Source of the DNA: Flammeovirgaceae bacterium
GTDB taxonomy: Bacteria; Bacteroidota; Bacteroidia; Cytophagales; Cyclobacteriaceae
Reading direction: 5' to 3'
DNA length: 43,708 nucleotides
NCBI GenBank assembly: GCA_021300095.1
Contig: JAJTHV010000212.1
Coordinates: 1 to 43,708 of the forward strand
Position 1 is the first letter of the stretch. Every line of letters starts with the position of its first letter. The position numbers and the translations under genes are program-made. Shown one piece after another: positions 1 to 43,708 of this stretch. A model generated the notes under the pieces. The model worked only from the letters and a program-made list of their open reading frames with translations. It searched no databases and was not told the origin of the DNA.

Positions 1-792
1 CATTTTTTCAGATTTAAACAATACGGGAATTTTTTGGTCAATCACTGGATAAAACGCTTCTAACACTCTGTCGCTAGACGGGCGTTCTAATCCGTTTCTG
101 TTGGAGGCGTATAAGGTCTGATAAGATTTTGCTTGTGATGCCTGTCGATACAGTTCGCGCCATTTCGCCATTACGGCCATGATGGTGTTTGGATAAACAT
201 TGTTGGCGCCTGATAATTCCGAATAAAGTGCTGAATTGTTTAGCAAGACCATTTGATCAATTGACTTCCCACCCAGCAAAACAATACTGCTTTGACCGGG
301 AAGCAGATTTCCATAAGGTGCCACTTGGGCAACTGTAAATCCTATGTTTCGCAAATCCTCGATCGACTTATCAGCAGGGTTTAAGGAATAGCGTACGTCA
401 TTTTGTGGCGTTATTCCAGCCCGTTCAGGAGTAGGATTGCCGGGATCTTTCACACGCTCACGGCTCGGTTCTTCCTTTGGGCGTGCAACACCAACACGCG
501 AAAGACCATCAATGAATCCGGCATAGACATACATAGAATCGGCCTTGATGACAATCGCCTCGGGCGGAATGGAAATGCCTTTTCCCACGGAAATGATTAA
601 GCCATCTTTAATCAGCACAGTCGCCATGTCCAATTTTTTACCGGGCGCTTGTATCACGTTCACGTTGGTAATGGCGTATGTTCGTGTGACCGGCTTTAAT
701 TCTTTCTCTTCCTGCGCTTGCAAAGAAGAGGTAAAAAGCAAGAGGGCGAAAACTCCGCCTATCCTCCGCAGCAAAGTAATTGTTTTAATCAT
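1..792 (-). CDS. Amidohydrolase family protein, C-terminal part missing at window edge
   Basis: The reading frame starts with ATG at 792 and runs off the left edge still open, giving 264 residues of an N-terminal part. It begins with a signal peptide (about 22 residues ending in LQAQE), so the enzyme is probably periplasmic. The segment 'ITNVNVIQAPGKKLDMATVLIKDGLI' type pattern, followed by 'YVYAGFIDGLS', is the start of an imidazolonepropionase-like amidohydrolase: a beta-sandwich composite domain leading into the first strand of the metal-binding barrel. The canonical HxH after 'AGFID' is replaced by 'GLSRVG', which is seen in secreted Bacteroidota members whose activity is uncertain. The catalytic barrel is beyond the window, so substrate cannot be proposed. 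The downstream genes are not visible. Confidence 0.75.
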   Translation of the reverse strand, partial: MIKTITLLRRIGGVFALLLFTSSLQAQEEKELKPVTRTYAITNVNVIQAPGKKLDMATVLIKDGLIISVGKGISIPPEAIVIKADSMYVYAGFIDGLSRVGVARPKEEPSRERVKDPGNPTPERAGITPQNDVRYSLNPADKSIEDLRNIGFTVAQVAPYGNLLPGQSSIVLLGGKSIDQMVLLNNSALYSELSGANNVYPNTIMAVMAKWRELYRQASQAKSYQTLYASNRNGLERPSSDRVLEAFYPVIDQKIPVLFKSEKM

Positions 793-886
793 AGTGTAAA
801 TCTTAGGTGGAAAAGATAGGAATAAAACACCATGATAAGAATTTCCTTACAGGAATGGCTAAAGGATTTGGCAAGTGGATACCTGC

Positions 887-2770
887 TCAATTCGCCCGCA
901 ATGTAAACGAAAAGGTTGACCCTTGGCCTGGCTTGCTTTGGATATTCAATTTACCCTGATTGAGCTCTACAAACTCCTTTACGAGCAACAATCCTAATCC
1001 CATTCCTTTCTCATTCTGAGTTCCGGGTTTCGAAAAATGCAAATTTGAATGGATGATTTTCTCCACTTCCGTTGGGTCCATACCAATGCCGGTATCCGTT
1101 ATAGAAACACGAATGTAATTGTCTGGTTCTGGTTTTGCCTCTATAACAATTATTCCGGAGGCATAGCTGAACTTGATTGCGTTGGTAATCAAATTTCGCA
1201 AGATTAAATCGAGTTGGTTTTTATCGGCAACCACTTCCATTTCAGGATTCACTTCAACGTTGACTTGAAGCTTTTTAGTGTCGAGATTCACTTGCGATAA
1301 ATTTATTTTCTCGTCAACCACCTTCTTCAGGTTCACCTGTGTAAAAATAGTTTGAATTCCTTTTTGTTGCGTCTGTGCCCAACTCAACAAGTTTTCCAAA
1401 TCTGAATAGACAAAGTCGACATTGTTTTTGATTTTTTCCGAATAGCCGATAAATTCCTCTTGTGTGATGATCGACTTACTGAGCAAATCGATCATTCCAC
1501 GAAGGCTATTCAACGGCCCCCGCAAATCATGGCCAATGATAGCGAAAAGTTTGTCTTTTGTTGCGTTCAGATTTCGAAGTTGCTCTGTCTGTTGCTCAAT
1601 TAGTTCATTTTTTTCTTTTAACAACCGGTTGGCAGCACGGGCACGCCTGTTTGTTCGAAATAAAACTATTATCAACAACAACATGCACGCCAGCCAAACA
1701 ATGGCAATGTAAATACCGATTCGTTGCATTCGAATTTCTTTTTCTTTGTACCGTGTATCCTTCGTCAAGAAATCGATTTGTGTATTTTTTAATCCCAATT
1801 TGTATTGAGCCTCGAGTAAGTTGATTCGTTCGCCACCACGCTGCTCCAGTAAAGAATCGTGCAGTGCTAAGTATCGATTCTGAAATTCATAGGCATTGGC
1901 AAAATCTTTTCGCATAGCAAAAGTCTCCGCCATCAATTGCAAAGTCGTTTCATGTTCACTTTTAAAACCAAATCGGCTCGATAAAAAAAGGTTTTGATTC
2001 AATACCTTTAGCGCTTTATCTGTATTTCTCAATCGAAGGTATGTTCGGCCAATTCGATAAAGTGTGGATGCCTGCAGAAAATTGTTATTCTGGCCAATTG
2101 CACTTTCCAAAGCGATTTGGTAACTCTTCAAAGCTTCGGTATACTTACCTTCTTCATAGAATATATCTCCTAAAATCCGATCGGAGAAAGCCAATCGGAA
2201 ATCATCATTTACATGTTCTCTAACAGATCGGTTTACATAAAATCGAGCTGAGTCGAACATTTTTAGTTGAAGAAAAGAAAACGCAATGTTATTCAGGCAC
2301 CGGCTCATATTCACCCGGTGATTCGCCTTCTTTGCCAGTGTATAACCTTGCTTAAATGAGGCTATTGCCTCCTTAAAATTATCTTGTTCAAATTGAATTG
2401 CGCCAATTGTGTTTAAACAGGCAGCCATTTCTGATTGAATGTTCAGCGCCTTATTAATGGCCATTGCGTTGGTGGTATACTCGAGTGCTTTGGAGTAAAT
2501 TCCCTTACGATAATAAATCCAACCCAAATTTGATAAGACTTCACCTATTCCTTGCTGGTCGGATAAGCTTATGGCTAGTACTCTGGCTTCTTCCGCGTAC
2601 TGCAATGCCAGATTACTATCTGTTTCACGCAAAGCCACAGCGGCCTTGTTCAACAACCTTACTTTGGTCGTATCCGGTCGAGCCTGTTGAGCCAATAAAA
2701 CAAGGCTATCCTGCGATTGGCAAAAGCCAAAAAAAGGCAAACACACGAAGAATAGAATCCATTTTACCAT
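887..2770 (-). CDS. TPR-containing sensor histidine kinase
   Basis: This is a membrane-bound sensor kinase of 627 residues. I chose the ATG at 2770 because it gives a clean signal peptide (MVKWILFFVCLPFFGFC); an in-frame TTG at 2812 would only add 14 residues. Residues about 30-330 form tetratricopeptide repeats (for example 'ALEYTTNAMAINKAL', 'AIASFKQGYTLAKKA'), presumably a periplasmic sensor. One transmembrane helix lies near 351-372, followed by a coiled coil. The HisKA domain has the phosphoacceptor H414 in 'IIGHDLRGPLNSL'. The ATPase domain has an N-box (RNLITNAIKFS, N526), G1 'DTGIGMD' and G2 'GMGLGLLL'. No receiver domain or adjacent response regulator is present, so the partner is encoded elsewhere. 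It has its own transcription unit between two minus-strand genes. Confidence 0.9.
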   Translation of the reverse strand: MVKWILFFVCLPFFGFCQSQDSLVLLAQQARPDTTKVRLLNKAAVALRETDSNLALQYAEEARVLAISLSDQQGIGEVLSNLGWIYYRKGIYSKALEYTTNAMAINKALNIQSEMAACLNTIGAIQFEQDNFKEAIASFKQGYTLAKKANHRVNMSRCLNNIAFSFLQLKMFDSARFYVNRSVREHVNDDFRLAFSDRILGDIFYEEGKYTEALKSYQIALESAIGQNNNFLQASTLYRIGRTYLRLRNTDKALKVLNQNLFLSSRFGFKSEHETTLQLMAETFAMRKDFANAYEFQNRYLALHDSLLEQRGGERINLLEAQYKLGLKNTQIDFLTKDTRYKEKEIRMQRIGIYIAIVWLACMLLLIIVLFRTNRRARAANRLLKEKNELIEQQTEQLRNLNATKDKLFAIIGHDLRGPLNSLRGMIDLLSKSIITQEEFIGYSEKIKNNVDFVYSDLENLLSWAQTQQKGIQTIFTQVNLKKVVDEKINLSQVNLDTKKLQVNVEVNPEMEVVADKNQLDLILRNLITNAIKFSYASGIIVIEAKPEPDNYIRVSITDTGIGMDPTEVEKIIHSNLHFSKPGTQNEKGMGLGLLLVKEFVELNQGKLNIQSKPGQGSTFSFTLRAN

Positions 2771-2877
2771 GCGTGCAATCGATCCAGGATAATTGGTAAA
2801 ATTAATTCGCAACTACCAACTCAACTTTTGAAAATTAACTGAAACCCTACATGCAATATCTTTTTACAACAAACCCA

Positions 2878-5343
2878 TTAATTATGGCTGCAAAATTGCT
2901 CCTCTGAACTACCAATGGGCATTCCGGGGGGGGCAGGCAAAAGTTCTTCGCTCTTAAATTCTGCCGGATCGCTTTGCAGAGAATCGATTTGCTTAGCGAT
3001 GAACCGGTAATGCGCTTTCCACTCTTCATCAATTGTAGCTTTCAATTGAAGCCAAACCTTCAACTGGTCGAGTTTCAGGAACATAATCGCTTTCGTTTCA
3101 GCCGATGCAGTTTTGGACATAGCCAGCTTGGCCATATTGGTAAATAAGGCATAATTGGTTGCCATTTGAATAGCTCCTTCCATGCCAGACTTCGGAGCCG
3201 CCTTTACTGTACTATTGATCAATCGGTCGACCACACTTTCCAAACTGGGTAAACTCGAGTTGCGTGCATGGTGCTCAATCAACCGGTTGGCACGGGCCGG
3301 ATGCAGAATCATACTGAATGTAAGATCTGAAGCGGTTTCTGCTGCCGAAAGGGGATCAAACGTCAATTCTGTCTTTAACTTGATTAACTCGCGGTGACGC
3401 GAATAGCCCAGAGGCCGCGGAGGTATTATTTTTAGTAATGATTCCGGCAGTGCTAATGCAGCCGGCTCAACTGTTTTTAGCAGCGCGTCTAAGGCTTTTA
3501 TCTCTTGTTGTGGTGTAAGTAGTTCCGTAACTGGCTGCCCATCTCCGCGCAGGGCATAGCGATAGTTTAATCCACCGATCATTTTCACTGCGGCCTCAAT
3601 CTGGTAGCGGTGAAAAAAATACATGGGCACCAGTGCTTCTTCCAGCATAGCCATTGGCGCTCCTGGTTTGATATTCTTCTCTCCGAAATTTTTCAGTGCC
3701 AGCGCACGCACTTCCATCACACGATTCAGCTCCTCGACAGGATCCTTACCGTTGTCCCACAAGTGGGTATAGGGGTGTGCTCCTCCCAACGGGCGCGCAT
3801 CTTGGTCCGACAAAAATGTTTGTCCTGCTTTCAGCGAGTTTTGAATGATTTGCTCGAGCTCATTTTCTGCATTTGTTCCCGGTGGAAAATCCCGATAGCC
3901 CCACGTAATCGAAACTTTATCAAACGATCCTATTTTGGTATCGTAGGCTTCGCTTAAATCAATCTTGCCATTTTTGATATTTGCAATGGGATGCGGATAG
4001 TCCATCACCGAAGACATATTCTCTGCGCTGGAAGAATAGGCATGTGCCAAACCCAGAGTATGTCCTACCTCATGAGCCGCCAATTGCCGCAACCGGGCCA
4101 GCGCCATCTCTTCCATTTCTTTTGAAACTGGCTTGCCTTCTTCATACGGAGCTAGCAAACCTTCGGCAATCAAATAATCCTGACGCACGCGTAGTGATCC
4201 CAAAACAACATGACCTTTGATGATCTCACCTGTGCGCGGATCATTAACACCACCACCATACGACCAACCACGCGTAGAGCGATGCACCCAATTGATCATG
4301 TTGTAGCGTACATCCATAGGATCTGCATCCGGTGGCAATAGCTCTACCTGAAATGCATCTTTGTATCCGGCTGCCTCAAATGCCTGGTTCCACCAGCGGG
4401 CGCCTTCCATCAAGGCACTGCGGATCGGTTCGGGAGCACCGGGATCCATATAATAAACAATTGGTTTTACAGGCTCGCTAATTGCTGCTGTTGGATCCTT
4501 CTTTTGCAAGCGATGACGAGTTATCAGGCGTTTCTCCAGCGGTTCGCTGATGGGTGTTGCATAATCATAATATGAAGTTGAAAAATAGCCCGCTCTTGGG
4601 TCAAACTTACGTGGTTTAAAATTGGAGTCTGGTAATTGAACAAAGGAATGATGTTCTCGAACGGTAACGATCGAAGGAGTTGGCGTTACACTTCGGATGT
4701 AACCACCAGTCGGTTGCCCTGTGAAGGTAAGTGTCGTTTCGAACTCTGTATTTTGCGGAAAATTTTTCGTGCGTGGCAAGTAAAAAGCGGAGCGCGATTT
4801 ATCCAATGAATAGCTTCCTTGTTGTGCAGATTTTAGTGTACCGATGACATCGTGTGCATCTTGCATCAAAAAATCCGATGCATCGACCAACACTTTTCCA
4901 TTTTCCTCAGCGGTGATGGTAAAACCCCACAACACGGAAGTTGCAAATGATTCTTGCACTGCTTTCACTTCTGCCGGATTATTGCTGATGGCGCGATAGA
5001 AATAATTCGGTTGAGTCAAAAACACTTTGGGGCCTCGTCTTTCAAACTTTACAATTCGCTCTCCACCCAATTGATTTCGATCTAGCCCTATGTCGTTCGA
5101 GCCAACGCCCGCAGTGATGGATTCAACATAAATCAATTCCGTATCCCACTTATCAATCAGCAAATAGATTTTGTCTTGCTTTTCATCATAATAGAATTCA
5201 ATAAATCCGGGAAATTTTTTTAATCCCGCTACTTTTGCCTCAATGGGCGATGCAGGAGGAGGTGGTGGTGTATCCTGATTTTTCTTTTGAGCATAAAGAC
5301 CAGAAGAGGTGAAAATAACTAAGAGCAAGAGTATTCGGTTCAT
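2878..5343 (-). CDS. Zinc-dependent metalloprotease, DUF5117/DUF4953 type
   Basis: This is a secreted protein of 821 residues with a signal peptide (MNRILLLLVIFTSSGLYAQ) followed by a proline run. Residues about 35-290 match the N-terminal DUF5118/DUF5117 region of large Bacteroidota metalloproteases. The catalytic part holds the metzincin motif HEVGHTLGLAH (residues 424-434), with two histidines plus a third ligand and a catalytic Glu. A Met-turn 'SSVMDYP' follows at about 445-451. The C-terminal half (DUF4953-like) is helical with no motif I can assign. The length is typical for this family, whose substrates are not well defined; a role in digesting extracellular protein or in envelope maintenance is inference. 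The gene stands alone, 133 bases downstream of the DinB-like gene, and a perfect palindrome (5436-5454) lies in that gap. Confidence 0.88.
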   Translation of the reverse strand: MNRILLLLVIFTSSGLYAQKKNQDTPPPPPASPIEAKVAGLKKFPGFIEFYYDEKQDKIYLLIDKWDTELIYVESITAGVGSNDIGLDRNQLGGERIVKFERRGPKVFLTQPNYFYRAISNNPAEVKAVQESFATSVLWGFTITAEENGKVLVDASDFLMQDAHDVIGTLKSAQQGSYSLDKSRSAFYLPRTKNFPQNTEFETTLTFTGQPTGGYIRSVTPTPSIVTVREHHSFVQLPDSNFKPRKFDPRAGYFSTSYYDYATPISEPLEKRLITRHRLQKKDPTAAISEPVKPIVYYMDPGAPEPIRSALMEGARWWNQAFEAAGYKDAFQVELLPPDADPMDVRYNMINWVHRSTRGWSYGGGVNDPRTGEIIKGHVVLGSLRVRQDYLIAEGLLAPYEEGKPVSKEMEEMALARLRQLAAHEVGHTLGLAHAYSSSAENMSSVMDYPHPIANIKNGKIDLSEAYDTKIGSFDKVSITWGYRDFPPGTNAENELEQIIQNSLKAGQTFLSDQDARPLGGAHPYTHLWDNGKDPVEELNRVMEVRALALKNFGEKNIKPGAPMAMLEEALVPMYFFHRYQIEAAVKMIGGLNYRYALRGDGQPVTELLTPQQEIKALDALLKTVEPAALALPESLLKIIPPRPLGYSRHRELIKLKTELTFDPLSAAETASDLTFSMILHPARANRLIEHHARNSSLPSLESVVDRLINSTVKAAPKSGMEGAIQMATNYALFTNMAKLAMSKTASAETKAIMFLKLDQLKVWLQLKATIDEEWKAHYRFIAKQIDSLQSDPAEFKSEELLPAPPGMPIGSSEEQFCSHN

Positions 5344-5435
5344 AAGGAAATGATTTAGAGGTAATCTAAAAAAATATTTGCTGGTTTACCAGCTAAATTG
5401 ATGAATGGTATTTCTGCGTTTCGAAACCGATCGAT

Positions 5436-5454
5436 ATTGACATTTCATGTCAAT
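5436..5454. promoter_or_regulatory. Perfect palindrome upstream of the metalloprotease gene
   Basis: Eight-base arms ATTGACAT and ATGTCAAT are separated by TTC, a 19-base perfect inverted repeat. It lies 93 bases upstream of the metalloprotease start in the only sizeable gap between that gene and the DinB-like gene. There is no U-tract on either side, so an operator is a better reading than a terminator. The regulator is unknown. Confidence 0.4.
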
Positions 5455-5476
5455 CAAAGGAATTAAAAAATTTTAC

Positions 5477-6055
5477 TTAGTCTGGGCTTAGGTTCTCAAA
5501 CTCAATCCGGTTATTCTCCATTTGGGTGAGGTGACGCTGACCATGCTGGGCTAAAAAGTAGAGGTACTCATAAACATCCATTTTTCCTAAGGAATTAACT
5601 GTCATGGTAGTTTTATGTAACGCACCTTCTCCATCCTTTAATTGATCCAGCACTTGCAAACATTGAAGTAATTGCTCTTTTAACTTTAGACGCACTTCAA
5701 CTAATGTCATATCACCCTTCGGCTCCATATGCTCCGGACGCATCCAATAAAAAGATTTGTGCACACCTACTTGCTGCAATTTTTCTAATTGAAAAGAATA
5801 ATTAGCCACTTCTTGTTGCCAATTGGGCGAGGATGCTTTTTTCTCCAACGATTTTTTCGTTGCCTTTACAATGAGAATCAACAGAAAATGGTTTGTTAAA
5901 GAAATATGTTCCAATATCTGATCAATGGACCAACCACCATTCAAAGGTTTATGCTGCCGACAAGGTTCATTCATCTCAAACCAATGATCGATTTGAAGAA
6001 AAGTCGTTTCCAGAAAATCGCGAATCTGTCTAATCCAATCCCCTAGATTTTTCAT
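5477..6055 (-). CDS. DinB-like four-helix metal-binding protein
   Basis: This cytoplasmic protein of 192 residues has the DinB/YfiT superfamily layout: a helix with 'WSIDQILEHISLTNHF' (H50), and near the C-terminus the paired histidines 'LAQHGQRHLTQM' (H171 and H175). The three histidines form the usual metal site of this fold. Family members act as thiol-dependent S-transferases (bacillithiol or mycothiol) or are of unknown function; the substrate here cannot be told. Its start codon lies one base after the stop of the upstream lipoprotein gene, so the two are translationally coupled, and the third gene upstream is only five bases away. No signal peptide is visible. Confidence 0.8.
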   Translation of the reverse strand: MKNLGDWIRQIRDFLETTFLQIDHWFEMNEPCRQHKPLNGGWSIDQILEHISLTNHFLLILIVKATKKSLEKKASSPNWQQEVANYSFQLEKLQQVGVHKSFYWMRPEHMEPKGDMTLVEVRLKLKEQLLQCLQVLDQLKDGEGALHKTTMTVNSLGKMDVYEYLYFLAQHGQRHLTQMENNRIEFENLSPD

Positions 6056-6056
6056 C

Positions 6057-6776
6057 CTACTTTTTATCTAAGAATTGAGCTATCCGATTTCCCGTTTCAG
6101 TCAATGTGGCCATGATAGCTTCGCGCTCCGCATTCTTTCGAGTTTCTTCATCGGACAAATCTTCCTGAGTCTTCATTACTATTTTATCTCTTGTAATCAC
6201 GGATGAATGTGGGATCACGCCTGTTCTGGTATCCATCAATATAGTTTCTGTTGTTGCAAATGCTTTTGCCTCGCTTTTCTTAAACAGTCTGTATTTATAA
6301 TAGATGTCGCTAGTCATTGAATAGACAATCAAAACATCTGCTTGTAAGCGTACAGCCGTTTCGCGAAGCTGCGTCATCGTTGGTTTGGCTGTAACCATCA
6401 GCGATGGCACCGGAATAACTTTTTTTACTTTTGAAGATTGGCCAACCTTATCGATCAACTCATCTACAAATGCTTGTTGTGTCCGAAGGTATTCTTCATC
6501 CGATTGCCAATATGAAAAATAACGACTGATCGATGAGCTGCCGTATTTGAAAACAGCTACCCGGACGGTATCCGGCAAACGTATTTTCCCATTCAATAAT
6601 CGCTGGATGTCCAACTCTGAAATAGTGCTTTCCTTATCAGTAAAGAGCGAACTCGTTATCGTTTCTTTATCATGCGAGCCAGCAGCAGGATTTGTGTAAG
6701 GAACTGGCTTGGTAGCTGTGCAATTCGCCAATAAAACTGTGAGAATCACTAATAACAATGAATGGTATGCTCTCAT
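6057..6776 (-). CDS. Lipoprotein of unknown function
   Basis: The 239-residue product starts with a lipoprotein signal (MRAYHSLLLVILTVLLANC, lipobox ending at C19). The mature part contains a segment 'LPDTVRVAVFKYGSSS', then a long helix and 'LQADVLIVYSMTSDIYYKY', followed by 'ILMDTRTGVIPHSSVI'. This strand pattern recalls lipoproteins in which a small Rossmann-like or TolB-N-like domain assembles, and loosely resembles the so-called rhombotarget lipoproteins, but I cannot confirm either. Function is unknown. It lies in a tight minus-strand unit, five bases after the 116-residue gene and one base before the DinB-like gene, so all three are probably cotranscribed from around 7133-7275. Confidence 0.7.
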   Translation of the reverse strand: MRAYHSLLLVILTVLLANCTATKPVPYTNPAAGSHDKETITSSLFTDKESTISELDIQRLLNGKIRLPDTVRVAVFKYGSSSISRYFSYWQSDEEYLRTQQAFVDELIDKVGQSSKVKKVIPVPSLMVTAKPTMTQLRETAVRLQADVLIVYSMTSDIYYKYRLFKKSEAKAFATTETILMDTRTGVIPHSSVITRDKIVMKTQEDLSDEETRKNAEREAIMATLTETGNRIAQFLDKK

Positions 6777-6781
6777 ACTAA

Positions 6782-7132
6782 TTATTTATGATGGGTTTCA
6801 ACTACTTCAATCAATCCAATAATATGCGAATTAAATTCTTCCAACTCTTCGGCAGGCACCCACAGCTCATTATGAATATGTCCTCCTACATTTTGGATTG
6901 GGAACTTACTAGCATAGTTTGCCTCTACATCAAATTTAGTAACGTAACCCACCCCATATGCAGGGACATTCCACATAGTGGAAATTTGACGGGCATACTC
7001 CAAATTCATAACCGGATAAAATATGGGTTGTTCCATTAAGCGGGGAGGAAACTTCTTCCAGCCTGAGGCTTTAATCAAGTCGAGTTCTTTCTGATTGACT
7101 GGTCGATATAGCGTGATTGGCTTCTGATTCAT
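6782..7132 (-). CDS. Small conserved protein, 'ADP-ribosylation/crystallin J1'-type annotation family
   Basis: This cytoplasmic protein has 116 residues and no signal peptide. The opening 'ITLYRPVNQKELDLIKASGWKKFPPRL' type pattern, 'QPIFYPVMNLEYARQI' and 'VGGHIHNELWVPAEELEEFN' match a small conserved bacterial family often labelled 'ADP-ribosylation/crystallin J1'. That label comes from weak transfer and does not show ADP-ribosylglycohydrolase activity, since the catalytic residues of that enzyme family are not present in so short a protein. The biochemical role is unknown. It is the first gene of a three-gene minus-strand unit with a lipoprotein and a DinB-like protein, and is divergent from the ECF sigma factor gene. 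Confidence 0.7.
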   Translation of the reverse strand: MNQKPITLYRPVNQKELDLIKASGWKKFPPRLMEQPIFYPVMNLEYARQISTMWNVPAYGVGYVTKFDVEANYASKFPIQNVGGHIHNELWVPAEELEEFNSHIIGLIEVVETHHK

Positions 7133-7191
7133 TCACTTTTTTACATTGATCTTGGCAAAATAGCTCATTTGCCTTAAACTATGAAAATGCC

Positions 7192-7210
7192 GTTTGACTT
7201 AATGTCAAAC
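7192..7210. promoter_or_regulatory. Perfect palindrome in a divergent intergenic region
   Basis: Arms GTTTGAC and GTCAAAC (seven bases each) are separated by TTAAT. The site lies between the minus-strand three-gene unit (start 7132) and the ECF sigma factor (start 7276), so it could serve either promoter. There is no U-tract. It is an operator candidate for an unknown regulator. Confidence 0.4.
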
Positions 7211-7275
7211 CAACGAAATAAAAGTTGTGACTTTATGAAATCCTTTGCATTATTAGAGCATAAACCGCCTATCGC

Positions 7276-7836
7276 ATGTCGGAAGCTGAAATCCGAAAAG
7301 AGCAAGAAGTGATCGAACGATCGAAAAAAGACCCACAGGCTTTTGGCGAAATCTATGAGCATTATTTTGACCGGATTTTCAATTATATCTATCGACAAAC
7401 GGATGATGAAGAACTGGCAGGCGACCTTTGTTCGCAGACATTTGTGAATGCTTTGAATCATTTACACAAATATGAGTTCAGGGGTTTTCCTTTTTCTGCA
7501 TGGCTTTATAAAATTGCAGGTAATGAGGTGAACAAACATTATCGCAAAAGCAAAGGCAAAAAAGTTTTCAGCATTGAGGAGCTGAAGGTGAAAGAATTGG
7601 TGGAACAAGCCAGCGATGGCTGGGATGAAGAAATGGTGAATAAAGTGATCAACTACATGAATGAGTTGCCCACCGATATGATTCAGGTTTTGGAATTGCG
7701 ATTTTTTGAAGACAAAGACTTTAAAGAAATTGCATTTATTTTAGATATTACAGAAAGTGGTGCGAAAATGCGGACGTACCGGGCCTTGGATAAACTACGG
7801 ACGCACTTCCACATCAAAGTAAAATACAATGGGTAA
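7276..7836 (+). CDS. ECF-type RNA polymerase sigma-70 family factor
   Basis: The protein has 186 residues, the usual size of an extracytoplasmic-function sigma factor. Region 2 spans about 20-90 ('AFGEIYEHYFDRIFNYIYRQ', 'DEELAGDLCSQTFVNAL', 'FSAWLYKIAGNEVNKHYRK'). Region 4 spans about 125-180 ('YMNELPTDMIQVLELRFFED', 'FKEIAFILDITESGAKMRTYRALDKL') with a helix-turn-helix. It directs core RNA polymerase to a small regulon. No classical anti-sigma factor follows; instead the stop overlaps the start of a small single-pass membrane protein by eight bases, which could play that part (inference). A palindrome at 7192-7210 lies upstream. Confidence 0.9.
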   Translation: MSEAEIRKEQEVIERSKKDPQAFGEIYEHYFDRIFNYIYRQTDDEELAGDLCSQTFVNALNHLHKYEFRGFPFSAWLYKIAGNEVNKHYRKSKGKKVFSIEELKVKELVEQASDGWDEEMVNKVINYMNELPTDMIQVLELRFFEDKDFKEIAFILDITESGAKMRTYRALDKLRTHFHIKVKYNG

Positions 7837-8080
7837 ACACGAAATACGAATGCGCAGGCAACGGCTCACCGCTCGCGGTACCGAACGGTTTCGTAATTAC
7901 GATGCCGTATTGCGTCAGCACGAGCAAGAAAAACGCATGAAGAAAATTGTTCGCGTATTTACATTTTTTGTTTTGATTGCTGGAATCATCGTATTGTATG
8001 TGATGGTCAACCGGTGGGAAAAGAAAGTAAAAAGTAAAGAGGCACCTAAAAAAGAGGTGCGTATAAATAGCAATCGCTAG
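7829..8080 (+). CDS. Small single-pass membrane protein cotranscribed with ECF sigma factor
   Basis: This 83-residue protein starts inside the last codons of the sigma factor gene (eight-base overlap, ATGGGTAA), indicating coupled translation. About 40 mainly charged residues (arginine- and glutamate-rich, 'RMRRQRLTARGTERFRNYDAVLRQ') precede a single transmembrane helix near 48-68 ('FTFFVLIAGIIVLYVMV'). A short lysine-rich tail follows. It has no zinc-binding HxxxCxxC motif of ZAS anti-sigma domains. The position suggests it tethers or modulates the sigma factor, but that is inference from context only. Confidence 0.7.
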   Translation: MGKHEIRMRRQRLTARGTERFRNYDAVLRQHEQEKRMKKIVRVFTFFVLIAGIIVLYVMVNRWEKKVKSKEAPKKEVRINSNR

Positions 8081-8247
8081 GTTGTTGAGGATATCTTCAA
8101 AACCCAATCCTTCACTATATCTCTTCAATAGTTCAAGGCATCATTTGTATCTGTAGGTCTTAATGATTTCATAGGAAATAACTCTATCGGTTTGTGACCT
8201 ATTTCCACATCAAGGATTATGAACACAAAACTTAAACAATCAAACTT

Positions 8248-8946
8248 ATGGAAGCAAAGAAAAATCCCGCGTATGATTTGAGCCGACAACGAAACAAATT
8301 TTTCTTGATCGGTCTCTCTATTAGTATTGGTCTTGCCATTTCTGCATTTGAGTGGACGACCGTAAAAACTCCAAGCAAGATCATTGCATGCAATTTCCAA
8401 GAGCTGCCAATTGATTTTATTGTTCCCAGCACTAACATTAATACTCCTCCAACTCCGGAGAAAATCAATAAACTCGAACCAAAGAAAATAACAACGCCCG
8501 ATATTGGAGAGATCGTAGTTGTCGGCAATGAAACAGAAATTGAAGAATCTCCTGAAATTGACTTAGAGAAATATATTTCTAATCCATTGCCTTTGTCTTC
8601 AATAGCTGACGACCCTGATACTGAAGATAATAGCACATTCATTTTTGTTGAAAAACAACCTGAACCTATCAACGGCCTAAAAGCTTTCTACGAACAGCTT
8701 GGTAAATCCATAAAATATCCCATAGAAGCGAAGCGCAATGGCACCGAAGGAAAAGTATTTGTAGAATTTATTATCAACAAAAATGGTGAACCCTCTGATT
8801 TGAAAATCTTAAAAGGCATTGGCTCTGGCTGCGATGAAGAGGCCATGCGTGTATTAGCGATGACGAAATGGGAACCGGGTAAACAAAGAGGTAAGCCGGT
8901 ACGAGTAAAAATGGTGTTGCCCATTTATTTTCAATTGGCGCGGTGA
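8248..8946 (+). CDS. TonB-like energy transducer
   Basis: The 232-residue protein has a short cytoplasmic start and one transmembrane helix near 17-35 ('FFLIGLSISIGLAISAF'). A periplasmic proline- and charge-rich linker follows (about 55-140, 'NTPPTPEKINKLEPKK'), then a TonB C-terminal domain (about 150-230) with 'IKYPIEAKRNGTEGKVFVEFIINKNGEP' type motif and 'EEAMRVLAMTKWEPGKQRGKPV'. TonB proteins transmit proton-motive energy from ExbB/ExbD to outer-membrane receptors. No exbB/exbD is nearby, but two TonB-dependent outer-membrane genes (9041-11308 and 16995-20378) are potential clients. It has its own transcription unit and a terminator directly downstream. Confidence 0.88.
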   Translation: MEAKKNPAYDLSRQRNKFFLIGLSISIGLAISAFEWTTVKTPSKIIACNFQELPIDFIVPSTNINTPPTPEKINKLEPKKITTPDIGEIVVVGNETEIEESPEIDLEKYISNPLPLSSIADDPDTEDNSTFIFVEKQPEPINGLKAFYEQLGKSIKYPIEAKRNGTEGKVFVEFIINKNGEPSDLKILKGIGSGCDEEAMRVLAMTKWEPGKQRGKPVRVKMVLPIYFQLAR

Positions 8947-8993
8947 TCGCTAGTGGTTATTCGAAGACGTGACGATCGAACATTTATTGAACC

Positions 8994-9035
8994 TGTAGAG
9001 AAGTGGTTGTTTGCAATCCCTTCTCTACATTTTAT
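8994..9035 (+). terminator. Rho-independent terminator after the TonB gene
   Basis: Ten-base perfect arms TGTAGAGAAG (8994-9003) and CTTCTCTACA (9020-9029) enclose a 16-base loop and are followed by TTTTATA on the plus strand. It sits between the convergent tonB-like gene and TonB-dependent receptor gene. The minus strand lacks a U-tract. Confidence 0.7.
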
Positions 9036-9040
9036 AACCC

Positions 9041-11308
9041 TTAAAACCTAACTCGAACAGAGGCAGTGAAGCACCTTCCGTATCCATCAATACCCGATGC
9101 ATAAACCCGATAGGCTTTATCAAAAATATTTTGAGCCGAAACCTGAACGCCTACAAACTTATAGGTATAACCGGCATACATGCTAAAAATGTCCCATCCG
9201 GGCATCTGCTGGTTGATTAATCGAACAGCAATACGCACATCCGACTTATCGCCTGCTGCCAAACGTGATTGACTGTCCGCTATAGTCCACTCGGCACGCA
9301 TCCAAAAACCCGAAGGATGTGAATAGCGAATACCTAGTTTACAAAATAGGGGTGGAATTCTTCGCATCGGCTCATTCTTTGTTTGGTTTTGACCATGTGT
9401 GTACGTTACGTTTCCGTTCAGCGTAAGCGATGGCAATACTTGCATTTCAACATCGGCTTCAAAACCTTGGACAAGTGCTTCACCTACATTTTTCTTTTGA
9501 TACACCGTTCTTCCGTCAAATGTAGGCGAACCCAAATAGGTGGCGGGCACCCGATCAATTAAATCCGTAAGCTTCGTTTGATAGGCTGTGAATGTCCATG
9601 AAATCTTGGGAGATTTATATTTAAAACCTAATTCAACATTAGTTGAACGCTCTGGTGAAAGTCCGCTAGCTGGAATTTCAAAGACATTCGCCTCCAGCGT
9701 TCCAAACTTACTCATGTCGTCCACATTTGGAGCTCGAAAGCCAGTGTTCATATTGCCCATCATTCGCAATCGTGGACTGATTGAATACATCACGCCTGCA
9801 TTTCCTATGAATGCCTGAGGATTGATTTGCTGATCGCCAAATACATTATCCACCACCTGTACCACCACTGTATTCCATCTGGCTCCCGCTAAAAATTGAA
9901 ATCGCTTCCATTCGTATTGATGGTTGTTATATATCGCCCAGTTCATGCTCGTAGATCCATTGGCATAGGATCCGCGTTGTTTCGTTTCCAAGTTGGTAGT
10001 TGTATTCAAAACAACGGCTGTGCTTGAAACATCATCGCGATAATATTCCGCTCCGGATTGCATGCGCCAATGAGAACGAAGTTGCGATTGAATCTCAGCT
10101 ATTAGTCCAATCGTATTCACTTCATCATTTTGTGTTTTAAGGTCAACAGAATTATTTTTTTGGGAGATCGTACCTTCTACCGATCGATGAAGCGAAGCAG
10201 TTATTCGGAGTGATTGAATCCACGGACTTTGTGTTGCATGTTCCCATTTCGCATACGTCAATTGACGTGCTTGTGGTTCAAATTCATAGAGGCGAAAGCC
10301 ACCTTGAACAACCTGATCGAAACGCGGCACATGTTGTTGAGTGGTTTGCTGAAATGCAGTTGTAAAAACATCACCCCGTTTGGTTCGCATCAATAACTTT
10401 GCATCTGCCGAGCGTTCATCATAACCCGTTGGCCGTAAAAATCCCAAATTCCCACCGGCCAAAACATCGCCATAACTTCGCAGAGATAGCCCTCCTAAAA
10501 AAGTTATATTTCTGCATTGCACTTCCAACTCCGGGCGAATGCTTTTCTCCATGCCAGCACTCATCCATTTAGTCGAAAGCTCACCACGTATATTTACGCC
10601 TCCCGAACTAAAAGTGGGTGACTTTGAAATGATCTGAACTACTCCACCCAAGGCATCACTGCCATACAAAACGGATCCACTTCCACGATTCACTTCCATC
10701 CTGTCGATGAGCTGCGGGTCGATTGTTGAAAGATATTGGTTGGGGCCGTATCTGTACGTAGCGTTATTGAGTCGGATGCCATCTACTAGGAGGAGCACTT
10801 GATTGCCAACGAGTCCTCTGACTATGGGCGAACCCCCGCCATGATTGGTCTTTTGCACCCAAACTCCTGTTTGATTCATCAGTGCTTCCGGTGTGGTGCG
10901 TGCTTCATATTCTTTTAATTGCAAGGAAGAAATAGTGGTTGTTGATAATGCAACATCAAATGAAAGTCGTTCACTGCGTTGTGCGGTGATGGTTACATCA
11001 TTGTTGAGGAGAATAACAGAAGTGGTTAACTCAATTCGATTTTCGACATCTTTGCGTAGCATACGCTCGATGGTTGAGTAGCCTACTGCACTAACGCGAA
11101 CACGAACCGAATCAATTCGTTTTACATCTAAGTAAAAACGTCCCGAGGAATCGGAGGAAGTTCCGATGGATGATCCTAACACAACAACGTGCACTTCCGA
11201 AATAGGCTGCTGTGTAGTGCGGTCAGTAATCACACCCATGTATTGCGAAAGGGCCAGGTGACTGGATACCAGAAACAACAATGCCAACTGAAACTTGAAA
11301 TACTTCAC
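9041..11308 (-). CDS. TonB-dependent outer-membrane receptor
   Basis: The product is 755 residues long. A signal peptide (about 1-22) is followed by a carboxypeptidase-like regulatory domain (about 23-105, 'ISEVHVVVLGSSIGTSSDSSGRFYLDV'). The plug domain (about 125-235) has 'GGGSPIVRGLVGNQVLLLVDGIRLNNA' type features and 'GSGSVLYGSDALGGVVQI'. A 22-strand barrel follows, ending in FTASVRVRF with the terminal aromatic needed for BAM insertion. The plug resembles BtuB/siderophore receptors rather than SusC. The start codon is GTG. It begins nine bases after the stop of the YncE/phosphoesterase gene, so the two are one operon, which suggests import of something that enzyme releases (inference). 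Confidence 0.88.
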   Translation of the reverse strand: MKYFKFQLALLFLVSSHLALSQYMGVITDRTTQQPISEVHVVVLGSSIGTSSDSSGRFYLDVKRIDSVRVRVSAVGYSTIERMLRKDVENRIELTTSVILLNNDVTITAQRSERLSFDVALSTTTISSLQLKEYEARTTPEALMNQTGVWVQKTNHGGGSPIVRGLVGNQVLLLVDGIRLNNATYRYGPNQYLSTIDPQLIDRMEVNRGSGSVLYGSDALGGVVQIISKSPTFSSGGVNIRGELSTKWMSAGMEKSIRPELEVQCRNITFLGGLSLRSYGDVLAGGNLGFLRPTGYDERSADAKLLMRTKRGDVFTTAFQQTTQQHVPRFDQVVQGGFRLYEFEPQARQLTYAKWEHATQSPWIQSLRITASLHRSVEGTISQKNNSVDLKTQNDEVNTIGLIAEIQSQLRSHWRMQSGAEYYRDDVSSTAVVLNTTTNLETKQRGSYANGSTSMNWAIYNNHQYEWKRFQFLAGARWNTVVVQVVDNVFGDQQINPQAFIGNAGVMYSISPRLRMMGNMNTGFRAPNVDDMSKFGTLEANVFEIPASGLSPERSTNVELGFKYKSPKISWTFTAYQTKLTDLIDRVPATYLGSPTFDGRTVYQKKNVGEALVQGFEADVEMQVLPSLTLNGNVTYTHGQNQTKNEPMRRIPPLFCKLGIRYSHPSGFWMRAEWTIADSQSRLAAGDKSDVRIAVRLINQQMPGWDIFSMYAGYTYKFVGVQVSAQNIFDKAYRVYASGIDGYGRCFTASVRVRF

Positions 11309-11317
11309 GCTACTCGA

Positions 11318-14131
11318 TCAATGATTCACTTTTGTTCTACCATCATCTTTTCGCTTTGCGTTCTCCTTCATATCTTCTGGATCATCCAACTCAGGCGAAT
11401 TTCGAAATGCTTCCCAATCGAAATTTTCGTGTAACGGAGTCATCGCTTTTGCCGGATCGAAAATGCGCGGATCAACCGCAACAGCATTGTACGGAGTGAA
11501 GTCAGGTTTATTGGAGAAACAATCACTCAAATCGTTTACACCAAAGTCATATTGATTTAAGTACGAAGTTCCTAGCACATTCCAGAATGTTTTAAAAATG
11601 CTTCCAAAACTGTAATGTTGATGGCTGTTAAAACTTTTTTTAGCATAAGGAGAAATAACCATCAATAAACTGCGATGGGCATCAATGTGATCCCTTCCGC
11701 CCTGAGCATCATCTTCCGTCACAACGATCATCATATTTTTCCAATAGGGAGTGTGACTCAAAAACTCTACTACGCGCCCCAATGCCAAATCATTATCTGC
11801 CATATAACTTTCGTTGAATGGAAAACCCGCTGCCGCTCGCTCACCTGCGCCATGATCATTTAATAACTGAAGTGTGATCACAGAAGGCAATTCACGCTTC
11901 GGTTGAATGTACTTCTCTGTAATTTCTTCAATAAAAATATCCGTTCTGAATTGATCCGGAATCGCCATGTTGAATGTTGGGAATTTGCGCGATGTACGAT
12001 CGTAGAGCGGACCTGGCAATGGATAGTTAACCAAGTAACGAACCCCTCCATACTTAAAGGTAGAGTCCGCAAAACTTCCCGCATCAAACTCCACTCCAAA
12101 TCCAAAATTGTAAAACTCAATTCCATGTCGCTCTAAATTTTCCCACATGGAACCTGCTTGGTTGTAACTCTCCGGAAAGATAGCACCCGCAGCTCCTGTC
12201 ATTCCAAACTTACCCGGTGCTTTCGATTCTTCGCGTTGTGATCTTCTATCGCCATAGGCTGCTGGATGATGCGTTTCCATCCATTGATTGGGGTAGGTAT
12301 TGGTCAACCACACGTGTCCATCGGCTGACACGTCAGAGTCTACATAAAAGTTATCGCTGATGCTGAATAGCTCGGCCAATGCTAAATGATTGGGCATGAC
12401 GGTAGCATTTTCCACTTTTAATGTCTTACTGCGATTGGTGAACGAAACATTCTTAGCATAATGCGCCAGCGATGTATCTCCTTTGCCGGAAGTCAACTGT
12501 CCAAAAACTTCATCGTACGTACGGTTCTCTTTCGAAATGAAAACAATGTATTTAATGGGAGTTTCTTTTTCTGTTGGATATGCGGGAATCGGATTATCGT
12601 CTGGTGAAGAAACGATCTCACGGAAATGGAAATTATTCTCTAGCACTTTCCGCGTAAGCGATTGAATGACTTCATCGGAAGGGATATCAATAACAGAAAC
12701 AGTTCCCAGCATCAATGAGCCAATGTAGCTGGACTTATCTTTGTGTGTAGATTCAAACTCTGCGCCACCATTCGGGCCGCTGCCGAAACCTTTCGCGTTG
12801 GAAACAATCAATTGCTTTCCATCAGGTGTCACTTTCAACTTCGAAGGAAACCAACCGGTGGGAATATGTCCGATTACTTTTCGGGTTGGCAAATCAATAA
12901 CTGCCACTGCATTGATTCCTGCTTCCGCTGCATACAATCTCTTCTGATCTGGAGAAATGGCTAAACCAAACGGAATGATTCCTTTTAAGTTGCCCAACCG
13001 CTCATCGAGTTTCAATTCGATACTCTCCATTACTTTTCCTTTCGCCACGTCAATCACTGAGATGTTGTCGTTATTGCCATTGCTCACAAAAACGTACTCA
13101 TCCGTAGCCACCAATGAATTCGGGCTTGATCCACCCACAGCCGAGATTCCTTCTACCTCCTCTCCTACCAAAACACCTGTTTTGACTTTTGCTATTACTT
13201 CTGGTTTTGATTTACTCACATCGATGGACCAAACCGAAAAAGATTCCGGAGCATTCGGATCACCAAGACCGGCAAATTCTATCGAATCATTCTTCACTCC
13301 TTCGCGCATCTCTTTGGAACCATAAGCGGAAGTAGGGTATTTCGCAGCAGTTTCTTTCAGTCTCTTTTTATCTAGGCTTTTGATGTAGCTATACTCGAAC
13401 ATGCCCACGTTGGCAACATAAACTGTTTTTTGATTAGGTGATAAAGCAATTCCAAATGGATAGCGACCTGTTTCCACATTTCCAATCACTTGATTGGTCT
13501 TCGTGTCGATGACAATCATCCGAAAACCTATTTGATCAACAGCGTATAATCGCGAACCATCGCTACTCAAAACCAGATCGCCAATGTATCCATCACTATA
13601 ATCCGATTCATCAAAAGATTTATTACAATTAATCTCGGCCAATTTTTTGTTTGTCTTTAAGTCAAAAACATAAATACGATTTTGCTGACCACCTGCTACA
13701 TACACTTTTTGGTTATCAGGCGAAATGGCTAATCCCATGAAGGTTGCCTCGAGCAAGCCCTTCTCTGCGTTGGCGGATTCAGGAATTTGTTTTATTGCTG
13801 GAGTTGCCGAATTGAAATCCGTTATGATTGAAATCGAAAAAGGTCCAGTACCAGAATTAGCTGTGATAATTGTTTTTCCGTCTGGGCTTAGCGTTAATCC
13901 AAATGGATGTGGTGCTACGGTGATTTGCTTTCCGGCTGGCGTAATTATGCGGCCATTCGGAAGAATGGTTTCTCTGGATCTTTCTATTTGGGTGTAACGA
14001 TCACCTGCAGGAGCGGTAGCCATCCAAACTTTCTTTGGGGATTTATCATCGGATTGTCCGCATGAAAAAAGAAATATTGGGATAAAAAGTACTATCAAGA
14101 ATTTATCTAATTCTGGAGCTCGCTTCAACAT
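11318..14131 (-). CDS. YncE-like beta-propeller / phosphoesterase fusion lipoprotein
   Basis: This 937-residue lipoprotein has a signal ending in LFSC (C24). Residues about 60-490 form a YncE-type seven-bladed propeller with recurring 'PFGLTLSPDGKT', 'LAISPDNQKVYVAG', 'FGIALSPNQKTVYVAN' and 'LAISPDQKRLYAAEAG' blades. Residues about 527-860 are a phosphoesterase domain of the phospholipase C / acid phosphatase AcpA superfamily (PF04185 type): 'ENRTYDEVFGQL' at 535-546 supplies the first metal-binding Glu-Asn, and 'LNDHG' (757-761) and 'TEDDAQGGRDHIDAHR' supply further ligands. It probably hydrolyses a phosphomono- or diester at the cell surface or in the periplasm; the substrate is unknown. 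It leads an operon with the TonB-dependent receptor, and a Bacteroidota promoter lies just upstream at 14155-14187. Confidence 0.88.
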   Translation of the reverse strand: MLKRAPELDKFLIVLFIPIFLFSCGQSDDKSPKKVWMATAPAGDRYTQIERSRETILPNGRIITPAGKQITVAPHPFGLTLSPDGKTIITANSGTGPFSISIITDFNSATPAIKQIPESANAEKGLLEATFMGLAISPDNQKVYVAGGQQNRIYVFDLKTNKKLAEINCNKSFDESDYSDGYIGDLVLSSDGSRLYAVDQIGFRMIVIDTKTNQVIGNVETGRYPFGIALSPNQKTVYVANVGMFEYSYIKSLDKKRLKETAAKYPTSAYGSKEMREGVKNDSIEFAGLGDPNAPESFSVWSIDVSKSKPEVIAKVKTGVLVGEEVEGISAVGGSSPNSLVATDEYVFVSNGNNDNISVIDVAKGKVMESIELKLDERLGNLKGIIPFGLAISPDQKRLYAAEAGINAVAVIDLPTRKVIGHIPTGWFPSKLKVTPDGKQLIVSNAKGFGSGPNGGAEFESTHKDKSSYIGSLMLGTVSVIDIPSDEVIQSLTRKVLENNFHFREIVSSPDDNPIPAYPTEKETPIKYIVFISKENRTYDEVFGQLTSGKGDTSLAHYAKNVSFTNRSKTLKVENATVMPNHLALAELFSISDNFYVDSDVSADGHVWLTNTYPNQWMETHHPAAYGDRRSQREESKAPGKFGMTGAAGAIFPESYNQAGSMWENLERHGIEFYNFGFGVEFDAGSFADSTFKYGGVRYLVNYPLPGPLYDRTSRKFPTFNMAIPDQFRTDIFIEEITEKYIQPKRELPSVITLQLLNDHGAGERAAAGFPFNESYMADNDLALGRVVEFLSHTPYWKNMMIVVTEDDAQGGRDHIDAHRSLLMVISPYAKKSFNSHQHYSFGSIFKTFWNVLGTSYLNQYDFGVNDLSDCFSNKPDFTPYNAVAVDPRIFDPAKAMTPLHENFDWEAFRNSPELDDPEDMKENAKRKDDGRTKVNH

Positions 14132-14154
14132 AATTTTTACTTTAGGTTACATTT

Positions 14155-14187
14155 CAAATCTAAACAAACTTTTTCCTACTTATGCAA
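14155..14187 (-). promoter_or_regulatory. Bacteroidota-type promoter of the YncE/phosphoesterase operon
   Basis: Read on the minus strand, TAGATTTG (14155-14162) fits the -7 consensus TAnnTTTG and a TTG (14185-14187) lies 22 bases upstream as the -33 element. It is 24 bases from the start codon of the phosphoesterase gene. Confidence 0.45.
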
Positions 14188-14267
14188 TACTAACGTATTC
14201 CAAATAAGTCAAATACTGCACAACAAAGCAGATAAAATAAATTTCAAATCAATCATTCCGATCCGTT

Positions 14268-15356
14268 CTATTTACCTTTCATAGCAGAATTCAATACATC
14301 GCCTACTGGTTGTTCACTCGTATAATTTAATCCCATCAGCGCGGCCATCGTTTTGGCAATCTGCTTTTGATAAAACTGTCCGGACTTTACTTCGCCTAAT
14401 GCCGGTGTATCAGGGCCTAAAAATGCAAACCAGATTTGTGTAGCCTCGGGTATTTTTTGCCCATGGTGCTTCCATCCTTCCGCATCTGCCCCTCGGCCAT
14501 GATCGCATGTAATGATGATGGTTGTTTTGTTTTTGTAAGTTGGATCGGACTGAATGTAACTCCACAACTCCTCAATGAACCGGTCGGTGTAGTGAGCCGA
14601 ATTGAGGTAAGCTGCGTATTCCCCACCGTGTGCAAAGTCGTCTGTCTCATCAAAGGCAAAATACATCACGCGGGGCTTATTCTTTTTTATGTACTCCATT
14701 CCATAGTAAAATGTGAAAGCGTCTAAGCGTACATCTCCTAATGGATTAGGCAATGATTGCGTAAGCTGATTCATCATCTTCTCACGGTCGGTAAGGTTCG
14801 TATCTTTGCTGGGTTCCCAACCGGTGCTTACATACACACCACTTCGCTTATCGTTGATGATGTATGGAAAAACATCCCAAGAGGTGAACGCAGCCACTTT
14901 ATTTTTAAATGCCGGGAGTGAATTAAAATACTCTAAAACATTCTTATTGGGATTGTAAACTTTATCGTTGCTGTGAATTCGCTCATTATCTGCGCGGCCA
15001 GTTAAAATTTCGTTGTATCCCGGATATGAAAACAATTGATTGTTGGTTATATCTACTTTGCTACCAATAGCCCGATTGCCATACAACTGACCTTCGGTGG
15101 CAATTGTGTTCCAGAAAAAAGGAAACAAGGCTTTTCTGCGTTCGGTCAATTCATTGCGCCAATATTTTTCTTTTAGTTTTCCATCCTTCAAATATTTTTG
15201 CTGGCGCATAAATGAAGAATCCGCACCGTTGAATACTTCTTGCCAGCGCATGCCGTCCAATGTGATGAGAATGACATTTTCCGTTTTGGTTTTTTGTTGT
15301 GCGGGCACCAGTGTGTTAGCAAATAAAAATGCTATGAGTAAATAATATATTTTCAT
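14268..15356 (-). CDS. Alkaline-phosphatase-superfamily phosphodiesterase, NPP-like
   Basis: The 362-residue protein has a signal peptide (about 1-19, ending in VPAQ) and so acts in the periplasm or at the surface. It carries the metal and nucleophile motifs of the nucleotide pyrophosphatase/phosphodiesterase branch: 'LITLDGMRWQEVF' (D34); 'FSYPGYNEILTG' (S110 at the place of the NPP nucleophile Thr in 'TFPNHYTLVTG'); 'FDETDDFAHGGEY' (Asp and H243); 'TCDHGRG' (D285, H286); and 'KHHGQ' (H297/H298). Known members cleave phosphodiesters, phosphonate esters or, as in phosphonoacetate hydrolase, a C-P bond. It lies downstream of the SusC/SusD pair beyond a terminator, so it may be transcribed separately or by read-through. 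A role in releasing phosphonate or phosphate head groups is inference. Confidence 0.82.
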   Translation of the reverse strand: MKIYYLLIAFLFANTLVPAQQKTKTENVILITLDGMRWQEVFNGADSSFMRQQKYLKDGKLKEKYWRNELTERRKALFPFFWNTIATEGQLYGNRAIGSKVDITNNQLFSYPGYNEILTGRADNERIHSNDKVYNPNKNVLEYFNSLPAFKNKVAAFTSWDVFPYIINDKRSGVYVSTGWEPSKDTNLTDREKMMNQLTQSLPNPLGDVRLDAFTFYYGMEYIKKNKPRVMYFAFDETDDFAHGGEYAAYLNSAHYTDRFIEELWSYIQSDPTYKNKTTIIITCDHGRGADAEGWKHHGQKIPEATQIWFAFLGPDTPALGEVKSGQFYQKQIAKTMAALMGLNYTSEQPVGDVLNSAMKGK

Positions 15357-15384
15357 TTTTCAGATTTAAGATAGTCTGTACAAG

Positions 15385-15415
15385 AATAAAAAATCCGGAG
15401 TCCTTAGACTCCGGA
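15385..15415 (-). terminator. Rho-independent terminator of the SusC/SusD operon
   Basis: Nine-base perfect arms TCCGGAGTC and GACTCCGGA (15394-15402 and 15407-15415) enclose a four-base loop. On the minus strand the hairpin is followed by TTTTTTATTC. It lies 41 bases after the SusD stop and separates SusCD from the phosphodiesterase gene. Confidence 0.8.
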
Positions 15416-15456
15416 AATTTTGATTAAAACACGCAGCAGTAATAAAGTCTTGAAAA

Positions 15457-16974
15457 TTAATTCTTATCCCACCAAACCTGAGTGTTGATGTCATCCGCAC
15501 CTTGTCTTGTGACAGCTTCGCTTCTGTTGTTCGCATTTAGCGATTGTTCTGATTGAGGGTATATGTATCGAACAGGAATCAAGTTATTATTTAGATTACC
15601 GGCACCTGGTATAAGTACAGGCAATCCTGATCTGCGCCAATCTGTCCATGCCTCCAGTCCGTTAAAGAAAAGTGCTACCCACTTTTGTCTTGCTATCAGT
15701 TCCAACTTTTGCGATTGGGTTCCAGCATAAGCTACACTTGTCTGAGTAAAATAACCGCTCGGGAGAGTTAAATCAATACCATAAGAAGATGGAACGATGG
15801 AACGATAATAGTCAAAATTAGCATTTATTCCGTTGGTATAATATGTTTCTGCTACACCTGATGTTACAAGATTTTTTTCTCTTGCTTCAGCCAGAATAAA
15901 CTGTAGTTCTGAGTACGTCATGATTAAACCTCGTGATGCATTTGCTACAGGTGCGGTACTACTGCAAACTAAACAGGCGAATGTAAGTCCAACACGTGAT
16001 ACACCTTGTGGACCACCATTGTAACTCAAGGCTTGGGTATCCTCTAAGCCATTGGGTATTCCCTCAACTTTAGGAGTACCTGCTGTAACTGATGCTTCGG
16101 TAGGACGACCAAAAACTTGTAAGCGTGGATCGCCAATGCTGGTCAAGTAATCACCTAATGTTTTACTTAGCCTATATTCATCAAAAGAACCCACACGCGC
16201 AGTATATAATGGCCACTGATTAGGTGCTGCAGCCTGATAAACTAGTGCAGCGTTATCAGCATTGCTTGCAAAGATTGGATTTTGAGTAGCGTTGTCCAAA
16301 ATCGTTTGCATATCAGCCTTTACATCTCGCTTATTTGATATACGCATCAGATAACGAAGGCGAAGTGAGTTAGCTAGTTTTCTCCATTGAGTTACATTGC
16401 CATTGTAAATCAAGTCACCTGATACTGCCTCCGAGCTAGTTCCTAGAATTTCATTAGCCTTCTTCAAATCCGCTAAGATACCGTTGTAAATCGTTTCTTG
16501 TGTATCGTACTTAGGTGCAAAGTTGCCTGATAACTTTCCTTTAGTTGCATCTGTATACGGCACATCTCCATACGTATCTGTAACTATTGAAAACATCCAA
16601 GACTTGAGAATCAATGCTATTCCTAAATAATTGTTTTGAACTGGATTAGCTGATTCCGCGGCAGTAATTATATTTTGAACATTTCTTAAGTTACCAAACA
16701 CACTATTCCATACGCCAGTGCGCTCCCCCCACAAATAGCGGTCTTCATTTACAAATTGAATCTTGGCTGTGTGTTGAACCACTATATTACCGATACTCCA
16801 TGCTTCGTTTACCTGATCATTGATTGTGTTTCGAATAACCCCCGATAACAAAAGGTTCGGTGTAACCTCTGTCGGTACGTTCGGGTTCGTATTTACTTTT
16901 TCAAAGCCATCGTCACAAGAGACGGCTATAGACAAAGCAACAAATGCTGCAATATATTTTTTAAGACTTTTCAT
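15457..16974 (-). CDS. SusD/RagB-family nutrient-binding outer-membrane lipoprotein
   Basis: This 505-residue lipoprotein (signal MKSLKKYIAAFVALSIAVSC, C20) begins its mature part with 'DDGFEKVNTNPNVPTEVTPNLLLSG', the typical opening of the SusD-like-2 subfamily. The helical repeats and C-terminal 'QKLELIARQKWVALFFNGLEAWTDWRRSG' motif confirm the family. SusD proteins cap the SusC barrel and deliver ligand in a pedal-bin mechanism. Members of this subfamily are not restricted to glycans and also serve peptides and other solutes. The gene follows SusC by 20 bases and ends at a terminator. No glycoside hydrolase is nearby, whereas phosphonate genes are, so a phosphonate or phospho-compound ligand is plausible (inference). 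Confidence 0.92.
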   Translation of the reverse strand: MKSLKKYIAAFVALSIAVSCDDGFEKVNTNPNVPTEVTPNLLLSGVIRNTINDQVNEAWSIGNIVVQHTAKIQFVNEDRYLWGERTGVWNSVFGNLRNVQNIITAAESANPVQNNYLGIALILKSWMFSIVTDTYGDVPYTDATKGKLSGNFAPKYDTQETIYNGILADLKKANEILGTSSEAVSGDLIYNGNVTQWRKLANSLRLRYLMRISNKRDVKADMQTILDNATQNPIFASNADNAALVYQAAAPNQWPLYTARVGSFDEYRLSKTLGDYLTSIGDPRLQVFGRPTEASVTAGTPKVEGIPNGLEDTQALSYNGGPQGVSRVGLTFACLVCSSTAPVANASRGLIMTYSELQFILAEAREKNLVTSGVAETYYTNGINANFDYYRSIVPSSYGIDLTLPSGYFTQTSVAYAGTQSQKLELIARQKWVALFFNGLEAWTDWRRSGLPVLIPGAGNLNNNLIPVRYIYPQSEQSLNANNRSEAVTRQGADDINTQVWWDKN

Positions 16975-16994
16975 GATTGATGTTTTGCTATCAT

Positions 16995-19900
16995 TTAAAA
17001 TTTAAAACCAACATTGAATCCATAGCTTCTGGAAGAAGGTATAGACATATTCTCAATCCCTGGAAGAGCAGTACCACCAGTATAAGACATTACCTCGGGG
17101 TCAACATGTGGCACATTTGTCCAAAGAGCAAGGTTCCTTCCTACCAATGAAACAGTAACACTTTTAAAAGGCATTTTTCCAAAAACTTTGTCAGGAATGG
17201 TATAGCCGATCTGAAGTTCGCGTAGTTTCACAAATGATGCATCATACATTACGCCTTCCGCGATATTCCTACCACCCGTATAAGCCGTATGCCATTGGCG
17301 TGGCAATACGCGGTTTTCGTTTACTTTGAATGATCCATCGGGATTCTGGTTCACTCCGCTTCCAACCACATAGGTACCTATAGGTGCATTTAGCAAAAGT
17401 GGATCTGCTGTTGCCAGTGCTTGTGCATAATATCCATTTTCTCTTCCTTGAAGTGTCTCCATGATAATACCACCTTCTCTTCCCACAGTTTGGGTCTCCG
17501 AATAAATTTGACCGCCTTGACGAATATCAAACAACACGCTTAATTTTACACCTTTAAATGAAAACGAGCTATTAACACCAGCCATCCAATCAGGATTGTA
17601 ATTTCCTAATTTTATTCTGCTTGTAGTTGCTATTGGGCGGCCTCCTCCTTGTCCTTGTGCGTTGGGGTTTGAAAAAACTTGCTGGCCAACAAATTGACCG
17701 GTGGCATCATAATAAGGTTTAGTAGCGTCAGTGTTTTGCACGCGAGCATATCCAATGCCATACATATCCCCCATGCGTTCTCCAACTCGCGCTTCAATAG
17801 AAACTCGTCTAGTCGCAAGCACGTAATTGTTAAGTCCATTCGAAAGTGAAACCACTTCACTGCGATTGCTTGAGAAGTTTATATCCAGATTCCATTGAAA
17901 GCCATTGGAAAGTCTAACCGGTATTGTATTCAACATTACTTCAAAACCGTAGTTTTTGATCTCACCAGCATTTATTGATAAGCTATTGTATCCGCTCGTA
18001 ATTGAAAGTGGAATGTTCAGGATTTGATTCTTCGTCAAGGTTTGATAATATGTAAAATCCAACCCTAAACGATTTCCAAAAAAGCGAACATCAAAACCAC
18101 CCTCATAGGCTGTACTAATCTCTGGCTTCAAACTAAAGTTCGCCAAACGATCTGTCTCACCATATACTTGGGTAGATCCAAACGGATCACTCGGGTTGTA
18201 CGATTGTGTAAAGGTAAAGGCATCCGTATCATTTCCAACTTGTGCTACACTGGCACGAGCTTTAGCAAACGAAATGAATTCGGGCAATTCAACCATATCC
18301 GATACTACCGCACTCAACGCAGCTGATGAGTAGAAATAAGAATTATTCTCTGAGCCAATACCCGCGTCTTTCAAGGCCTTTGGCAACGTCAACGCACTTG
18401 ACCAGTCATTTCGGGCTGTCAGGTCGAGATATAAAACATTCTTGTAACCAAGCTGCGCTGAACCGTACAAACTATTAATACTCTTTTGCACATCCGATTG
18501 GGAGCTTTGCAAAGCTGCTCTGAAGTTTGTTAAATTATAAACGCCCGGGATATTTAACTGAGGTGCATTTATTTCTAAAAATTCAGACTTTTGACGTAGC
18601 TGATTTCCACCGAACGAAGCCGTTAATGTCAATACGGATGGCACGATCTCCTTATTGAAGGTCAACAAGAAATCACTATTTCTTTCTTCCGTTACTATGT
18701 TTGTTTCACGGTATTGACCAAAAGGGAAACGTTGTGTACTAAAGGCTCTTTTGTATTGACGTCTTTCATTACCATAATCTAGTGCAGTACGTAACTGAAG
18801 ACTCAGCCAAGACGTGAAATCATACTTTAAAGAAATGTTACCTATGATGCGATCCACATTTTGACCATTGGTATTTTCGTAGACAGTAAAATAAGGGTTG
18901 TCATGATAGTTATAATTCCAACCAAACTGCCTTGTACCTTCTAAACCCGGCATCCAATAATTTCTAAGTGACTCCATATCCACTGAGCGAGGCAACCAAC
19001 AATTGAACAAATACATGATGTTTTCTGTGCCATAGCTTATTGATGGACGATTGCCGCTTTCGCTCTTAATGTAACTGACAAAGGCTCGTGCCGAAAATTT
19101 ATCTGTCAAATTATAACCACCTCCAAACGACACAGTATTTCTTTTTAAATCTGTGTTAGGAACAATGCCTGTTTGATCAAGGCCAGTATAAGAAAGTCTA
19201 AAATCACCATTCTTATTACTTCCAACGAGTGCAACATTATTTGTGAAAGTCCTCCCTATCTGGAAAAAATTCTTCACTCCATCCTTATCATTCTTCCAAA
19301 GCGTGGGAGTTATTACACTTCCTGCTGGGGCATTAAGATCACCACCTCTAAATGCAATAGGTGCGCCATTCAGCGTTCTAGGAGAATTAAACTGTGCATA
19401 TAGTTGACCATTGAAAGCAGGACCCCAGCTTTCATCTGTACCGTCTGTTAAACCTGCGCCCCCACCATTAACGAATGCAAAATCTCCACCATTGCCGTTA
19501 CCTTGTCCATAAACATTTTGGTAATCCGGTAAGCGAAGAGCAGACTCAAAAGTTGTATTTGAATTGACTTCTACTCCGATTCCCTTAGTGCCACGTCCAG
19601 ATTTTGTTTTGATAACAATTACACCATTGGCTGCCCGTGAACCATATAAAGCAGATGCCGCGGCTCCTTTGAGCACAGTCATTGATTCAATATCATCGGA
19701 GTTGACAAAACTTGCACCATTGCCAAAATCTACCTCAAGGTTGCTTCGTCCAGAACCGCCTGTAATACCATTGCTGATAGGTACTCCATCAATTACATAT
19801 AAAGGTTGATTTGCATTAAGATTCAACGACCGTTCACCCCGAATCGTAACCCTAGAGGATCCTCCAACGCCTGAGTTGCTACCAATTACTGTTACTCCAG

Positions 19901-20378
19901 CTATCTTTCCAGCTAATTGATTAGAGATGTTCGTCTCCCTCGCGGTAGTCAATGAACTGCCATCAACGCTTTGTATAGCATATCCTAAACTCTTCTTCTC
20001 CTTTTCAACTCCCAAAGCTGTAACAACCACCTCTGAAAGCTGTTTTGCGTCAGCCAATAATTCTACATTAAATGAAGTACGGCCTGCTACTGCAATCTCT
20101 TGCGTTGTATACCCAACAAACGAGAACACCAAAACATCATTTGCTGAGTTCATGGTTACCACGAAATTTCCGTCTGCATCGGTAATCGTGCCATTTGTAG
20201 TTCCCTTCACCAAAATGTTAACGCCCGGCAGTGGACTTTGATCTTCCCCGGAAAGCACTCTTCCGGAGACCGAATACTGTGCCATGGCAGCGGTAGCTGT
20301 CATGATCATAAACAAAACTGGCAGTAGTCCCTGTACCAGAAGTTGCTTACGAAATTTTAATTGTAAAAATTGAAGCAT
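16995..20378 (-). CDS. SusC/RagA-family TonB-linked outer-membrane transporter
   Basis: The 1127-residue protein has a signal peptide (about 1-33, ending in AAMAQ). A carboxypeptidase-like domain ('SGRVLSGEDQSPLPGVNILVKG', about 35-115) is followed by the conserved SusC segment 'LSEVVVTALGVEKEKKSLGYA' containing the TonB box. The plug (about 125-250) has 'SNQLAGKIAGVTVIGSNSG', 'VTIRGERSL', 'PLYVIDGVPI' and 'MTVLKGAAASALYGSRAANGVI'. A large barrel ends in 'SRSYGFNVGFKF'. Together with the SusD gene 20 bases downstream it forms an energy-dependent importer. It is transcribed divergently from an HTH-cupin regulator and the phosphonate-type enzyme genes; the 261-base gap between them holds two palindromes. 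Confidence 0.94.
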   Translation of the reverse strand: MLQFLQLKFRKQLLVQGLLPVLFMIMTATAAMAQYSVSGRVLSGEDQSPLPGVNILVKGTTNGTITDADGNFVVTMNSANDVLVFSFVGYTTQEIAVAGRTSFNVELLADAKQLSEVVVTALGVEKEKKSLGYAIQSVDGSSLTTARETNISNQLAGKIAGVTVIGSNSGVGGSSRVTIRGERSLNLNANQPLYVIDGVPISNGITGGSGRSNLEVDFGNGASFVNSDDIESMTVLKGAAASALYGSRAANGVIVIKTKSGRGTKGIGVEVNSNTTFESALRLPDYQNVYGQGNGNGGDFAFVNGGGAGLTDGTDESWGPAFNGQLYAQFNSPRTLNGAPIAFRGGDLNAPAGSVITPTLWKNDKDGVKNFFQIGRTFTNNVALVGSNKNGDFRLSYTGLDQTGIVPNTDLKRNTVSFGGGYNLTDKFSARAFVSYIKSESGNRPSISYGTENIMYLFNCWLPRSVDMESLRNYWMPGLEGTRQFGWNYNYHDNPYFTVYENTNGQNVDRIIGNISLKYDFTSWLSLQLRTALDYGNERRQYKRAFSTQRFPFGQYRETNIVTEERNSDFLLTFNKEIVPSVLTLTASFGGNQLRQKSEFLEINAPQLNIPGVYNLTNFRAALQSSQSDVQKSINSLYGSAQLGYKNVLYLDLTARNDWSSALTLPKALKDAGIGSENNSYFYSSAALSAVVSDMVELPEFISFAKARASVAQVGNDTDAFTFTQSYNPSDPFGSTQVYGETDRLANFSLKPEISTAYEGGFDVRFFGNRLGLDFTYYQTLTKNQILNIPLSITSGYNSLSINAGEIKNYGFEVMLNTIPVRLSNGFQWNLDINFSSNRSEVVSLSNGLNNYVLATRRVSIEARVGERMGDMYGIGYARVQNTDATKPYYDATGQFVGQQVFSNPNAQGQGGGRPIATTSRIKLGNYNPDWMAGVNSSFSFKGVKLSVLFDIRQGGQIYSETQTVGREGGIIMETLQGRENGYYAQALATADPLLLNAPIGTYVVGSGVNQNPDGSFKVNENRVLPRQWHTAYTGGRNIAEGVMYDASFVKLRELQIGYTIPDKVFGKMPFKSVTVSLVGRNLALWTNVPHVDPEVMSYTGGTALPGIENMSIPSSRSYGFNVGFKF

Positions 20379-20466
20379 AAGTGTGATTGGTTTAGTTTTC
20401 GCTAGTCAGATTAGCTTGCTCAAAGATTGAGTTATCAATTGACGTTGAGTTTAGAGCAAGGTTATT

Positions 20467-20489
20467 GATCGGTTAAGATTAAACCGATC
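20467..20489. promoter_or_regulatory. Inverted repeat in the SusC/regulator divergent region
   Basis: Arms GATCGGTT and AACCGATC (eight bases each) flank a seven-base spacer. The site is about 90 bases upstream of the SusC start and 150 bases upstream of the regulator start. There is no U-tract; it could be an operator for SusCD or structure in the SusC leader. No clear TAnnTTTG element was found in this 261-base region, and the rest of the stretch is AT-rich without a gene. Confidence 0.45.
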
Positions 20490-20614
20490 CAAGCACAAAA
20501 ATTAATGGTGGCTTAAACTATTCATTCAAAAAATTGAATTTTTCATGTTTTAATGATGTCTTTTCAATAACAATCACATAACATCTGAGGGTTAGCTTGC
20601 TTACTCAACCAAAA

Positions 20615-20631
20615 GTTTACAAATAGTAAAC
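20615..20631. promoter_or_regulatory. Operator candidate just upstream of the HTH-cupin regulator
   Basis: A perfect inverted repeat GTTTAC-N5-GTAAAC ends eight bases before the regulator's ATG at 20640. Position and symmetry fit autoregulation by a dimeric HTH_3-type repressor. No second identical copy was noticed in the window. Confidence 0.5.
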
Positions 20632-20639
20632 AACCATTT

Positions 20640-21215
20640 ATGATTCATGAAGAATTGATCACCCTTGTTGCGAAGAGAATCAAAGCATTACGTCTTGAAA
20701 AAGGAATTACACTTCAAACGCTGAGTGAGCGCACCAACCTCACCAAAGGGCTTATTTCCAAAATTGAAAACACGCGAACAATCCCTTCGCTACCCGTATT
20801 CTTTACTTTAATACAATCCCTGGAGATCAAGCCAAGTGAATTTTTTGACGCGATGAACCTTAATAAAAACCAATCTTATCTTCATTTTAAGAAGAAAGAA
20901 TATCGGCAAATCAAAAAAGAAGACAGGCCCGGATTTGAATACAAGCACATCTTTGCACACTCCTTACAAAGTTGCACGATGGAAACTGTGATGCTATCTA
21001 TCAAACCTCATGCACAGTCTAAACCCACTACCACCGATGGATTTGAATTTAAATACATCGTTTCAGGCGACTGTGATTATTATATTAATGATGCCAAAAT
21101 TGCTTTGCGCGAAGGCGATTCCGTTTTTTTCGATGCTTCGCAACCTCATTACCCAATCAATAACTCTAAACGAAAAGTGGTGATGTTGGTCATTTATTTT
21201 CTAACCCTGAAATAA
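20640..21215 (+). CDS. HTH (XRE) transcriptional regulator with C-terminal cupin domain
   Basis: The protein has 191 residues. Residues 13-67 form an HTH_3 domain ('RIKALRLEKGITLQTLSERTNLTKGLISKIE' pattern followed by 'NTRTIPSLPVFFTLIQSL'). Residues about 115-190 form a cupin barrel with 'DGFEFKYIVSGDCDYYIN' and 'LREGDSVFFDASQPHYPINN', a sensor domain usually binding a small metabolite. Such regulators often control neighbouring catabolic genes. It is divergent from SusC/SusD and heads a plus-strand series with the FAD oxidoreductase 63 bases downstream, so it likely controls both the importer and the catabolic genes in response to a substrate or intermediate (inference). An inverted repeat adjacent to its start suggests autoregulation. 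Confidence 0.88.
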   Translation: MIHEELITLVAKRIKALRLEKGITLQTLSERTNLTKGLISKIENTRTIPSLPVFFTLIQSLEIKPSEFFDAMNLNKNQSYLHFKKKEYRQIKKEDRPGFEYKHIFAHSLQSCTMETVMLSIKPHAQSKPTTTDGFEFKYIVSGDCDYYINDAKIALREGDSVFFDASQPHYPINNSKRKVVMLVIYFLTLK

Positions 21216-21278
21216 ATTCGCCATTCAGTAACTCACAGGTAACAAAGTTTAAGCATATTGAGCCATTTATTTTAGGTT

Positions 21279-22436
21279 ATGCAAAACCATTTCGATGTAA
21301 TTGTTGTCGGTGCCGGTGTTCTCGGTACATTCCATGCCTACCATGCAGCTCGCTTAGGCAAAAAAGTATTACTCACCGAAAAAGATCAATATCCTACGCA
21401 AGCTACCGTTCGTAATTTCGGACAAGTGGTTCCCTCCGGCATGGGCAGTGAATGGTTTAACTATGGATTGAAAGGCATTGAAACCTATCGGCAAATTCAA
21501 TCCGAGTTTGACATTTCTATTCGAAACAATGGCAGCGTTTACATCGCATCCGATGATAACGAAGTTCAGCTAATCCATGAGTTGAAAAAAGTAATGGACG
21601 ACCGAAGCTACGAAGCTCAATTATTGTCTACGAATCAATGTCTTGAAAAATGGTCTGCGTTAGATCCTAATTATTGTAAAGAAGCCCTCTTTTTTCCGCA
21701 AGAGCTAAGTGCAGAACCTGAAACGCTTATTCATCGCCTTCTTATATATATCACCCAAAAATTTCCTCAGTTTACGTATCATCCGTCTACGACTATAATT
21801 GATTGTGAAGTGAACGGAGATCATGTAAATGTAGTTAGTCATCTAAAAGAAAAATTTACAGCCGATCATGTGATTGTTTGCAATGGAGGTGAATTCAAAT
21901 TGCTTTTTGGTAATTTCTTCAAAAGCAGCGGCATCATCATTAGCAAGCTACAAATGCTACGCACTAGACTCATGCCTCAAATAGATTTGGAAGGCAATAT
22001 CCTAACGGGCCTCACCATACGCAGGTATGAGTCATTTCAGGAATGCCCTTCGTATCAATTGCTATCCACCCCCGAACACCTCACTGAATTAAAAAAATGG
22101 GGGATTCACGTTCTATTCAAAAAGGCAATCGATGGATCGATCATCATTGGCGACTCGCATGAATATGCCGAGGCGCACCAAACAGATGACCTTGGCTTTT
22201 CGCAGAACGAATACATCAACCAACTCATGTTGAATGAAGCCAAACGAATTGTTACTTTTGACGTGACACAAATTGCGCACAGCTGGTCGGGGTTTTATCC
22301 GCAGCACAACGAAAAGGATATAGTCGAAATGGACATTGAAAATAGAATTCATATTCGCACCGCAATTGGCGGAAAGGGGATGACCACATCTGCAGGCTAT
22401 GCCGAGGAGAGTGTAGCGAAAATTTTAAAACCCTGA
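21279..22436 (+). CDS. FAD-dependent oxidoreductase, phosphonate-associated (TIGR03364 type)
   Basis: This 385-residue flavoenzyme of the DAO/glycine-oxidase superfamily has an N-terminal FAD-binding motif 'VVGAGVLGTFHAYHAARLGKKVLLTEKD' type fold (residues about 9-36). The family-specific segment 'ATVRNFGQVVPSGMG' follows at 42-56. The C-terminal part 'HSWSGFYPQHNEKDIVEMD' and 'IRTAIGGKGMTTSAGYAEE' closes the flavin site. The family is linked by gene context to phosphonatase-like hydrolases and is thought to oxidatively deaminate (or N-dealkylate) aminophosphonates such as 2-aminoethylphosphonate derivatives or 1-hydroxy-2-aminoethylphosphonate, giving a phosphonoacetaldehyde-type product. 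The phosphonatase-like hydrolase at 24576-25259 supports this here. The PHP gene begins two bases after its stop. No signal peptide, so it acts in the cytoplasm. Confidence 0.85.
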   Translation: MQNHFDVIVVGAGVLGTFHAYHAARLGKKVLLTEKDQYPTQATVRNFGQVVPSGMGSEWFNYGLKGIETYRQIQSEFDISIRNNGSVYIASDDNEVQLIHELKKVMDDRSYEAQLLSTNQCLEKWSALDPNYCKEALFFPQELSAEPETLIHRLLIYITQKFPQFTYHPSTTIIDCEVNGDHVNVVSHLKEKFTADHVIVCNGGEFKLLFGNFFKSSGIIISKLQMLRTRLMPQIDLEGNILTGLTIRRYESFQECPSYQLLSTPEHLTELKKWGIHVLFKKAIDGSIIIGDSHEYAEAHQTDDLGFSQNEYINQLMLNEAKRIVTFDVTQIAHSWSGFYPQHNEKDIVEMDIENRIHIRTAIGGKGMTTSAGYAEESVAKILKP

Positions 22437-22438
22437 CC

Positions 22439-23287
22439 ATGTGGGCTAATTACCATACCCACAGCAACTATTGCGATGGCAAAAGCACCTTCGATCAACA
22501 CATCGAAAAAGCAAAACAACTGCATTTAAAAGCACTGGGATTTTCATCGCACGCTCCAGTGCCATTTGAATGCTTGTGGTGCATGAAGGCTAATCGGCTG
22601 GATAATTACCTCACAACCATTCAAAATTTAAAATCACACTCTCAGGCAATTGAAATTTACGCTGGATTAGAAGTAGATTTTATTCCACACGTGATTGGCC
22701 CAAGTCATTTTTCAAATCACCTCGATTATACCATTGGGTCCATACATTTTGTCGATTGCTATGAAAATGGAACTCATTGGGAAATTGATGGGCTACATAC
22801 CGGTTTTCTGGATGGTTTAGAGAAAATTTTCAAAAACGATTATCAGCATGCCTTCACCCGCTACTTCGAGTTAACGCGTGAAATGCTACAAAAAGATTGC
22901 CCAACTGTAATTGGGCACCTGGATAAAATGAAAATTCAGAATGAAGGCAATAAGTTTTTTTCAGAAAATGAAATCTGGTATCAGCAACAGGTAAAAGAAA
23001 CCATTTTAGCCATTGCAAAAACCAACGCCATTGTGGAAGTAAATACGAGAAGCATTTACCAGAAAAAATCGGATACCACCTACCCGAGTCCTTGGATATT
23101 GGAGTTACTTCTGGACGCCAACATACCCATTACGCTCAGCTCAGATGCACATCATGCCGATGATCTGGTGAATCAATTTGAAAATTCAGCCCGATTGCTA
23201 CGCGCGATCGGCTATAAAAAAATTCACATTCTGTATCGTGGTGAGTGGAAACCGTTTAACTTTAGTGAAAAAGGAATCGAATTTTGA
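22439..23287 (+). CDS. PHP-domain phosphatase, histidinol-phosphatase-like
   Basis: The 282-residue cytoplasmic protein carries a complete PHP trinuclear metal site: 'YHTHSNYCDGKST' (H6, H8, D13), 'SSHAPVPF' (H38), 'GLEVDFIP' (E78), 'GSIHFVD' (H103), 'IGHLDKMKIQ' (H160) and 'SSDAHHADD' (D236, H238). The overall form is that of the HisJ/HisK-like family, which removes phosphate from histidinol phosphate, but the gene is not in a histidine operon. It begins two bases after the FAD oxidoreductase and its stop overlaps the transporter start by three bases. Its job may therefore be linked to the phosphonate substrate, for instance hydrolysis of a phosphonate or phosphate ester (inference). A housekeeping histidinol phosphatase captured in the operon is the alternative. 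Confidence 0.82.
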   Translation: MWANYHTHSNYCDGKSTFDQHIEKAKQLHLKALGFSSHAPVPFECLWCMKANRLDNYLTTIQNLKSHSQAIEIYAGLEVDFIPHVIGPSHFSNHLDYTIGSIHFVDCYENGTHWEIDGLHTGFLDGLEKIFKNDYQHAFTRYFELTREMLQKDCPTVIGHLDKMKIQNEGNKFFSENEIWYQQQVKETILAIAKTNAIVEVNTRSIYQKKSDTTYPSPWILELLLDANIPITLSSDAHHADDLVNQFENSARLLRAIGYKKIHILYRGEWKPFNFSEKGIEF

Positions 23288-24579
23288 AACCGACACCATC
23301 TCTGATCAACAGCTGGCTGAAACAAACGCATGGCATCTGGTTTACCATCTATGCATCGTTGGCCGCATTTTGTTTATATACATGTGTTTATGCTTTTCGT
23401 AAAACATTTGCAGCTGCCACTTTCGAGGGATTATTTTTTGCAGGCATCAGCTACAAAGTATGGTTAGTCACCTTTCAGGTAATTGGTTATGCGCTTTCCA
23501 AATTTATCGGCATCAAAGTTATTTCTGAATTGAAAGCACATTCACGTGCTTTTGGTATCTTACTGATGGCGGGAATTGCAGGCGTTGCCTGGCTTTTGTT
23601 TGCACTGGTTCCGGCTCATTACCACATTGTTTTTCTTTTCCTGAATGGGCTTCCGCTTGGCATGGTGTGGGGAGTGGTATTTGGAGGTCTGGAAGGCAGG
23701 CGAATGACCGAAGTGCTGGGCGCTTCGCTTGCTGTGAGTTTCATTTTCTCTGCCGGCTTGTGCCGATCCGTAGGGGCTTACATCATGCGCGATTGGGGTA
23801 CATCTGAATACTGGATGCCCTTTGTAACAAGTGCTCTATTCACCTTACCGCTTTTGCTTTTTTTATACCTTCTCGATCAGTTACCTCCGCCCTCGGAGCT
23901 AGACGAAAAATTACGCACGAAGCGTGCCCCCATGAATGCCCAGGAGCGCAAAGACTTTACGTCCACCTTCTTGCCAGGCATTATCTTATTCGTTCTCGCG
24001 TATGTTTTGCTGACTTCCTTTCGGGATTTTAGAGATAATTTCTCAGCCGAGATCTGGAAGTCATTAAATATGGGCAATGACCCCTCCATCTATACCAGCA
24101 CCGAAGTGCCAGTTTCGATTATCGTGTTGGTTTGCATGGGCAGCTTAATGCTCATCAAAAACAATCAACTCGCATTGATGGTCAACCACGTCATCATTGC
24201 ATTGGGAATGGTATTGATTGGTGTGGCGAATTATTTATTTCAATTGCAGATGATTGAACCCAAAACGTGGATGGTGCTGATTGGATTGGGTTTATACCTT
24301 GGCTACATACCTTTCAATAGTATTTTCTTCGATCGACTGATAGCAGCCTTCCAATACACGGGCACAGTTGGATTTATAATGTATGTAGCTGATTCGTTTG
24401 GATACTTGGGAAGCGTGAGTGTTCTTTTCTTCAAAGAGTTTGGCCACGCAAATTTGAGCTGGCTCAACTTCTTTATTTCTGGTGGATACATTGTTTCCGC
24501 TACCGGCACGTTGCTGATAACAGGGTCAATGATTTACTTTCACTATAAGCATAAATCCTGGACAGCCGAGTTGCGTTAA
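23284..24579 (+). CDS. DUF5690-type MFS transporter, resembling organophosphate:phosphate antiporters
   Basis: The 431-residue inner-membrane protein has about 11-12 hydrophobic helices. It starts with TTG at 23284, overlapping the PHP stop; AAGGA lies eight bases upstream and no earlier ATG fits. The sequence matches my recollection of DUF5690, a Bacteroidota membrane family. The first helix 'CVYAFRKTF' (R39-K40) followed by 'VIGYALSKFIG' resembles GlpT/UhpT ('VRKNF ... YGFSKFIMG'), where the first Arg binds phosphate. A second candidate lies near helix 7, 'LLTSFRDFRDNF' (R247, R250), at about the place of the second GlpT substrate Arg. This suggests uptake of a phosphorylated or phosphonate solute (inference). 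It is convergent with, and overlaps by four bases, the phosphonatase-like gene. Confidence 0.8.
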   Translation: MKPTPSLINSWLKQTHGIWFTIYASLAAFCLYTCVYAFRKTFAAATFEGLFFAGISYKVWLVTFQVIGYALSKFIGIKVISELKAHSRAFGILLMAGIAGVAWLLFALVPAHYHIVFLFLNGLPLGMVWGVVFGGLEGRRMTEVLGASLAVSFIFSAGLCRSVGAYIMRDWGTSEYWMPFVTSALFTLPLLLFLYLLDQLPPPSELDEKLRTKRAPMNAQERKDFTSTFLPGIILFVLAYVLLTSFRDFRDNFSAEIWKSLNMGNDPSIYTSTEVPVSIIVLVCMGSLMLIKNNQLALMVNHVIIALGMVLIGVANYLFQLQMIEPKTWMVLIGLGLYLGYIPFNSIFFDRLIAAFQYTGTVGFIMYVADSFGYLGSVSVLFFKEFGHANLSWLNFFISGGYIVSATGTLLITGSMIYFHYKHKSWTAELR

Positions 24580-25259
24580 TTTTCAATTCCAACGATTTGT
24601 AAAACTTGCGGAATTTGTTGAATAATATGTGTGTGTGGTGCCGCAGCTAATTGTTCGTGTGTAAATGCTCCGGAAGTAATTCCAATCACAAATCCACAAC
24701 CGGCAGCGGTACCCTCGCCTAAGTCAGAAAGCGTATCTCCTACTTTTGCCACGCGCTTTGCATCCGCTATACCTGCCCGTTTCATTGCTTTAAAAATCAT
24801 ATCCGGATGTGGCCTTCCATTTTCCACCTCATCACTGGTGATGCTACCGTCAATCAACCCATTCGTTTCCCATGCCATGCGTGCTAAAAGTGCATTTACG
24901 ATGGGGCGATCAAAACCGGTATCTACCATTACTTTTATCCCCTGCTCCTTCAATTTTCTAAAGGTTTCGCTCACACCTTGATTTTCTTCTACCGTTGAAT
25001 CATTTTGATAGAACGCAATCATGGAACTGACAAAATCCGAATGAATCTGCTCAACAAAAGAATTAGATATGTCGGGATAGTTCAAGGCTTCAAGCAGCTG
25101 TGTAATTGCCACCGGTTTCGGAATACCCATTACCTTATTGGCTTGCTCAATGGTAATCGATACCCCTACCTTCTCAAATGAATTTTTAAGAACACGCTGC
25201 ACATCGAAATTTTCTTTTACCGTTGTTCCGGCAAGGTCAAACACAATCAGGTCAATCAT
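24576..25259 (-). CDS. Phosphonatase-like HAD hydrolase (PhnX-like, TIGR03351 type)
   Basis: I start this 227-residue protein at the ATG at 25259 (MIDLIVFDLAGTT); an upstream in-frame ATG at 25298 would add 13 residues before the fold begins. The HAD nucleophile loop reads 'FDLAGTTVKE' (D8, A10), the DxAGT form special to phosphonatases. The cap has 'VMGIPKPVAITQLL' with K48 at the place of the Schiff-base lysine of PhnX. 'VDTGFDRPIV' is motif II, and 'KRVAKVGDTLSDLGEGTAAG' has Arg in place of the usual HAD Lys and the metal-binding Asp. These features fit hydrolysis of the C-P bond of phosphonoacetaldehyde or its hydroxy derivative. It is tail-to-tail with the transporter, sharing TTAA. PhnW is absent; the FAD enzyme at 21279 is the likely substrate supplier. 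Confidence 0.87.
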   Translation of the reverse strand: MIDLIVFDLAGTTVKENFDVQRVLKNSFEKVGVSITIEQANKVMGIPKPVAITQLLEALNYPDISNSFVEQIHSDFVSSMIAFYQNDSTVEENQGVSETFRKLKEQGIKVMVDTGFDRPIVNALLARMAWETNGLIDGSITSDEVENGRPHPDMIFKAMKRAGIADAKRVAKVGDTLSDLGEGTAAGCGFVIGITSGAFTHEQLAAAPHTHIIQQIPQVLQIVGIEN

Positions 25260-25398
25260 AGCATCTTGAAATTTGAAACAAGAAGGAAATAAAATCATCC
25301 ATTTCCATCCATTACCTCACGAATTAATTATTTCTTAACGTGTCCGTGTCGCTATGTTGGTAGCACAACACTACCTTGAAAGACTAAAAAAAAATTAA

Positions 25399-25971
25399 AT
25401 GACACCACAAGATACCATTCATGAGATATTCGCTTTGTATGAAAAATATGGCCATGAAGATTATATTGGAGAAGCCATTTCACAAATCGAACACATGTCG
25501 CAGGCCGCTCAGCTAGCCATTGAAGGTGGGTTTGATGATGAAGTGATTTTAGCTGCCTTCTTCCATGATATTGGGCACATTTGCGTCAGCCGAAACGCGG
25601 CTAACAATATGGGTGGTTTCGGTGTCAAGAGCCATGAGAAAATCGGAGCCGATTACTTACGCGAAAAAGGATTTTCCGAACGCATTGCCAAGCTGGTAGA
25701 AAACCATGTTGAGGCAAAGCGCTACCTCACTTTTCGATATCCTGAGTATTATAATAATCTTTCGGAGGCAAGTAAGCGAACCTTGGAATATCAGGGTGGT
25801 AAGATGACAGCCGAAGAAGCTGATGTGTTTGAGCAAGATTCGCTTTTCGAAGCCAGCATTCAATTAAGAAAATGGGACGAGTTAGCAAAGGAGATTGAGA
25901 CTCCCTTAATCGACTTGGAAATAATAAAGGCCAAAGCAACAAGTGCCTTGGCCTCTACATTCAGAAACTAG
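25399..25971 (+). CDS. phnZ: PhnZ-type HD-domain mixed-valence di-iron oxygenase
   Basis: The 190-residue HD-domain protein shows the complete signature of PhnZ, which uses O2 to split 1-hydroxy-2-aminoethylphosphonate into glycine and phosphate. 'DYIGEAISQIEH' supplies the substrate-gating Tyr and Glu (Y22, E25) and first iron ligand H32. 'FFHDIGH' supplies H56 and D57, 'SHEKIGADYL' supplies H79, 'ENHVEAKRYL' supplies H103, and 'RKWDELAKE' supplies D160. These match the spacing of the characterised enzyme. Ordinary HD phosphohydrolases lack the Tyr/Glu pair. The usual partner PhnY (an oxoglutarate dioxygenase making the hydroxylated substrate) is not in the window, so the substrate may be taken up ready-made or PhnY lies elsewhere. 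The gene is divergent from the phosphonatase-like gene. Confidence 0.88.
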   Translation: MTPQDTIHEIFALYEKYGHEDYIGEAISQIEHMSQAAQLAIEGGFDDEVILAAFFHDIGHICVSRNAANNMGGFGVKSHEKIGADYLREKGFSERIAKLVENHVEAKRYLTFRYPEYYNNLSEASKRTLEYQGGKMTAEEADVFEQDSLFEASIQLRKWDELAKEIETPLIDLEIIKAKATSALASTFRN

Positions 25972-25976
25972 ATCTA

Positions 25977-27038
25977 CTACAATCCGTTTCCGTTAGTTCC
26001 CTCGTCACCGAGTGGATCAAAAACCCAAGTGTCATCAAAGCGTGAGTTTCCCGATCTTCCGGTAGTGATGTAACCAAAGTTTCCGATGGCAAAAGTCACT
26101 GCGCCATCACGTGAGGATGCTTGTTTGCTTAATGAATAGTACTCAACCCACACATCGGTTACTGGATTGTATTGCCATGTGTCACCAAAAGCAGCACCTC
26201 CTACCGATCCGGTCGTAATGTAACCCAAACCATCAATTGTAAAGGTTCCAGCAAAATCTCTTGACAAAGGCTGAGCAATGGTATTGCCATTCTTATCGCG
26301 TTGAGTCAACTGAGCTTTTTGCTCCCAAGCACCAGCAGCATCAGCTACAGGCGAATATTTTTCTACATTCTTAACTGTTGTATTGTTGTTCGTTCCGCCA
26401 ATTACATACGCTGCATTATCAATGACAAAAGCAGCCGCATTTACACGCTTTGCAGAAAGGCTTGCGCGTTGTACCCAGGTATTCGTTCCCGGCAGATATT
26501 CCCACAAATCACTTTGTGCGTTTCCGTTGTACCCAGCTCCAACAAAACCTCTGTTACTTACTGAAAAGGCTACGCAACCATAACGCGCACCAAAAGTAGT
26601 TCCATCGGCAAAGTCAGCGATCTTTGTCCACACATTTGTAGCAGGATTGTACTCATAAAAATCTTTCAAGCGGTTGGAAGTATCATCAAGACCTGTGCCA
26701 ACATAGCCTTTGCCTCCGATTACGAACGCTACAGCCTGACTTCTGGCAGTGCCCGGAAAATCCGCTCTCTTGATCCAACTGTTAGCAGTAGCATCGTATT
26801 GCCACATATCATTTAAGCGCTTATTACCATCGGCATTATAACCACCTACTACATACGCTTTGTTATCAATAACAAAACCAACTGCATTACCGCGAGTGAT
26901 TCCACCAAAGTCTGCTTTTTTATCCCAAGATCCTTTTTTTGTGGTTGTACTATTCGATGAATCGCTTCCGCAAGCAGTCAACAACAGAGTCAATAGGGCG
27001 ATTGACCCTATTGAGAATACGAAAGATATCTTCTTCAT
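25977..27038 (-). CDS. Kelch-repeat beta-propeller lipoprotein
   Basis: I start at the ATG at 27038, which gives a clean lipoprotein signal (MKKISFVFSIGSIALLTLLLTAC); an in-frame ATG at 27059 would overlap the preceding gene. The mature 330 or so residues hold about six kelch repeats, each with 'AYVVGGYN', 'GYVGTGLDD', 'GFVGAGYNG', 'AYVIGGTN', 'GYITTGSVGG' or 'GYITTGRSG' and a later 'DMWQYDATANSW'-type strand, so it is a surface or periplasmic propeller for binding. No catalytic residues are recognisable. It follows the DUF4270 gene on the same strand, with start and stop almost touching, so the two are cotranscribed and probably work together at the outer membrane (inference). Confidence 0.85.
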   Translation of the reverse strand: MKKISFVFSIGSIALLTLLLTACGSDSSNSTTTKKGSWDKKADFGGITRGNAVGFVIDNKAYVVGGYNADGNKRLNDMWQYDATANSWIKRADFPGTARSQAVAFVIGGKGYVGTGLDDTSNRLKDFYEYNPATNVWTKIADFADGTTFGARYGCVAFSVSNRGFVGAGYNGNAQSDLWEYLPGTNTWVQRASLSAKRVNAAAFVIDNAAYVIGGTNNNTTVKNVEKYSPVADAAGAWEQKAQLTQRDKNGNTIAQPLSRDFAGTFTIDGLGYITTGSVGGAAFGDTWQYNPVTDVWVEYYSLSKQASSRDGAVTFAIGNFGYITTGRSGNSRFDDTWVFDPLGDEGTNGNGL

Positions 27039-27045
27039 AGCTTTA

Positions 27046-28425
27046 CTAATTTGTTCCATATTGTGTGTAGTAGATTTTCAATTTAATTTTATTGGTCGGG
27101 TGAAATCGGTTACCGATAACCACTCTATTAACTTCCGAAAATAAATTGGGCGAAACAAGGGCTAGCGGTGTGATCGCTGGCGCGCTTGACTTTATTTCAT
27201 TGTTAAAGAAGGTGGTCATGGAAAATAAATACTTTGTATTAGTAGAATATTCACGATCGTAACGGATAGAGGCCTTCAATACATCATTTCCGTTTCCAGG
27301 AACCCCTCCTGAGATGATATTGGAAACATCTGTTGTATAGCTTGCTAAAATATTGATGGGAGGCGTTGAGGCATCATACGTGCCAGGTACCAACGGAACT
27401 TCCAAGATAGCATCTAAAATCACATATCGATTTTTGTTTAAAAAGCCCTTTACTGAAGGAAACTCCACTTTAGTATACAATCCGATACCAGACTGTACAA
27501 AAGAAACGTTTCCCGTTGCTTCACTTCTCAATATTCTGGCCGAAGCCAGGGTAGATACAGGTGTTCCTGAGCGATCGGCACTGATTTGATTAAATTGATT
27601 AAATGAATTGGTAAGTGGAAAATCTACATACGTGTTCGTCAAGATATCATTGACGAACTTACGGTAATATAAACGAACTTTCAGTTTAGCCGAACCAAAT
27701 CCTACGATGCTGGCATCAGTTGACGAGGGAACCGATATATTTAATCCTTTAAAATAGCTTTCGACAAACCAATTAGAAATGATTCCAAAATTGGAAGTCG
27801 CCTGAAATTTGACAACATCCGGAATATTATCTTGTATCGTATAAAATTTCATACCCAGCGCATCCGGCAACCGAACGAAGATTGAATCGCGGTTGGGGAA
27901 TGTGGTGGTTGTTTTAGATGCCATTATCACATTTGAGTAGCTCACCTTACTCGTATTATAAAGAGCAAAAGTAGGATTGAGAATGGATACTTTATCATTG
28001 GGCACGTAGGGAGGAAGAAAGCGCTGATAAACCGCATCTGTTAACTCGCTTACGATGATGGTCATTGTCTTGGTGGTATCACCGTAATATTGTCCATTAT
28101 AGGGTAGAATAAGACCGATGGAATCGTAGATGCTGGTAGTCGCTGGGGTAAATGGAGAAAAGTACCCAATCTGAAAGTAAGAAGCTGAATTGATTTTGCC
28201 CAAATAACTGTCCTTATACCCCCCCACCAACAGCGTGCCTTTCGAAGAAGTAGGAAGTGAATCCATGAAAACTGTCGAGGTCACAACCGAAAAGGTATCT
28301 ACGTAAATAGTTTGCAGCCCATCGGAAGAAAAGTTTTCGTCTGCCTGCAAAAGCCCCTCATCATCACATGAAGTGATCGAAACGGCCATGAACGCACAGA
28401 AAACAACGATTAAACTCTTATACAT
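27046..28425 (-). CDS. DUF4270 family lipoprotein
   Basis: The protein has about 459 residues from the ATG at 28425 (MYKSLIVVFCAFMAVSITSC), preceded by a purine-rich AGAAAGG. An ATG at 28446 would add seven residues and is also possible. The lipobox C is followed by 'DDEGLLQADENFSSDGLQTIYVDTFSV' type start and 'TLLVGGYKDSYLGKINSASYFQIG', the conserved N-terminal pattern of DUF4270, a Bacteroidota-only family of beta-rich surface lipoproteins of unknown function. The body is rich in strands, and the C-terminus 'TNKIKLKIYYTQYGTN' is typical. It leads a two-gene unit with the kelch lipoprotein and lies just downstream of the tRNA-Arg gene on the same strand. Confidence 0.85.
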   Translation of the reverse strand: MYKSLIVVFCAFMAVSITSCDDEGLLQADENFSSDGLQTIYVDTFSVVTSTVFMDSLPTSSKGTLLVGGYKDSYLGKINSASYFQIGYFSPFTPATTSIYDSIGLILPYNGQYYGDTTKTMTIIVSELTDAVYQRFLPPYVPNDKVSILNPTFALYNTSKVSYSNVIMASKTTTTFPNRDSIFVRLPDALGMKFYTIQDNIPDVVKFQATSNFGIISNWFVESYFKGLNISVPSSTDASIVGFGSAKLKVRLYYRKFVNDILTNTYVDFPLTNSFNQFNQISADRSGTPVSTLASARILRSEATGNVSFVQSGIGLYTKVEFPSVKGFLNKNRYVILDAILEVPLVPGTYDASTPPINILASYTTDVSNIISGGVPGNGNDVLKASIRYDREYSTNTKYLFSMTTFFNNEIKSSAPAITPLALVSPNLFSEVNRVVIGNRFHPTNKIKLKIYYTQYGTN

Positions 28426-28550
28426 ATCCTTAGCCTTTCTAACCATTTGAAATATTCAGCTTCACCTAAGACTAATTGATTGACAGGAAAGTTTTAAAAT
28501 CGTTTAAATAACATCGACAACACTATAATTATTGTCTAAGATTAAAAAAG

Positions 28551-28624
28551 TGGGCTTGGAGGGATTCAAACCCCCAACCTTCTGATCCGTAGTCAGATGC
28601 TCTATTCAGTTAAGCTACAGGCCC
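28551..28624 (-). tRNA. tRNA-Arg (anticodon ACG)
   Basis: Read on the minus strand, the 74-base gene folds as a cloverleaf. The anticodon stem TCTGA/TCAGA encloses the loop CTACGGA (anticodon ACG, to be read as ICG). The D stem is GCTT/GAGC, the T stem GGGGG/CCCTC with one G-U pair, and the acceptor GGGCCTG/CAAGCCC has one C-A mismatch (positions 5 and 68). CCA is not encoded. The D loop has G18-A19 and the T loop reads TTTGAAT, so the normally invariant G19-C56 pair is replaced by A19-U56. A -7 element TAGTTTTG (28640-28647 on the minus strand) lies 15 bases upstream without a clear -33. Confidence 0.93.
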
Positions 28625-28639
28625 ATTTCACCATATTTT

Positions 28640-28647
28640 CAAAACTA
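28640..28647 (-). promoter_or_regulatory. Possible -7 element of the tRNA-Arg gene
   Basis: The minus strand reads TAGTTTTG, matching TAnnTTTG, 16 bases before the first tRNA base. No TTG is found at the expected distance upstream, so this is a partial match. Confidence 0.35.
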
Positions 28648-28725
28648 TTTGATGCCCGTTTGCATCATTCGTTTAGTAATTGGTCGGCAAATTTAATAGA
28701 ATAAATGCGTAAGGCAAGTGTTGAT

Positions 28726-28757
28726 TTTGGCCACTGAGTACTAATCGTGTATTTTTG
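28726..28757 (+). promoter_or_regulatory. Bacteroidota-type promoter of the beta-barrel gene
   Basis: TTTG (28726-28729) and TATTTTTG (28750-28757) are separated by 20 bases, matching the -33/-7 consensus closely. The start codon follows at 28781, leaving a leader of roughly 15-20 bases. Confidence 0.6.
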
Positions 28758-28780
28758 CCGTTCCAAATTAAAAAAAATCT

Positions 28781-29503
28781 ATGTTTCGAACCATTTCAGC
28801 TTCTTTCCTCCTTTTATTCATAGCTTTTTCCTCGCAGGCACAGGAGAAGAAACAAAGAGTTAAACGCCCCGATTTTCCCGGAGCCTTTCTGATTGAGTTC
28901 GGGTTTAATAGAGCTCAGGGTAGTACTCCGGACAATTTCGAGCAAGGATTCTGGGGTTCTCGCACGCTTAATTTATATTATCAATACCCAATTCGGTTAT
29001 GGAATTCGAAGTTTAGCTACCGCCCGACATTTGGACTTAGCTTAGAGCGCTACAAATTGACCAATAATTACACATTGGATAGGCAATTAAGTGGCGATGG
29101 CACCTATCGTTTACTGCCTGCCAGCGAATTGGGCATGACCAATGCAGACAAGAGTATGGTGATAATGAACTACTTAGAAATAATGCCTGCCGAATTTCGG
29201 TATGACACCAAACCAAACGACCCGGGACGCAGCATTCATATAACTGCCGGTGTCCGTCTGGGAGTTTTGTTTGAAACTCATACCAAGGTGAATTATTCGA
29301 TCAATGGAGAGAGTGTAACTGCAAAAGATGCCCAACCGCACGGCATGAGCCCTGTTCGTTTGGGATATTATGGAAAAGTAGGCATCGGATCGTTCAGTTT
29401 GTTTGGCTATTACAATGCCACTCCCATTTTTCAGGAAAACAAGGGTCCCAACCAAACAAAAATGAATACCCTCACGATCGGTATTTCATTAAGTGGTTTC
29501 TAA
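28781..29503 (+). CDS. Outer-membrane beta-barrel protein, PorT-like size class
   Basis: The 240-residue protein has a signal peptide (MFRTISASFLLLFIAFSSQAQ). After a short basic stretch ('KKQRVKRPDFPG') come alternating hydrophobic strands typical of an 8-10-strand barrel: 'GAFLIEFGFNRAQGS', 'RTLNLYYQYPIRLW', 'FSYRPTFGLSLERY', 'IHITAGVRLGVLFE' and 'NTLTIGISLSGF', with a terminal aromatic. It resembles PF13568-type outer-membrane proteins; no ligand or T9SS role can be assigned. It has its own strong promoter and is convergent with the enoyl-CoA hydratase gene. Confidence 0.75.
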   Translation: MFRTISASFLLLFIAFSSQAQEKKQRVKRPDFPGAFLIEFGFNRAQGSTPDNFEQGFWGSRTLNLYYQYPIRLWNSKFSYRPTFGLSLERYKLTNNYTLDRQLSGDGTYRLLPASELGMTNADKSMVIMNYLEIMPAEFRYDTKPNDPGRSIHITAGVRLGVLFETHTKVNYSINGESVTAKDAQPHGMSPVRLGYYGKVGIGSFSLFGYYNATPIFQENKGPNQTKMNTLTIGISLSGF

Positions 29504-29523
29504 CCTAAAATTCGTATTTCAAA

Positions 29524-30306
29524 TTATTTGCCGGTGAAAGCCGGCTTTCTTTTTTCCAGAAACGCCTGCACGCCCTCTTTGTGGTCGCTGGTGGATCCTG
29601 CAATCTCCTGACTATAAGCTTCATACTCCAACATTTCATCTAATGTTGAGGTGGTGGATTTATTCAACATCTTTTTGATCAATCCGATTGCTTTGGTGGG
29701 AGCGGCAGCAAAATAGGCCGTGTATTCGTTTACCGCTTCATCCAGTTTATCCGCTGGCACTACTTTGTTAACCAAGCCTAATGAGAATGCTTCGGAAGCT
29801 TTTACCTTGCTGCCCATGCTGCACAATTCAAAGGCTTTGGCCATACCTACCAATCGGGGTAAGAAATACGCAGATCCAGAATCCGGAACCAGTCCAATAT
29901 TGATAAAAACTTCTATCAATGTGGCGTCTTCGGATGCAACGATCATATCGCATGCCAACGCCAAAGAACAGCCGGCACCGGCTGCTACTCCGTTCAACCG
30001 ACAAATGATTGGTTTGGGCAATTGACGCATGGCGCTGATAATGGGATTATAACGTTTGGATAGGGAATCCATGAATGAACGTTTGCCCTGCGCTGCACTG
30101 TCTTTCAAATCCTGACCAGAGCAAAACGCCTTTCCTTCACCGGTTAAAACCACTACTCTCACCTGATCATCTTTCGCCACGGCCTTCAGTGCATCCTGCA
30201 ATTCAAATGTAATGGCATCGTTCAGCGCATTATAAACATCCGGGCGATTGAGTTTAATCAACGCCACTCCATTGGTTACTTGGTACGTGAGGAACTGAAA
30301 GTTCAT
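29524..30306 (-). CDS. Enoyl-CoA hydratase/isomerase family, PaaG-like
   Basis: The 260-residue crotonase-fold enzyme shows 'GKAFCSGQDLKD' (about 55-70, first oxyanion-hole segment), 'CRLNGVAAGAGCSLALACD' (second segment) and 'FINIGLVPDSGSAYFLPRLVG'. The last motif, with Asp in 'PDSG' and no second catalytic Glu, matches PaaG, which isomerises 1,2-epoxyphenylacetyl-CoA to the oxepin or shifts double bonds, rather than classical hydratases with two Glu. Length and C-terminus ('EGVQAFLEKRKPAF') are typical. No other phenylacetate genes are in the window, so a general fatty-acid or CoA role remains possible. It stands alone on the minus strand, downstream of the PAP2-like gene. Confidence 0.88.
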   Translation of the reverse strand: MNFQFLTYQVTNGVALIKLNRPDVYNALNDAITFELQDALKAVAKDDQVRVVVLTGEGKAFCSGQDLKDSAAQGKRSFMDSLSKRYNPIISAMRQLPKPIICRLNGVAAGAGCSLALACDMIVASEDATLIEVFINIGLVPDSGSAYFLPRLVGMAKAFELCSMGSKVKASEAFSLGLVNKVVPADKLDEAVNEYTAYFAAAPTKAIGLIKKMLNKSTTSTLDEMLEYEAYSQEIAGSTSDHKEGVQAFLEKRKPAFTGK

Positions 30307-30346
30307 GATTCGAAAAATTTAGTTTTTAAATCACTTGAAAAAAGGA

Positions 30347-30961
30347 CTAAAAGAAAATTAGTATTCCACTAAAGCCGATAAAAAATCCGGTGAGGGCACC
30401 ATACATTACTTCCCGAGGCGAATGGGCATTCAACAACAAACGCGAAGACATGACCAAGCCGCTCACGATGATCAACACTACAGTGGGCCATAATAAATCT
30501 TGCTGTTCAGTAGCCATATTGAGTGGCAATAGTATGCCTAATCCTCCACAGATGGCCAAACTGTGAACACTGATCTTAAAGAAGAATGTAACTGCCCAAG
30601 ATACCACCACCATAGCCGTGATGATTACCATCAATTTATTGAAGTTTTGACTAAAGGGAAGTTTGTAATAAAATAAGAAAGTAACCAGAATGTAGAGTAG
30701 CGCAATGAATGTAAAGGGCAATACACGTTGTTGGCGTTCTTCCAGGGTGATGCTATTTACATTTCCGAAGTATTTCATCATCAACAGATTGATAACTGGC
30801 ATGACAAACGTGAAAACAAAGATCAGGCTGATGATGGTAAGGCTAAACTCCGCCCGAATCATGAGCATCGCGGGCAGATACTTCTGCAGCACCAGCACCA
30901 TATAGGTAGGCAACAACAGGGGATGAAAGATGATAGCAATGATTTTAGATGCGCTCTTCAC
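30347..30961 (-). CDS. PAP2-like integral membrane protein
   Basis: The 204-residue protein has six predicted membrane helices. Residues 'FKISVHSLAICGG' (H133) and 'SSRLLLNAHSPREVMYGALTGF' (S172-R174, H180, E184) resemble the second and third motifs of phosphatidic acid phosphatases (SGH and SRxxxxxHxxxD), with Val-His in place of Gly-His and Glu in place of Asp. The first motif (KxxxxxxRP) is less clear ('RQQRVLPF'). It may be a lipid phosphatase or a non-catalytic relative. The start is GTG, overlapping the end of rpoN by 17 bases, so it is translated from the rpoN message. Confidence 0.75.
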   Translation of the reverse strand: MKSASKIIAIIFHPLLLPTYMVLVLQKYLPAMLMIRAEFSLTIISLIFVFTFVMPVINLLMMKYFGNVNSITLEERQQRVLPFTFIALLYILVTFLFYYKLPFSQNFNKLMVIITAMVVVSWAVTFFFKISVHSLAICGGLGILLPLNMATEQQDLLWPTVVLIIVSGLVMSSRLLLNAHSPREVMYGALTGFFIGFSGILIFF

Positions 30962-32447
30962 CTGATTTAAATTCTCTTCGTAATCGTGCCACTGGTATAT
31001 TCAAATGTTCGCGGTATTTAGCTACCGTTCTGCGTGCAATATTGTATCCCTTTTCATTCAGCATTTCTTCCAGCTTGTCATCGGCCAGCGGTTTGCTCTT
31101 ATCTTCCGCATCGATAATGTCTTTGATGATTTGTTTTACCTCGCGGCTGCTCACTTCTTCACCGGAATCAGTAGTTATGCCTTCGGAGAAAAAGTATTTC
31201 AACGGAAAAATACCAAAGTCCGTTTGCACCGTTTTACTGCTGGCCACGCGGCTCACCGTAGAGATATCCATACCAATCATTTGAGCTACATCTTTCAAAA
31301 TCATGGGTTTCAGTTTGGTCTCGTCTCCTTCCAAAAAATATTCATATTGAAAGTCGACTATGGCGCGCATGGTTTTTAACAATGTGAGCTGACGCTGGCG
31401 AATCGCATCGATAAACCAACGGGCAGAATCAAGTTTTTGCTTAACAAAGGCTACCGCCTCGCGTAGTTTTTTATCTTTCTTGTCGCTCTTTTCGTAGGCG
31501 TGAAACATCTCGTTGTACGAGCGGCTTATCCGCAGTTCGGGAGCATTGCGTGAATTGAGCGAAAGCTCAAGCTTGCCATTATTATTGATTAGAATAAAAT
31601 CAGGGATAACATACTGATTTTTAACCATGCCAGAAGTAACTTCTCCACCCGGTTTGGGGTTAAGTCGCACGATCAGTTCTATAGCATCTTTGATGTAATC
31701 CTCATCGTCTAAGTCAAGCTTCTTTTGAATGCGCGGGTAGTGCTTTCTGGTAAATTCCTCGTAGCACTCATTCAGGATTCGTTTAGCTACAATGACATCT
31801 ACATCTTGCCCATCGTCCATCCGTTCGAGTTGCAAGAGTAAACATTCCTGCAGATTACGCGCAGCAATTCCGGACGGATCAAAGGATTGAATTTTCCGAA
31901 GTATCGACTCCACTTCCTCCAGATTGGTTTCTATGCCCTGTGAAAATGCAAGATCATTAACAATCGAGTCCAACTCCCTGCGGATGTAGCCGTCTCCCTC
32001 AATGCTTCCTACCAACTGCTTTCCAATAGTATAATCCTTTTCATTCAACCCCAGAAATCCCAATTGGGTCATTAAGGTATCATGCAAGGAAGTGGAGGTA
32101 GCTACAGGCGATTCTCGCTCATCATCTTCATCGCCATCATTGTAGGTCTTGTAACTGCCATAATCATCATCGCGCAGGTAATCGTTGATGTCAATTTCGT
32201 CATTGGGATTGACCTCTTCGGTAGGTGCATCTCCATCCGGTAACTCTTCCGTAGGCAATTCATCGGGCAGGTTATCATCCAGCACCCGGTCATCGTCTTC
32301 TCCCTGCTCCAATACGGGGTTTATTTCCAACTCCTCCTCAATCCGGTTTTCGAGCTCTGCAGTAGGCACTTGCAATAGCTTGATAAACTGAATCTGCTGA
32401 GGAGACAGTTTTTGCTGAAGTGATTGATTTAGTCCTAAACGCTGCAT
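30945..32447 (-). CDS. rpoN: RNA polymerase sigma-54 factor
   Basis: I start at the ATG at 32447 (MQRLGLNQSLQQKLSPQQIQFIKLLQ), the conserved sigma-54 opening; a codon at 32468 would add seven residues. Region I (1-50) is glutamine/leucine-rich and takes activator input. A long acidic linker follows (about 48-110, rich in D and E). The core-binding domain (about 110-300), the helix-turn-helix near 380-400 ('MIGMDISTVSRVASSKTVQT') and the invariant RpoN box 'ARRTVAKYRE' (about 471-480) are present. Sigma-54 needs an AAA+ enhancer-binding protein; none is encoded here. The PAP2-like gene overlaps its 3' end. About 500 residues is normal for Bacteroidota. Confidence 0.96.
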   Translation of the reverse strand: MQRLGLNQSLQQKLSPQQIQFIKLLQVPTAELENRIEEELEINPVLEQGEDDDRVLDDNLPDELPTEELPDGDAPTEEVNPNDEIDINDYLRDDDYGSYKTYNDGDEDDERESPVATSTSLHDTLMTQLGFLGLNEKDYTIGKQLVGSIEGDGYIRRELDSIVNDLAFSQGIETNLEEVESILRKIQSFDPSGIAARNLQECLLLQLERMDDGQDVDVIVAKRILNECYEEFTRKHYPRIQKKLDLDDEDYIKDAIELIVRLNPKPGGEVTSGMVKNQYVIPDFILINNNGKLELSLNSRNAPELRISRSYNEMFHAYEKSDKKDKKLREAVAFVKQKLDSARWFIDAIRQRQLTLLKTMRAIVDFQYEYFLEGDETKLKPMILKDVAQMIGMDISTVSRVASSKTVQTDFGIFPLKYFFSEGITTDSGEEVSSREVKQIIKDIIDAEDKSKPLADDKLEEMLNEKGYNIARRTVAKYREHLNIPVARLRREFKSGEERI

Positions 32448-32615
32448 AATCAGCTTGCAAGTTATCAATTCGACAGATGATGTGAAATAGTTATCTAGTT
32501 ATTAGTTACCTGAGATGACAGGAGGTTTGAGGGAGGAGAATCTTTCGTTTTTATTGCTTCTGATCTCCATTTCTCTTTGATTAAAAAATCAAAATGCCTT
32601 GTTTTGCGATCCGTC

Positions 32616-32630
32616 ACACTTTCAAAGTGT
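32616..32630. promoter_or_regulatory. Perfect palindrome in the asnS leader
   Basis: ACACTTT-C-AAAGTGT, with seven-base arms around one central base, lies 22 bases upstream of the asnS start. An operator is possible; a single match of this length could also arise by chance in a window of this size. Confidence 0.3.
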
Positions 32631-32652
32631 TACCTTTCAAAAATTGAAGCAA

Positions 32653-34089
32653 ATGAAGAGAACTCGAATCAAAGAATTACTGGCTATGACCCCACAGGGG
32701 CAGCAGGTAAAAGTACAAGGCTGGGTGCGCACCTTTCGCAACAATCAGTTTATTGCCATCAACGATGGCTCGTGCATACACAACGTGCAGGCTGTTGTAG
32801 CCCTTGACTCACTGGACGAAACTACTTTGAAGCGCATTACAACCGGCTCATGTCTTTCTGTGATTGGCGAACTTATCCCCTCGCTGGGAAAAGGGCAAGC
32901 ATCAGAGGTTAAGGTAACCGAATTAGAAATTCTTGGCGACACGGATGCTGAAAAGTATCCTTTGCAACTAAAGAATAAACCAAGTCTGGAATATTTGAGA
33001 GGTATCGCGCATCTTCGCCCTCGCACTAATACCATCAGCGCGGTGATGCGGATGCGCCATGCCATGGCCTTTGCCATTCATCAGTTTTTTAATGATCGTG
33101 GGTTTAAATATGTTCACACACCTATCATCACTGGCTCCGATGCCGAGGGTGCGGGAGATATGTTTCGGGTGACTACACTGGACATTAACCAGCCTCCTCG
33201 CAGCGAAGATGGACACATCAATCACAAAGAAGACTTCTTTGGTAAAGAAACCAACCTGACGGTATCGGGTCAGTTGGAAGGAGAAACTTATGCGATGGCT
33301 TTGGGTGAGATCTATACATTTGGCCCCACCTTCCGTGCCGAAAACTCAAATACCACACGCCACCTGGCAGAGTTTTGGATGATTGAGCCGGAAATGGCTT
33401 TCTACGATATTGAAGATAACATGCAGCTGGCCACCGATATGCTTCAATATTTGGTGAAGTATGCGCTTACCAACTGCGCTGATGACCTGGAGTTTCTGAA
33501 CAAACGGGCGCAGGAAGAAGATGCTGCCAAGCCGCAAGATCAGCGCAACGAACTCAGTTTGCTAGAGCGTTTGAAGTTTGTGGTTGAAAATGATTTTCAA
33601 CGACTTACGTATACCGAAGCGATCGACATCCTGCGAAACTCTACTCCCAATAAGAAAAAGAAGTTTCAATATCTCATTGATCAATGGGGTGCCGATTTGC
33701 AATCGGAACACGAGCGCTATTTGGTAGAAAAGCATTTTAAGAAGCCAGTGATTCTGTACAACTACCCGAAAGAAATCAAATCGTTCTACATGCGCCAAAA
33801 TGAGGATGGCAAAACGGTAGCGGCTATGGATGTGCTTTTCCCGGGCATTGGCGAAATCATTGGCGGCTCGCAACGCGAGGAGCGGTATGAAAATCTGGCA
33901 AAACGCGTGCAAGAATTGAACCTTCCTGAAAAAGATTTGTGGTGGTACATGGAATTACGCAAGTTTGGAACAGCACCTCACAGCGGTTTTGGACTCGGCT
34001 TCGAGCGATTGATGCTGTTCGTAACGGGCATGACCAACATTCGTGATGTCATTCCGTTTCCACGCTTCCCAAAAAGCGCTGAATTCTAA
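32653..34089 (+). CDS. asnS: Asparagine--tRNA ligase
   Basis: The product is 478 residues from the ATG at 32653 ([18 protein letters not shown]), close to the E. coli length; an in-frame ATG 54 bases upstream would add unrelated residues. The N-terminal OB-fold anticodon domain (about 17-110) has '[21 protein letters not shown]'. The class II catalytic core follows with motif 2 '[25 protein letters not shown]' type sequence and motif 3 '[12 protein letters not shown]' near the C-terminus, plus '[14 protein letters not shown]', the conserved ending of AsnRS. It charges tRNA-Asn in the cytoplasm. It is divergent from rpoN and convergent with the stress protein gene. Confidence 0.97.
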
Positions 34090-34112
34090 TCAGAGAAGGT
34101 CGGCCAGTAGAA

Positions 34113-34943
34113 CTATTTTCTTTTAATGGCTAATAATGGGATAGAGCCTAGGTAAGCCAATGTGCGTGTTACGCTTTTCGCGAATAGTTTCTCTTCCAAA
34201 CTAAGCTTGTGTGTAAACGTAGTCAACAGATCGGCATTGGTTAACTTGATATAATTGTCAATTGCCTTTGGAATATCATCTTCCAAAATCAGTTTGAAAT
34301 CTAACTTCTTATAATTAACCTTCTTGATGATTTCTTCTACTTGCGCCTTGGCAGCCTCCACCTTTTTGTCGATGCTGGGAGTAACATGAATCATGTGAAC
34401 ACTGGATCCGTAAATCTGCGCAAACTCCACAATCATGTCGAGTTCTTTCTGTGTGTCTTTTAAATCAGAAGCATAGACAATATGCTCCAGGTTTTTATAC
34501 TTGGCAAATTCCGGAATGGCCATCACCGGCACATTGCAATCATCAATGACTGATACCGTAGTTCCTCCCAATCGCACTTTCTTCAACGCACTGGCACCAC
34601 GCGAGCCCATCACCACAATGTTGGTTCTGTTTTTGTCGGTATAGCGCTTTACCATCTCTGCTACAGTGTGGGCACGAATGGCTTTAAACTCAATTTTGTA
34701 ATTACCTTTTATCTCTTTGCGCAGTTCCTCAATCATTGCCTTTCCCTCCTCTTCGGCCACCTGTACCATTGTTTTCTCAATTTGTTTCATCCGCAGGTTG
34801 GTCTTCTGCACGCCATCAAAACGAATGATGTTGAGGATGGTAAACTCCGCCTGAACCGGTGCTGCCATCTGAATGGCAAACTTGATTGCGATTTTGGATA
34901 ATTCAGAAAAATCGGTGAGCAAAACGAGCTTGGGTGTTGCCAT
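34113..34943 (-). CDS. Universal stress protein, tandem UspA domains
   Basis: The 276-residue cytoplasmic protein consists of two UspA-type domains. Domain 1 (about 1-145) begins 'LVLLTDFSELSKIAIKFAIQMA' and ends with the ATP-binding motif 'MGSRGASALKKVRLGGTTVSVI'. Domain 2 (about 150-276) begins 'HIVYASDLKDTQKELDMIVEFA' and is more divergent, lacking the glycine-rich motif. This one-active-one-degenerate arrangement is common in Bacteroidota. Such proteins bind ATP and act in stress adaptation by unknown means. The gene is monocistronic; a TATTTTTG element (minus strand, 34961-34968) lies 17 bases before its start. Confidence 0.9.
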   Translation of the reverse strand: MATPKLVLLTDFSELSKIAIKFAIQMAAPVQAEFTILNIIRFDGVQKTNLRMKQIEKTMVQVAEEEGKAMIEELRKEIKGNYKIEFKAIRAHTVAEMVKRYTDKNRTNIVVMGSRGASALKKVRLGGTTVSVIDDCNVPVMAIPEFAKYKNLEHIVYASDLKDTQKELDMIVEFAQIYGSSVHMIHVTPSIDKKVEAAKAQVEEIIKKVNYKKLDFKLILEDDIPKAIDNYIKLTNADLLTTFTHKLSLEEKLFAKSVTRTLAYLGSIPLLAIKRK

Positions 34944-35036
34944 AGGTAAAAGGAATAATTCAAAAATAAACCTTTGGCGGGCAGTATAAAAGCGATTAAG
35001 GATGTAAATTTCCAGTCTATATCAACCGATTTAACC

Positions 35037-36254
35037 ATGCAAAAATCATTGCTCTTCCTGGCGGGAATTTTTCTCGTAGCCAACCTATCGGCACAGGTTA
35101 GTTCCACACGCATCCAAAAACACATCCAAATTTTATCCAGCGATTCGTTGGAAGGCAGAGGCACCGGCACAGCTGGAGAAAAACTAGCGTTGCATTACAT
35201 TCAATCCCAATGGAAAGAAATGGGTGTATTGCCCAGAGGAGATGGCAAGGGTTATAGCCAAAAATTTACTTTTAAATCGGGAGTGCATGGCACTGGAGCG
35301 GAAGGCACTGCTTACAATGTTGTTGGATACATCGATAACAAAGCACCCAATACGGTGGTGATCGGAGCACACTACGATCACCTTGGCTTAGGAAATCAGG
35401 GCAGTTCGTTGGATGCCAACCCGCAAAATAAAATCCACAACGGAGCCGATGACAATGCTTCGGGGGTAGCCGGTGTATTAGAATTGGCTCGGTACTTCCA
35501 AACCAACAAAGTAAAAGAATCCACCAACTTTTTATTCATCTGCTTTAGTGGCGAAGAATTAGGCTTGTATGGATCCAAGTTTTTCACCGAGCAACCCACC
35601 ATTCCTTTGGATAAATTCACCTAGATGGTCAATAGGGACATGGTAGGTCGCTTAGATCCTGCCACAAAAAGTCTGGCGGTAAGCGGCACGGGCACCAGCC
35701 CTGTGTGGGAACCACTGCTCAAAAGTTTATCCAGCGATCACTTAAAAATCAAAACCGACTCTGCTGGCGTGGGCCCATCCGATCATACGTCATTTTATCT
35801 GAAGAATATTCCGGTTCTCCACTTCTTCACGGGTTCGCACAGCGACTATCACAAGCCTTCAGATGATGTTGAGAAAATCAATGTAGATGGCGAAAAAGAA
35901 ATTCTCGATTTGATTATTCAGCTAACCGAAAAACTAAACGGTCAACCCAAGTTGGCCTTCCTCACAACAAAAAATAAATCCATGAGTTCAGCCCGATCTT
36001 TTAAAGTAACGATGGGCGTTATGCCAAGCTATACTTCCAATGAAGAAGGTTTAAAAGTAGATGGCGTCAGCGAAGGTAAGCCTGCCCAAAAAGCCGGCAT
36101 CCTGACCGGAGATGTGATTGTTCAGATTGGCGATTACACCATCAAAGACATCCAGGCTTATATGGATTCGCTTACCAAATTTGAAAAAGGACAAACCGTG
36201 CCGGTGAAAGTGAAACGAGGTGGAGAAACCGTAACCGTTCAGGTAACTTTCTAA
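35037..36254 (+). pseudogene. M28-family aminopeptidase with PDZ domain, interrupted by in-frame TAG
   Basis: The frame reads a complete 405-codon protein except for an amber codon at 35622-35624. Codons 1-195 encode a signal peptide (MQKSLLFLAGIFLVANLSAQ) and the first part of an M28 zinc peptidase: 'IGAHYDHLGLG' (H112), 'NGADDNASGVAG' (D138) and 'FSGEELGLYGS' (E173, E174). Codons 197-405 continue in the same frame with 'MVNRDMVGRL' (D201 ligand), 'GSHSDYHKPSDD' (H272 ligand) and a C-terminal PDZ domain (about 330-405, 'GKPAQKAGILTGDVIVQIGD'). Neither part has all zinc ligands, so without read-through the enzyme is inactive. The second part starts with ATG right after the stop. It may be a recent nonsense mutation or a sequencing error. 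Confidence 0.85.
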
Positions 36255-36288
36255 AATTCGTATTCTTCATAACTAAACCTATCCCCTT

Positions 36289-37149
36289 ATGAAATGGACC
36301 GGAAGAAGACAAAGCTCGAATGTAGATGACCAGCGCGGCAGCAGTGGTGGCGGAGGTGGTTTACCTGGCGGCTTGCTAAGCAAAGGAGGCTTGGGCACGA
36401 TTGTAGTTGTTTTGCTGATCAGTTGGCTGACAGGAGTGAATCCGCTTTCATTGCTTCAGCAAACCAATATTGATTCGGGACCTACTCAATCTGTCACATT
36501 AGCACCAAACCCCGAAGAAGAAGAACTCAAAAGTTTTGTGTCGGTGGTGTTAGCCTCAACGGAAGACGTGTGGCAAGCGCAACTTCCCGGCTATCGATTT
36601 CCGGTGTTGGAATTATTTCGAGGCCAAACCCAATCCGGTTGCGGATCAGCTACTTCGGCATCAGGGCCATTTTATTGCAGTGCCGATGAACGGGTATACA
36701 TCGACCTGAGTTTCTATGAAGAATTAAAAAATCAACTCAACGCTCCGGGCGATTTCGCGCAAGCGTATGTGATTGCACATGAAGTGGGACATCACATTCA
36801 ACACCTGCGAGGCATTACCGATAAAGTGCATGCCATGCGGGATAAACTAAGCGATGAAGAATACAACAAACTTTCTGTAAAGTTGGAACTGCAAGCTGAT
36901 TTCCTGGCGGGAATGTGGGCACACTATGCGAAAGACAATCGCGATTTTATTGAAGAAGGCGATATTGAAGAAGCATTGAATGCGGCAGCCGCCATTGGTG
37001 ACGATCGACTGCAAAAGAAATTTCAGGGAACTGTAGTGCCTGATTCGTTTACACATGGCACTTCGGAGCAACGTGTGCGATGGTTTTTGAAAGGTTTTAA
37101 AACCGGAGACATGGCGCAAGGCGATACTTTTTCTACCGATAACTTATAA
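36289..37149 (+). CDS. YpfJ-family neutral zinc metallopeptidase
   Basis: This 286-residue membrane-anchored protein belongs to the PF04228 family. The start '[17 protein letters not shown]' and a glycine-rich stretch (about 17-37) precede one transmembrane helix (about 35-50). The peptidase domain holds '[26 protein letters not shown]' type residues with two cysteines, the zinc motif '[11 protein letters not shown]' (HEVGH at 164-168) and the likely third-ligand region '[15 protein letters not shown]' (about 199-213). The C-terminus '[17 protein letters not shown]' is also characteristic. The substrate is not known for the family; an envelope quality-control role is inference. It follows the broken M28 peptidase gene by 34 bases. 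Confidence 0.92.
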
Positions 37150-37177
37150 CAGCCCGAACGAACTTTGAATTCCAACT

Positions 37178-37207
37178 TTTGATTCTAAAAATCTCCTTCT
37201 ATTTTTG
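37178..37207 (+). promoter_or_regulatory. Bacteroidota-type promoter of yebC
   Basis: TTTG (37178-37181) and TATTTTTG (37200-37207) are separated by 18 bases, within the accepted spacing. The yebC start codon is at 37232. Confidence 0.5.
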
Positions 37208-37231
37208 CTCACCAAACTGATTTAAACAACT

Positions 37232-37939
37232 ATGGGACGCGTATTTGAGAAAAGAAAACACACCATGTTTGCCCGCTTTGACAGGATGGCGAAAGCATTT
37301 ACGCGCATCGGCAAAGACATTGCGATGGCGGTGAAAAACGGTGGCCCTAATCCCGATAACAACCCGAAGCTAAGGATGGCTATCCGCAATGCGAAGGGCG
37401 TAAATATGCCGAAGGATCGAGTAGAAGCTGCGATAAAACGTGCTTCATCCAAGGAAGAAAAAGACTTTCAAGAGATTGTTTACGAGGGCTACGCTCCACA
37501 CGGTGTGCCTGTGTTGGTAGAGTGCGCTACCGACAATCCTACTCGTACCGTTGCGAACATTCGGCTTCAGTTTTCAAAAAATGATGGCAGCATGGGAAAT
37601 TCGGGTTCGGTGTCATTCATGTTTGAACGTAAAGGTGTTTTCAAATTTGAACCATCCAAACTTAATTTAGATGAACTAGAATTGGATCTGATTGATGCCG
37701 GTGCCGAAGACATTCAACGCGATGCGGAGGAAACCATCATCTACACGAAGTTTGCCGAGTTTGGACACATGGTGAAGTTTTTAGAATCCAAAAAACTGGA
37801 AGCCAAAAGCTCGGAGTTGCAATACATTCCCAACACCACTAAAGAACTAGGCGAAGCCGAACAAGATGAAGTGCTGAAATGTATTGAAGCGCTGGAAGCG
37901 GACGATGACGTGCAAAACGTGTATCACAATCTGGCGTAA
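37232..37939 (+). CDS. yebC: YebC/PmpR/TACO1-family regulatory protein
   Basis: The 235-residue cytoplasmic protein matches the whole length of the YebC family. The N-terminal domain has 'MGRVFEKRKHTMFARFDRMAKAF' type opening (a variant of the usual 'MAGHSKWANIKHRK'), followed by 'AKGVNMPKDRVEAAIKRAS', 'YEGYAPHGVPVLVECATDNPTRTVANIR' and 'GSVSFMFERKGVF'. Members act as DNA-binding regulators or, as shown for TACO1 and some bacterial members, help ribosomes translate difficult motifs such as proline runs. It has its own promoter and is convergent with the sulfatase-fold gene, six bases apart. In many genomes yebC lies next to ruvC; that is not the case here. Confidence 0.93.
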   Translation: MGRVFEKRKHTMFARFDRMAKAFTRIGKDIAMAVKNGGPNPDNNPKLRMAIRNAKGVNMPKDRVEAAIKRASSKEEKDFQEIVYEGYAPHGVPVLVECATDNPTRTVANIRLQFSKNDGSMGNSGSVSFMFERKGVFKFEPSKLNLDELELDLIDAGAEDIQRDAEETIIYTKFAEFGHMVKFLESKKLEAKSSELQYIPNTTKELGEAEQDEVLKCIEALEADDDVQNVYHNLA

Positions 37940-37945
37940 GCTAAA

Positions 37946-39931
37946 TCATTTCGGGTGCGCCAGTTTCACCTGATTTCCCTCACGGGTCAGGTTATCATCT
38001 ACCATGCGGTTGTTGTAATGCTGTATAAAAGCCTTCAGCTTCGTTTCCATAGTGCTCACCGTATCCGGCAGCGTTGGAAGTAAATTACTTTTTAAAAACA
38101 CATCCGCCTTAAAGTCATACAAAGCAGTGGACTTACTTCCATCAAATTGAAGTAAGTAATTGCCTTGGAAAAATTGGTACTGATTATTCAGGTAGGTAAA
38201 TGCAAACGGCACTTCGTGTGGATTGAAAATATCTCGTCCAAACGACACATACGGACGATCATACCCAAGTTGCGAAAGCACTGTAGGCATAATATCCACC
38301 TGTTGAATAAGTTGATTTTGAAATGAACCTTTGGATTCGCTTGGCTCATAAAAAATAATGGGGATCGAAAAATAACCCCACGCGGTGTTGTATTCCGGGT
38401 GCACAATTTCCGCAGAAGCGTGATCGGCTGTCAATACAAACAACGTGTTTTTAAACCATGGCATCTTGGAAGCTGTGGCAAAAAACCTTTTCAATGACAT
38501 ATCGGTGTATTCAATCGTTCGGTGTACCAGGCGCGGGCCGCCTTTAAATGTGTGTTCATATTCTTCCGGCAATTGGTAGGGATGATGGGATGAAAGCGTA
38601 AAAAGATTCGCATAAAACGGTTGCTGAAACGTGTTCATCTTCTGGGCGAAGTATTGCATGAATTTCTCATCCCAGATTCCCCAGATGCCGTCAAAATCTT
38701 CGTTGTGGTTGTATTCATCTTTTCCGAAATAATCATTAAACCCACTTTGTCGGGCAAAAGCATCAAAGCCCATCGATCCGTTGGGCGCACCATGGAAAAA
38801 CGCACTGTAGTATCCCTTCTCACGCAATAAATTCGGCAGGCTGTTGATTGTATTACCCGAAAAATGCGAAAGCACGAAAGGCACTTCAATGGATGGAATA
38901 CTCGCAATCACCGAAGGCATGGCATCGATCGACTTGCGACCGTTGGCCATGGAATATTGAAAAGCATGACTGACACCGATCAATGAATCTAAAAAAGGTG
39001 TGTAGCCCGGATGATTTTTTTTATCCGGATGATAAGCTCCAACAAACTCCTTCGAGAAACTTTCCAAAATAATGACAACCACATTCTTTTTGTTGAATTG
39101 GCGTGTGGTATCCGGGAAACGAAGGGGTGAGAAAACTTTATTTAAATCCTCCTCATTCGCAAAGTAATTGACTTTCTGAATAACGTTTGCTTTGGCTGTT
39201 CGCATCAATGCAAATGGGGTGTTCAACACCAAATTGACATCTTTCGGTTCGGTGGCATACGCTGCGGCATTGCTAAGTGTGATGGGCCGGGTGCTTTCGC
39301 GAAAGCCCCCTCGGGCGCCACCGATGAAAAGCCCAATGGAAAGTAAAAAACCGATCAGTCCAAACCCATAGAATGCCACTGGCTTTTTTAGTTGGGGGCC
39401 TTCATAGCGTATCAGCTTGCGTGAACCTGTAACCAACAGCGCTATCAAGGCGACAAAAAACAGAAATACATACCAGTAATCGATTATGAACTGAAAAAAC
39501 AAAGCACCGAGATTTGTCTCGTTCTCAAATTGGTTGAGCACGCTTAACGTGGTTCTTCGCAACGTAAATCGATAATAGATAATGTCAGCGGAGTTGACGG
39601 CCATCGCAATTGCGTTCGAGATGACAAAAACCCAAAACAGCAGTTTTCGATAAGCCGGCTTGAAGCGGATCATCAAAGGTGTAATCATCAAAAGAATGAA
39701 TAGGGAGTTGGAATACAGCATAGCTGCCAAATCAAAACGCAAGCCCCCCCCCATAATCAATAGCATCCTGTGCCACGTCATGTCAGGGAAAAAAGCAGTG
39801 TTGAACAAGAAAAAGGCAATCCGGCTAACGGAATACAACAGCATGACCAAGCCCAGACTCAAAATCAGGGACGCGTATATATTTCCCCTCAGCCTCAGAT
39901 CGTTCTTATTTTCAGTAAAAAATCCCATCAT
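37946..39931 (-). CDS. LTA-synthase-like sulfatase-fold membrane protein
   Basis: I start at the ATG at 39931 (MMGFFTENKND); a TTG at 39940 would add three residues. The product is 661 residues. Five transmembrane helices occupy about 17-205, followed by an extracytoplasmic sulfatase-superfamily domain: 'VVVIILESFSKEFVGAY' (E290), nucleophile region 'MANGRKSIDAMPSVIAS' (S334 in place of the Thr of LtaS) and 'FVLTADHASAEI' (D503, H504). In Gram-negatives such enzymes transfer phosphoglycerol or phosphoethanolamine to lipids or glycans, and the Bacteroidota substrate is unknown. The gene is alone, divergent from the porin-like gene, with two hairpins in the gap. Confidence 0.9.
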   Translation of the reverse strand: MMGFFTENKNDLRLRGNIYASLILSLGLVMLLYSVSRIAFFLFNTAFFPDMTWHRMLLIMGGGLRFDLAAMLYSNSLFILLMITPLMIRFKPAYRKLLFWVFVISNAIAMAVNSADIIYYRFTLRRTTLSVLNQFENETNLGALFFQFIIDYWYVFLFFVALIALLVTGSRKLIRYEGPQLKKPVAFYGFGLIGFLLSIGLFIGGARGGFRESTRPITLSNAAAYATEPKDVNLVLNTPFALMRTAKANVIQKVNYFANEEDLNKVFSPLRFPDTTRQFNKKNVVVIILESFSKEFVGAYHPDKKNHPGYTPFLDSLIGVSHAFQYSMANGRKSIDAMPSVIASIPSIEVPFVLSHFSGNTINSLPNLLREKGYYSAFFHGAPNGSMGFDAFARQSGFNDYFGKDEYNHNEDFDGIWGIWDEKFMQYFAQKMNTFQQPFYANLFTLSSHHPYQLPEEYEHTFKGGPRLVHRTIEYTDMSLKRFFATASKMPWFKNTLFVLTADHASAEIVHPEYNTAWGYFSIPIIFYEPSESKGSFQNQLIQQVDIMPTVLSQLGYDRPYVSFGRDIFNPHEVPFAFTYLNNQYQFFQGNYLLQFDGSKSTALYDFKADVFLKSNLLPTLPDTVSTMETKLKAFIQHYNNRMVDDNLTREGNQVKLAHPK

Positions 39932-39988
39932 GTGCCTCAAAATAAGCTATTCAAAATGTAAAGACCATGTGTATTTGATTAATTGTCT

Positions 39989-40034
39989 TAGTTTTGTCAG
40001 TTGTGAAAACCAACTGACCACCTTTATCAAGGTG
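39989..40034. promoter_or_regulatory. Two abutting hairpins in the divergent gap upstream of the porin-like gene
   Basis: Hairpin A has arms GTCAGTTG (39996-40003) and CAACTGAC (40011-40018). Hairpin B has arms CACCTT (40019-40024) and AAGGTG (40029-40034). A -7-like TAGTTTTG (39989-39996) precedes them. The right arm of A could instead pair partly with GTTG further downstream (about 40038-40041), extending B, so the two structures may be mutually exclusive. Operator or attenuator-like leader are both possible. Confidence 0.35.
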
Positions 40035-40070
40035 TTAGGTTGATTAGATCCACTAAACAAAATCCCCACG

Positions 40071-40964
40071 ATGCGAGTCGTTGTCGCTGTTATTCTTATT
40101 TTTCTTTCCGCTGGCCATAGTTGGAGCCAGAATGTAGAGTCATTTGGTATCATTGTCGGGCTTAATTCGCCCATCACCATCGATGAAGGTCTTCAAAAAG
40201 ATCCTCGGTATTTCGGGCAGTTCACTTTGCGCGCCTCCCCGATCGGGTTTTCGTATGGACTTGATAAACTTGGCTACGGTTATCTGATTACACCTACTTA
40301 TCTTCAAATCGGTCAGAAATACATTATTAAAAATACCATTGGTGGTGAGGTGGGCACACGGGATATTCAAATGGACTATATCAGCGTGCCGATTGCCCTC
40401 AAATTGCACATCAACGATTTAGCGTTTTTCAGGCTCAGTGCGGTAGCTGCCCTCAACTTTAACTATCTCATCAGTGGCCGAGAATTGATTACACACTCTT
40501 CATCCAAAGTACGGTTTCCTTCGGGAGTAAGTGTTCCTATTACACCGGGTTATATCGTTGCCTATGATGGTGTTTTTATTCCATCAGTTGATCAACAAGA
40601 ATATGTATCAACCGATAAATTCAATGCTTTTCAGCTTTTTGCCGGAGTAGGGCTGCACTCTGATTTTGATCTGAATGACAATTGGAGTTTAAACTTTGAT
40701 GGCCGAGTAAACTTTGGCATTTTCGATCCGCGCCAATCGAGTTATTTGGATCAATTGAAAAAGCCCAGTGGAACACCCGATATCAATAATCTACCGGGAG
40801 CACCCGATTTATCCGGACAAAGACGTGAAGTTTATCTCTCGGTTAATTTTGGGTTGAGCTATATCATCCAAAGTACCGCGAAGCAAAAAGTAAAGAAAAC
40901 TACTATTAAAGATCGAGGCGGTAACAAGGGCATGCCCAAACCTCGCAACAAAAAATCCCGATAA
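40071..40964 (+). CDS. Outer-membrane beta-barrel (porin-like) protein
   Basis: The 297-residue protein has a signal peptide (MRVVVAVILIFLSAGHSWSQ). Strands such as 'YFGQFTLRASPIGFSYGLD', 'MDYISVPIALKLHI', 'FFRLSAVAALNFNYLIS', 'AFQLFAGVGLHSDFDLN' and 'REVYLSVNFGLSYII' form an outer-membrane barrel of the PF13568 kind. After the last strand about 27 very basic residues follow (about 271-297, Lys/Arg/Gly/Pro rich), so the protein does not end in the usual terminal aromatic; this tail is unusual and could bind lipopolysaccharide or nucleic acid, or be disordered. Function is unknown. Its stop lies inside a terminator hairpin. Confidence 0.75.
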   Translation: MRVVVAVILIFLSAGHSWSQNVESFGIIVGLNSPITIDEGLQKDPRYFGQFTLRASPIGFSYGLDKLGYGYLITPTYLQIGQKYIIKNTIGGEVGTRDIQMDYISVPIALKLHINDLAFFRLSAVAALNFNYLISGRELITHSSSKVRFPSGVSVPITPGYIVAYDGVFIPSVDQQEYVSTDKFNAFQLFAGVGLHSDFDLNDNWSLNFDGRVNFGIFDPRQSSYLDQLKKPSGTPDINNLPGAPDLSGQRREVYLSVNFGLSYIIQSTAKQKVKKTTIKDRGGNKGMPKPRNKKSR

Positions 40965-40979
40965 AAAAACCGGGACTTT
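40952..40979. terminator. Terminator between convergent genes
   Basis: AAAATCCCG (40952-40960) pairs with CGGGACTTT (40971-40979) with one mismatch, around a ten-base A-rich loop. A and T runs on either side allow action in both directions. It overlaps the stop of the porin-like gene and precedes the end of the TerB-like gene. Confidence 0.5.
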
Positions 40980-41005
40980 AAAAAAGTGAATGATCGTATT
41001 ACTGA

Positions 41006-41443
41006 TTAGCCGATTAGGAACAAAGCCCTCTTCATTGCTTCCGCATGACTCTGTCCGTTTTTAATATTGCTTTGAATTGTTTCCACCAATTCTTTCACAT
41101 TTTCTTTTTTGTAGCCGAATTTGATAGCAAAAATATGCGACAGTTTCATTTCCTCCTGATGAATAGACTGGTCGATGCTCATCATGTGTACTAAATCATA
41201 TAGCTGATCAAATTTTTCTTTTGAATCGGCAGGCACTTCAAAAACAACGTCAGTAGGATTGCTTTTTATTTCCTTTAATTGGCTTTCTGAAATGTTATTG
41301 CGCTTCGCAATAGATTTGAGCAGGTCGTATTCGGCTGAATCAAAGTTGCCATCAACAGCCGCCATCTCAATCAGGTTTTTCATGTGACTGCGAGCCGTGG
41401 ACTTTCCTTGTTTAAATACGCCTAGAATATCGGTGAATTTCAT
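41006..41443 (-). CDS. TerB-like (tellurite-resistance-fold) helical protein
   Basis: I start at the ATG at 41443 (MKFTDILGVFKQGK), giving 145 residues; an upstream in-frame codon would add ten unlikely residues. The body is all helical, with 'MKNLIEMAAVDGNFDSAEYDLLKSIAKRNN' type TerB motif: acidic residues after 'AAVDG' that bind metal in TerB and DjlA relatives. A second repeat is 'YDLVHMMSIDQSIHQEEMKLSHIFAIKFG'. Such stand-alone domains are linked to stress responses; the role here is unknown. It is convergent with the porin-like gene and downstream of the APH-fold kinase on the same strand. Confidence 0.75.
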   Translation of the reverse strand: MKFTDILGVFKQGKSTARSHMKNLIEMAAVDGNFDSAEYDLLKSIAKRNNISESQLKEIKSNPTDVVFEVPADSKEKFDQLYDLVHMMSIDQSIHQEEMKLSHIFAIKFGYKKENVKELVETIQSNIKNGQSHAEAMKRALFLIG

Positions 41444-41528
41444 GGTCAGGGAGTTTGGGTGTATAAGTTTCAAGCTAAGCTGAAAAACTTAAAAAGTCAA
41501 TGACAACTACCTATTTAATTATTGAGAT

Positions 41529-42551
41529 TCATCGAATTTTAAGAGAGCCAAATTGATCCAATAATTGCAATTGATTCTGTGCTCTAGTTAAATTGTGATG
41601 CTCATATCGTGCACCATAATAACAATCATCATTGAAATAATCGGTTAAGAATCGCAAAGCTTGCATGTAAATCAAAAACTGGCCCGCAAAGAAAAAGGCG
41701 GTGTTTTCCTCTTTTGAAAGTTCATCTTTCATCGCATCCGAATAGCCTTGCACTATGGCATGATAATAATCCGGTCGGACTTCAATTTTTGTAAAATCTT
41801 TTTCCTCTTCGTTGGCTGGAGCTAAATAGGTGCGCATCATATCGCCCACATCGCTGAAGAAATAGCCGGGCATGACTGTATCGAGGTCAATGACACAAAT
41901 TCCTTTGTCACTACCGTCAAAAAGTACATTGCTGATTTTGGTATCGTGATGGGTGACACGTAATTTAAATGCCGGATTGTGGATAATGCTAATGTATTGA
42001 TCGACCAGAAAATGATAACGCTCGATTTCTTTTATTTCTTTGGCACAAGATTGTATGCGTTGCGTGTTTCCATTTTGCAATGAATCGAGAAATTGTTTGT
42101 ACCTGAATTTCAAGTTATGAAAATCGGGAATGGTGGTTTGAAGTTGTGATGCGTTGAATTTTGAAAACGCTTGAGTGAATTGACCAAATTGAAAGGCGGC
42201 TTCATACGCTTGCGCGGATGTTTCTACTACGTGAATGGTTTTGGAGTTCTTTACAAATGGCGTTAACCGAAAGTAGCCATCGGCTTCACGGACTAACTCC
42301 GCACCTTTTATTGTTTTGATTGGGGCAATTAACTGATAATTTGAATTAGAGGAATTTAAATGATCAGCGAGTAATCGAATATTGTCAGCAATTCTCTGTG
42401 GATCACTAAAAACATGATGATTGATACGCTGCAGAATAAAACTCTCGCCACTGGCTTCGACTTTCCATGTTTGGTTGATGAGTCCACCGGATAATAATTC
42501 CAGTGTCGCATTTTCAAAGGGTGAGCCGTAGTGAAGGAGAATATTCTTCAT
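41529..42551 (-). CDS. APH-fold phosphotransferase, N-acetylhexosamine kinase-like
   Basis: The 340-residue cytoplasmic kinase of the aminoglycoside phosphotransferase superfamily has a glycine-containing start 'LELLSGGLINQTWKVEASGESFILQRIN' (nucleotide-binding lobe, Gln/Arg where Lys is usual). The catalytic loop is 'RVTHHDTKISNVLFD' (D203, N208) and the metal-binding motif 'VIDLDTVMPGYFFSDVGDMMR' (D222, D224). This resembles NahK, which phosphorylates GalNAc/GlcNAc at C1 in bifidobacteria, and related Bacteroidota proteins of unproven substrate. It is not an antibiotic-resistance enzyme by context. The gene is alone between leuS and the TerB-like gene. Confidence 0.82.
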   Translation of the reverse strand: MKNILLHYGSPFENATLELLSGGLINQTWKVEASGESFILQRINHHVFSDPQRIADNIRLLADHLNSSNSNYQLIAPIKTIKGAELVREADGYFRLTPFVKNSKTIHVVETSAQAYEAAFQFGQFTQAFSKFNASQLQTTIPDFHNLKFRYKQFLDSLQNGNTQRIQSCAKEIKEIERYHFLVDQYISIIHNPAFKLRVTHHDTKISNVLFDGSDKGICVIDLDTVMPGYFFSDVGDMMRTYLAPANEEEKDFTKIEVRPDYYHAIVQGYSDAMKDELSKEENTAFFFAGQFLIYMQALRFLTDYFNDDCYYGARYEHHNLTRAQNQLQLLDQFGSLKIR

Positions 42552-42583
42552 AGAAATAAAGAAAGCCTTGCGAATATTTTATT

Positions 42584-42652
42584 GCACGCAAAGGCGCTAA
42601 TAGAGCATTTCGAATTTACATTCAAAAAAACTCGTTTGCGGACTTTGCGTGC
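42584..42652. repeat. Long inverted repeat between leuS and the kinase gene
   Basis: GCACGCAAAG (42584-42593) and CTTTGCGTGC (42643-42652) are perfect ten-base complements separated by 49 bases. The flanks AGGCGCTAA and TTTGCGGA are similar to short 'TTTGCG'-type intergenic repeats I have seen in diverse bacterial genomes. It occupies most of the 107-base gap. The loop is too long and there is no U-tract for a clear terminator. Confidence 0.4.
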
Positions 42653-42658
42653 GTCAAA

Positions 42659-43708
42659 TTACAACACCACGTTTACAATTCTTCCCGGCACCACAATCAT
42701 CTTCTTCGGTGGTTTGCCTTCCGTCCATTTTTGCACAATATCGGAAGCCAACACAATTCGCTCGATGTCTTCTTTCGGCATATCTACAGCAAATTCCATT
42801 TCGGCACGAACTTTACCGTTAATAGAAATTGGGTAAGTAAATGTGCTTTCTACCAAATATTGCTCATCATATTTAGGGAACGAAGCGGTGAGAATACTTT
42901 CGGTGTGTCCCAGTTTTTCCCAAAGCTCTTCGGCAATGTGTGGAGCAAATGGCGAAATGGCGATGATCAATGGTTCTGCGATGGAGCGTTTGTTGCACTT
43001 GAGTGAACTCAATTCATTGACACATATCATAAACTCGCTCACAGAAGTATTGAAAGAGAAATTCTCAATGTCTTGCTCTACCTTCTTGATGGTTTTGTGC
43101 AACACTTTCAATTCTTCGCGAGAAGGCGCTACATCACTTACTTTAAAGTTGCCGGCCTGATCGTGAACCAAGTTCCACACTCTACGCAAGAATTTATAAA
43201 CGCCATCAATTCCTTGTGTACTCCACGGCTTCGATGCTTCCAACGGACCTAGGAACATCTCATACATGCGTAGCGTATCTGCTCCGTAGTTGTCAATGAT
43301 TTGATCTGGATTGACCACGTTGAAATACGACTTGCTCATTTTTTCAATGGCTGACCCGCAAATGTATTTGCCATCTTCAAGAATGAATTCTGCATCTTCA
43401 AACTCAGGTTTCCATTTTCTTAATGCGATAATGTCGAGTTCGAGACCGTTTACTAATTTGATATCGATATGAAGAGGTTGTGGTGCAAACATTGAAATTT
43501 GAACACTATTCCAACCTGATTTCTTAAGAAACGACTTTTTAACTTGTTCAATAGTTTCCAAATCTGCTGCCGTCTCTTTACCTGATGCAAATCGTTCAAC
43601 AACATTGTAAGAAGCTAGTACTGGAATAGTAGCTTTTTTCACATCACCCATTTTCAAATCATCAGGGGCATTCTCTAAAGTTGCAGCTATTGTACATCTA
43701 TACACAAA
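42659..43708 (-). CDS. leuS: Leucine--tRNA ligase, C-terminal part (5' end beyond window)
   Basis: The frame is open to the right edge, giving the last 350 residues. It opens with 'FVYR', which in other LeuRS precedes the leucine-specific region, then '[16 protein letters not shown]', '[34 protein letters not shown]' (KMSKS catalytic loop) and '[34 protein letters not shown]' type sequence. The anticodon-binding domain has '[18 protein letters not shown]', and the C-terminal domain ends 'GRIVNVVL'. Between FVYR and PLHID there are about 73 residues, where Bacteroidota relatives I recall have about 20. The first residues of the fragment are therefore unlike the standard enzyme; the rest is canonical. 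The enzyme charges tRNA-Leu. Confidence 0.95.

Follow-up and report, generated by a model that had tools for sequence, protein, structure and literature searches.

A SusC/SusD pair within a probable phosphonate utilization locus of a Flammeovirgaceae bacterium and its repeated exchange among relatives

SusCD pairs usually serve the import of sugars. SusCD complexes for organic phosphorus, named PusCD, have been described in Flavobacterium by Lidbury et al. (ISME J, PMC8115612), with six forms of PusD and, in some cases, with phosphonate-degrading enzymes in the same clusters. The hydrolytic PbfD2-PhnX pathway of 2-aminoethylphosphonate (AEP) was reported by Zangelmi et al. (iScience 2023, PMC10590968), and the described AEP transporters comprise AepXVW, AepSTU and AepP, the 2AEP permease of Murphy et al. 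(Nat Commun 2021, PMC8316502). The route by which phosphonates cross the outer membrane is an open question in the field, as is the range of larger phosphonate molecules consumed in nature. AepXVW, AepP and AepSTU are inner-membrane systems. Since free AEP is of a size that can pass porins, the import of AEP itself would not obviously need a SusCD pair.

The window analyzed in this study is a stretch of 43,708 nucleotides from contig JAJTHV010000212.1 of a Flammeovirgaceae bacterium (Cytophagales), in which positions 9041–25971 hold 11 genes (Table 1), all at the positions and of the kinds given in the original prediction. Gene families were assigned with Pfam and NCBIfam profiles by scanning the 20 proteins between 5477 and 30306. 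The genes for SusC, SusD, the NPP-like hydrolase, the YncE/phosphoesterase (YncE/PE) and the TonB-dependent receptor (TBDR) form a minus-strand run with gaps of 20, 100, 136 and 9 bp, and those for the HTH-cupin regulator, the TIGR03364 flavoenzyme (FAD), the PHP-domain protein and DUF5690 form a plus-strand run with gaps of 63, 2 and -4 bp. As predicted, the SusC/SusD pair stands without a carbohydrate enzyme, since no glycoside hydrolase was found among the 20 scanned proteins, and the CAZymes beside SusCD that characterize a PUL are thus missing from this region. Just outside the locus, a kelch protein (25977–27059) matched PF24996 (N-acetylneuraminate epimerase) with 57 bits against a cut-off of 45, the sole carbohydrate-type match among the scanned proteins.

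Table 1. Features of the phosphonate locus and the evidence for their assignment.
Feature	Position	Strand	Evidence
TonB-dependent receptor, non-SusC type, last gene of minus-strand run	9041..11308	-	PF00593, PF07715, PF13715
Lipoprotein-like YncE propeller + PF04185 phosphoesterase, 937 aa	11318..14131	-	TIGR02276; PF04185 29.4 bits
Secreted alkaline-phosphatase-superfamily hydrolase (PafA/NPP/sulfatase fold)	14268..15356	-	PF00884/PF01663
SusD-like surface lipoprotein (type A)	15457..16974	-	PF12771 347 bits; phylum and family searches
SusC/RagA TonB-dependent importer	16995..20378	-	TIGR04056 639 bits
Exchange cassette, susC plug + barrel to susD stop	15445..20001	-	blastn breakpoints, core tree
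Predicted operator GTTTAC-N5-GTAAAC	20615..20631	+	exact inverted repeat
HTH-cupin regulator (PuuR-like)	20640..21215	+	PF01381 + PF07883
TIGR03364 (PbfD-type) FAD-dependent aminophosphonate oxidase, predicted	21279..22436	+	345.9 bits vs cut-off 285.1
PHP-domain (HisJ-like) phosphoesterase, putative	22439..23287	+	PF02811; TIGR01856 126.5 vs 90.2
DUF5690 MFS permease, predicted organophosphate/phosphonate antiporter	23284..24579	+	PF18943 549 bits
PhnX-like phosphonatase (HAD)	24576..25298	-	TIGR03351 209.7 bits, under cut-off 218.9
PhnZ-type HD-domain phosphonate oxygenase, predicted	25399..25971	+	TIGR03276 219.7 vs cut-off 214.6

We consider it likely that this stretch is a self-contained, PUL-like phosphonate utilization locus, in which SusCD imports an organophosphonate and the enzymes degrade it. 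The locus resembles the PusCD/PUS clusters, where a SusCD-like pair without CAZymes lies beside phosphomonoesterases or phosphodiesterases and an inner-membrane organic-P transporter (PMC8115612); here, SusCD is co-localized with phosphoesterases, phosphonate enzymes and a predicted organic-P transporter, again without CAZymes. It differs from those clusters, as described in that source, in its complete PhnW-free aminophosphonate pathway (TIGR03364, PhnX-like, PhnZ and DUF5690) and its occurrence in other families, as well as in the tie of one SusD subfamily to the pathway, the predicted operons of susCD with C-P genes and the exchange of the SusCD module. The claim that SusCD systems for phosphonates are not well described is therefore weaker than originally stated, since PusCD complexes, some of them beside phosphonate enzymes, are already known (PMC8115612). 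With a SusCD pair linked to a complete PhnW-free C-P pathway, the passage of phosphonates through the outer membrane can be studied by experiment in Bacteroidota that grow in culture (Terrimonas, Sediminibacterium, Spirosoma and Chryseolinea).

The link between SusCD and the phosphonate genes is not a coincidence limited to a single genome. SusC/SusD was found in 23 of the 27 TIGR03364 neighborhoods of the window's genus, a count that includes L062 with a truncated SusD and L123 with a split one; the remaining four are cut by contig ends. In the family, adjacent SusC-SusD pairs were found in 69 of 117 neighborhoods, a count of adjacent pairs only that leaves out contig-end fragments (e.g., L027–L029, L035, L044, L062 and L080); the other 48, some of them cut by contig ends, had no adjacent pair within 9.4 kb. 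SusD shares one co-directional run (gaps ≤200 bp) with at least two of the FAD, DUF5690, PhnX and PhnZ genes in 29 distinct loci, drawn from 43 runs in 42 loci (L156 contributing two), as in Terrimonas L203, where the order is susC-susD-MBL-like-NPP-PhnZ-PhnX-DUF5690-FAD with gaps of 23, 79, 1, 6, 6, 37 and 15. Predicted operons linking susCD with phosphonate genes occur in three families, and these apparent single operons suggest that the pair probably imports phosphonates rather than glycans. All six SusD homologues found in a phylum sample at E≤1e-150 lay within 5 kb of TIGR03364, compared with none of eight weaker homologues. With 12 SusC at E≤1e-80 in the 4.66 Mb of the bacterium's own genome, a 20-kb stretch would contain a SusC by chance in an estimated ~6% of cases, and this expectation is higher in those relatives with at least 16 SusC matches, a number reached in 29 of 39 genomes.

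The genes flanking SusCD, two on each side in 156 distinct loci (564 slots), were mostly phosphatases and C-P genes: NPP filled 79 slots, TIGR03364 FAD 61, HTH-cupin 42, YncE/PE 41, DUF5690 26, metallophosphatase 23 and PhnZ-like 20. Glycan-type genes were rare, yet present; in 94 other neighbor-cluster representatives, GH95, GH92 and GH65-N occurred once each, sulfatase four times and 3-keto-disaccharide hydrolase twice among the matches listed (25 of 109 Pfam families). These data, together with the operons, support the placement of SusCD in the phosphonate locus, and the opposite outcome, SusCD accompanied in relatives by glycan enzymes instead of phosphonate genes, was not observed. A glycan PUL was rejected, as neither the window locus nor its relatives showed a regular CAZyme link. 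Homologues of DUF5690 were found in 106 of 116 fetched family loci, of the PhnX-like protein in 100, of HTH-cupin in 77, of the PHP-domain protein in 30 and of YncE/PE in 15, and some phosphonate loci also carry a PC-type phospholipase C homologue or PbfA. Because 12 pairs of loci have identical SusD (L145–L155 repeat family-set genomes and L224 repeats L221), the 116-locus counts, the 51/68 count for the NPP gene, the alignment rows numbering 79, 100 and 131 and the 36/80 type-A count given below include repeated loci, whereas the 156-locus, 31-locus and 35/68 type-A counts exclude them.

The importer itself proved exchangeable. SusC residues 1–126 (signal + CarbopepD_reg_2) are conserved in close relatives, and the plug and barrel belong to a cassette that, together with SusD, gives way to a different pair in L105, L120 and L123. 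In blastn comparisons, homology to L105 and L120 breaks off at 15445 and sets in again at 19999–20001; that to L123 resumes at 19971, the other end lying beyond its contig. On the core tree, SusC (plug + barrel)-SusD was swapped for a pair about 35% identical at least five times, five being the fewest on one tree with 15 of 28 inner branches starred. Type B, the replacement with an unrelated SusD, was present in 20 of 80 hand-picked genomes (41 with TIGR03364 and 39 without); 17 of these 20 SusD lay in the TIGR03364 region, and none of the 39 genomes without TIGR03364 had type B. Based on loci with an adjacent pair, the combinations of SusCD type and FAD subfamily were A/window-like 11, A/other 38, B/window-like 13, B/other 7 and C/other 1; the types do not follow the division into two FAD subfamilies and thus give no clue to the ligand. 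The exchange resembles that of RagAB in Porphyromonas gingivalis, whose SusCD-type alleles are exchangeable while the N-terminus of RagA (signal + CarbopepD_reg_2) is highly conserved (PMC11817032). It differs from RagAB in that the two SusC types here are ~35% identical and spread over many species of one family in a phosphonate cluster.

Concerning the degradative enzymes, the TIGR03364 protein scores over its cut-off and has a phosphonatase partner, which places it with the PbfD-type flavoenzymes. Two C-P cleaving enzymes had been predicted beside SusCD, and this held for the PhnZ-type protein, which passes TIGR03276 and retains, at 0.97–1.00 (100 rows), H32, H56, D57, H79, H103 and D160, which we take to be the six HD/metal ligands. 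The phosphonatase fell just short of TIGR03351, although this was its best NCBIfam model of all; its Asp21 and Lys61, presumably the HAD nucleophile and the Schiff-base residue of PhnX chemistry, were conserved at 1.00 (131 alignment rows), so that the residues characteristic of PhnX are present. No PhnY hydroxylase partner was found among the 20 proteins scanned between 5477 and 30306. In the bacterium's own genome, a 92% complete draft, neither PhnW (E≤1e-10) nor PhnJ was found; a C-P lyase was accordingly rejected, as was phosphonate biosynthesis, since a PEP-mutase-like protein reached 43.6 bits, far under the cut-off of 319.55. The absence of PhnW and PhnJ from this draft is consistent with the PbfD2-PhnX route, which likewise combines a TIGR03364/PbfD flavoenzyme and a phosphonatase without PhnW (PMC10590968). 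The main text of that paper contains none of the terms 'SusC', 'Bacteroid' and 'DUF5690', and such an importer or permease is therefore not treated in it.

The NPP-like hydrolase (structure model pLDDT 90.1) had sulfatases as its top Foldseek rows and PafA as its best VIA match (Z 29.6, rmsd 3.3 over 300), followed by NPP Xac (26.6), ENPP7 (26.2) and the phosphonate monoester hydrolase 2w8s (25.1), scores so close together that they do not separate a monoesterase from a diesterase. D34, S110, D239, H243, D285, H286 and H298 are conserved at 1.00 (79 rows), with Ser110 probably being the nucleophile. In 51 of 68 loci, the NPP gene follows SusD on its downstream side within 1.5 kb. Of the 31 named loci that carry two or more core phosphonate genes, repeats excluded, 12 have the YncE/PE + TBDR pair.

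The DUF5690 model (pLDDT 90.7) matched SLC37 G6P transporters at Foldseek ranks 1–8 and GlpT at rank 17, with VIA Z scores of 33.2 for SLC37A4 and 31.8 for the D-galactonate symporter. A PDB sequence search returned no match, and sequence homology to GlpT was rejected, as hhalign aligned only a short local stretch with a probability of 1.8%, so that the likeness to GlpT and SLC37 is one of fold. In this weak alignment, R39 pairs with GlpT R45; R39 is arginine in 117 of 125 rows and a gap in the other 8, and R247 is kept in all 125. DUF5690 is a separate Pfam family and is by family set apart from AepP (PMC8316502). No paper on DUF5690 was found in the open-licence PMC literature, and the phosphonate locus would give this family a predicted function as an organic-P/phosphonate permease.

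In the mechanism that we infer for every substrate and transport direction, SusC/SusD would bind an organophosphonate and import it actively into the periplasm, the ligand most likely being an aminophosphonate conjugate (a lipid head group or another ester). The secreted NPP/PafA-like enzyme, perhaps with the YncE-phosphoesterase, would release a small (amino)phosphonate, which the organophosphate:Pi-antiporter-like DUF5690 may carry to the cytoplasm. There, the TIGR03364 flavoenzyme would convert AEP or N-methyl-AEP into phosphonoacetaldehyde, the PhnX-like phosphonatase would split this into acetaldehyde and Pi, and the PhnZ-type oxygenase may cleave hydroxylated phosphonates. It is quite possible, and we suggest it tentatively, that SusCD serves phosphonate conjugates such as AEP lipid head groups, imported intact, cut in the periplasm and cleaved at the C-P bond inside, with the importer as an exchangeable plug-in behind the constant SusC N-terminus and the phosphonate core held constant. 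If this is true, swapping between unrelated SusCD versions would adapt the locus to different carriers of phosphonate.

The two halves of the locus also occur apart. As 27 of 33 TIGR03364 genomes of the phylum sample have no SusD at E≤1e-150, the pathway does not depend on this SusCD. Conversely, 36 of 80 named type-A loci (23 of them ≥18 kb), or 35 of 68 with repeats excluded, carry none of the four core genes; among 22 such genomes tested, TIGR03364 was found elsewhere in 15 and not at all in 7. SusD matches at E≤1e-140 numbered 85, of which 45 fell wholly or partly in fetched regions, and the 20 neighborhoods read from the other 40, several on short contigs, had at least two core genes in 2 cases, one in 3 and none in 15. 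The unlinked SusCD of Chitinophaga and Dyadobacter, and one genus of the family with type-A SusCD beside phospholipase C and ethanolamine-permease-like genes and without phosphonate genes, count against strict phosphonate specificity.

It is possible, if somewhat doubtful, that SusCD is a general importer of organic phosphorus (glycerophosphoethanolamine-type head groups and phosphodiesters), of which the phosphonate genes exploit the phosphonate fraction. A phospholipase C homologue (cluster 15) directly follows type-A SusCD in seven TIGR03364-set loci (L027–L030, L035, L044 and L061) and in the non-phosphonate loci L138, L140 and L142–L144, the L140 member passing TIGR03396 (758.7 against 580). 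The ethanolamine-permease-like gene of these non-phosphonate loci (truncated at the region end and scoring under the cut-off), their gamma-glutamyl-amine-type enzymes, as read for L140, the nearby PafA/NPP-like enzyme, PhoX and metallophosphatases, and the PusCD precedent (PMC8115612) point the same way. However, the closest SusD homologues of the phylum sample adjoin TIGR03364 without exception, and C-P enzymes and DUF5690 are among the commonest linked genes.

SusCD systems generally move oligomers, which would fit the import of a phosphonate-decorated glycan (an AEP-substituted polysaccharide) with its sugar parts used elsewhere, as would the glycan sulfatases leading the Foldseek matches of the NPP-like model and its likeness to 2w8s; we regard this as unlikely, given the window locus without glycoside hydrolases and the single GH95, GH92 and GH65-N among the listed matches. 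That a glycan or peptide SusCD merely adjoins the phosphonate cluster is already disfavored and very improbable, for although SusC is numerous in many relatives and the pair unlinked in some, predicted operons recur in three families, linkage is retained genus-wide through at least five swaps of SusCD type, and type B occurs, among the 80 genomes, only in those with TIGR03364.

The phosphonate cluster may be controlled by the HTH-cupin protein, which matched the PuuR model with 34.6 bits, far under the cut-off of 211, through the inverted repeat before its own gene. The predicted operator ends 8 bp before the HTH-cupin start, has no second copy in the window and gives the candidate target sequence GTTTACAAATAGTAAAC. 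A perfect palindrome was absent from 10 of 25 intergenic rows, L105 included, and one further stretch, from L062, had a perfect palindrome of unrelated sequence. In the remaining 14 of the 25 stretches, a perfect 6+6 palindrome with GTNNNC arms lies 1–19 bp before the HTH start and its arms covary; in 300 shuffles, any perfect palindrome appeared in a mean of 0.45 and a maximum of 3 of 25 stretches, an excess that is not a probability, since the null shuffles mononucleotides and the 25 rows are related.

The eleven genes of the original prediction proved real and correctly placed, as judged from open reading frames and profile matches. The minus-strand run comprises susC-susD-NPP-YncE/phosphoesterase-TBDR, where NPP is an alkaline-phosphatase-superfamily hydrolase and TBDR a TonB-dependent receptor (gaps of 20, 100, 136 and 9 bp), and the plus-strand run, divergent from susC, holds the HTH-cupin, TIGR03364 FAD, PHP and DUF5690 genes (gaps of 63, 2 and -4 bp); beyond DUF5690 lie a PhnX-like gene (minus) and then a PhnZ-type gene (plus). 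The matches of the TIGR03364 FAD enzyme and the TIGR03276 PhnZ were both above the curated cut-offs, and TIGR03351 was the best model for the phosphonatase-like hydrolase, yet 9 bits under its cut-off. Among rows from relatives, which include a few repeated genomes, D21 and K61 of the PhnX-like protein (131 rows) and D34, S110, D239, H243, D285, H286 and H298 of NPP (79 rows) were conserved at 1.00, and H32, H56, D57, H79, H103 and D160 of the PhnZ-like protein (100 rows) at 0.97-1.00; we take these positions to be catalytic residues. Reading by eye, the N-terminal regions of SusD (SIAVSC) and the YncE protein (LFSC) are lipobox-like, and that of NPP is signal-like.

Features of the window and of loci in relatives (L numbers)
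Feature	Position	Strand	Remarks
ECF sigma factor	7276-7836		just past TBDR end of locus
TonB C-terminal-domain protein	8248-8946		just past TBDR end of locus
NPP	14268-15356	-	
Exchange cassette	15445-20001		susC plug and barrel with susD; sharp breakpoints against L105, L120, L123
SusD	15457-16974	-	
SusC	16995-20378	-	
Inverted repeat	20615-20631		GTTTAC-N5-GTAAAC; perfect; ends 8 bp before HTH-cupin start
HTH-cupin	20640-21215	+	
FAD enzyme	21279-22436	+	
DUF5690	23284-24579	+	
Kelch and DUF4270 lipoproteins	25977-28446		downstream
Phospholipase C locus	L140:6509-19909		type-A SusCD
Secreted-looking protein, 434 aa	L213:11603-12907		directly after SusD
Calcineurin-like phosphoesterase, 558 aa	L037:6259-7935		beside SusCD

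TIGR03364 was present in 117 of the 390 genomes of the window's family, which we call Cyclobacteriaceae in the GTDB sense; this family code includes Chryseolinea serpens (SusD identical in L052 and L151), placed by NCBI in Fulvivirgaceae, Cytophagales. The predicted co-occurrence in Bacteroidota was borne out: with neighbourhoods of ±9.4 kb taken from the 116 other genomes, an adjacent SusC-SusD pair lay in 69 of 117, and among 395 genomes drawn across the phylum, 33 had TIGR03364 and 14 had the SusD kind of the window (type A, E<=1e-90); the six strongest SusD matches (E<=1e-150) were all within 5 kb of TIGR03364. None of the eight weaker SusD (41-50% identity) was so placed. SusC/SusD occurred in 23 of the 27 neighbourhoods of the window's own genus, and the other four (L053, L055, L066 and L094; 6.8-10.7 kb) were all ended by contig ends; the HTH gene is cut in L053, and another contig of that genome (L126) carries the remaining part of an HTH gene with SusC-SusD-NPP. 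The window genome has 12 SusC at E<=1e-80, so that a SusC would be expected by chance in about 6% of 20-kb stretches; at least 16 SusC matches were found in 29 of 39 relatives tested.

At 42 loci one or more of four core genes (FAD, DUF5690, PhnX-like, PhnZ-like) lay in a co-directional run with SusD (same-strand genes, gaps <=200 bp), and at 29 loci two or more did; these 29 comprise 7 in the window's family, 3 in Spirosoma (Cytophagaceae in NCBI) and 19 in Chitinophagaceae and MAGs mostly so titled. The clearest runs, in Terrimonas (L203) and Pollutibacter (L213), read susC-susD-(MBL-like)-NPP-PhnZ-PhnX-DUF5690-FAD. None of the core genes was found in 36 of the 80 named type-A SusD loci (35 of 68 without repeated loci); among 22 such genomes, TIGR03364 lay elsewhere in 15 and was absent from 7 (six Chitinophaga, one Longitalea), and the Dyadobacter and Chitinophaga loci inspected had the type-A pair alone among housekeeping-type genes. 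Type-A SusD at E<=1e-150 was absent from 27 of the 33 TIGR03364 genomes of the phylum sample. Therefore, in many lineages the SusCD pair is linked with phosphonates, but it may accept a wider range of ligands.

In the nearest relatives the cluster has about 78-87% DNA identity to the window, yet a different SusCD (type B, SusC types about 35% identical). Homology to L105 and L120 ends at 15445, just beyond the susD stop, and restarts at 19999-20001 (at 19971 against L123), which sets the inner breakpoint within susC after about residue 126, between CarbopepD_reg_2 (37-119) and the plug (from 128). The protein segments agree with these breakpoints, since SusC identity to L105 was 67% over residues 1-36, 78% over 37-126 and 50, 33 and 29% over plug and barrel, against 42%, 74% and 97, 93 and 90% for L108. 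On a DUF5690+PhnX+PhnZ+PHP tree (31 rows) the type changes at least five times, the type-A window grouping with type-B L123 at 100/99 and with type-B L105 and L120 at 100/100. Among 80 hand-picked genomes, type-B SusD occurred in 20, in 17 of them in the TIGR03364 region, in two (G343, G306) on other contigs where the TIGR03364 contig ends, and in one (G136) elsewhere; it was found in none of the 39 picked genomes without TIGR03364. The replacement SusD is thus itself tied to the phosphonate locus, and, since two different importers fill one slot, there is good reason to think that an importer is needed there. The exchange mode is not new, as P. gingivalis RagAB alleles likewise combine a conserved N-terminus with a variable remainder (PMC11817032).

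According to PMC10590968, PbfD enzymes (TIGR03364) produce phosphonoacetaldehyde by oxidising N-methyl-aminoethylphosphonate and aminoethylphosphonate (AEP), and together with PhnX they take the place of PhnW. In the window genome, a 4.66-Mb draft that is 92% complete, neither PhnW (E<=1e-10) nor PhnJ was found. The DUF5690 model was confident (pLDDT 90.7); SLC37 glucose-6-phosphate transporters took Foldseek ranks 1-8 and GlpT the 17th, and with VIA SLC37A4 was top (Z 33.2, rmsd 3.2, 362 aligned), a galactonate symporter being close (31.8). The known AEP permease AepP is GlpT-related (PMC8316502). In the open-licence PMC literature, we found no paper on DUF5690 or on a phosphonate SusCD with a shown ligand.

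The NPP model (pLDDT 90.1) has an alkaline-phosphatase-superfamily fold; Foldseek listed sulfatases first, and with VIA the best match was PafA (Z 29.6, rmsd 3.3 over 300 aligned), followed by SPAP, bacterial NPP and ENPP7, while ENPP6 and phosphonate monoester hydrolase scored not far below. As NPP lies <=1.5 kb downstream of SusD in 51 of 68 loci, a natural order would be that SusCD imports the ligand, NPP cleaves it, DUF5690 passes the product into the cytoplasm and the C-P bond is cleaved inside the cell. The very involvement of a TonB-driven pair points to a ligand bigger than AEP. A phospholipase C homologue (phosphocholine-type, TIGR03396; 758.7 against a cut-off of 580 in the scanned member, L140) follows SusD in seven TIGR03364-set loci (L027-L030, L035, L044, L061), and in a relative genus, read for L140, type-A SusCD and this enzyme stand instead beside ethanolamine-permease-like and gamma-glutamyl-amine-type genes, the NCBIfam matches other than the phospholipase being all under cut-offs. 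From these neighbours, aminoethyl-phospho/phosphono head groups are our leading guess for the SusCD ligand. No phosphonate genes lie in the L140 locus, which also has glutamine-synthetase-like, aldehyde dehydrogenase and Fe-ADH genes; it resembles a phosphatidylethanolamine version of the phosphonate locus.

In one family group (L136), the run starting susC-susD-NPP gains PbfA (NF049939, 614 against a cut-off of 525 in member L074) and PhoX; in predicted operons of L136 and L080, SusD-NPP-PhnX is joined by PbfA, PhoX and metallophosphatases. The secreted-looking protein of L213 is conserved (cluster 14, 13 loci), its sole match being a weak metallo-beta-lactamase (E 0.015), and the calcineurin-like phosphoesterase recurs in phosphonate loci (cluster 10, 40 loci).

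The inverted repeat is the predicted operator for the HTH-cupin regulator. Of 25 intergenic stretches, 14 have a perfect palindrome with GTNNNC arms 1-19 bp before the HTH-cupin gene, and its arms covary (GTTTCC/GGAAAC, GTCAAC/GTTGAC); a fifteenth has an unrelated perfect palindrome and ten have none. Shuffled stretches gave any perfect palindrome in a mean of 0.45 and a maximum of 3 of 25 (300 trials). The TonB C-terminal-domain protein and ECF sigma factor are a possible dedicated energiser or regulator of the locus. The lipoprotein genes, with no evident phosphonate link, are kept in 9 of 116 loci, the Kelch protein exceeding the cut-off of PF24996, an N-acetylneuraminate epimerase model (57 against 45 bits). 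The FAD slot (L009-L124) is filled by either of two FAD subfamilies (44-90% and 26-34% identical to the window protein), independently of the SusCD type.
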